Shown here: in pieces, positions 1-33,875 of the stretch | Layout: every line of letters begins with the position of its first letter | How positions within the stretch are numbered: the stretch's first letter is position 1 | Assembly: GCF_000250735.1 (NCBI RefSeq) | Contig: NZ_AHZV01000015.1 | Coordinates: 1 to 33,875, forward strand | Reading direction: 5' to 3' | From: Anaerophaga thermohalophila str. Valhall | GTDB taxonomy: Bacteria > Bacteroidota > Bacteroidia > Bacteroidales > Marinilabiliaceae | DNA: 33,875 nucleotides | Notes under the pieces: generated by a model | Told to the model about the DNA's origin: nothing | The model's input: only the letters and a program-made list of their open reading frames with translations | Database searches by the model: none | Translations under genes and position numbers: made by a program

Positions 1-11
1 TTGACTAAAAT

Positions 12-60
12 ACTTACATCTAAAAATCCAATCATCTGTTGATCTATTAATCTAACATAT
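12..60. repeat. Degenerate ATCTA-type leader repeat (copy 1)
   Basis: A run of ATCTA/ATCTG words (ACATCTAAAAATC, then ATCTGTTGATCTATTAATCTAAC) immediately before the histidine kinase start. Close relatives occur at 7611-7655, 15704-15731, 15779-15809 and 33837-33861. No function is evident. Confidence 0.6.
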
Positions 61-72
61 AACAATCTCTGA

Positions 73-1233
73 ATGGAATTGTATAGCAGAAAAAGGTGGT
101 GGAAATTTTTTCTGATGGCCGGGGCCTTCTTCATTGGGGCAGCATCATTGTATTACACCAACCGGCTTACATCGAAACTTCGGCAGGAGGAAACCAGAAA
201 AATGGAATTGTGGGCCAAAGCCAACCGCCACATTACACGTCCCGATCCTGATGAGCAGTCCCTCGAACTGGTTTTCGAAATCATCCAGAACAATACAACC
301 GTTCCCCTGATCATTGCCGACGAAAAGGACACCATTCTTTTTCACCGGAATCTGGATGTTCCTGAAAAGAATGAACAGGCATATCTGCAGCGTGAACTTC
401 AAAAAATGAAAGACGGGGGCAGCGGCCCTATAGTTATCGAACTGGGAGGCGGTCAGAATCAGTATCTTTATTACGATGATTCCACCATACTTACCCAGCT
501 GCGATGGTTTCCCATTGTGCAGCTTGTTGTTGTTGTGTTGTTCGTATTGCTGGCCTATTGGGCATTCAGCTCTGCCCGGCGCCGGGAACAGGATCAGGTA
601 TGGGTTGGAATGGCCAAAGAAACCGCCCATCAGTTGGGGACACCTACTTCATCATTGCTGGGATGGATTGAGGTACTTTCTATGAAAAATATTGAAAAGT
701 CGCTTGTGGATGAGATGCGCTACGATATTCAGCGACTTCAGACCATAACCGACCGTTTTTCGAAAATAGGCTCAAAGCCTGATTTACAACCCGTGAATGT
801 TGGAGATATGCTGCACGAGGTTATCGGCTACATCGAACACCGGATATCCTCGGGGGTACGTATTGAGGTCAATGCAGACGATTTTCTTTCGGAACTGAAG
901 ATTCTGGTGAACCGCCCCCTTTTTGAATGGGTTGTGGAAAATCTCTGTAAAAATGCTGCCGATGCCATGCAGGGCACAGGCACCATATCGTTTAGCTGGG
1001 GGTGCCAGAACAGACAGATTTATATTGACGTTGCCGACACCGGCAAGGGAATCCCACGGAAGTACCAGAAAACGATTTTCAAGCCAGGTTACACCACCAA
1101 AAAGCGGGGATGGGGGCTGGGACTTACCCTGGTTCGCCGCATCGTGGAAGACTATCACAACGGGCGAATTTTTGTTAAAGAGTCAACGCCCGGCAAGGGA
1201 GCAACTTTCCGGATTCTGGTGGAAAAAGGCTGA
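73..1233 (+). CDS. Membrane-bound sensor histidine kinase
   Basis: A 386-residue two-component kinase that should autophosphorylate on histidine and pass the phosphate to a response regulator; no regulator gene is adjacent, so its partner is unknown. A first membrane segment lies at about residues 9-28, followed by an extracytoplasmic region of about 115 residues and a second segment at about 145-167. The H-box is AKETAHQLGTPTSS with phospho-acceptor His186. The ATP-binding domain follows, with the N-box ENLCKNAADAM, DTGKGIP and the G-box GWGLGLTLVRRI. No HAMP, PAS or receiver domain is visible. The ATG follows a repeat-rich leader without a clear Shine-Dalgarno sequence, which is usual in Bacteroidota. 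The gene stops directly before a hexamer array. Kinase assignment is firm; the stimulus is unknown. Confidence 0.92.
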   Translation: MELYSRKRWWKFFLMAGAFFIGAASLYYTNRLTSKLRQEETRKMELWAKANRHITRPDPDEQSLELVFEIIQNNTTVPLIIADEKDTILFHRNLDVPEKNEQAYLQRELQKMKDGGSGPIVIELGGGQNQYLYYDDSTILTQLRWFPIVQLVVVVLFVLLAYWAFSSARRREQDQVWVGMAKETAHQLGTPTSSLLGWIEVLSMKNIEKSLVDEMRYDIQRLQTITDRFSKIGSKPDLQPVNVGDMLHEVIGYIEHRISSGVRIEVNADDFLSELKILVNRPLFEWVVENLCKNAADAMQGTGTISFSWGCQNRQIYIDVADTGKGIPRKYQKTIFKPGYTTKKRGWGLGLTLVRRIVEDYHNGRIFVKESTPGKGATFRILVEKG

Positions 1234-1237
1234 GGAG

Positions 1238-1517
1238 GGAAGGAGGCTGAGGCTGAGGCTAAGGCTAAGGCTGAGGCTAAGGTTAAGGTTAAGGTTGAGG
1301 TTGAGGTTGAGGTTGAGAGTGCACCACAGATGACACAGATGAACACAGATTATTTCAATGATTAATTATCAATTGAGGCTAAGGCAGAGGTTGAGGCAGA
1401 GGTTGAGGCTGAGGCAGAGGTTGAGAGTGCACAGATTTTTCAATTACCAATTAACCAATTAGCCGTTAACCAGCAACCAGCAACAAGCAACCAGCAACAA
1501 GCAACAAGCAACCAGCA
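1238..1517. repeat. Degenerate tandem hexamer and heptamer arrays
   Basis: This fills the gap between the kinase and the DUF177 gene. Two blocks (about 1238-1316 and 1375-1433) are built from the hexamer family GAGGCT/GAGGTT/AAGGCT/AAGGTT/GAGGCA. Both end in GAGAGTGCA(C), so the second looks like a partial copy of the first. At about 1468-1517 follow 7-bp units such as CAACAAG and CAACCAG. One forward frame through block 1 reads as repeated Arg-Leu, which is a by-product of the hexamer period and not a protein. Confidence 0.85.
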
Positions 1518-1575
1518 CCCATCCCCCGCCACCAAACTTTTTTAAAATTATTTTTCCCACACAATGAATATTTTA

Positions 1576-1583
1576 TACCTTTG
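1576..1583 (+). promoter_or_regulatory. Putative Bacteroidota -7 box (TACCTTTG)
   Basis: TACCTTTG matches the Bacteroidota -7 consensus TAnnTTTG, 14 bases before the DUF177 start. No clear TTTG -33 box is seen at the expected distance. Confidence 0.5.
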
Positions 1584-1597
1584 CGAAGTTTTTACTT

Positions 1598-2179
1598 ATG
1601 GCAGCAGAGAAAGAGAAGAAAATCGGAGAGTATGGCATTGCCTTTAAAGGACTTAAAGAGGGACAACACCTCTATGAGTACAAACTGGGGAGTGCCTTTT
1701 TCGAATTGTTTGAGCAGCCGCAGGTAGAAACCGGTGAGTTGCTGGCAAAGGTCACTCTCACCAAAAGCACCCGGATGCTGGAGCTTTCATTCCATATAGA
1801 TGGTGTTGTAGAAGCTCTTTGCGACAGGTGTCTGGGGTTGATGGACGTCCCCGTTACTTATAAGGGCAAGCTGTTCGTCAAATTCGGTGAAGTGTATGAC
1901 GAACCTACCGAAGAGATAGTTATCCTGCCTCACGAGGAACATACCGTCAACATTGCCCGATTCATGTACGAATATATTGTGGTGAGTATCCCTATCCGGC
2001 ATGTACATCCCGATAAAGAAGACGGTACACCGGGTTGCGATACGGAGATGCTTGCACAGCTGGAGACATACATGGTTGACCAGGAACCGGCAAGCGGGCA
2101 GGATGAAGAAAACGATAATGAAGAGATCGATCCACGCTGGAACGAGTTAAAGAAACTGAAGAATAAAAACAACAAGTAA
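1598..2179 (+). CDS. YceD family (DUF177) protein
   Basis: 193 residues. The family is almost always encoded just upstream of the gene for ribosomal protein bL32, as here, and has been linked to 23S rRNA or ribosome biogenesis; the exact biochemical role is not settled. Visible family features are the conserved CDRC pair (Cys75, Cys78), a central beta-rich region, and a C-terminal tail reading DPRWNELKKLKN after an acidic stretch. It starts 14 bases after a TACCTTTG promoter box and ends 14 bases before rpmF, so the two genes should be co-transcribed. Confidence 0.9.
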   Translation: MAAEKEKKIGEYGIAFKGLKEGQHLYEYKLGSAFFELFEQPQVETGELLAKVTLTKSTRMLELSFHIDGVVEALCDRCLGLMDVPVTYKGKLFVKFGEVYDEPTEEIVILPHEEHTVNIARFMYEYIVVSIPIRHVHPDKEDGTPGCDTEMLAQLETYMVDQEPASGQDEENDNEEIDPRWNELKKLKNKNNK

Positions 2180-2193
2180 AAAGAGGTTATAAA

Positions 2194-2379
2194 ATGGCAC
2201 ATCCAAAACGAAAAACATCGAAAACGAGAAGAGACAAAAGAAGGACCCACTACAAGGCAACATTGCCGGCTTTGGGTGTTTGCTCTAACTGTGGCGCCAC
2301 TATTAAGCTTCACACTGTTTGTGAAGAGTGCGGGCACTACAGGGGTAAACTTGCTGTAGAAAAAGAAGTAACAGCTTAA
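2194..2379 (+). CDS. rpmF: 50S ribosomal protein bL32
   Basis: 61 residues, the usual size for bL32, a large-subunit protein. The N-terminus MAHPKRKTSKTRRDKRR is diagnostic, and a four-cysteine zinc site is intact (CSNC at about 34-37 and CEEC at about 47-50), so this is the zinc-binding form. A purine-rich AGAGG lies upstream of the ATG. The transcription unit probably ends at the hairpin at 2541-2578. Confidence 0.97.
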   Translation: MAHPKRKTSKTRRDKRRTHYKATLPALGVCSNCGATIKLHTVCEECGHYRGKLAVEKEVTA

Positions 2380-2432
2380 TTGTAAGCAAAGTCAATGCTC
2401 GTTTGCAGTGTCATATTAATTTCGGTCATAAT

Positions 2433-2448
2433 TGCTCCGGCCGGAGCA
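2433..2448. repeat. Perfect 16-bp palindrome
   Basis: TGCTCCGGCCGGAGCA is fully self-complementary and sits alone between rpmF and the terminator. It could be a protein-binding site; nothing else supports a role. The rest of 2380-2540 shows nothing recognisable. Confidence 0.4.
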
Positions 2449-2540
2449 GATTCAGTCCGGAATTTTACAGACACTTCACTTCGTACGATTGGTCAACTAT
2501 CCGGTTGTATATTGCCGGTGTAAACTGAAAGTATAATTAT

Positions 2541-2578
2541 GCCCCTAAATTGTTTTTGGTTAGGGGCTGTTTTTTTTG
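2541..2578 (+). terminator. Rho-independent terminator after rpmF
   Basis: GCCCCTAA pairs with TTAGGGGC across an 11-base loop, followed by TGTTTTTTTT. It separates the DUF177-rpmF unit from fabH, which must therefore have its own promoter. Confidence 0.85.
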
Positions 2579-2597
2579 TGGGCTGAGACTTTTCATT

Positions 2598-2700
2598 CGT
2601 GCACAAATTTTATTATTCAGGCAGGATGAAACCCGCATGAAGGAATTGACACATATCCTTTTCGGGCAAATTTCAGCCATGCTCTTTTCAACCCGGAAAT
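2598..2700 (+). repeat. Dispersed repeat pair, copy 1 (partner at 13080-13180)
   Basis: The stretch running from AAATTTTATTATTCAGG through GGATGAAACCCGCATGAA to CATGCTCTTTTCAACC aligns without large gaps to 13080-13180. In one frame both read similarly (RMKELTHIL here, RMQELIHVL there), but the partner has a stop codon. This may be a degenerated coding fragment or a non-coding repeat. Confidence 0.55.
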
Positions 2701-2779
2701 GTTTTTCTGGCCCGAGCCAGGGCAGCCCTGTCAGGGAAGGCACTGAGCCCGTTTTGGCCATCTAATACTGTCTGTAACG

Positions 2780-3784
2780 ATGGAAAAAGTGAACGCAGTG
2801 ATTACCGCTGTCGGCGGATACGTCCCCGATTATGTTCTCACCAACGAGGAACTTAGTAAAATGGTCGATACGTCGGATGAATGGATTACCACACGTGTGG
2901 GCATCAAAGAACGGCGTATTCTCAAAGAAGAAGGAAAAGGTGCTTCCGATCTGGCTGTAAAGGCCGTAAATCAGGTACTCGAAAAATCGGGCACTTCACC
3001 CGATGAGGTGGATATGCTGATATGTGCTACCGTTACGCCGGACCATGTTTTCCCGGCTACGGCCAATATTATTTCCGATAAGTGCGATATTCGTAATGCA
3101 CACAGCTTCGACATCAATGCCGGTTGCTCCGGTTTTCTGTATGCCCTTGATGCAGCCTCTAAGTTTGTAGAGACAGGGAGCAGGAAAAAGGTGATCGTAG
3201 TTGGTGCCGAAAAAATGTCGGCAATAACCGATTTTACCGATCGCACCACCTGCGTTCTGTTTGGCGACGGCGCAGGAGCCGTAATGCTGGAACCTACCAC
3301 CGAAAAAGTGGGCGTGCTCGACAGCAAGCTTCAGAGCGACGGTTTCGGGCGCGTCTATCTTCATCAAAAGGCCGGCGGATCTGTAAAACCGCCCACGCAT
3401 GAAACCATCGACAATCGTGAACACTACATCTATCAGGATGGCCGCCATGTGTTCAAACACGCCGTCTCCAAAATGGCTGATGTGGCTGTTGAAGTAATGG
3501 AGCGCAACGGCATCACCCCCGAAACACTTACCTGGCTTGTTCCGCATCAGGCCAATATGCGCATTATTGAAGGAACAGCTCAGCGGATGGGCATAGAAAA
3601 AAGCCAGGTGATGATCAATATCCAACGTTACGGTAATACAACCGCTGCTACTCTTCCTCTTTGTTTGTGGGAATGGGAAAAACAGCTCAAAAAGGGAGAT
3701 AACCTCGTGCTGGCAGCTTTCGGCGCCGGATTCACCTGGGGAGCTATATATGTGAAATGGGGATACGACGGCGATAAGAGATAA
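2780..3784 (+). CDS. fabH: 3-oxoacyl-[acyl-carrier-protein] synthase III (KAS III)
   Basis: 334 residues, full length for FabH, which condenses an acyl-CoA primer with malonyl-ACP to start type II fatty acid synthesis. The catalytic triad is complete: Cys116 in [11 protein letters not shown], His256 in VPHQANMRI and Asn286 in [10 protein letters not shown]. The N-terminal signature [13 protein letters not shown] is also present. Position after DUF177-rpmF is typical, although plsX, which sits between rpmF and fabH in many bacteria, is absent here. A strong hairpin at 3822-3867 ends the gene. In this phylum the preferred primer could be branched or straight; sequence alone does not say. Confidence 0.97.
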
Positions 3785-3821
3785 GTGTTTTTACGGCTGT
3801 TCAACAAACGGATTTATATAT

Positions 3822-3867
3822 ACCCGTCACCGGTTGGTAATTGAACCGATGGCGGGTTATTTTTTTG
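3822..3867 (+). terminator. Rho-independent terminator after fabH
   Basis: ACCCGTCACCGGTT pairs with AACCGATGGCGGGT (two non-canonical positions, one G-T and one A-C) and is followed by TATTTTTTT. Confidence 0.8.
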
Positions 3868-3872
3868 AGAAA

Positions 3873-4068
3873 ATTTATGAACGGACACTATCTATGAGGT
3901 AAAGTGCACCATCAATAAAACTCTCTCATAACAACAACTTTGCGTCTTTGTGTCTCTGCGTTAAGGCTTCCGGCCGAACTATTATTAAGATGAATCTGTT
4001 CCGGTTTTTGAGATTTGTTGTGTCTAAAAAAGCCGGATAAAATAACCGCTTTTGTCAGATTCTTTCTA
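3873..4068. repeat. Modular intergenic repeat, copy A
   Basis: Two modules that recur in the same order at 7402-7771. Module 1 (about 3873-3975) contains ACACTATCTATGAGGTAAAG and the phrase CTTTGCGTCTTTGTGTC. Module 2 (about 3988-4068) begins AAGATGAATCTG and includes 46 bases identical to the other copy, from GTGTCTAAAAAAGCCGG to CAGATTCTTT. This fills the fabH-maoC gap; no gene is seen in it. Confidence 0.8.
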
Positions 4069-4130
4069 TTTTTAGTTCCAATAATAAAAGGTTTGATCCT
4101 AACCCGGTTAATTCATGAATCTTCATCTCA

Positions 4131-4185
4131 ATGGAATTAAAAAAAAAGCGAATTCGGCAGGTATCTGGATGATTTTGAAGAGGGT
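4131..4185 (+). other. Out-of-frame N-terminal segment of the MaoC-like gene (A9 run)
   Basis: ATG at 4131 begins ATGGAATTA and runs into nine A residues (4139-4147). In the ATG frame translation soon stops. Removing one A joins it to the downstream frame and gives MELKKSEFGRYLDDFEEG, exactly the kind of N-terminus MaoC-like hydratases carry. The downstream frame alone has a stop at 4138-4140 and no ATG before 4186. The extra A may be a real mutation, a slippage switch or a homopolymer sequencing error. Confidence 0.7.
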
Positions 4186-4602
4186 ATGGTTATTAAGCAC
4201 TGGCCGGGTAAAACCATTACAGAGTCGGACAACAACCTCTTCTCGTTGTTGACGATGAACCATCACCCCGTTCATCTTGATCAGCATTATGCAAAAAGTG
4301 CCATCCACGGCAAAGTACTTGTTGTTGGAACGCTGGTTTTCTCCCTGGCAGTAGGGTTAACGGTGAGAGATATAAGCGGACGGGCTATTGCCAATCTCAA
4401 TTATTCGGAAATAATACATCTGGCTCCCGTCTTTATCGGGGATACCATTTATGCTGAGTCGACAATTGTCTCGAAGAGAGAGTCAAGATCGAAACCCGAC
4501 AGGGGGATTGTAAAAGTAAATACCTTGGTTACCAATCACAAAGGTGAGCAGGTTCTCTCGTTTTTCAGGGAGGTATTGCTGCCCAAAAGAGTTCAGGTAT
4601 GA
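4186..4602 (+). CDS. MaoC-like (hotdog-fold) enoyl-CoA hydratase/dehydratase
   Basis: As read from the first in-frame ATG this is 138 residues. The natural protein is probably about 157 residues, beginning at the ATG at 4131 on the far side of an A9 run (see 4131-4185). MaoC-like enzymes add or remove water on a CoA-bound acyl group. Family features seen are PGKTITESDNNLFSLLTMNHHPVHLD, which matches the hydratase motif holding the catalytic Asp/His pair, then HGKVLVVGTLVFSLAVGL and the C-terminal strand region IYAESTIVSKRESRSKPDRG. The stop overlaps the next start (ATGA at 4599-4602), so translation is coupled to the CitE-like lyase. Pairing with that enzyme points to hydration of a branched C4/C5 enoyl-CoA such as mesaconyl- or itaconyl-CoA; this is inference. 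Confidence 0.85.
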   Translation: MVIKHWPGKTITESDNNLFSLLTMNHHPVHLDQHYAKSAIHGKVLVVGTLVFSLAVGLTVRDISGRAIANLNYSEIIHLAPVFIGDTIYAESTIVSKRESRSKPDRGIVKVNTLVTNHKGEQVLSFFREVLLPKRVQV

Positions 4603-5519
4603 GTAGTCCGAGATTTGAAGGAAAGTTTGTTGCCCGTACCCTGTTGTTTACATCAGGGCATAATCCGCATTATCTGGAGAAAGCGTTTGCTTCGGATAGC
4701 GATGTCATTGTTCTCGATCTTGAGGATGCGGTACCGGCATCAAAAAAGGATGAGGCAAGGCAGACCATTACGAGGGTTTTAAGTTCCGATTTGATTGATC
4801 GCCGGCCGGTGTTTGTCAGGATAAATCCCATGGAAACGGGAGATACCCTGAAAGACCTTGACACCGTTGCCGATGCCCGTTTGTACGGGTTTGTTTATCC
4901 CAAAGCCTGTAACGCAAAAGATATGGAGGTTTTTGATGCCCAGCTCACCCTGAAGGAGAAAAATCTGTGCATTGAAAAAGGACATTTCAAAGTGATTGCC
5001 CTGCTGGAAACCCCTGAAGCTGTTTTAAATGCTTTCAGTATTGCTAAGGCTTCGAGCCGGGTGATTGCACTGTTGTTTGGCAGTGAAGATTTTCTGGCCG
5101 AAACAGAAGGCGAACATGGCATTGGCGGTCGCTCTATTTTAGCACCCAGGCATATGATTAGCATGGCTGCCCGGGCTGCAGGGATTGTCCCCATCGATAC
5201 GCCTTATGTCAATATTGGCGACACGGAGGGATTAAAAAAACACATTGAACAGGCAAAAGAGCTTGGATTTGAAGGGATGCTGGTAATGTCGCCGAAAGAA
5301 ATAGAACTGGTTAAGGAGTATTATACACCTGCACCCGATGAACTGAATAGAGCCCGTGAAATAATCGACCTGGCTGAAGAGACCAATAAGGCCGATCGCG
5401 GAATATCGGTAAAAAAGGGTATGTTTATTTCTCCTCCCACCGTATCCAAAGCCCGGAAACTTCTCGATAGAATGAATAAGATTGAAGCATTTGAAGCGTT
5501 TGTGAAAAATGGAGAATGA
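4599..5519 (+). CDS. HpcH/HpaI-type CoA-ester lyase (CitE-like)
   Basis: 306 residues, normal for single-chain malyl-/citramalyl-CoA lyases, Mg-dependent TIM-barrel enzymes that split a 3-hydroxy acyl-CoA into acetyl-CoA (or propionyl-CoA) and a 2-oxo acid. Seen are SGHNPHYLEKA near the N-terminus, VIVLDLEDAVP (37-46), the substrate-binding Arg in VFVRINP (71-77), metal ligand Glu137 in ALLETPEA and Asp164 in FGSEDFLAE. The usual GxxCIHP segment is replaced by GMLVMSPKEIE, and the C-terminal segment reads PPTVSKARKLL, so substrate preference may be unusual. It overlaps the MaoC-like gene by 4 bases and the AAC(3)-like gene by 11. The three form one operon. Confidence 0.9.
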   Translation: MSSPRFEGKFVARTLLFTSGHNPHYLEKAFASDSDVIVLDLEDAVPASKKDEARQTITRVLSSDLIDRRPVFVRINPMETGDTLKDLDTVADARLYGFVYPKACNAKDMEVFDAQLTLKEKNLCIEKGHFKVIALLETPEAVLNAFSIAKASSRVIALLFGSEDFLAETEGEHGIGGRSILAPRHMISMAARAAGIVPIDTPYVNIGDTEGLKKHIEQAKELGFEGMLVMSPKEIELVKEYYTPAPDELNRAREIIDLAEETNKADRGISVKKGMFISPPTVSKARKLLDRMNKIEAFEAFVKNGE

Positions 5520-6369
5520 TAAAGTATGGACAAAGGAAGAACTGATTGCCGACCTTAAAAAAGGCGGAATTCCGGAGGGAGTATTGCTGCATCTGAAAGT
5601 TTCCCTCAGAGCCATCGGAAAAATAGAAGGCGGCGCGCAAACCCTCCTGGATGCTTTGCTGGAAACGGTCGGAGATGAAGGGACACTCGTCATCGATTCG
5701 TTTATCACCTCCTATCCGCTGCCTCTGAATAAAGAGGATGCAAAGAAAATCAGTTCCGAAAAATCACCTTCCTATGCGGGTGCTTTGGCTAATGTTATGA
5801 TTCAACACCCTGATATGGTCAGGAGTAAACATCCGATACAACGTTTTACGGCCATTGGAAAACTGGCTCATGAACTAATGGATAATCATACGCCCGAAAG
5901 CGGAGCATACGACGTTTTATCCCGGATGGCAGAAATGGGTGCCGTCAATTTATCCGTTGGAAGGAAAACCATTGGGGTAGGCACGACTCATGTTGCAATC
6001 GAAAAATCGGGATTATCCAAGAAAATCCCACCGATGGGCGTTAACTATATCGACCCGGACGGCAACATTAAACTTTTCAGAGTAAACTGGAACGGCGGAT
6101 GCGGAAGGGGGTTTCCCAAATTCATCCCCCTTTATGAAAAAGCAGGCTGCCTGAAATGGATCAAAGTGGGCAATGCTGATGCCGTGCTGACCGATATGGC
6201 AGGCACACTCAGGGTAGAAATGGAAAAACTCAGAGAAGACCCTTCTTTCTTCTTTTGTGATGATCCCACCTGCAAAGATTGCCGGCTAAACTGGAAACAT
6301 TCTACCGGCAACTATTTTAAAGTGAAATATTATTCTCTGCTTAAAATTTTGAAGGATAGGTCAGGGTAA
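5509..6369 (+). CDS. AAC(3)-family (antibiotic_NAT fold) acyltransferase
   Basis: 286 residues, family length. The family moves an acetyl or other acyl group from CoA to an amine; characterised members modify aminoglycosides, but many chromosomal members act in polysaccharide or natural product synthesis. Seen are LRAIGKIEGGAQTLLDAL (33-50), RSKHPIQRFTAIGKLA (105-120), a conserved His at 123-127 (MDNHT) and GVGTTHVAIE with His161, equivalent to the family's T-x-(L)H-x-x-E. The C-terminal part adds a cysteine cluster, Cys250, Cys255 and Cys258 (CDDPTCKDC), that could bind metal. It overlaps the CitE-like gene by 11 bases, so it likely acts on a product or partner of the MaoC/CitE pair and not in antibiotic resistance; this is inference. 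Confidence 0.85.
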   Translation: MENDKVWTKEELIADLKKGGIPEGVLLHLKVSLRAIGKIEGGAQTLLDALLETVGDEGTLVIDSFITSYPLPLNKEDAKKISSEKSPSYAGALANVMIQHPDMVRSKHPIQRFTAIGKLAHELMDNHTPESGAYDVLSRMAEMGAVNLSVGRKTIGVGTTHVAIEKSGLSKKIPPMGVNYIDPDGNIKLFRVNWNGGCGRGFPKFIPLYEKAGCLKWIKVGNADAVLTDMAGTLRVEMEKLREDPSFFFCDDPTCKDCRLNWKHSTGNYFKVKYYSLLKILKDRSG

Positions 6370-6400
6370 TGCAAAATAGAACAGAAGGTTCCCGTTTTTG

Positions 6401-6580
6401 CTAACGATCGCTTTGCAGGTTTTCTGCAACTATTTCGGCCATCACGGCAGCTCCTTCTGCATCGGGGTGAATGCTGTCGTAAAACATTTCTCCTTTATCG
6501 ATCATCGGCTTGTAGAGATCGATCACCGGCAGGTGGTTGGTTTCTGCAATTTGCTTTACTACCGGAATTACACCATTGTA
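6401..6580 (-). pseudogene. C-terminal stump of an SGNH/GDSL hydrolase
   Basis: Reading the minus strand into the TAG at 6401-6403 gives about 60 residues typical of the end of a secreted SGNH hydrolase or sialate O-acetylesterase: YNGVIPVVKQIAE, then LPVIDLYKPMID, then the block V motif DSIHPDAEGAAVMA, which holds the catalytic Asp and His. The oxyanion and nucleophile blocks are missing. Similarity stops at the palindrome GTAACCAAAGGTTAC at 6578-6592, where the REP-rich left end of the RAYT element starts. No matching N-terminal part was found beyond 7401, so the gene was both interrupted and deleted. Confidence 0.75.
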
Positions 6581-7401
6581 ACCAAAGGTTACGACCGCCT
6601 TCGGGGGCGTGTTCCTGCCGGAACCCCCCGCTCGGCGAAGTCTGTGACTTCGTCGTTTTACTCCTGTAGTCTCCAGACTACCTTTTAAACAGTCTTTGCA
6701 GGCAAGCTCAGGATATCTACATCCAGATAATTACTCAAACCGGCATAATTTCGAGCCGATGAATATAAGTAGTCTTCAGGATTTTGAACAATTCTTGAGC
6801 GTACCGGATTGTTATGGATATAATCAATTTTCTGCACTATAAAATCATTTGAATATAACAATATAGCATGATTCTCATGAGTCCAAACCTGATAAAAGTT
6901 ATTTCGCTTGTGCTGCGATGCTGCTCTTAGAAATAAAGGGAGCAACCAATCACGTCTGCTTTCGGTCGGTAAGTTTATGGCTTCAACAATTTGCTTACTC
7001 GTATATTTTTTGATATCCCTTATGCAGGCACTTAAATTTCCTTTATTACTGTTGGCTACCAGATGTACATGGTTGGACATTATTACATAGGCAAATAATT
7101 GAAGACCTTTGTTCTTCATTGCAAAATCAAAACTATCCAATACGATATCCCGATAAACATCCCGTGAGAAAATATCAACCCAATTTACGACCTGAAAGGT
7201 TAGGAAGTACAATCCTTTCTGATCTTTGATTTGATAACCGGTGGACATGGAATAAATATTTTATTTTTAAAGATAGAAAACATCCGATTTTTATCTTACT
7301 GTTTTGGGTGGAAATATGACCAATTTTATCGCGATGTTTTCTGTGGTAGTTAAAAACTACAAAGGTTTAAACGACGAAGTCAGAGACTTCGCCGAGCGGG
7401 G
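6578..7401. mobile_element. RAYT transposase unit with REP-like palindromes at both ends
   Basis: A transposase gene bounded by 33-base inverted copies at 6626-6658 and 7369-7401 with one mismatch. Each contains the hairpin CGAAGTC-TGT/AGA-GACTTCG next to CGAGCGGGG. Extra small hairpins lie inside on both sides (GTAGTCTCCAGACTAC on the left, GTAGTTAAAAACTAC on the right). Further left are GTTCCTGCCGGAAC and GTAACCAAAGGTTAC. This matches REP/BIME sequences around REP-associated tyrosine transposases. True ends and target site are not certain. Confidence 0.75.
6685..7248 (-). CDS. REP-associated tyrosine transposase (Y1_Tnp / RAYT)
   Basis: 187 residues. A single-stranded DNA transposase of the HUH/Y1 class, thought to cut and join at REP hairpins. 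The HUH motif is His60-Val-His62 in IMSNHVHLVA, and the likely catalytic tyrosine is Tyr143 in KIDYIHNNPVRS, the strongest family signature. The N-terminal YFLTFQVVNWVDIF and the LQLFAYVIMSNH strand are typical. It appears intact. It lies inside a pair of inverted REP-like sequences and beside a truncated hydrolase gene. RAYTs usually occur as single domesticated copies, so activity cannot be inferred from the sequence. Confidence 0.92.
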   Translation of the reverse strand: MSTGYQIKDQKGLYFLTFQVVNWVDIFSRDVYRDIVLDSFDFAMKNKGLQLFAYVIMSNHVHLVANSNKGNLSACIRDIKKYTSKQIVEAINLPTESRRDWLLPLFLRAASQHKRNNFYQVWTHENHAILLYSNDFIVQKIDYIHNNPVRSRIVQNPEDYLYSSARNYAGLSNYLDVDILSLPAKTV

Positions 7402-7771
7402 AGAATTTATCGACAGACACTGTTTATTAGGTAAAGTGTGCCATTAATAAAACGCACTCATAATGACAACTTTGCGTCTTTGCGTTTACTTTTTTAACCG
7501 AACTATCATTAAACAATATTCCGTTAAACTATCACAATACGCTGAAAACTAATTGTTTATGTCTAAAGAGGTTTATTTGTTAAAATGCAATATATCAATG
7601 TTTTACGAATCATCTTATATCTAAAAATCTAACGATCTATTGATTGATCTATTGATTAAAAGGACTTGTTAAAAAAGGTCAAAATACAAAAAGATGAATC
7701 TGTCTTTAGGTTTTGGGATTCGTTGTGTCTAAAAAAGCCGGATAAAATAACCGCTTTTGTCAGATTCTTTT
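7402..7771. repeat. Modular intergenic repeat, copy B
   Basis: This fills the gap between the RAYT unit and the GT39 gene. It repeats modules 1 and 2 of copy A (3873-4068), but about 175 bases are inserted between them (about 7515-7691). The insert matches 15480-15600 (ATTCCGTTAAACT, TCTAAAGAGGTTTATTTGTT) and carries an ATCTA-type block at 7611-7655. The 3' end abuts the GT39 stop, where module 2's weak hairpin could act as a terminator. Confidence 0.8.
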
Positions 7772-7774
7772 TGT

Positions 7775-9415
7775 TCATTCTGCGTCACGCTCTATAATGA
7801 AGAAGTAACTTATCTTCCGGCTGTTGTTTCTCTCTTCAAGGTTGATATCAACCATTCCGGAATATTCAACCTGATAATGTCCTTTGAATATCTGTTGGTC
7901 CAAAATGTTTTCTTTATTGGTCAGGATACCAAAGCGATTTTCTTGCGGGAGCATCGCGGAGGATTTTTCCTCTTTGATCAGAGGAATTTTCTCTCCATAC
8001 AGCCAAACTAATTCCGGTTGAATGTAATCGTAGCCATAAACATTGATACCCTCCTGTTTCACTTTCTCTTTCATTTCTTCAACCGGCTGCCGGCTACCTT
8101 CTTCAATGTAGTCCCGCGCTACGGGCAGAACAAAAACAAAAATGGAGGCATAAAGCATGATGGTAAGATAGAACACATTCCTGATGTTTTTTCGTAAAAG
8201 GTGGATGAAAATAAAGATTCCCGCTAAAGGCAGAATAATGCATGAAGTCAGGAAGAAAAAATCAGGGATGACGACATGCTCCTTGAAGAATATATAAACA
8301 CCTGAAGGGATCGCAATACTCAATAAGGATATCAGGCCAAAGTTGAAATAGACTGGCCATTTCTCCCATTTCGATGTAAGGTTTTTGAATTTCCTGAACA
8401 GGTATTCCATATAAAAACCAGTATTGATCGACAGGGGAATCAAAACAGGCATCAAATAACGGGATTTCTTTTCGGGAATAATGGAGAGCAACACCACCGC
8501 GAAAAGTGTCCACAACAAACTAAAACGATAGGCCTTAAGATTCACCACCCGTTTCTTCAGATAAGGGTACAGTAAACTAATGAGGGCAGGAATGGTCCAC
8601 AATCCGCTTTGGGCAAAAAAACTCCAGTAATAGTAGAACGGTCGCACATTGTAACTCGACCAGTTCCCCACTTCTTCCCGGGCAATAGACAAGAATGATT
8701 GCGGATCGGCAACCCTGATGTAGATGTACCACCATCCGCCAACAACAACGGCCAAAAGCAGTACAAGCACAAGCGGTAAGGCCTTTGTTTTAAGCCCCCG
8801 GAATCTGTAAGTAAAACCATAAGCCAGCAAAAACGGCAGGAACAGGGCATACAATGAAATCGGCCCCTTGCTCATAAACGAGAAACCGATAAAAATGCCC
8901 GAAACCACAGCATGTTTCCATGGCGAACCTTCATCCCTGAATAGTCTGATCAGCGACAAAATCCCCACCAGCATAAATCCATGGGTAAAAATATCCCAGG
9001 GCGCTTCAAAAATGATCCCGATGACATAAAATGAAGTCACGACAATGATCCCGTTAATCAGGCTATGCGATTTATCTTTTAAAATCGTTTTGGAAAGAAA
9101 ATAGACAAACACGCCCGTCAACATCACCAATAAAACACCCGGCAGGCGCATGGCCGCAATGCTGTTTACCCCGAAAATCATGGCAGAGATGGCCGAAAGC
9201 CAGGTGGGGAGAGGGGGTTTTTCGTAACGGGCTTCCCCGTTCATCGTGGTCAACAACCAGTTTCCGTCGGTGATCATCTCTCTGGCCGTAACGAAATCCC
9301 GGGCTTCCATGATGGAAACCGGTAGCACATCCAAATGGGGGATGAGCATCACGGCAATGAATAAGCAAATCCCCAAAACGGGGCGTTTTTCAAAGCTCTT
9401 GATCAGTAGTTGCAT
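7775..9415 (-). CDS. GT39-family membrane glycosyltransferase (ArnT/PMT-like)
   Basis: 546 residues with about a dozen hydrophobic segments. GT-C enzymes of this family transfer a sugar from a polyprenyl-phosphate carrier to lipid A or other envelope acceptors on the outer face of the inner membrane. The first extracytoplasmic loop shows the signature MEARDFVTAREMI (36-48) with acidic residues at Glu37 and Asp40, WLLTTMNG, and ARYEKPPLPTWL (62-73), very close to ArnT. A soluble C-terminal domain follows the last membrane segment. The gene is last in a minus-strand operon behind GT2 and LAB_N genes, a set able to make and use a lipid-linked sugar. ArnT proper transfers 4-amino-arabinose; no other Arn genes are present, so the sugar is unknown. 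Confidence 0.88.
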   Translation of the reverse strand: MQLLIKSFEKRPVLGICLFIAVMLIPHLDVLPVSIMEARDFVTAREMITDGNWLLTTMNGEARYEKPPLPTWLSAISAMIFGVNSIAAMRLPGVLLVMLTGVFVYFLSKTILKDKSHSLINGIIVVTSFYVIGIIFEAPWDIFTHGFMLVGILSLIRLFRDEGSPWKHAVVSGIFIGFSFMSKGPISLYALFLPFLLAYGFTYRFRGLKTKALPLVLVLLLAVVVGGWWYIYIRVADPQSFLSIAREEVGNWSSYNVRPFYYYWSFFAQSGLWTIPALISLLYPYLKKRVVNLKAYRFSLLWTLFAVVLLSIIPEKKSRYLMPVLIPLSINTGFYMEYLFRKFKNLTSKWEKWPVYFNFGLISLLSIAIPSGVYIFFKEHVVIPDFFFLTSCIILPLAGIFIFIHLLRKNIRNVFYLTIMLYASIFVFVLPVARDYIEEGSRQPVEEMKEKVKQEGINVYGYDYIQPELVWLYGEKIPLIKEEKSSAMLPQENRFGILTNKENILDQQIFKGHYQVEYSGMVDINLEERNNSRKISYFFIIERDAE

Positions 9416-9456
9416 ATCTTTTGGGTTGAAATTTGCAGATTGTTTTCCCGCCGGAT

Positions 9457-10113
9457 CTATTCATCCGTGGGGGCTTCGCGGTCCCGGACTCTTTGCGTAT
9501 AATAAAGGATAAGATTCCGGCTGTAAATCAACGTACCAAATATTTGTCCCAGTATAATCACCGGGTCACGACGCACAATGGCATAACCAATAATGATGAG
9601 GGATCCCGTGATGCTGATGACCCAAAACATGGGCGGAAGTAGCGATTCGTGATGTCTTTCCGAATAGATCAATTGGTAGATAAACCTGAAGGTGAAGATG
9701 AATTGACCAATGGCCCCTACCGTGTATAGCTGAGCCGTAATCAGGGGGTTGTGCATCATATCCCGGATGTTGTATTCGGTGGGGGTGATAAACAGAAACA
9801 GGATCGCCAGTACCGGAGCTGATAATGCCAAAACACGGAGCCACCACGGGAATGACTGCCAGACATTTTTAAGCTGCAAATTGCGCAGATAAATGTAAAA
9901 TGAGACAAACTGTCCGCCCACAATAACCAGATCTTTACGGAGAATGCCGTAAATCAATAGCAGAATGGATGCTACGAGGCTCAGTTGCCAGAACAGATCA
10001 GGGGAAACAACTTTTTTGGCCTTTTCCGACAAAAACCATTGCACCAGAAGCCGGGCGGAAAACAACCCCTGGGCAAAAAATCCCAGCCCGAATATAAATG
10101 AGTCGTCTAACAT
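9457..10113 (-). CDS. Tandem LAB_N (lipid A biosynthesis N-terminal domain) membrane protein
   Basis: 218 residues, six or so membrane segments, no soluble domain. It holds two copies of the small LAB_N domain found at the N-terminus of some LpxB proteins. Repeat 1 (about 9-78) runs from GFFAQGLFSARLLVQW to GGQFVSFYIYLRNL; repeat 2 (about 134-203) runs from GAIGQFIFTFRFIYQ to LGQIFGTLIYSRNL. Both keep the spaced G-Q-F/R-Q-W/SE pattern and an IYxRNL end. It overlaps the GT2 gene by 7 bases and precedes the GT39 gene by 41. A likely role is a membrane partner or flippase-like subunit for the lipid-linked sugar made by the GT2 enzyme; this is inference from context. Confidence 0.88.
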   Translation of the reverse strand: MLDDSFIFGLGFFAQGLFSARLLVQWFLSEKAKKVVSPDLFWQLSLVASILLLIYGILRKDLVIVGGQFVSFYIYLRNLQLKNVWQSFPWWLRVLALSAPVLAILFLFITPTEYNIRDMMHNPLITAQLYTVGAIGQFIFTFRFIYQLIYSERHHESLLPPMFWVISITGSLIIIGYAIVRRDPVIILGQIFGTLIYSRNLILYYTQRVRDREAPTDE

Positions 10114-10841
10114 GACCGATCGCTGCTTTCACTGATTTCGTACCTGATGTATCTTTTTCGCATCCAGACAAAAGCCAGCGTATCCATAAAGGGACCGATC
10201 AAACGGTTCCACAGGTGATACTTGGCCGTCCCTTCAATTCGCGGAAAGTGTTGAACGGGAATTTGTTTGACTGTGCCTCCCTGTAACTGAATAAGAGCAG
10301 GAATGAAACGGTGCATGCCGTTGAAAAAGGGAATTGTCCGGGCCGCTTTCGTCTCCATGATTTTCAGGGGACAACAGGTGTCTTCGATCCCGTCATTGAT
10401 CATAAACCGCCGAAACCCGTTAGCAATTTTTGAAGAGATCTTCTTCACAAAGGTATCCGAACGATTTTGCCGGATGCCGTTGATCATGGTATATTGTTCC
10501 ATGAAATCGAAAAAGATAAGAAAATCCTGAGGAGAGGTCTGTAAATCCGAATCAATATATCCCGTATAAGGGGTGTCAACACAATCAATCCCGGCTTTCA
10601 GGGCGGTGCTGAGACCCGAATTCTTTTTCAGAGAGATGTAACTGAAGGCAGAAGGGTCCTCTTGCACGAACCGCTTTATAAGATTAAGGCTGCTGTCGCT
10701 TGATTTGTCATCAACAAAAAGAAACCGGATGGGGACCGGACTTGATTTTAACAGTTTGTCGGCCTCGGTTTTCACCCGGGGCAGGCTCTCCTCCTCGTTA
10801 AATACAGGAACAATTATGGTAACAGCATTATTGGAATTCAT
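10107..10841 (-). CDS. GT2-family glycosyltransferase (polyprenyl-phosphate sugar synthase type)
   Basis: 244 residues, GT-A fold, resembling DPM1 and ArnC/GtrB. These enzymes attach a sugar from a nucleotide donor to polyprenyl phosphate on the cytoplasmic face. Seen are TIIVPVFNEEESLP (8-21), LFVDDKSSDSS (41-51), the metal-binding DSD motif in GYIDSDLQTSP (97-99) and KQIPVQHFPRIEGTAKYH near the C-terminus. Unlike ArnC and GtrB it ends without C-terminal membrane helices; the adjacent LAB_N protein may supply the membrane part. First gene of the operon; a TAAATTTG box lies about 130 bases upstream. Confidence 0.9.
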   Translation of the reverse strand: MNSNNAVTIIVPVFNEEESLPRVKTEADKLLKSSPVPIRFLFVDDKSSDSSLNLIKRFVQEDPSAFSYISLKKNSGLSTALKAGIDCVDTPYTGYIDSDLQTSPQDFLIFFDFMEQYTMINGIRQNRSDTFVKKISSKIANGFRRFMINDGIEDTCCPLKIMETKAARTIPFFNGMHRFIPALIQLQGGTVKQIPVQHFPRIEGTAKYHLWNRLIGPFMDTLAFVWMRKRYIRYEISESSDRSC

Positions 10842-11240
10842 CGGTTGTAGGTATAAAATGATCGATTTTTTTCGCTTTAAAATGCCCGCCGTTCCATTTA
10901 AATATCGCTCTCTTCCACATGCCGGTGAGATTGTATTTAAATCCGGGCGGATATTTTCTTAAAGGACACAAATTTAAAAAAAAATTATATTGGGTATGCA
11001 AGGTGTCCCCACCTGTAAATTTCTGTCTGTCTTTCCTGATATTCGTCACCCACCATGACTTGCCATACTTCCCGTAATATGTGTGAGATGAACGTTGATC
11101 GTAATTGGTCCGATCGGTTCCGTCGTTTGCCTGTTATCAAGAATTTGGGTATTATTTTTCAACTGGTTTTATTGAGGATGCTTGTATTTAGCCGAAAGTT
11201 GGATAGTGTAATAAAAAATTTATGAATAGATCCGGGTTAA
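10842..11240. other. Intergenic region between divergent units
   Basis: Contains the putative minus-strand promoter at 10969-10976 and an A9 run beside it. From about 11000 to 11240 no gene, hairpin or repeat could be supported. Confidence 0.5.
10969..10976 (-). promoter_or_regulatory. Putative -7 box for the GT2-LAB_N-GT39 operon
   Basis: On the minus strand this reads TAAATTTG, a full match to TAnnTTTG. A CTTG lies 22 bases further upstream, slightly farther than the usual -33 spacing. The transcript leader would be about 120 bases. Confidence 0.45.
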
Positions 11241-11505
11241 ATCCTGGTTTTGCTAAAACTACCGTTTGCCAACGACAGCAACTGTCTCGATCGCCGGTTC
11301 TATACCGAACTGTTCCACATCATCGGTCTGATCGAAACCAGACAGGACAGCAAAAAATTATTGAACGTAACTCTCCTCGACAACGGAATCCCTGGAGCTC
11401 ATTCAAAATACCATAGCCCGGATTGACAGTTTCGACAAAATCGACCGGCTGGAAAACCCCGACCGTTTTTCCATCATCTTGCCACCGGAAACCTTGTGCT
11501 ATAAA
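11241..11505 (+). pseudogene. Decayed fragment of a type IIG (Eco57I-like) restriction-modification protein
   Basis: Two frames carry recognisable pieces. The frame from 11241 reads LLKLPFANDSNCLDRRFY then TELFHIIGLIETRQDSKK, matching the region FYxELLHIIGLEExKxxxKKLI found in large Bacteroidota Eco57I-type restriction-modification proteins. A second frame, shifted by one, reads ELIQNTIARIDSFDKIDR and LENPDRF, matching the next part of that family (SLLENTI...L). Stop codons at 11424 and 11530 close these frames. Only about 85 residues of a roughly thousand-residue enzyme survive. Assignment rests on remembered family motifs. Confidence 0.6.
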
Positions 11506-11538
11506 CATGCGACCGCCTTCGGGGTCAGATAAAATGTG

Positions 11539-11585
11539 TATATTTGTTTTTCAAAACGAACGACATATAAATTTGTTTTTCAAAA
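11539..11585 (+). promoter_or_regulatory. Two tandem -7 boxes in a 29-bp direct repeat
   Basis: TATATTTG (11539-11546) and TAAATTTG (11568-11575) both match TAnnTTTG. Each lies in the identical 15-mer ATTTGTTTTTCAAAA (11542-11556, 11571-11585). The second is only 12 bases from the start codon, so the first is the more likely promoter unless the second makes a nearly leaderless message. Confidence 0.5.
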
Positions 11586-11587
11586 TC

Positions 11588-12388
11588 ATGAATGCATTGT
11601 ATCAAAAATTAGCGGGGATACTGACAACGGTTTTATTCCTTTCGGCCCCATTGTCGGCTCAAACTGAAGAAAAGCCGTGGAACGGCCATGAATGCGCCGT
11701 TGTACTTACTTACGATGACGGGTTAAATGTGCATCTCGATAATGTGGTGCCGGCCCTTGAGGCTGCAGGATTTCGGGGTACCTTTTATTTACCTGGAAAT
11801 GCCGTGACTTTGCCCGGGCGAGTGGATGAATGGCGCAGGGTGGCTCACAATGGTCACGAACTGGGCAATCACACATTGTTTCATCCATGTTCAGGTAGTG
11901 CTCCCGGTCGGGAATGGGTTCAGCCCGAACAGGATTTGGATACGTATACTTTTAACCGCCTGATGGAGGAGATTCGTCTGGGCAATGTTTTGTTGAATGC
12001 CATTGATGGAAAAGAGCAGCGCACGTTTGCCTATTCTTGTGGTGACAAAATGGTGGCCGATTCCTCCTTTGTAGAGGCCATTTCCGGGTGGTTTGTTGCA
12101 GCTCGTGATGTGCTTTACCGCATTGAGCAGCCGGGTGAGATCAACCGGATGGAAGTGGGTGCTTTGGCTGTTGACGGGGAATCGTCCGGTGAACTCATTG
12201 CCCAAGTGGAGAAAGCCCGGGAGGAGGGCGGTTTACTGGTCTTTTTGTTCCACGGAGTAGGGGGAGAGCACGGCATAAACGTTTCACTTGAGGCCCATAA
12301 TGAGCTGGTCGATTATCTGGCACAACACAAAGATGAGATTTGGGTGGCGCCCATGGTTGAAGTGGCTGAGTCCATGAAGGGGGATTAG
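11588..12388 (+). CDS. Secreted polysaccharide deacetylase (NodB/CE4 family)
   Basis: 266 residues. CE4 enzymes remove N- or O-acetyl groups from sugar polymers such as peptidoglycan, chitin or xylan using a bound metal. The ATG at 11588 is chosen because it begins a signal peptide (residues about 1-24, ending LSAQ); an upstream ATG in the same frame at 11423 lies in the restriction-modification remnant. Motif 1 is TYDDG (41-45) and motif 2 is NHTLFH with metal ligands His95 and His99. A late FLFHGVGGEHG supplies the catalytic-histidine motif. No carbohydrate-binding domain. It stands alone between two pseudogenes, so substrate cannot be inferred from neighbours. Confidence 0.9.
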   Translation: MNALYQKLAGILTTVLFLSAPLSAQTEEKPWNGHECAVVLTYDDGLNVHLDNVVPALEAAGFRGTFYLPGNAVTLPGRVDEWRRVAHNGHELGNHTLFHPCSGSAPGREWVQPEQDLDTYTFNRLMEEIRLGNVLLNAIDGKEQRTFAYSCGDKMVADSSFVEAISGWFVAARDVLYRIEQPGEINRMEVGALAVDGESSGELIAQVEKAREEGGLLVFLFHGVGGEHGINVSLEAHNELVDYLAQHKDEIWVAPMVEVAESMKGD

Positions 12389-12509
12389 TGGTCATGGCAA
12401 CCTGTCTTTTGCAGGAAACATTTATTGACAAGCAGAGAAGAAATCCTCCAACTCTGCTGCTTTGATCTGCGAAGAAATTCGAGTTAGCCTGGTTAACCCC
12501 GGGTAATAA

Positions 12510-12968
12510 TCAATAAAACTGTTCCTTAAAGAACCACCGTTCAATCATTGAAAAGCCGATTTTGATGGTATGATATTGTTCCCTGATGAGGCCGTTACTG
12601 TTGGTTCCTTTTAGCGAATACTGATATGACAGGTGCAGCACATTACCCGTTGCGCTGAAAGGAATTGAGAGGCCGGCCGTTATTCCTTTTTCGCCTATTC
12701 TATGCTCATTTATACTCAGGTAACCATCGGTCCAGAAAATACCGGCCCGCCATTTCATCTGGTTGATATGCCGGAATTTGTTTTTTGGATAAGAGTAAGC
12801 AATCCCTGCCTGTAAAGAGAGCGCATCCGAAAAGGTTCCTTTCAGCGTTGAATTATCATTGAGTGCAGACCATTGCGAGAGAGACAGATCGGCAGCGACA
12901 GTCCATCCGCTGTTCCATTCTTTTCCCAGCCATCGAAAAACGATTGATGATACCTTTCGCCTGTACAT
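12510..12968 (-). pseudogene. C-terminal stump of an outer-membrane beta-barrel protein
   Basis: About 152 residues that read as the final strands of a Bacteroidota barrel protein of the FadL-like/hypothetical OMP group: WTVAADLSLSQWSAL, WRAGIFWTDGYLSINEHRI, GITAGLSIPFSATGNVLHLS, YQYSLKGTNSNGLIREQYH, and the end IKIGFSMIERWFFKEQFY, with the terminal aromatic residue typical of barrels. Full-length relatives are roughly 400 residues and start with a signal peptide. Here the frame is closed by a stop just above 12968 and no signal peptide exists. The ATG at 12968 is an internal Met. Likely a deletion remnant. Confidence 0.7.
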
Positions 12969-13427
12969 TAATAATTATTGTGTCTGCCCGGAGGCAGATA
13001 ACCCGCCGGCATCCGGCTTCTGTTTGTTGAGATTGGAGGCGAATTTAATACAGCGGCAGGAGGCGAAATACTTTTTTCATCTGTATAAAATTTATTTATT
13101 AAGGTTGGATGGAACTCGCATGCAAGAACTTATACATGTTCTTTTGTGACAAACCTTACCATGCTCGTTTCAACCATCGGGCTTCAAAACACTGCAAGCC
13201 GGCTGTTTATCTGAACGAACAGCATATTACCTATAACATTGATATAAAGCTGACGTTTGTAAGCAGAAGCGATGAGTTGATTGAAAAAAAATGCATTTGG
13301 GCATCAGGGGCGTTTTATTTGCCCTTTTAGCAGATTTAATTCAATGCAATGGCAAAAAATGGAGTAAATATGAGAATTGCCGGATTTTTTTGTTTTTATT
13401 ACTGTCAGCTGTCTTCTTTTTTAACGG
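12969..13427. repeat. Intergenic region with the second copy of a dispersed repeat
   Basis: Contains hairpin TCTGCCCGGAGGCAGA just above the barrel stump and, at about 13080-13180, the partner of 2598-2700 (GGATGGAACTCGCATGCAA, CATGCTCGTTTCAACC). No gene is supported here. Confidence 0.55.
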
Positions 13428-14624
13428 ATGAGGAAGAGAATGAAAATGATTAGAATGGTAAGAAATCACACCAATGCAAAAGATGCTCTGAAGGTCATTG
13501 GCAGGCAATTTAAAAGAATGGGTTGGTGGCATATCACCCTGTGGATAGGCTATTCGTTTCTATTCTTTTACGGGCCTGCGCTTTTCTTTGATACAAAAAC
13601 GGCCGTTTTTCTGACGCTGCGTACACTCGGGATCAATGCGCTGATCTTTTATGTCAATACCCTTATCCTGCTGCCTCTTTTGATTGGGCGCAACCATTTT
13701 AAAACGTATGTTCTGTCGCTGGTTTTTCTTTTGGCAGGCATTTCTTTTCTTTGGCATATAACCGACCCGGTCGGGCCCGAAACATGGGAAAAGATAAACG
13801 AGCGAAGGGAAATGGTTCGTCCTGAATCTCCTCCTGAAAACGGGCCTGAAGGGAAGACTCTGAGGTTGGACAGAGGCCCCGCACCACCTCCGGGGCGGCC
13901 CCGTCCGGATAATAATTTTCCGGGACCGCACCTGTTTTTCGGTTTTGTTCAGATGCTGGGAATTCTTTTCCTCAGCACGTTATTCTGGATGGTTCTTGAA
14001 TCCAGACGAAAAGAAAAAGAACAACTTTCGCTGACCAATCAGAACCTCGAGACGGAGATGAAGTTTCTTAAATCGCAGATGAACCCGCATTTTCTGTTTA
14101 ATGCACTCAATAATATTTATTCACTTTCGCAACAGGGCAGTGCCAAAACACCAAAACTGGTGCTGAAGCTTTCATCTATGTTGCGGTTTATCGTATACGA
14201 AACCGATGAAAAGAAAATTCCCATAGGACGTGAAATAGATTACATACGTGATTTTATAGAATTCCAAAAAATAAAACTGGAGGAGAAACCAAATCTGGCA
14301 ATCGACTTCAACCTGGTAGACCGGGATATAAGGATTGAGCCAATGCTCATCTTCCCGTTTTTCGAGAATGCATTTAAACATGGCAATATCGGCGACACAA
14401 AAAACGGGTGGATTAAAGCTTTTCTGAAGGCTAAAGACGGGCAAATTATGTTTTCCATTGCCAACAGCAAACCGGCAGGGTATGTGTCCAAAGACAAGTC
14501 GAAAGGGATTGGCATAGAAAATGTAAAAAAAAGATTGTCCTTTCTCTATAAAGGGAGTTATCGCTTGAATATAATTGACAAACAGGATGTCTTTAAAGTG
14601 CAAATGGAAATAGAAACATTATGA
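13428..14624 (+). CDS. LytS/YehU-type sensor histidine kinase
   Basis: 398 residues. Four membrane segments at about 33-52, 60-86, 92-110 and 169-189. Between the third and fourth lies a Pro-rich extracytoplasmic loop (about 112-168, with PPENGPEG and PAPPPGRPRP). The His_kinase motif is LKSQMNPHFLFNALNNIYSL with phospho-acceptor His221, and the ATP-binding part shows IEPMLIFPFFENAFKHGN and GIGIENVKKRL. It overlaps the LytTR regulator gene by 4 bases (ATGA), so the two form a standard pair. Start ATG 13428 is chosen as the first; in-frame ATGs at codons 5, 7 and 10 are possible alternatives. Confidence 0.93.
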   Translation: MRKRMKMIRMVRNHTNAKDALKVIGRQFKRMGWWHITLWIGYSFLFFYGPALFFDTKTAVFLTLRTLGINALIFYVNTLILLPLLIGRNHFKTYVLSLVFLLAGISFLWHITDPVGPETWEKINERREMVRPESPPENGPEGKTLRLDRGPAPPPGRPRPDNNFPGPHLFFGFVQMLGILFLSTLFWMVLESRRKEKEQLSLTNQNLETEMKFLKSQMNPHFLFNALNNIYSLSQQGSAKTPKLVLKLSSMLRFIVYETDEKKIPIGREIDYIRDFIEFQKIKLEEKPNLAIDFNLVDRDIRIEPMLIFPFFENAFKHGNIGDTKNGWIKAFLKAKDGQIMFSIANSKPAGYVSKDKSKGIGIENVKKRLSFLYKGSYRLNIIDKQDVFKVQMEIETL

Positions 14625-15343
14625 AGATCCGTTGTGTCATTATTGATGACGAGTTTCCTGCCCGGTCGCTTTTGAAAGATTATATCTCAAAATTTCCGCA
14701 TCTGGAACTGGCAGGTACTTTTAAATCACCCCTTGAGGCTCTTCCGGCGCTTCAGGGCGGAAAGGTCGACCTGGCTTTTCTGGATATACAGATGCCCGAA
14801 ATTTCCGGCATGGATTTCCTGAAGACTTTCCATCTTAAAAATATTCTGGTGGTTATCACGTCGGCCTATCCGCAATATGCCCTCGAGGGATACGAACTGG
14901 ATGTCATTGATTATTTGTTGAAACCGTTTTCGTTTGAGCGGTTTGTGCAATCGGTACAGAAAGCAGGAGAAAGGATGCAAAACAAGGCCGGCTCTTCCGG
15001 ATATGCAGAGAATGCGTCTTCCTCACCTGCCTGTATTGTTGTTAAGGCCGATCATAAATCTTACAGGGTGGACACCTCACGAATTTTATTTGTGGAGGGT
15101 TTGCGTGAATATGTTGCTTTTCATTGCATCGATCAGAAGCTGGTTTCACTGGACTCGCTGAAAAACCTTCTGGAAGTTTTGCCGTCAGATTCTTTCATGC
15201 GCGTTCACAAATCGTTTATTGTTAACCGGAATCAGGTGAAGGCGCTCTACGGCAATCAACTACAAATGCATTATACCTCCAAAACGGTGCCCATAGGGCA
15301 GTTATATCGCGAGGAAGTAAGAAAAAAGCTCTTTAATTTGTAA
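14621..15343 (+). CDS. LytTR-family response regulator
   Basis: 240 residues. An N-terminal receiver domain has the acidic pair Asp9/Asp10 (VIIDDEFPA), phospho-acceptor Asp55 in FLDIQMPEISG, and Lys in YLLKPFSFERF. A C-terminal LytTR DNA-binding domain spans about 143-238 (IVVKADHKSYRV, RILFVEGLREYV, MRVHKSFIVNRNQVKAL). Translationally coupled to the LytS-type kinase. Such pairs often control neighbouring membrane or export genes; the nearest candidate is the efflux operon at 16645-21342, but no LytTR site was identified. Confidence 0.95.
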   Translation: MKIRCVIIDDEFPARSLLKDYISKFPHLELAGTFKSPLEALPALQGGKVDLAFLDIQMPEISGMDFLKTFHLKNILVVITSAYPQYALEGYELDVIDYLLKPFSFERFVQSVQKAGERMQNKAGSSGYAENASSSPACIVVKADHKSYRVDTSRILFVEGLREYVAFHCIDQKLVSLDSLKNLLEVLPSDSFMRVHKSFIVNRNQVKALYGNQLQMHYTSKTVPIGQLYREEVRKKLFNL

Positions 15344-15600
15344 ACAGCACTCCGTTAAACTATTACAGATGTCTGATAATTAATTTTTTACACAATTAAT
15401 AGCACAAACCACAACTTTCCCGTAATAAAAACTTTGCGTCATTGCGTTTTAGGCTTTTTTAAACAAACGATTGCAAATAATAATACTCCGTTAAACTTTT
15501 GCAAAACGTTGCAAACCAATTGTTTGTGTTCAAAGAGGTTTGCTTGTTAAAATACAGTATATCAAGGTTGTAAAAACCATCTTATTTATAACAAAAATCA
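15344..15600. repeat. Modular intergenic repeat, copy C
   Basis: Carries ACTCCGTTAAACT, the phrase AACTTTGCGTCATTGCG and, at 15480-15600, the block that is inserted in copy B (TACTCCGTTAAACTT, CAAAGAGGTTTGCTTGTT, CAGTATATCAAGG). It follows the LytTR gene directly. Confidence 0.75.
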
Positions 15601-15672
15601 CAAAGTGCTCAAAACATGTTATTTATGCGCTTTTGTCAGCTTCTTGAATATGTCAGTACCTCTAAAACATTG

Positions 15673-15809
15673 CTATTGACTATTGACTATTGACTAAATT
15701 ACTTATATCTAAAAATCTTACGATCTATTGAAATAAGTTGTTCGAATTTAATGGATTTTCAGGAGCAGACTCATATCATCTTATATCTTAAAATCTGACA
15801 ATCTATTGT
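15673..15809. repeat. Heptamer array and two ATCTA-type blocks
   Basis: About three units of TATTGAC (15673-15697) are followed by ATCTA-type blocks at 15704-15731 (TATATCTAAAAATCTTACG) and 15779-15809 (TTATATCTTAAAATCTGAC). Confidence 0.75.
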
Positions 15810-15828
15810 CTAAATACCGGGCATAAAA

Positions 15829-15859
15829 AAAGCCCGGCAGGGATAAATAACCGGGCTTT
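15829..15859. terminator. Bidirectional hairpin terminator
   Basis: AAAGCCCGG pairs perfectly with CCGGGCTTT; A-rich before and T-rich after, so it can work for the LytTR gene on the plus strand and for the small protein on the minus strand. Confidence 0.8.
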
Positions 15860-15866
15860 CTTATTG

Positions 15867-16022
15867 CAATACTTCGTTAAACTTTTACTGATACCTGGTT
15901 ATTAATTGTTTACACAATTAATAACGCAAACCACAACTCTCTCATAATAAAAATTTTGCGTCATTGTGTCTCTGCGTTTAGGCTTTTTTTAACGAACTAC
16001 TGCATTGATATACTCCGAAAAA
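15867..16022. repeat. Modular intergenic repeat, copy D
   Basis: Same word order as the start of copy C: ACTTCGTTAAACTT, TTACACAATTAATAACGCAAA, CACAACT, TTTTGCGTCATTGTGTCTC, then AACGAACTACTG. It ends at the stop of the small secreted protein. Confidence 0.75.
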
Positions 16023-16229
16023 CTATTCTTTCTCTTTTTCGGCTTCTTTCTTTTCAGCTTTCTTGTCGCATTCTTTTTTCTCCTTGTCACAACAAGCTTT
16101 TTTCTTCTCCTTGTCGCACTCTTTTTTCTCGGTTTTCTCAGGCTCCTGGATAGCGGCATTTGACACTACAGGGGTCGAAAGAGCAAGAGTAAACACGAAA
16201 ATCAATGATAAAGCCAATTTACGTTTCAT
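16023..16229 (-). CDS. Small secreted Lys/Glu/Cys-rich protein
   Basis: 68 residues, not assigned to a named family. The first 25 form a clear signal peptide (MKRKLALSLIFVFTLALS ... SNAA). The mature 43 residues are almost only Lys, Glu, Asp, Ala and Cys, with a repeating EKKECDKEKK-type unit and five cysteines (EC, ACC, EC pattern). It should be unstructured or helical and highly charged in the periplasm; cysteines suggest metal binding or disulfides. The hairpin at 15829-15859 can end its transcript. It lies between the LytTR regulator and the efflux operon on the opposite strand. Confidence 0.7.
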   Translation of the reverse strand: MKRKLALSLIFVFTLALSTPVVSNAAIQEPEKTEKKECDKEKKKACCDKEKKECDKKAEKKEAEKEKE

Positions 16230-16510
16230 AGTAGTATTGTTTTTAGGTTAAAAATATCCGTTTTTCCTGAATTACAAGTTTAGAATGATTCTTGATAAAT
16301 ATGTGTTATCGGGATGTTATTTCGTGTTAATGATTTGTTAACGACCTGTGTTCATCCGGTTGCTTTGGTCTGGAAAGGGTGGAAGGGTAGAACGGTAGAA
16401 AGGGTAGAACGGTAGAAGGGTTTAAGGGAGAGGCATGGAGCAGAGAGCAGAGAGCATGGGGGATGGTTAATTGGTTAGCCCGGCTCTGCTGCTTGCTTGC
16501 AAGAATTGGT
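16230..16510. repeat. Intergenic region with degenerate purine-rich arrays
   Basis: At about 16372-16428 are units of the type GGTAGAAC/GGTAGAAAG, then at 16432-16460 heptamers GCAGAGA twice. At 16480-16508 a CGGCTCTGCTGCTTGCTTGC block matches 33721-33753 in the right-end repeat. No gene seen. Confidence 0.7.
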
Positions 16511-16644
16511 TGATCACCCTTTCTGGCAGTTTTATATGGCTAAAACTTTGGTTCATAGATAAAATCAGTCCGTTCGATGAATAATTTATGTATTCGGATT
16601 CTTCAATCATAATTTGGCACGGTAATCAAAAAAAGATTTCGGAA

Positions 16645-18003
16645 ATGAAGCGATACATAAACATTCTGGTTACAATTGTTATCTGCCTGATTACTTTGCC
16701 GGTATATGGCGGCGAGGAAGGAGGGAAATTACGATGGACTCTGGAGGAGTGCATCGATTATGCGCTTGAGAACAACATAACCATCCAAAGTTCAAAAATC
16801 TCCATCGAAACCCGGGAGGTCAACCTTTTGGAAACGAAAAGCAGCAGATTGCCTTCTCTCAGTGCATCTGCCTCGGTATCGGGCAACAGTTCGCGTTCCT
16901 TTGACAACGCCGGGGGCGAATTTTCCAAAGGGGCACAGGTGGGACTTAATACCGATGTGCCTGTATACAGGGGCGGCATTATCAATAACAACATTAAAGC
17001 CGGAGAAATTGAACTTGACAAGGCCCGCCTCGATGTTGAAGAAGCTAAAAACGACATAGTATTGTCCATAACACAGGCCTGGATGAATATTCTCTTTGCC
17101 CGTGAGAATTATCTCTATTACCGCGATGTCGTGGAGACTTCGGAGGCGAATCTTGAGCGTACCAGGGCACTTTTTGAAGCAGGCACGGTTTCACGGCTGG
17201 ACCTGGCCGAACTGGAAGCACAATATGCGTCGGACCGATACTCGATGGTCAACGCAAAAAATGAGCTGGACATCCGTATTACGGAGTTGAAGACCATGCT
17301 TGACCTGCCTTATGATACGGATTTTAATCCGATTTATCCGGCCAGTGTTGAGGTTCCCGATGATGCTTTACCTGCTTTCGAAGTTATTGCGCAGGAAGTT
17401 CTCGCTCTCCGTCCCGAGATAGAAAACAGCCTGTTGTCGCAAGAAGTGGCACGGATCGATCTTGCCAATGCCAAAGCCGGATATCTGCCCACACTTAATT
17501 TCAGTGCTTCGGCTTCTTCCTCCTATTCCGATATTTACAGCGGCTCTTTTGGTTCACAGATGAACGACCGGCTTTCTCAGTATTTCGGGTTGTCTCTGAA
17601 CATTCCTATTTTCAGCAGGAACGAAAACAAAGCCAGTTTGGCCCGTTCGGAAATAAACCTCAGACAGACGGAGCTGAATGCCCGCCAGACGCGGAATGAC
17701 CTTTTGCAAACGATCGAACAGGTTTATGTGGATGTAAAAGCTCAACAGGCCCGTTATGAAGCTGCGGTCGAAAAGGCAAGATCGGCCGGTATCAGTTATG
17801 AGTACCAGCGCGAGCAGTTTGAATTGGGGATGTTAAATGCCATCGATCTTCGTCAGTCCAAAAATGCATTGCTCAATGCCAATGCTGAGTTAATCCAGGC
17901 ACGGTATTCAGCTCTGCTGTATCGTAAAATTCTTGATTTTTATCGCGGACAGCCTATTTCTGTCGGATCAGGCCATGCAGAGAATATTTCTGATGACCGG
18001 TAG
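16645..18003 (+). CDS. TolC-family outer membrane efflux protein
   Basis: 452 residues, usual length. It forms the outer-membrane exit duct of a tripartite pump. The start at 16645 is preferred over the in-frame ATG at 16588 because it begins a signal peptide (MKRYINILVTIVICLITLP, cleavage near VYG). Two OEP repeats follow, with the expected long helices: WTLEECIDYALENN near the mature N-terminus, RARLDVEEAKND-type helix 1, LERTRALFEAGTVSRLDLAE, and in the second half YEYQREQFELGMLNAIDLRQ, the matching half-repeat. First gene of the pump operon; the adaptor follows after 39 bases. Confidence 0.93.
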   Translation: MKRYINILVTIVICLITLPVYGGEEGGKLRWTLEECIDYALENNITIQSSKISIETREVNLLETKSSRLPSLSASASVSGNSSRSFDNAGGEFSKGAQVGLNTDVPVYRGGIINNNIKAGEIELDKARLDVEEAKNDIVLSITQAWMNILFARENYLYYRDVVETSEANLERTRALFEAGTVSRLDLAELEAQYASDRYSMVNAKNELDIRITELKTMLDLPYDTDFNPIYPASVEVPDDALPAFEVIAQEVLALRPEIENSLLSQEVARIDLANAKAGYLPTLNFSASASSSYSDIYSGSFGSQMNDRLSQYFGLSLNIPIFSRNENKASLARSEINLRQTELNARQTRNDLLQTIEQVYVDVKAQQARYEAAVEKARSAGISYEYQREQFELGMLNAIDLRQSKNALLNANAELIQARYSALLYRKILDFYRGQPISVGSGHAENISDDR

Positions 18004-18010
18004 CGTCTTA

Positions 18011-18039
18011 CATCTAATATCTAAATATCTAATGATCTG
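18011..18039. repeat. Heptamer repeat between pump genes
   Basis: Degenerate 7-bp units CATCTAA, TATCTAA, ATATCTAA and TGATCTG in the 39-base spacer, placed immediately before the adaptor start codon. Confidence 0.6.
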
Positions 18040-18042
18040 TTT

Positions 18043-19248
18043 ATGATGCGTAAATACATTTATTTAATTGCAGCCATCGTGGTACTTATTCTGGCTATTG
18101 TTCTTCTGACAGGAAAGAAGAGTACGGAAAACAATCTGAAACCTCGTATTCATGTTGTCGAAAAAGGAACGATTGTTAATACCGTTACTGCAACCGGCAC
18201 GGTAGAGCCCATCGACCAGGTAGAAGTGGGCACACAGGTTTCGGGCGTTATCGAACGCATTTATACCGATTATAACGAGCGTGTAAAAAAAGGGCAGCTG
18301 ATTGCCCGGATTGATGAAAGTTCGTTAAAGGCTCGTTTGCTTCAGGCAAAAGCAAGCCTGGCATCAGCTCAAAACGAACTGGATTATCAGACTAAGAACT
18401 TCCGGCGGATTAAGATGCTTTTTGAAAAGGAGATGGTCAGCGAAACGGAGTACGATGAGGCGCTTTATCGCTACAACAATGCCAAAGCGTCGGTAGAATC
18501 TCTGCAATCAGAGGTGGAACAGGCCGAAGTTAATCTCTCTTATGCCCGCATCTATTCTCCCATCGACGGAGTCGTCCTCAGCAGAAGCGTGGAAGAGGGA
18601 CAAACCGTTGCCGCCAGCTTTAACACGCCCACATTGTTCCTGATAGCCCGCGATTTAACCCGGATGCAGGTAGAAGCCGACGTGGATGAGGCCGATATTG
18701 GTCAGGTGGAAACAGGACAGAAAGTAACCTTTACGGTTGATGCATTTCCCGACACCGAGTTTACCGGAGAAGTTACCCAGGTTCGCCTCGAGCCGGTGAT
18801 CGAAAGCAATGTTGTGACCTATACGGTCATTATTGATGCACCCAATCCCGATTTTAAACTGAAACCCGGCCTGACCGCCAGTGTAACCATTATTACGAAT
18901 GAGGCGAAGGATGTTACCGTTGTACCGGCAGCAGCACTTCGCTTTTCTCCCGCGGAAAATTCGCCCGGAAGTATGGCGCTTTCTTCCGGTGGCGGAAATC
19001 ACTCATCTATGCCGGAGGCTCTTCCCGAAACCGGCGAGGACAGAGTCTGGGTATGGAAGGACGGGCATCTGCATCCCGTAATTGTGAACACGGGCATTGA
19101 AGATGGCGTTTGGTGCGAAATAAAGAGCGGCGTGCTTCCCGGTGACTCTGTGGTTACGGGAATCGATCGTCCGGATAATTTACCCGGCCGCACATTCAGA
19201 AGTCCGTTTATGCCGGGACCTCCCGGAAGAGATAAGAAAGAGGATTGA
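18043..19248 (+). CDS. MacA-like periplasmic adaptor (HlyD/RND membrane fusion family)
   Basis: 401 residues. One N-terminal membrane anchor (about 4-24). Then the barrel-sandwich/lipoyl halves (TATGTVEPIDQVEVGTQVSG and IYSPIDGVVLSRSVEEGQTV) flank a helical hairpin (about 95-165), and a beta-barrel and membrane-proximal domain close the protein (VWVWKDGHLHPVIVNTGI, SGVLPGDSVVTG). It bridges the inner-membrane ABC transporter and the TolC duct. A Ser/Gly-rich low-complexity stretch is inserted at about 300-330. Start MM at 18043/18046 is ambiguous by one codon. Confidence 0.93.
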   Translation: MMRKYIYLIAAIVVLILAIVLLTGKKSTENNLKPRIHVVEKGTIVNTVTATGTVEPIDQVEVGTQVSGVIERIYTDYNERVKKGQLIARIDESSLKARLLQAKASLASAQNELDYQTKNFRRIKMLFEKEMVSETEYDEALYRYNNAKASVESLQSEVEQAEVNLSYARIYSPIDGVVLSRSVEEGQTVAASFNTPTLFLIARDLTRMQVEADVDEADIGQVETGQKVTFTVDAFPDTEFTGEVTQVRLEPVIESNVVTYTVIIDAPNPDFKLKPGLTASVTIITNEAKDVTVVPAAALRFSPAENSPGSMALSSGGGNHSSMPEALPETGEDRVWVWKDGHLHPVIVNTGIEDGVWCEIKSGVLPGDSVVTGIDRPDNLPGRTFRSPFMPGPPGRDKKED

Positions 19249-19341
19249 AATGTACCAGACTTGTAGCAACGAATTGGCGCGTGTGAGGTACTTTTAAGTA
19301 TTGCAGGAGAGTATTGCAGGAGTCAAAGCAGTTTTTTCAAC

Positions 19342-19376
19342 CATCTAACATCTAACATCTAACATCTAACAATCTA
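19342..19376. repeat. Perfect CATCTAA heptamer array
   Basis: Four exact tandem copies of CATCTAA followed by CAATCTA, ending 7 bases before the ABC ATPase start codon. Confidence 0.9.
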
Positions 19377-19383
19377 CTTCTAT

Positions 19384-20097
19384 ATGCCACACGATATCAT
19401 CAAAATTTCCAACCTGCGAAGAGATTTTAATGTAGGTGCTGAGACTGTTCATGCTTTACGAAACGTCTCTTTCGGGGTTAAAGAGAATGAATTTTTGACC
19501 ATCATGGGAACCAGCGGTTCAGGGAAATCTACTCTTTTAAACATCCTGGGAGCGCTTGACAAGCCAACGGAGGGAGACTATTATCTCGACGGGATCAATG
19601 TGAGCAATCTTTCAAAAGATGAGCTGGCTGTAATACGAAACCGGAAGATAGGATTTGTTTTTCAGTCGTTTAACCTGTTGCCACGCACCTCGGCCCTCGA
19701 AAACGTGGAGCTTCCTCTTATGTACAACTCCGGGATATCATCACGCCGGCGCAGAGAACAGGCCATTGAAGCTTTGAGAATAGTGGGCCTGGCCGACCGG
19801 ATGAAACATGCCCCAAACCAACTTTCCGGGGGACAACAGCAACGCGTTGCCATAGCTCGTGCACTTGTTAACGACCCGGTGATGGTGCTTGCCGATGAAG
19901 CAACAGGTAACCTCGACAGCAAAACAACTGAGGATATCATGTCTCTCTTCCGGAAGCTCAACAGAGAAGGAAAAACAATCGTTTTTGTCACCCACGAACA
20001 CGATATTGCCGGATACAGCAAACGCACCATCGTGTTGAGAGACGGAGAAATTATTGATGATTATGAGAATACAGGACGCCCGGCTCAAGGCAGTTGA
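19384..20097 (+). CDS. MacB/LolD-type ABC transporter ATPase
   Basis: 237 residues. Walker A GTSGSGKST (42-50), Q-loop VFQSFNLLPR, signature LSGGQQQRVAIARAL, Walker B VMVLADEATGNLDS and the H-loop FVTHEHD are all intact. It powers the permease encoded 24 bases downstream. In E. coli MacB the ATPase is fused to the permease; here they are separate, as is common in Bacteroidota. The heptamer array at 19342 occupies its ribosome-binding region. Confidence 0.96.
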   Translation: MPHDIIKISNLRRDFNVGAETVHALRNVSFGVKENEFLTIMGTSGSGKSTLLNILGALDKPTEGDYYLDGINVSNLSKDELAVIRNRKIGFVFQSFNLLPRTSALENVELPLMYNSGISSRRRREQAIEALRIVGLADRMKHAPNQLSGGQQQRVAIARALVNDPVMVLADEATGNLDSKTTEDIMSLFRKLNREGKTIVFVTHEHDIAGYSKRTIVLRDGEIIDDYENTGRPAQGS

Positions 20098-20121
20098 ACA
20101 GAATCAACAATTTCAGTTACT

Positions 20122-21342
20122 ATGAATTTATTTAATCTTACAAAGATTGCCCTTAAGGCCATGGGCCGTAATAAAATGCGGACTTTCCTTACTATGCTGG
20201 GCATTATCATAGGTGTTACATCGGTCATTACCATGCTGGCCATCGGCCAGGGATCAAAAGAGAGCATCCAGGAACAGATATCGTCGATGGGCGCCAACAT
20301 GATCATGGTACACCCTGGCAGTGATGAGCGTGGAGGTGTGATGATGGACCCGTCGTCGATGCAAACGCTGAAACTTGAAGATGTTGAGGCCATTCAAAAA
20401 TATGCTTCACATGTTTCGGCGGTTTCGCCTATGGTCAGTACCAGCGGGCAGGCCATCGCCGGGTCCGGCAACTGGCCGACTACCATTCAGGGTGTGAGCG
20501 AAGATTTCCCGGACATCAGAAAGATGGAAGTTGCCGAGGGTGTAATGTTTACCGATTATCATATTAAACGTGCAGCCAAGGTCTGCTTGCTCGGTCAAAC
20601 AGTCGTGGATGAACTGTTTCCCTACAAAGAAACAGCCGTTGGCGAAACCATAAGGTTCAGGAAAGTACCTTTTAAGGTGATTGGTGTTTTGGCTGAAAAG
20701 GGGCAGAACACATTCGGTCAGGATCAGGATGATATTATTCTGGCGCCGTATACAACCATTCAAAAGAGAATCATGGCTGTAACGCACATCCAGTCCGTTT
20801 ATGCCAGTGCAACCAGCGAAATGGAATCGGAACAGGCCGAAGAAGAAATAACACGGGCCTTGAGGATATCCCACGAATTAGCAGAGAATGAAGAAAACGA
20901 CTTTACCGTTCGGTCGCAGCAGGAGTTGATCAGCACGTTCAGCTCCACCAGTCAGATGCTTACCATACTTTTGGGAGCTATTGCAAGTATTTCGTTGCTG
21001 GTAGGGGGGATTGGAATTATGAATATTATGTTCGTTTCGGTAACCGAACGAACGCGCGAAATAGGATTGCGCATGGCCGTTGGCGGACGCAGCCGTGATA
21101 TTCTTTCGCAGTTCCTGATAGAGGCTGTTATAGTAAGCGTGGGAGGCGGACTAATAGGTGTTTTTTTAGGTCTTGTACTCTCTTACGGATTGGGTAATAT
21201 ACTTGGATGGCCGGTTACTGTAACTGAGCAGTCCATTGTTCTCTCTTTCATGGTTTGTGCCGTTGTCGGAATATTTTTCGGATGGTATCCGGCCCGCAAG
21301 GCTTCGGGGCTTGACCCCATTGATGCACTCCGTTATGAATAA
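20122..21342 (+). CDS. MacB-type ABC transporter permease (FtsX family)
   Basis: 406 residues with the four-helix MacB/FtsX layout: one membrane segment near the N-terminus (about 20-42), a large periplasmic domain (about 43-275), then three segments (about 280-400). Signature text includes NKMRTFLTMLGIIIGVTSVI, GGIGIMNIMFVSVTERTREIG and WYPARKASGLDPIDALRYE. With the ATPase, adaptor and TolC-like genes upstream it completes a type VII ABC tripartite system. Substrates of such systems include macrolides, peptides, lipoproteins and siderophores; none is indicated here. Confidence 0.95.
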   Translation: MNLFNLTKIALKAMGRNKMRTFLTMLGIIIGVTSVITMLAIGQGSKESIQEQISSMGANMIMVHPGSDERGGVMMDPSSMQTLKLEDVEAIQKYASHVSAVSPMVSTSGQAIAGSGNWPTTIQGVSEDFPDIRKMEVAEGVMFTDYHIKRAAKVCLLGQTVVDELFPYKETAVGETIRFRKVPFKVIGVLAEKGQNTFGQDQDDIILAPYTTIQKRIMAVTHIQSVYASATSEMESEQAEEEITRALRISHELAENEENDFTVRSQQELISTFSSTSQMLTILLGAIASISLLVGGIGIMNIMFVSVTERTREIGLRMAVGGRSRDILSQFLIEAVIVSVGGGLIGVFLGLVLSYGLGNILGWPVTVTEQSIVLSFMVCAVVGIFFGWYPARKASGLDPIDALRYE

Positions 21343-21537
21343 ATCGGCCTGAAAATTGTAACAATAAGGATAAACCGCCCATATAAATGGTCAGATATTT
21401 TGTTTTTATGGAATGAGTGCGGTATAAAAAGCATATTTTTGTCAGAATAAGGACTTTTTAATTTTTTTGTAGGAGTTAACTCGTTGTTAGTGAGGATTCA
21501 AAAATTTAAAACAATACAGAGTTTGGCAACAAAGATG

Positions 21538-21858
21538 CTTTTTAGACCGGGCTCATATAATATAAAGGATATATCAGGGCTAACGCCCCTGAATTACCAT
21601 TGTTTGAATTGGCTACTACGAAGATATTAGGGCTAACGCCCCTTTTTAAAAAGGAAAATCGGAGCGTTACAGAAAAACATTGGGTAAAACAATAAATATA
21701 ATTGATAAAATAAGTGCGGCTGCAGCCCTGAAAATCTTACAAATGATTACGAATACAAAAAGGGGCGTAGAAAAAATGTATAAAATAAACCAAAGGGGCG
21801 TTAGCCCTGATATCTTCGTATTTTTCAGACTGGGCTTATGGAATTAAACCTTTTTGTT
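21538..21858. repeat. Inverted-repeat block (MITE- or REP-like)
   Basis: The motif AGGGCTAACGCCCCT occurs at 21576-21590 and 21629-21643, and inverted at 21794-21808. The latter two extend to about 28 bases (TACGAAGATATTAGGGCTAA and onward) with one difference, spaced by about 150 bases. The outer words TTTTTAGACCGGGCTCATA (21538) and TTTTTCAGACTGGGCTTATG (21821) are similar direct copies. No transposase is inside. 21343-21537 shows nothing else. Confidence 0.75.
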
Positions 21859-22659
21859 ATGGTAAGCAGGACTTTTATCTTTATGCTTCTTGCGGTGGCC
21901 GGTAGCTTTTCATCATTTGCCGTTAATGGTTCTTCCTCTGACAATCCCAAAACTGTATATGCTCCCGGGGAAGAGCTTAAGTACTCCCTGAAATACGGCT
22001 TTATCAAAGGAGGAGAAGCCAGGCTGACAGTAAATGACACCATGCTCTCAGGTCAGCAACTGAACCATGTTATCGCCAGCGGGAAAACCGTTGGTCTGGC
22101 CGACGCCATTTATAAAGTGCGCGATCGTTACGAAAGTTTTATTGATCCCCGGACAGACCTTCCTGTCAAGGCAATTCGAAGCATCCGTGAAGGCAGCTAC
22201 AGGTATTATAATGAGGTGTTGTTTGAACATCACCATCAGGACTCGGCTAAAGTGAAAAGTCAGAAATCGGGTGAGCACTGGGTACCTGAGAATATCCACG
22301 ATATCCTTTCGGCTTTTTATTTCGCACGCAAGCATAAGTTTAACGACGACCTGCAGGAAGGCGAAATGATTGAGATCATGACTTATTTTGCCGATGAACT
22401 CTTTCCACTTCGGATACGTTACCGGGGTACGGAAGTAATTGATACTCCCCTAGGCAAACTGGAATGTTATCTCTTTTCGCCTGTTACAGAGGTAGGCCGT
22501 GCATTTAAGACGGAAGACGACATGCAGGTGTGGATTTCGCGCGACAAAAACCGTGTTCCCGTGCGGATCAGATTTCAGCTCAGAGTGGGGGCTTTTACAT
22601 GTAATCTTGAGCAATTCCGGGGCCTTAAGAATCCTTTTTCAAGTTTTGTTGTTCCGTGA
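21859..22659 (+). CDS. DUF3108 domain-containing exported protein
   Basis: 266 residues from the ATG at 21859, which begins a proper signal peptide (MVSRTFIFMLLAVAGSFSSFA). An in-frame ATG at 21838 would add MELNLFV, partly encoded by the upstream repeat, and is less likely. The mature protein has the DUF3108 pattern: LKYSLKYGFIKGGEARLTV, DRYESFIDPRTDLPVKAIRS, EGEMIEIMTYFADELFPL and VWISRDKNRVPVRIRFQLRVG. The domain is beta-rich and periplasmic; its function is unknown. Confidence 0.85.
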   Translation: MVSRTFIFMLLAVAGSFSSFAVNGSSSDNPKTVYAPGEELKYSLKYGFIKGGEARLTVNDTMLSGQQLNHVIASGKTVGLADAIYKVRDRYESFIDPRTDLPVKAIRSIREGSYRYYNEVLFEHHHQDSAKVKSQKSGEHWVPENIHDILSAFYFARKHKFNDDLQEGEMIEIMTYFADELFPLRIRYRGTEVIDTPLGKLECYLFSPVTEVGRAFKTEDDMQVWISRDKNRVPVRIRFQLRVGAFTCNLEQFRGLKNPFSSFVVP

Positions 22660-22677
22660 CTCCCTAAATAGTGCGTG

Positions 22678-22710
22678 TCTATAAACTCACAAAAATATCT
22701 TTACAATATG
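22678..22710. repeat. TCTATAAACT-type flank module
   Basis: TCTATAAACTCACAAAAATA and onward to CAATATG directly precedes palindromic element copy 1. Related sequences end at 22998 (before copy 2) and lie at 25265-25299 and, inverted, at about 33385-33405. They appear to belong to the element's surroundings. Confidence 0.6.
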
Positions 22711-22835
22711 TGTGTCTGTTCAGAAAGTGCCGGTTGCAAGGCTTGCGAAGCCGCCAAAAAAGGAGTTTACTTTTCGTAAATGAGTATTTTGGCGGCGAGT
22801 GTAATACAGCAAATGGTACTTTATGGACAGACACT
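22711..22835 (+). repeat. Palindromic element, copy 1 (full)
   Basis: Begins TGTGTCTGTTCAGAAAGTGC and ends TACTTTATGGACAGACACT, which are imperfect inverted repeats of about 25 bases. The inside forms a second stem, GCCGCCAAAA... pairing with ...TATTTTGGCGGC, around a TTTACTTTTCGTAAA tip. About 125 bases, no coding capacity. Confidence 0.85.
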
Positions 22836-22885
22836 AAATCGGTGTCAGGAATAAAAAAATGTCTGGTGTTTTAATTGATTTACAC

Positions 22886-22893
22886 TATTTTTG
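22886..22893 (+). promoter_or_regulatory. Putative -7 box for efp (TATTTTTG)
   Basis: TATTTTTG matches TAnnTTTG. It lies between element copies 1 and 2, about 190 bases before efp, so the transcript would carry copy 2 in its leader. Confidence 0.45.
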
Positions 22894-22931
22894 CAGCGCA
22901 AAAAATTACACACCTGTTTAGTGTGTCTGTA

Positions 22932-22953
22932 AAGTAGGAAAAGTTTCCTACTT
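22932..22953. repeat. Perfect hairpin AAGTAGGAAA-AG-TTTCCTACTT
   Basis: A 10-bp perfect stem with a 2-base loop between copies 1 and 2. A similar word, GTAGGAATTTTTTCCCAC, follows element copy 3 at about 25222-25239. Confidence 0.6.
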
Positions 22954-22998
22954 ATCATGTGTGTGTCAAATAAATTCACAAAAATTTTTTACAATTTG

Positions 22999-23064
22999 TG
23001 TGTCTGTTCAAAAAGTGCCGGTGGCAAGCGTAACTCAGCAAATGGTACTTTAAGGACAGACACT
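22999..23064 (+). repeat. Palindromic element, copy 2 (internal deletion)
   Basis: Keeps both ends (TGTGTCTGTTCAAAAAGTGC and TACTTTAAGGACAGACACT) but lacks the inner stem present in copy 1; the join reads GGCAAGCGTAACTCAGC. About 66 bases, ending 17 bases before efp. Confidence 0.85.
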
Positions 23065-23081
23065 CTTTAAGAATTAAAGAA

Positions 23082-23651
23082 ATGGCAACAACCGCAGATT
23101 TTAGAAACGGAATGTGTATCGAGTTTAACGGGCAACTGTTTTTTATTGTGCAGTTTCAGCATGTTAAACCCGGTAAGGGCCCTGCCTTTGTAAGAACTAA
23201 GTTGAAAAACGTAGCCACCGGGAAAGTGCTTGATAATACTTTTCCTTCGGGGCATAAAGTGAATGAAGCCAGGGTAGAAAGAAGGCCGCATCAGTTTCTC
23301 TATAAAGACGATCTTGGCTATCATTTCATGAACAGTGAAACATTCGAACAGATCAATTTAGCAGAAGAACTTGTTGATAATCCTCATTTGCTGAAAGAGG
23401 GTCTGGAGGTAGAGGTATTGTATCATGCCGACACCGAAACTCCTATTTTGGTCAATCTTCCGCAATTTATTACTTACGAAGTGACTTATACCGAGCCCGG
23501 TGTGCGTGGTGATACTTCATCGACTAACTCTTTGAAACCCGCCACTGTCGATACCGGCGCTACCATTATGGTACCGCTTTTTATCAATACCGGCGATAAT
23601 ATTAAAGTCGATACGCGTGATCAATCGTATGTGGAACGTGTGAAAGATTAA
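23082..23651 (+). CDS. efp: Translation elongation factor P
   Basis: 189 residues, full length. EF-P rescues ribosomes stalled on polyproline. The N-terminal domain carries the tip loop [10 protein letters not shown] with Lys32 at the position that is modified in many bacteria, flanked by Pro, so a lysine-type modification is possible. Two OB domains follow (about 66-128 and 129-189), and the conserved C-terminal part has [18 protein letters not shown] and [20 protein letters not shown]. Its leader holds element copy 2 and a candidate promoter at 22886; a strong terminator follows at 23742. Confidence 0.97.
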
Positions 23652-23741
23652 TTGTTTGCCTGGCGTGATCCGTCGGTTCGGGCCGGTCTTTCTCCCGGCA
23701 GTCACAAAAACGACAACAAGAAATTAACTTTTAGGGGTTTA

Positions 23742-23781
23742 ACCTGTCAAAGGAATATAATATCTCTTTGACAGGTTTTTT
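23742..23781 (+). terminator. Rho-independent terminator after efp
   Basis: ACCTGTCAAAG pairs perfectly with CTTTGACAGGT and is followed by TTTTT. Confidence 0.9.
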
Positions 23782-23859
23782 GTTACGGGAAGCATAATTT
23801 TTCGCATAAAAAAATTAAATTTCGTACATTTATCGGAAATGTAAGACACACAGCATCCC

Positions 23860-25092
23860 ATGATCACGCAGGTAAAAAAGAAACGACTACGTCTGTACAA
23901 AGACCGGCTCAATATCTTACTGGATATTGCGCAGACCATTAATCAGGATCATACGGTTGATGATTTGCTTGCCGAGTTTGAGATTTTGCTGAGGGAGGAG
24001 TTGGAAGTAGGAAAGATTCTTGTTTTTACCAACTCCGACGGAGAATGGAAAAATCTGCTGATTTCGGGGGTGTCGGCCGAAGAGGTTGAAAAGATTGATG
24101 TAGAGCGCGATCTTTTACAATACAAATCCATAGAAAATATAACACTTGCACCGCCTGTACCGCTTCAGGGATTTGATGCCGTAATTCCGCTGTTTCACCG
24201 GTACCGGGCCATTGGTTACGTTCTGATTGGCGACGTTGAGGAAGAGCAACAGGGCATCAGTCCTACCATTAAACACCTGAAACTGATTCAGATCATCTCC
24301 AATCTCATCATTGTATTCATTGAGAATAAGAGGATGCAGGAGACTATCCTCGAACAGGAGGCTATTAAGAAGGAGATGGAGGTGGCCTCAAAGATTCAAA
24401 CTCAGCTTATTCCCAGCCCCGAAGACCTGCCACGTCATAAAAAGCTGTCGCTGCAAGCGTTCTATCATCCGCACTGGGGTGTTGGAGGCGATTATTACGA
24501 TATTATACCCCTGTCTCGTAATTCCATAGGCTTCTGTGTGGCCGATGTTTCCGGCAAGGGAATTGCCGCCGCCCTTTTAATGTCCAATTTCCAGGCTGTC
24601 ATTCGCACGTTGTTTACCGCTGGCATTAATCTGAAAAAGCTGATTCACCAGCTCAATCAGCGGGTAAACAACAGCGCCAACAATGAGAAATTTATTACCA
24701 TGTTCATTGGGAAATATAATTTGCGCAGCCGCAGACTCACCTATGTTAATGCCGGACACCTTCCTCCGCTGCTTTTCGATCGCCGGAAATCGCATCTCGA
24801 TTCTCTGGACAGTGGTTGTATCGGCCTTGGAATGCTCGATGTCATTCCATCGGTGGAAGTTGGCAAAATTACTGTTCCCAAAAATGCCAAATTAATGGCG
24901 TTTACCGACGGGCTTATAGAGTTGGAACGCGATAATGAGGTACATTCAGGCCTTATGAACATCGAAAAGATTATTACCAACCGGAAAAGCATCGAAGAGA
25001 ATATGGAGGAGGCAAAACGCCTGGTGGCCCGTCATATCGAATCAGGGGCGGTTTTTGATGATATCTCGTTAATTGGTATGGAGTTTAAGTAG
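23860..25092 (+). CDS. RsbU-like PP2C (SpoIIE-type) serine/threonine phosphatase
   Basis: 410 residues. The N-terminal part (about 15-155) looks like a GAF-type sensory domain (ILLDIAQTINQDHTVDDLL ... IGYVLIGDVEEE). A helical linker (about 155-190) leads to the phosphatase domain with the metal-binding motifs VASKIQTQLIPSPEDLP, GGDYYDIIPL, ADVSGKGIAAALLMSNFQA, YVNAGHLPPLL, MAFTDGLIE and DDISLIGM at the end. Such enzymes act on anti-anti-sigma proteins in partner switching; no STAS or anti-sigma gene is nearby. The stop codon (25090-25092) overlaps the first bases of element copy 3. Confidence 0.93.
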   Translation: MITQVKKKRLRLYKDRLNILLDIAQTINQDHTVDDLLAEFEILLREELEVGKILVFTNSDGEWKNLLISGVSAEEVEKIDVERDLLQYKSIENITLAPPVPLQGFDAVIPLFHRYRAIGYVLIGDVEEEQQGISPTIKHLKLIQIISNLIIVFIENKRMQETILEQEAIKKEMEVASKIQTQLIPSPEDLPRHKKLSLQAFYHPHWGVGGDYYDIIPLSRNSIGFCVADVSGKGIAAALLMSNFQAVIRTLFTAGINLKKLIHQLNQRVNNSANNEKFITMFIGKYNLRSRRLTYVNAGHLPPLLFDRRKSHLDSLDSGCIGLGMLDVIPSVEVGKITVPKNAKLMAFTDGLIELERDNEVHSGLMNIEKIITNRKSIEENMEEAKRLVARHIESGAVFDDISLIGMEFK

Positions 25093-25215
25093 TGTCTGTC
25101 CATAAAGTATCATTTACTGTGTTATGCTCGTCCGAAAATTACTCATTTACGATGAGTAAACTCTGTATTTTCGGACTTCGCAAGCCTTGTAAATGACACT
25201 TTCTGAACAGACACA
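25091..25215 (-). repeat. Palindromic element, copy 3 (full, opposite orientation)
   Basis: Same ends as copies 1 and 4 but inner stem GTCCGAAAA... pairing with ...TTTTCGGAC in place of GCCGCCAAAA/TTTTGGCGGC, so both arms differ together. The outer stem also changes on both arms (TTTAC/GTAAA where copy 4 has TTGC/GCAA). Confidence 0.85.
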
Positions 25216-25239
25216 TGATATGTAGGAATTTTTTCCCAC

Positions 25240-25275
25240 TTTATAGACCGGCACCAAATAGTGCCCGTCTATAAA
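25240..25275. repeat. 36-bp near-perfect palindrome TTTATAGACCGGCAC...
   Basis: TTTATAGACCGGCAC pairs with GTGCCCGTCTATAAA (one mismatch) around CAAATA. It looks like two inverted TCTATAAA flank modules meeting head to head. It lies 25 bases beyond the stop of the next minus-strand gene and may also act as a terminator. Confidence 0.7.
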
Positions 25276-25300
25276 CTTTCAAAAAATCTCACAATATGTT

Positions 25301-25825
25301 TTAATCCAGTTCTTCCCAGATTTCCGAAAATTTATCCTTATAGGTGCGCACTATTCTCAGGTTGTTTTCGCCAACATCTTTTTTTAGTTGTTCCTTGTCG
25401 TGTCCCAACTCTTTATTTAGTATCCTGATGTTAATTCTTTTCTGGTCATCAGTAACATACGGGTTTTCATTGATTTGTTCTTCCGAGGTCATCAATATTT
25501 GCCTGCGTTCGGCGATCAAATCGTCGTAGTTAAGACAAAACCAGGTTTTACAAAATGTTTCCAGGGCATCCAGGAGCAGGGCGTCATATCCGTATTGATC
25601 GAGAAGCACTTCACCTTTTGCATGCAATGCAGCATCGCGGGGCCAGATATAATAAGCCTGCGACACGGTAATGCCGGCCTGCCGAAGCTGAGGTACCATC
25701 CGGGGTAAAGTTCCGATGATGTGAAGTATCTCTTTGTCGTTCAGGTTGTCTCCATCTGAATTTTGGGAGCAGACAGACATCGATAATAAAAAAGCAGCCA
25801 GAAACAGAGATAATTTAGCAAACAT
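25301..25825 (-). CDS. Exported protein of unknown function
   Basis: 174 residues, family not recognised. Residues 1-20 are a signal peptide (MFAKLSLFLAAFLLSMSVCS); the Cys before the cleavage region lacks a good lipobox. The mature part is predicted helical and charged, with AYYIWPRDAALHAKG, FCKTWFCLNYDDLIAERR and a Lys/Glu-rich end (GHDKEQLKKDVGENN). It lies 51 bases from the DUF4252 gene on the same strand and may share its transcript. Confidence 0.65.
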   Translation of the reverse strand: MFAKLSLFLAAFLLSMSVCSQNSDGDNLNDKEILHIIGTLPRMVPQLRQAGITVSQAYYIWPRDAALHAKGEVLLDQYGYDALLLDALETFCKTWFCLNYDDLIAERRQILMTSEEQINENPYVTDDQKRINIRILNKELGHDKEQLKKDVGENNLRIVRTYKDKFSEIWEELD

Positions 25826-25876
25826 GGCACTGAAAATTATGGGTCAAAGCCCGGTTTTCAACGACAAGTTAATAAT

Positions 25877-26350
25877 TTATCTCATATCATCGGCCTCAGC
25901 AACCATTTTATCAATGTCTTCCACCCTGAAATCGCCATAAAACGAGAGCATAAAAAGAGCATCATCGTCGTTGTTGACGACATGACATTCTTTAATCTTT
26001 TTCCCCGACCGGACCACAAAAACTTTGCTCTCTTCATCCATGTCATCGTCTTCAATTTCTTTGAAAGGACGACCATTAAGTGTTTTTACTATTGCTCCGA
26101 CAGAAGAGGCTGCCTTATCTTTTTCGCAAATCATCAGTTTTACTTTTTCCAGCGGTCCGGTAACCTGTTTTGATTCTTCGTCATCCACCACCATGTCAAC
26201 CAGATCAATGACATCTTTGGAAAGGGATACGATGGTTACGCCCGATGCCCCGTCAAGTTGGGCATACAGCTTTTCTGATGTGCTTAGTTGGGCTTTTGCA
26301 ACCGGGAATGCCAACAGGCAAACCCAGGTTAAAAAGAGAATTTGTTTCAT
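25877..26350 (-). CDS. DUF4252 domain-containing exported protein
   Basis: 157 residues. Signal peptide 1-20 (ending PVAKAQ). The remainder matches the small Bacteroidota DUF4252 family: ASGVTIVSLSKDVIDLVDM, then an acidic linker (DDEESKQ), then VKLMICEKDKAASSVGAI, ESKVFVVRSGKKIKE and LFMLSFYGDFRVEDIDKM. These are periplasmic proteins of unknown function, sometimes near extracytoplasmic stress regulators; the PspC/PadR block lies upstream on the same strand. Confidence 0.85.
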   Translation of the reverse strand: MKQILFLTWVCLLAFPVAKAQLSTSEKLYAQLDGASGVTIVSLSKDVIDLVDMVVDDEESKQVTGPLEKVKLMICEKDKAASSVGAIVKTLNGRPFKEIEDDDMDEESKVFVVRSGKKIKECHVVNNDDDALFMLSFYGDFRVEDIDKMVAEADDMR

Positions 26351-26357
26351 TAATTAG

Positions 26358-26440
26358 AGATTAAATAGATTAATAGATCATTAGATTTAAGATCATTTAT
26401 TACTTCTGCCTTCTGCCTGTCCAACTTCTGCCTGTCTGAT
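26358..26440. repeat. ATTAGAT words and CTGCCTT heptamers
   Basis: AT-rich words related to the ATCTA family (AATAGATTAATAGATCATTA) are followed by CTTCTGCCTTCTGCCTGTCC and another CTTCTGCCTGTC. The phrase TTTATTACTTCTGCCTTCTG recurs at 29699-29720. Confidence 0.75.
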
Positions 26441-26478
26441 ACTTTCACCTGAAAACTAAACGATTTGGTTATTCTTAT

Positions 26479-27879
26479 TCAATTTACATCAATCAAATAT
26501 TTAAACTCATCGGCAACTTTTACTACTTTGCCTTCAGGAATTTGAATGGTGACATCTATTTCCTGACCACGCATGACACCAGGTTTCTGAATGCTGAAAT
26601 AGCGGTCGAGTAATAAAAGAGAGTCGTTCTGCATGTAGAAATATTCTATCATTTCTGCATTTTCGAGTGCTTCGTCGGACGATTGTCCCCGCGATTTTTT
26701 CCGCACAGAGATTTCGAAGTTTGCGCCATCACGATTCACTTCAATATCAGGAGTTCCAACAATTACCGGTTGATCGTTCTGACGCTTGATGGAGATGCCA
26801 TCGTTGCTGAATATGTGAGTTCCCTCTCCGAGTTTTAGAGAGGCTTCGGTAGGTTCAATATAGATGGTATCTGATTCGGGAACATCGAGCAGTTTGCGTT
26901 CTTCAATTTCCATTTCGTTAGCATAGCCGGAGGCTACTTGTACGCCGGTGTAGGTGATAAGACCGATGCCAACCAGCCACAGGATGAGCGATATAACCAG
27001 GAATGCCGGCCCGCCTTTTTTGAAACGGAAGATCAGGTGCATGCCCAGATAGAATAAAACCAGCAAAGGAATACCGGCAGCCAGCAATATTCCGATGACA
27101 GCGGCCAGTCTTTGTCCGGGCATGAGAAAGAAACTTTCAAGTCCCGGCGCCCATACGCCCTCGTGGGTCAAACTTTCCAGGATGACATCAGTTAAGGAAA
27201 AGGCCATAATAATCCCGCTCAGCGAAAGGAAGGAAATGATGATAAGGAAAATGCCGGCAACAACAGCGATAACACGTAAAACACCTTTCATTGCATCGCC
27301 GTTTCCCGGACGAGACATCTGGCGTCTTCGCCAGGAATCGCTGCCGGGTGCTCCGCCCATCATCATAATGCGTTGTTGCATGGTCACCGCTTTCGGAATG
27401 GCGATCCAAAGGATGAGGTAGACCAGAACAGAAGTACCGTACAAGAATGTAGCCAGGATGAAAAGTAACCTGAACAAGACGGGGTCGGTACCAAAATAGT
27501 TTCCCAGGCCGCCACAAACACCTCCCAGCACCCGGTTGTCGGGATCACGAAACAATTGTTTTTTCACGTAAGGTTCCTCCCATGTTTTATTTTCGGTGGC
27601 TTTGTCGGGATCGTCGGGCGTTTCATAATCGCCGGGATCACCCAGGGTTTTAATGATCTCATTGACATCTTCGAGGGTAACCGATGAGGAAGCATCGGGA
27701 TGAACGCCCCGAAAGAGCTCTGCAATACGCAGGTTAATGTCCTCAAGCGTTTCTTTGGCTTCATCGGTATCGCCAAGCTTCGCTTTTACTTCCTCCAGGT
27801 AGCTGTTTAGCCGGTCATAGGCATCTTCATCTATGCTGAAAGCATGACCTGCAAGATTGATATGGATGGTTTTCTTCAT
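26479..27879 (-). CDS. PspC-domain protein with extended C-terminal region
   Basis: 466 residues. The N-terminal 90 residues (MKKTIHINLAGHAFSIDEDA, EIIKTLGDPGDYE) form the small domain shared with the neighbouring PspC protein. The PspC helix pair is at about 110-170 (LFRDPDNRVLGGVCGGLGNY, YLILWIAIPKAV). Three further membrane segments lie at about 200-320, and an exported beta-rich end (about 325-466) resembles the adhesin-like repeats seen in many long Bacteroidota PspC proteins. It ends at FKYLIDVN, somewhat earlier than many relatives, so a short C-terminal loss is possible. PspC proteins respond to inner-membrane stress. Confidence 0.9.
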   Translation of the reverse strand: MKKTIHINLAGHAFSIDEDAYDRLNSYLEEVKAKLGDTDEAKETLEDINLRIAELFRGVHPDASSSVTLEDVNEIIKTLGDPGDYETPDDPDKATENKTWEEPYVKKQLFRDPDNRVLGGVCGGLGNYFGTDPVLFRLLFILATFLYGTSVLVYLILWIAIPKAVTMQQRIMMMGGAPGSDSWRRRQMSRPGNGDAMKGVLRVIAVVAGIFLIIISFLSLSGIIMAFSLTDVILESLTHEGVWAPGLESFFLMPGQRLAAVIGILLAAGIPLLVLFYLGMHLIFRFKKGGPAFLVISLILWLVGIGLITYTGVQVASGYANEMEIEERKLLDVPESDTIYIEPTEASLKLGEGTHIFSNDGISIKRQNDQPVIVGTPDIEVNRDGANFEISVRKKSRGQSSDEALENAEMIEYFYMQNDSLLLLDRYFSIQKPGVMRGQEIDVTIQIPEGKVVKVADEFKYLIDVN

Positions 27880-27948
27880 AATTTTAGTTGTTAAATATTT
27901 TTCAGATTCTTTTCGGAGCCGGCATTCAAACTAAAAAACCGGAATCCC

Positions 27949-27972
27949 CCAGCTCATCAGCTTACCAGCTCA
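27949..27972. repeat. Octamer array CCAGCTCA/TCAGCTTA/CCAGCTCA
   Basis: Three 8-bp units; the last three bases form the stop codon (minus strand TGA) of the next PspC gene, so the repeat overlaps its 3' end. Confidence 0.6.
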
Positions 27973-28929
27973 CATAAACGTATGCATCATGTGGGGCCAA
28001 GCAAACACACCCAACATCTTAAACAGGAATGCGGCCAGTAATACCACGGCAATCAGAATAAGGAATCCTTTCATTGCAGAACGAAAAGCCAGACCCAGTA
28101 TTAAAAGAATAAGGACAAGGGGGAATATTCCCGGAAAGCCAAAGTGGCTGAACGGGAAATCGAAATGAAATGCCGGATTCCACCCCAATTCAAAAGGGAT
28201 GTTGACAAGATTTGCCATAATAATGACTCCCACGATTACAGCCGTAATTACCAGGGCTGTCCGGTCGCGTTTATGAAACCGTCCCAGGTAATCTTCACCT
28301 TTTCTGTAGGCGCGTGATTGCTGGAATTTTCGTTTTACCTCGTTGTATTCGTTGCGGATGTTTTTTTCTATGTTCGAAATGTTGACATCATGCCCTTGCA
28401 TTTCGAGCCGCTGGGCAGCTGTTAAGGCAGGGGGAATAGCTATCCACAGGATGATGTAGATAGGAATAATTGCCCCAAAGCTCAGGAAGGGTAATACTGC
28501 AAACAAAACCCTGACCACTACCCGGTCGATGTCGAAATATGCAGCAATTCCAGAGCAAACGCCGCCAAAAACGCGGTCTTCCACATCGCGATACAAACGA
28601 CGTCGTGGTGGCACTGTTGAAAAGGTATTTCCCTGCTCCTGCCCGCTGCTTTCATTGTCAGCCGGCTCTTCTGAGAAATCTTCTGGTTGTCCCATCGTAT
28701 TGACAATTTCCTCAACCAGGTCTATGGTGATAACACCTGTTGTAGGATTGATTTTATCTTCGAACAGCTCTCTTATGCGCGCTTCTATGTCATCGTAAAT
28801 TTCTTGTCCACCCTCTTTTTCGCGCGACCATATCTCAAGTTTCTTAAGATATTCTTCCAGTCGTGCAAATGCATCTTCATCGATATAGAAAGAACGGCCT
28901 GCAATATTAATGGTCACTACTTTCTTCAT
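27970..28929 (-). CDS. PspC-domain membrane stress protein
   Basis: 319 residues. The N-terminal domain (1-90, MKKVVTINIAGRSFYIDEDA, TMGQPEDFSEE) parallels the one in the PspC protein downstream. The PspC domain follows at about 110-170 (RRLYRDVEDRVFGGVCSGIA, YIILWIAIPPALT), with three more membrane segments after residue 225 and no large exported end. The start codon lies inside the PadR gene (23-base overlap), so translation is coupled to the regulator. The last residues (WPHMMHTFM) end in a repeat, which could mean that the original end is lost. Confidence 0.92.
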   Translation of the reverse strand: MKKVVTINIAGRSFYIDEDAFARLEEYLKKLEIWSREKEGGQEIYDDIEARIRELFEDKINPTTGVITIDLVEEIVNTMGQPEDFSEEPADNESSGQEQGNTFSTVPPRRRLYRDVEDRVFGGVCSGIAAYFDIDRVVVRVLFAVLPFLSFGAIIPIYIILWIAIPPALTAAQRLEMQGHDVNISNIEKNIRNEYNEVKRKFQQSRAYRKGEDYLGRFHKRDRTALVITAVIVGVIIMANLVNIPFELGWNPAFHFDFPFSHFGFPGIFPLVLILLILGLAFRSAMKGFLILIAVVLLAAFLFKMLGVFAWPHMMHTFM

Positions 28930-29263
28930 GGTTTTGATTTTTGGAGTTAATGAATTGAACAGAATTTACTAACTCTGTCCAGGACAAGTCAAGTTCCTGA
29001 AGAAACTCGCGTCCCCGGTCGGTCAGTTCATAATATTTGCGTGGCGGCCCTTGTGTCGATTCCTCCCAACGGTACGACAAGAGCCCGGCATTTTTAAGCC
29101 TTGTAAGAAGGGGGTAAAGTGTTCCCTCAACCACGATGATGCGCGCTTCCTTCATCTCATTAATGATGTCCGAAGCATAAGCATCTCCTCTTGACAGAAC
29201 GGAAAGGATGCAATATTCCAGCACTCCCTTTCGCATCTGAGCTTTGGCATTTTCTATCTTCAT
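28907..29263 (-). CDS. PadR-family transcriptional regulator
   Basis: 118 residues, the small PadR-s2 type, a winged-helix DNA-binding dimer. Seen are MRKGVLEYCILSVLSRGDAY, VVEGTLYPLLTRLKNAGLLS (recognition helix and wing) and GPPRKYYELTDRGREFL. The combination PadR-PspC-PspC is a common Bacteroidota stress block, where PadR usually represses its own operon. Overlaps the PspC gene by 23 bases and follows the small membrane protein by 12. A candidate operator is described at 29787-29811. Confidence 0.95.
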   Translation of the reverse strand: MKIENAKAQMRKGVLEYCILSVLSRGDAYASDIINEMKEARIIVVEGTLYPLLTRLKNAGLLSYRWEESTQGPPRKYYELTDRGREFLQELDLSWTELVNSVQFINSKNQNHEESSDH

Positions 29264-29275
29264 ATTTTTTTGTTT

Positions 29276-29512
29276 TTAAAACGGCAGACCAATCATGAAG
29301 GATGATGCTGCATGGTTTGATCTTTCTTCTCCCGAATCGGCTTTGGTACAATGTTCAACATCTTTCTTTAGTCTCTCAGCGGCCACTGAAGTTTCATCTG
29401 TAACCCGGGGAACGGGTTGTTGTCTCCCCGTTAATAATAAGGCCAATATGAACAGAGTGCTAAAAGCGACAATTGACCATGTTTTTCGGGTGATGTTACG
29501 ATTTTTCTTCAT
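29276..29512 (-). CDS. Small single-pass membrane protein of unknown function
   Basis: 78 residues. A basic N-terminus (MKKNRNITRKTW) precedes one membrane segment (about 13-29, SIVAFSTLFILALLL). About 49 residues would face outward, with the weakly charged ETSVAAERLKKDVEHCTK. It is the first gene of the minus-strand unit, 12 bases before padR, with GGAA just upstream of its ATG. No family recognised; it could be the sensor or partner of the PadR/PspC block. Confidence 0.6.
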   Translation of the reverse strand: MKKNRNITRKTWSIVAFSTLFILALLLTGRQQPVPRVTDETSVAAERLKKDVEHCTKADSGEERSNHAASSFMIGLPF

Positions 29513-29698
29513 TTCCTTTTATTCAAATCAAAAGCGCAAATAACGCTCCATCAATTATTCGCTATGCAGAATTCAACGTTTGCTTATCAGGCAGATTTTC
29601 AAAACAAACTGAAAGATAAATTCTTGCAATACCCGATCAAAACCGGGACAGGCTGTTGAGCCGAATCGCTCAGTTTGGTGAAAATTCTTTTCTACATA

Positions 29699-29740
29699 AT
29701 TTATTACTTCTGCCTTCTGCCTGTCGATTAACATCTAATA
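29699..29740. repeat. CTGCCTT heptamer phrase in the padR-typA gap
   Basis: TTTATTACTTCTGCCTTCTG followed by CCTGTCGATTAACATCTAAT, a near copy of the phrase at 26396-26415. The rest of 29513-29954 holds the promoter and operator candidates listed separately and nothing else recognisable. Confidence 0.7.
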
Positions 29741-29767
29741 CTTGTTTATACACTGAATAGGGTATTG

Positions 29768-29811
29768 CAAATATATGAATAAAATTTAGTACTATGTAAT
29801 ACCAAGTATTA
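29768..29811 (-). promoter_or_regulatory. Candidate promoter and PadR operator
   Basis: On the minus strand 29768-29775 reads TATATTTG, a full -7 match for the small-protein/padR/PspC unit. Just upstream are two palindromes, TAGTACTA (29787-29794) and TAATAC-CAA-GTATTA (29797-29811, read on plus). A repressor bound there would cover the -33 region. Confidence 0.5.
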
Positions 29812-29924
29812 TTTTTTTGAATGAAATTTGATTTTTTTGATTCACGCTGCTAAAAGGGGCCTGCGTTAAATAAATTTAACACCACATAAAACAGGGGATG
29901 GCTGCTTGTTGTTATTAAAAAGCG

Positions 29925-29932
29925 TAATTTTG
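29925..29932 (+). promoter_or_regulatory. Putative -7 box for typA (TAATTTTG)
   Basis: TAATTTTG matches TAnnTTTG, 22 bases before the typA ATG; a TTG lies 16 bases further upstream. The start is also preceded by a good Shine-Dalgarno sequence, AAGGAG, which is unusual in this window. Confidence 0.55.
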
Positions 29933-29954
29933 CACGCTATTTTAAGGAGTAATT

Positions 29955-31757
29955 ATGCAGTCAATCAGAAACGTAGCTATCATTGCCCATGTTGACCACG
30001 GAAAAACCACGCTGGTGGATGAAATGCTGAAGGCAGGCAAACTTTTCAGTGAGCATCAGCGACCGGGCGAACTTATCATGGACAGCAATGATCTTGAAAG
30101 GGAACGGGGCATCACCATACTTTCCAAAAATGCTTCGGTGGTTTGGAACAATCATAAAATAAATATCATAGATACACCCGGTCACTCCGATTTTGGAGGA
30201 GAGGTGGAGCGGGTGCTCAATATGGCCGACGGGGTACTTTTGCTCGTAGATGCTTTTGAAGGGCCGATGCCACAAACCCGGTTTGTACTCCAGAAAGCGT
30301 TGGGATTGGGGCTTAAGCCTATTGTCGTTATCAATAAAGTTGACAAACCCAATTGTCGTCCTGAAGAAGTACAGGAACTGGTGTTTGATTTGATGTTTAA
30401 TCTCAATGCCAGCGAGGCACAGCTTGATTTTCCCACAGTTTACGGTTCGGCACGCGACGGCTGGATGTCAACAGACTGGAAAAAACAAACTTCCGATATC
30501 AGTGCCCTGATGGATGCCATTATTGAACACATTCCTGTGCCGGAAGAAAGAAAAGGAACGCCACAGATGCTGATCACCTCACTTGAATATTCCCCTTATG
30601 TAGGGCGAATTGCCATCGGGCGCATGCATCGCGGTACGCTGAAGACAGGGCAGGAAGTTGCTGTTGTCGGTCGTAATGGCGATGTGTATAAGACCAGGAT
30701 CAAAGAGTTGAATGTGTTTGAAGGACTTGGGCGAACCAAAACCAATGTTTTGCCAAACGGGGAACTTGGCGCCATCATTGGTCTCGATGGTTTTGAAATA
30801 GGCGACAGTATCTGCGACCCGGAAAATCCTGAGCCGCTCGACCCCATTGCCATCGACGAGCCTACCATGAGCATGTTGTTTACCATCAATAACTCTCCCT
30901 TTTTCGGGAAAGACGGTAAATACGTAACATCGCGGCACATCAGGGAACGGCTCGACAAAGAGTTGGAGAAAAACCTGGCACTAAGGGTTGAGGAGACCGA
31001 TTCGGCCGATGCATGGAATGTTTACGGACGGGGGGTATTGCATTTGTCGGTACTTATTGAGACCATGCGCCGCGAAGGATATGAATTGCAGGTTGGGCAA
31101 CCCCGTGTGATCATCAAGGAGATTGGTGGGGAAAAACACGAGCCGGTAGAAGAGTTGACCATTGACCTGCCTGACGAGTACAGTGGCCGTGCCATAGAAA
31201 TGGTTACACAACGTAAGGGTGACCTTCTGTCGATGGAACGAAAAGGCGACCGTGTTGTCCTTGAATTTAACATTCCGTCAAGAGGCATTATCGGGCTTCG
31301 AAACAATTTAATGACAGCCACTGCCGGAGAAGCCATCATGGCTCACCGGTTTATAGCTTTTCAGCCATGGAAGGGAGACATCCCCAAACGCCTGAACGGA
31401 TCACTTATTGCTATGGAGTCGGGAACCGCCATTGCCTATGCTCTTGATAAACTGCAGGACCGGGGAAGGTTCTTTGTTTACCCCCAGGAAGAGGTTTACA
31501 TGGGGCAGGTAATCGGCGAAAACAGCAGGGAAGGTGATCTTACTGTGAACATCACTAAGACGAAGAAGCTGACCAATATGCGGGCTTCCGGTTCCGACGA
31601 AAAGGCCAAACTGGCACCGCCAATTGTTTTCAGCCTCGAAGAAGCTCTTGAATATATTCAGGGTGACGAATATGTGGAAGTGACCCCCAAAGCCATCCGG
31701 TTACGCAAAATTTTACTTCAGGAACATGAAAGGAAGCGAGTGGCTAAGAATAGTTAA
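29955..31757 (+). CDS. typA: Translational GTPase TypA/BipA
   Basis: 600 residues, full length. A ribosome-binding GTPase linked to 50S assembly and stress or cold growth. G1 is AHVDHGKTT (11-19), switch I RERGIT (49-54), G3 DTPGH (73-77) and G4 NKVD (127-130). Domain II, domain III and domain V are followed by the BipA-specific C-terminal region with KLTNMRASGSDEKAKL, which identifies TypA against EF-G and LepA. Promoter TAATTTTG and an AAGGAG ribosome site lie just upstream. The short DUF2892 gene follows 58 bases downstream. Confidence 0.98.
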   Translation: MQSIRNVAIIAHVDHGKTTLVDEMLKAGKLFSEHQRPGELIMDSNDLERERGITILSKNASVVWNNHKINIIDTPGHSDFGGEVERVLNMADGVLLLVDAFEGPMPQTRFVLQKALGLGLKPIVVINKVDKPNCRPEEVQELVFDLMFNLNASEAQLDFPTVYGSARDGWMSTDWKKQTSDISALMDAIIEHIPVPEERKGTPQMLITSLEYSPYVGRIAIGRMHRGTLKTGQEVAVVGRNGDVYKTRIKELNVFEGLGRTKTNVLPNGELGAIIGLDGFEIGDSICDPENPEPLDPIAIDEPTMSMLFTINNSPFFGKDGKYVTSRHIRERLDKELEKNLALRVEETDSADAWNVYGRGVLHLSVLIETMRREGYELQVGQPRVIIKEIGGEKHEPVEELTIDLPDEYSGRAIEMVTQRKGDLLSMERKGDRVVLEFNIPSRGIIGLRNNLMTATAGEAIMAHRFIAFQPWKGDIPKRLNGSLIAMESGTAIAYALDKLQDRGRFFVYPQEEVYMGQVIGENSREGDLTVNITKTKKLTNMRASGSDEKAKLAPPIVFSLEEALEYIQGDEYVEVTPKAIRLRKILLQEHERKRVAKNS

Positions 31758-31815
31758 AACCAAACGCCTTGATTAATTGTTATTTGATTGGTAACAATAT
31801 AAATTTAAAAGTAAC

Positions 31816-32028
31816 ATGAAGAAAAACGTAGGCGTTACAGACCGGATTGTTCGCATCGTTGTCGCTGCCATTCTGGCGATTCTCTATTTTTCAGGAGTTG
31901 TAACCGGCACACCTGGTATCATTTTTCTGGTGGTGGCTGCCATTTGTCTCATTACCGCAGCCATTCGTTTTTGCGGGGCTTATGCTCTTTTTGGCATTAA
32001 TACCTGCCGTAGTAAACCGGCCGAATAG
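31816..32028 (+). CDS. DUF2892 (YgaP transmembrane-like) protein
   Basis: 70 residues. Two membrane helices (about 11-27 and 34-52) with the family text MKKNVGVTDRIVRIVVAAIL and CGAYALFGINTC; in YgaP-like proteins this hairpin follows a rhodanese domain, absent here. The two cysteines of the C-terminal motif are present. Function unknown; associated in some bacteria with sulfur handling. Confidence 0.9.
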   Translation: MKKNVGVTDRIVRIVVAAILAILYFSGVVTGTPGIIFLVVAAICLITAAIRFCGAYALFGINTCRSKPAE

Positions 32029-32036
32029 CCGTTACA

Positions 32037-33142
32037 CTATCCGGTCAGCAGTTTCTCTGCTTCCCTGATGGTATGAACCGGTAATTGACAAGTGCCGCCG
32101 GAACAGATGTAAATCGTTGTGCGTTCGCCCGATTTACGGTCTTGCACCAGGCTTATCTTATTTTCGCTCTCGTCCGTTATCGGGGCCCATACTACATCGG
32201 GGCGGTATTTTTTTTGCATTTCCCGGATGGTTTTGAGCGACTGCGGTCCGGCCACCACTACCTCATATCGGGGTATTTTTCATTCCGGAAAACCGGGCAG
32301 GCATGCGAATAAAGTTCAATGAGTTGGGCATTGTCGTAAAGCATCTTTTCAAAATAAGGCACCTTCCACTGCTCATCAACAGAATAACGGGCAAACCCAC
32401 CGCCAATCTGGTCGTAGATACCACCCCGGTTCATGTGCGAAAGCGTGATTTGCAGAAAATCCTCAAAAGCCTGGCGCGGATGGTGATAGTGCAGGTGTAG
32501 AAGGAATGAAAGATTGACAGGCATGGGAAATTTGGGTTTTCCCCGGGAGCCGCCACGGTTCATGTCCCATTGGGGGCTCCAGGCATCCAGTGCATCGTTG
32601 ATGATCGATGTAGCATCCGGGATTTCGTCTTTTTCGCTGGTAATGACAGACGACTGTTGGATGCCGAGTGTAAGTCGATGAGCATGATGGGTCAGTTTAT
32701 CACGTTCTTGCCTGAAAAGTTGAGTTATTTTTATTAGTACCTCCAACCACTGGTCTTTGGGGAAATAGGTTCCACCCCAGAAAGGTTGGCCGTCGGGTAA
32801 AGTTACAACATTCTGGGGCCATCCGCCCTGAACGCCCATCAACTGTACTGCAGTCATAAAAAAATGGTCAACATCGGGCCTTTCTTCCCGGTCCACTTTA
32901 ATGCAAACAAAATGCTCGTTCATGAATCCGGCTACTTCAGGGTCTTCGAAACTTTCATGTGCCATAATATGACACCAGTGGCAGGCAGAGTAACCGATGC
33001 TGACCAGCATGAGTTTGTCTTCCTTTCGAGCCATGTCAAGAACCTCTTCCTTCCAGGGGTGCCATTCCACCGGATTGCGGGCATGCTGAAGAAGGTATGG
33101 AGAGGATTCGTGAATAAGCTGATTGGAATGGAGTGGTGTCAT
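32037..33142 (-). pseudogene. YyaL-type thioredoxin-domain protein with internal deletion
   Basis: The intact family (DUF255, YyaL/spermatogenesis-associated protein 20 type) has about 680 residues: a thioredoxin-like domain, then a six-hairpin helical barrel. Here residues 1-294 are intact ([17 protein letters not shown], active-site-like [46 protein letters not shown]) and run to [13 protein letters not shown], then stop at 32258-32260. A second frame directly resumes at [20 protein letters not shown] and ends in TTIYICSGGTCQLPV, the true C-terminus. About 310 residues are missing and the join is out of frame. The break lies near 32265-32282. Confidence 0.8.
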
Positions 33143-33243
33143 AATTGCTTTCTTTCTGTTTTACGTTGAACAGATTAAAAGCTACAATGGTTGAGTCTTT
33201 TCCTAAACGAGACTCTAAAAAGTGACTTAATAATATTAAATAA
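33143..33243. other. Spacer before element copy 4
   Basis: Includes the likely promoter region of the YyaL-type gene; no clear box was identified. Confidence 0.3.
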
Positions 33244-33364
33244 TGTCTGTCCATAAAGTGCCATTTGCTGTGTTACGCTCGCCGCCAAAATACTCATTTA
33301 CTAAAAGTAAACTCCGTTTTTGGCGGCTTCGCAAGCCTTGCAACTGGCACTTTCTGAACAGACA
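33244..33364 (-). repeat. Palindromic element, copy 4 (full, opposite orientation)
   Basis: TGTCTGTCCATAAAGTGCCA at one end and TGGCACTTTCTGAACAGACA at the other. Inner stem GCCGCCAAAATACTCATTTA pairs with AAACTCCGTTTTTGGCGGC. Close to copy 1; a TTTATAGACGGGGACTAAA flank module follows at about 33392. Confidence 0.85.
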
Positions 33365-33429
33365 TTCATAATGAAAAATTTTTTTGAAAGTTTATAGACG
33401 GGGACTAAATTGTACGTGTATATAGAGGC

Positions 33430-33760
33430 TGCTGAAAAAGTCAGCAATCTATTTCAAATGTTATTTTTGGCATTGCCCCAAAAAGAACCAAAAAGGTCTG
33501 GTCCGCTTAAACCTGGCTCCCCGCGAAAGCCAAAATTTCCGGCCATTGCGCAAGGCCATGAACGTCGCCCATTTTGGCTTCCCGCCATCCGCCGGCTCGG
33601 AAAGCCGAAAGGCCACCGTGCCGAGCGGCACAAATTACGCGAATTTTGGCCGCACCAAAGGTGCGTCTTAACGGCTTCGCTGTTAAAAAAATGTAAAACA
33701 GCTTTTTAATTCGCGTCGCTCGGCTCTGCCGCTTGCTTGCTTGCATGAATTCGTGAAATT
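33430..33760. repeat. Hairpin-rich dispersed repeat block
   Basis: GC-rich relative to other spacers and full of short self-complementary words: CGCACCAAAGGTGCG, CCGCCGGCTCGG, GTGCCGAGCGGCAC, TTAACGGCTTCGCTGTTAA. Open frames on both strands cross it but have low-complexity, Arg/Pro-rich translations without known motifs. Its right edge, GGCTCTGCCGCTTGCTTGC, matches 16480-16508. Confidence 0.65.
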
Positions 33761-33836
33761 TGCGGTTAAAGAAAACAAAATGGCGTCAGCCATTTTTCTC
33801 AAGAAGGATACAATTCTATAATTCCTCCTGTATCCT

Positions 33837-33861
33837 GTATCTAAAAATCTGACGATCTGTT
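33837..33861. repeat. ATCTA-type block at the right end
   Basis: TATCTAAAAATCTGACGATC followed by TGTT, nearly identical to 7618-7641 and 15706-15729. Confidence 0.7.
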
Positions 33862-33875
33862 ATCTGATTATTATT

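What the first reader, a model, noticed from the sequence alone, without database searches (positions are those of the whole stretch)
15673..29740. Several unrelated sequences share a 7-bp tandem period
CATCTAA (19342-19376), TATTGAC (15673-15697), CTGCCTT (26405-26437, 29706-29724), CAACAAG/CAACCAG (1468-1517) and GCAGAGA (16438-16458) are all heptamer arrays in spacers, with different units but the same period. A common period with differing units suggests one generating mechanism, for example a polymerase or recombination process that copies in 7-base steps.
Basis: partly seen in the sequence, partly recalled or inferred. Interest (0 to 1): 0.58.

Follow-up and report, generated by a model that had tools for sequence, protein, structure and literature searches.

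The report
Seven-base repeats in fast-changing spacers
The gaps between genes in this bacterium are full of short repeated words, most often seven letters long; this is a known but unexplained habit of bacterial DNA, and here a close relative lacks most of the same words at the same places, so they seem to come, spread and vanish quickly.

Summary
In detail: the named arrays exist, and period 7 is far above chance (window spacers 8 vs 0.10 expected; 779 kb of the genome 69 vs 0.4). The host is Marinilabilia-like (Bacteroidales). A 7-bp excess over different units recurs in other Bacteroidales and in Nostocales plasmids. But it is published, with the same 7-nt polymerase idea (Mrazek 2007, seen only as cited in PMC4679880), and seven is not exclusive: in the sister species 6- and 8-mers outnumber 7-mers, and the CATCTAA site is 8-mer-like there. 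The two CTGCCTT arrays are copies of one dispersed element. New here: units amplified almost only in this species; exact tandem AACCAGC has 89 places vs 1 in the sister, TTGACTA 42 vs 1, often without shared flanks. Best reading: spacer simple-sequence repeats born and resized in slippage-like steps of 7 +/- 1 bp, some carried by dispersed modules. How a unit spreads without flanks is open.

The parts
1441..1472 (+). degenerate 7/8-mer array, CAATTAC-CAATTAAC-CAATTAG
   Evidence: TRF; sequence
1468..1521 (+). AACCAGC/AACAAGC heptamer array, 7.7 copies; same unit family with other variant units at the orthologous site in G001
   Evidence: TRF; alignment; orthology; 89 exact 16-base places genome-wide vs 1 in G001
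15673..15696 (+). CTATTGA (TTGACTA) heptamer array, 3.4 copies, inside a dispersed module whose copies at C333:1427 (5.4 copies) and C296:47168 (2.6 copies) share both flanks
   Evidence: the surrounding stretch of spacer has no counterpart in the collinear G001 spacer; the automatic orthology test set this array aside
16438..16456 (+). GAGCAGA heptamer array, 2.7 copies; unit absent in the G001 interval
19342..19376 (+). CATCTAA heptamer array, 4.9 copies; G001 has degenerate, mostly 8-bp units (CATCTAAT-like) at the same place
26403..26438 (+). CTTCTGC array, units 7 and then 15 bp apart, part of a dispersed element; lies in a block (about 25830-26474) absent from G001
29707..29722 (+). CTTCTGC array, 2.3 copies, same dispersed element; G001 has one unit here
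33826..33841 (+). TCCTGTA, 2.3 copies
1243..1425 (+). neighbouring non-heptamer arrays: hexamers GAGGCT/TGAGGC (1243-1317, 1374-1425) and a 9-mer ACACAGATG-type array (1325-1350)

Best explanation
These are intergenic simple-sequence repeats. Shown: heptamer arrays lie mostly in spacers, are far above chance, are accompanied by 6-, 8- and 9-mer arrays, are often not kept between two sister species at comparable sites, and in a few cases differ there by one 7- or 8-bp unit. Some are carried by dispersed spacer modules found at several loci with the same flanks. Inferred: the arrays are born and resized by local slippage or small tandem duplication during replication or repair, with a favoured step near 7 (+/-1) nt; variant units then sweep along an array; modules, and perhaps recombination between arrays, carry units to other spacers, giving each species its own set of units. 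No coding or regulatory role is needed.
For: Excess: 69 vs 0.4 expected in G000 spacers; 23 vs 1.40 in 79 other Bacteroidales loci and 26 vs 0.47 in 9 Nostocales plasmid stretches, with further peaks at 14 and 21. Mostly in spacers: 69 spacer against 9 coding arrays of period 7. Step size: 1 unit vs 2 units at 29707; indels of 5 to 30 bp that are exact tandem copies in aligned spacers: one of 6, two of 7, one of 8, none of other lengths; module copies with 3.4 and 5.4 TTGACTA units, 14 bp apart. Turnover at one site: GTTGGAT x3 in G000 where G001 has GTTAGAT(T); TTAGTTG x4 in G001 where G000 has TTAGAT-type units. Fast change: of 24 G000 arrays with a G001 interval, 2 set aside, 3 keep the unit in tandem, 4 keep a single unit, 15 lack it. 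Module spread: 12 of 25 CTTCTGC loci and 3 of 6 TTGACTA loci share both flanks with another locus. Unlike arrays cluster: 48 pairs within 200 bp against a random mean of 12.8 and a maximum of 25 in 300 draws.
Against: Only four tandem indels of 5 bp or more were seen, and all spacer indels together show no peak at 7 (6: 40, 7: 31, 8: 24). Seen from G001, arrays look better kept: of 14, 3 set aside, 6 keep the unit in tandem in G000 (some rows are one site counted twice), 3 a single unit, 2 lack it. Local slippage alone does not explain one unit at many loci with unlike flanks: 0 of 5 AACCAGC loci and 2 of 8 AATTGAT loci share both flanks with another, and AACCAGC is 89 vs 1 between sisters. 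The random flank control was uneven: 0, 0, 6, 0, 0 of 25 sharing both flanks in five draws, and 2 of 6 in one of five small draws. Outside the genus the pattern is patchy: in 80 kb each of five family members the period-7 counts are 11, 2, 2, 1 and 0, and the 21.8-kb M. rubra stretch has none. Why 7 is favoured is not explained. Draft assemblies can misstate array lengths.
Confidence: 0.6

Rival explanations
1. Unit-specific spreading: a chosen heptamer is written into many unrelated spacers, by ectopic template switching from existing arrays or by an RNA-templated enzyme, so that each genome fills with its own few units.
For: AACCAGC 89 places on 25 contigs vs 1 in the sister, TTGACTA 42 places on 13 contigs vs 1 (places are overlapping 16-base matches, so loci are fewer); in the family AACCAGC is in 3 of 71 genomes and TTGACTA in 5 of 71, with one or two places in each but G000; another member, G069, has 102 places of a different unit (the reversed control, a TAACTGA rotation) and G112 has 52 of CTTCTGC; the same unit at loci with unlike flanks.
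Against: Part of the spread is by modules with shared flanks. The exact pattern undercounts the sister: G001 C200:104113-104153 holds tandem AACCAGC units without the exact 16 bases. Of three reverse-transcriptase hits two are group II intron maturases, not the tandem-repeat-making kind; the third has an in-frame stop and was not classified. Loss in the sister rather than gain here is not excluded: no outgroup spacers were aligned.
Confidence: 0.2
2. One reading: one polymerase or recombination process that copies in fixed 7-base steps.
For: Period-7 excess over many units in three samples, with peaks at 14 and 21; the same idea is in print (Mrazek 2007 as cited in PMC4679880).
Against: Sister genome: 8-mers 57, 7-mers 41, 6-mers 56, 9-mers 31; 8-mer-like sequence at the CATCTAA site in the sister; clusters of like units 9, 8 and 7 for periods 7, 8 and 9 in G000. 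In the 79 Bacteroidales loci other periods also exceed expectation (8: 8 vs 1.20, 9: 10 vs 0.87, 18: 9 vs 0.73, 22: 9 vs 1.00).
Confidence: 0.12
3. The arrays are binding sites (DNA or RNA) kept by selection, as proposed for TAACTGA upstream of start codons in Beggiatoaceae and for heptamer or octamer sites in Geobacter metallireducens.
For: Precedent proposals (PMC4679880 sections; PMC2700814 passages). In G001 period-7 density is highest in convergent spacers (0.53 per kb against 0.13 and 0.18), a pattern not seen in G000.
Against: 15 of 22 usable G000 arrays lack the unit in the sister; no preference for divergent spacers in either genome; many different units; no Rfam match in the window. 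Distance to start codons was not measured.
Confidence: 0.06
4. Chance, or low-complexity composition.
For: Some arrays are short (2.3 copies).
Against: 8 vs 0.10 in the window, Poisson 2e-13; the reversed units have 0 places in G000 and G001 for both AACCAGC and TTGACTA.
Confidence: 0.01

Closest known systems
Long simple sequence repeats of prokaryotes, heptanucleotide class (Mrazek, Guo and Shah 2007; not read: seen as cited in PMC4679880 and in the reference list of PMC4060949)
   Same: Heptamers commonest, slippage as proposed cause, 7 nt proposed as the stretch interacting with the polymerase
   Different: In the sister species 7 is not the commonest period; the units tested here are nearly confined to one species; many sit in dispersed modules
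TAACTGA direct repeats of Beggiatoaceae, Cyanobacteria and Bacteroidetes (MacGregor 2015, PMC4679880; abstract and sections 3, 10, 24 read)
   Same: Tandem heptamer, mostly intergenic, one unit amplified in some genomes and absent in a relative, indels mostly in 7-nt increments between two Cyanothece strains
   Different: Other units; position relative to start codons was not measured here
Heptanucleotide repeats (STRR) of filamentous cyanobacteria (Mazel 1990 recalled; Calothrix heptanucleotides mentioned in the introduction of PMC4692102; the term STRR in one passage of PMC2670836)
   Same: Tandem heptamers in cyanobacteria; our 450 kb of Nostocales plasmids show the same period-7 excess
   Different: Different phylum; unit sets overlap no more than by chance (2 of 38 families, permutation mean 0.95, p 0.24)
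Heptamer and octamer multicopy sequences of Geobacter metallireducens (PMC2700814, passages)
   Same: Short tandem 7- and 8-mers at many places in one genome
   Different: There four or five units in alignable elements, proposed as regulatory elements or regulator sites; here copy number and unit vary

Membership tests
Prokaryotic heptanucleotide simple-sequence repeats | Tandem runs longer than expected by chance in that genome | tested here: met
   69 vs 0.4; window 8 vs 0.10
Prokaryotic heptanucleotide simple-sequence repeats | Period 7 the commonest class among units of 5-11 bp | tested here: met
   Met in G000 (69 of period 7, next 8-mers 25); not met in the sister G001 (41 vs 57 eight-mers and 56 six-mers)
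Prokaryotic heptanucleotide simple-sequence repeats | Copy number varies by whole units between related genomes | tested here: inconclusive
   Seen at a few sites (29707; 7-bp indels at L092:15975 and L183:13371); more often the unit is absent from the sister interval
Cyanobacterial STRR | Heptanucleotide arrays of filamentous cyanobacteria | tested here: not met
   Host is Bacteroidales by TypA (best match 90% to Marinilabilia rubra); unit sets not shared beyond chance
Phase-variation contingency loci | Repeat in a promoter or reading frame whose length switches a gene | not testable with these tools
   No reads or expression data; period-7 density is not raised in divergent spacers
DRT10-type templated repeat synthesis (PMC12632851, abstract and outline read) | A reverse transcriptase of that kind with a template RNA | tested here: inconclusive
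   PF00078 gives three hits in the genome; two are group II intron maturases with a GIIM domain; the third has an in-frame stop and was not classified; no DRT10 model was run
TAACTGA repeats | Unit TAACTGA in tandem | tested here: not met
   The reversed control is a TAACTGA rotation: 0 places in G000 and G001, but places in 11 of 71 family genomes, 102 of them in G069

The most novel reading that the evidence does not exclude
Each such genome runs a unit-specific copying process that writes one or a few heptamers into many unrelated spacers within the lifetime of a species, like a telomerase-style or template-switching generator whose template changes from species to species; the shared 7-bp period is the signature of that process.
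Probability: 0.12. Interest if true: 0.8.

Novelty: new member of a known kind. Interest (0 to 1): 0.4.

Why it matters
Why bacterial simple repeats favour seven bases has been discussed since at least 2007 (as cited in PMC4679880). A pair of sister species with alignable genes but very unequal heptamer sets (89:1 and 42:1 exact places for two units) lets birth, resizing and spread of arrays be compared over a short time, and separates a mutational step-size question from a spreading question.

Tried and rejected
Cyanobacterial host: my first guess, from memory of STRR; rejected by the TypA search.

A vocabulary of heptamers shared across phyla: first suggested by a Nostoc plasmid found with a CTTCTGC-bearing query and a second plasmid of the same strain, so biased. 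With L190 and eight further stretches, chosen without looking at repeats (450 kb), 2 of 38 Marinilabilia heptamer families were shared, permutation mean 0.95, p 0.24; the reversed-unit control gave 1; of 36 octamer families none was shared. Rejected at this power. Two mosaic queries against plasmids gave 18 weak matches, the best E-value listed being 2, one of them in Nostoc, and none.

Phylum-wide CTTCTGC: 4 of 198 genomes including G000, reversed control 2 of 198: rare and patchy. Family: 13 of 71, control 3 of 71.

Reversed control for TTGACTA: it hit more family genomes (11 of 71) than the pattern itself (5 of 71), because read on the other strand it is a rotation of TAACTGA; so it is no neutral control outside the genus. 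The AACCAGC control hit 0 of 71.

Reverse-transcriptase generator; the PADLOC hits are broad RT matches and were not taken as assignments.

Arrays as recombination junctions: among the AACCAGC, TTGACTA and AATTGAT loci, 4 of 19 share one flank only, no more than random spacer positions; not pursued.

A 46-base repeat phrase of G001 gave no plasmid match. Papers on Marinilabilia repeats: nine listed, none on the subject by title. The 2007 PNAS paper is not held.

Bias to know: 7 of the first 20 G000 stretches were picked because they hold CTTCTGC; most contigs, and most G001 contigs, because one search listed element matches on them; the five genomes because they match CTTCTGC. A subset of 36 G000 stretches (326,995 bases), 33 taken by contig number and 3 continuing such contigs, gives 19 seven-mers against 6 eight-mers. 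The CTTCTGC 25:9 species contrast is therefore biased; the whole-genome counts are not. One search's printed output was cut; its tally is.
Full report
What was claimed.

Is it there. Yes. TRF and direct reading place all of them within a few bases of the stated coordinates, plus two more. In the window's 7,612 spacer bases there are 8 period-7 arrays against 0.10 expected from an order-3 Markov model; hexamers are next with 4, period 12 gives 3. An octamer (CTTTGCGT) and a 9-mer array are present as well.

Where it comes from. The TypA protein at 29955-31757 is 90% identical to that of Marinilabilia rubra and 81% or less to the other 79 loci kept. The genome held, G000, has 4.54 Mb in 371 contigs. 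One other genome of the genus, G001, is held. The window is collinear with G001 contig C200 from about 45 to 31750 apart from indels, with blocks at roughly 85-97% identity; in all 253,793 alignment columns were compared between the two samples.

Is 7 special genome-wide. In 778,883 bases of G000 (17%, partly chosen for repeats, see Tried and rejected), spacers hold 69 arrays of period 7 (match run of at least 9), against 14, 25, 11, 1 and 5 for periods 6, 8, 9, 10 and 11; 0.4 were expected for period 7, and 0.5 to 2.1 for those others. Periods 14, 15, 21 and 22 are also raised (28, 36, 28 and 35), 14 and 21 as multiples of 7 and 15 and 22 as the spacing of mixed 7- and 8-bp units. The less biased subset of 326,995 bases gives 19 against 6 eight-mers. 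Coding sequence shows no such peak (9 of period 7, 12 of 8, 18 of 6). In 79 Bacteroidales loci there are 23 (1.40 expected), in 16 of 79 loci, with 20 at period 14 and 11 at 21; several other periods are raised there too (8: 8, 9: 10, 18: 9, 22: 9, each with about 1 expected). In nine 50-kb Nostocales plasmid stretches there are 26 (0.47 expected), in 8 of 9, with 9 at 14 and 13 at 21. The stated refuter is thus not met. Against exclusivity: in 1,185,667 bases of G001 the counts are 56, 41, 57 and 31 for periods 6, 7, 8 and 9. When units within one mismatch are grouped, G000 has 9, 8 and 7 groups at periods 7, 8 and 9, and G001 9, 9 and 7; in the 79 loci the groups are 14, 8 and 9 and in the plasmids 11, 1 and 4. 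So within this genus the surplus of 7 owes much to amplification of a few units; outside it, separate units do favour 7. Among five family members with 80 kb each the period-7 counts are 11 (G036, against 4 eight-mers), 2, 2, 1 and 0, and the 21.8 kb of M. rubra has none: the trait is patchy.

Independence of the arrays in the window. The two CTGCCTT arrays belong to one dispersed element: the spacer at 26395-26465 matches dozens of other places in G000 and G001, among them 29696-29725, with the frame TTTAT-ACTTCTGCCTTCTGCCTG-TC. CTTCTGCCT cores are spaced 7 (28 times), 15 (22), 14 (2) and 21 (1) bp apart in G000, so the element mixes 7- and 8-bp units. The TATTGAC array sits in another module whose copies on C333 and C296 share both flanks; the window and C333 copies differ by two units, 3.4 against 5.4.

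What the sister shows. Of 24 G000 heptamer arrays with anchors in G001, 2 were set aside for an unreliable anchor or a long interval; of the other 22, 3 keep the unit in tandem, 4 a single unit, 8 have no tandem and 7 another tandem in the interval. In the reverse direction 14 G001 arrays: 3 set aside, 6 same unit, 3 single, 1 none, 1 other; some of these are one site counted twice. Window cases: at 29707 G001 has one CTTCTGC unit where G000 has two; at 19342 G000 has CATCTAA repeats and G001 CATCTAAT-like, mostly 8-bp units; the block 25830-26474, a DUF4252 gene plus the 26403 array, is missing in G001; the spacer around 15673 is missing at the collinear place; at 1468 both have the AACCAGC family with different variant units. 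Elsewhere GTTGGAT in G000 stands where G001 has GTTAGAT(T), and TTAGTTG in G001 where G000 has TTAGAT-type units, as expected if variant units sweep along an array. Exact tandem indels of 5 to 30 bp in aligned spacers number four: one of 6, two of 7, one of 8. That fits a 7 +/- 1 step but is a small sample, and all spacer indels together decline smoothly with length.

Species-private units. Whole-genome exact counts: TTGACTATTGACTATT 42 places on 13 contigs in G000, 1 in G001; AACCAGCAACCAGCAA 89 on 25 contigs, 1 in G001; reversed patterns 0 in both genomes. Places are overlapping matches, so a long array counts several times; and the exact pattern misses the AACCAGC-type array of G001 C200:104113-104153. 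Among 71 family genomes AACCAGC occurs in 3 and TTGACTA in 5, with one or two places outside G000. The reversed control of the TTGACTA pattern, which on the other strand is a rotation of TAACTGA, occurs in 11 of 71, with 102 places in G069. CTTCTGC has 52 places in a distant Bacteroidota genome, G112. So single heptamers are amplified in single genomes, as MacGregor described for TAACTGA. Flanks: 12 of 25 CTTCTGC loci, 3 of 6 TTGACTA, 2 of 8 AATTGAT and 0 of 5 AACCAGC share both flanks with another locus of the unit; random spacer positions gave 0, 0, 6, 0 and 0 of 25, and small draws 0 to 2 of 6. Module copying explains part of the spread, not all.

Other features. Unlike arrays lie near each other more than at random: 48 pairs within 200 bp against a mean of 12.8 (maximum 25) in G000, and 45 against 20.2 (maximum 36) in G001; shared modules contribute to this. 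Period-7 density is 0.30, 0.48 and 0.53 per kb in convergent, divergent and tandem spacers of G000, and 0.53, 0.13 and 0.18 in G001: no class stands out in both. No Rfam family reaches its threshold in the window. Reverse transcriptases: three Pfam hits, two of them group II intron maturases.

Mechanism. The best-supported account is ordinary: local slippage or small tandem duplication with a favoured step near seven, turnover of units, and carriage by dispersed modules that come and go. The step size and the turnover are seen in a few cases; the agent (polymerase) and the reason for seven are inferred. The unit-by-species contrast without shared flanks is not explained by this alone and is the part worth pursuing.

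Prior knowledge. Its own subject, TAACTGA, occurs in Beggiatoaceae, Cyanobacteria and five Bacteroidetes. PMC4692102 (abstract and introduction read) treats G-rich heptamers in Xanthomonas and Nostoc. PMC2700814 (passages) describes 7- and 8-mer families in Geobacter. PMC12632851 (abstract and outline) describes an RNA-templated maker of tandem-repeat DNA, the model for the boldest rival. A search of the held library for Bacteroidetes with heptamer, tandem repeats and intergenic returned only PMC4679880; a search for Marinilabilia and repeats listed nine papers, none on the subject by title.

Noticed in passing
window 3953-7401: About 3.4 kb with a HpcH/HpaI-type lyase gene (4599-5519) and a Y1 transposase-like gene (6685-7248) is missing from the collinear place in G001, apart from a short repeat-like match at 3987-4065; both ends carry a similar stretch of about 85 bp with CTTTGCGT repeats, of which G001 has one, as after recombination between direct repeats or an insertion.
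   Followed up: partly
window 25830-26474: A DUF4252 gene with its upstream spacer and CTTCTGC array is absent from G001, whose flanking matches meet within two bases.
   Followed up: partly
window about 25092-25215: Copy of the dispersed repeat with the highest 14-mer count in the G000 sample, with inverted ends GTGTCTGTCC... and ...GAACAGACAC, resembling a MITE.
   Followed up: no
window 7401-15500: 97.3% identical to G001 while the other window blocks of that call are about 85-92%, suggesting recent exchange between the species.
   Followed up: no
G069 (family member): 102 places of the reversed control pattern, a rotation of TAACTGA, the heptamer described from Beggiatoaceae; ten other family genomes have 1-9 places.
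   Followed up: no
G112 (same phylum): 52 places of CTTCTGCCTTCTGCCTTC in one genome while 194 of 198 sampled have none.
   Followed up: no
G000 and G001 spacers: Spacers are mosaics of many dispersed modules (about seven told apart by eye) that can differ wholly between the species at the same place, for instance C266:40869.
   Followed up: partly
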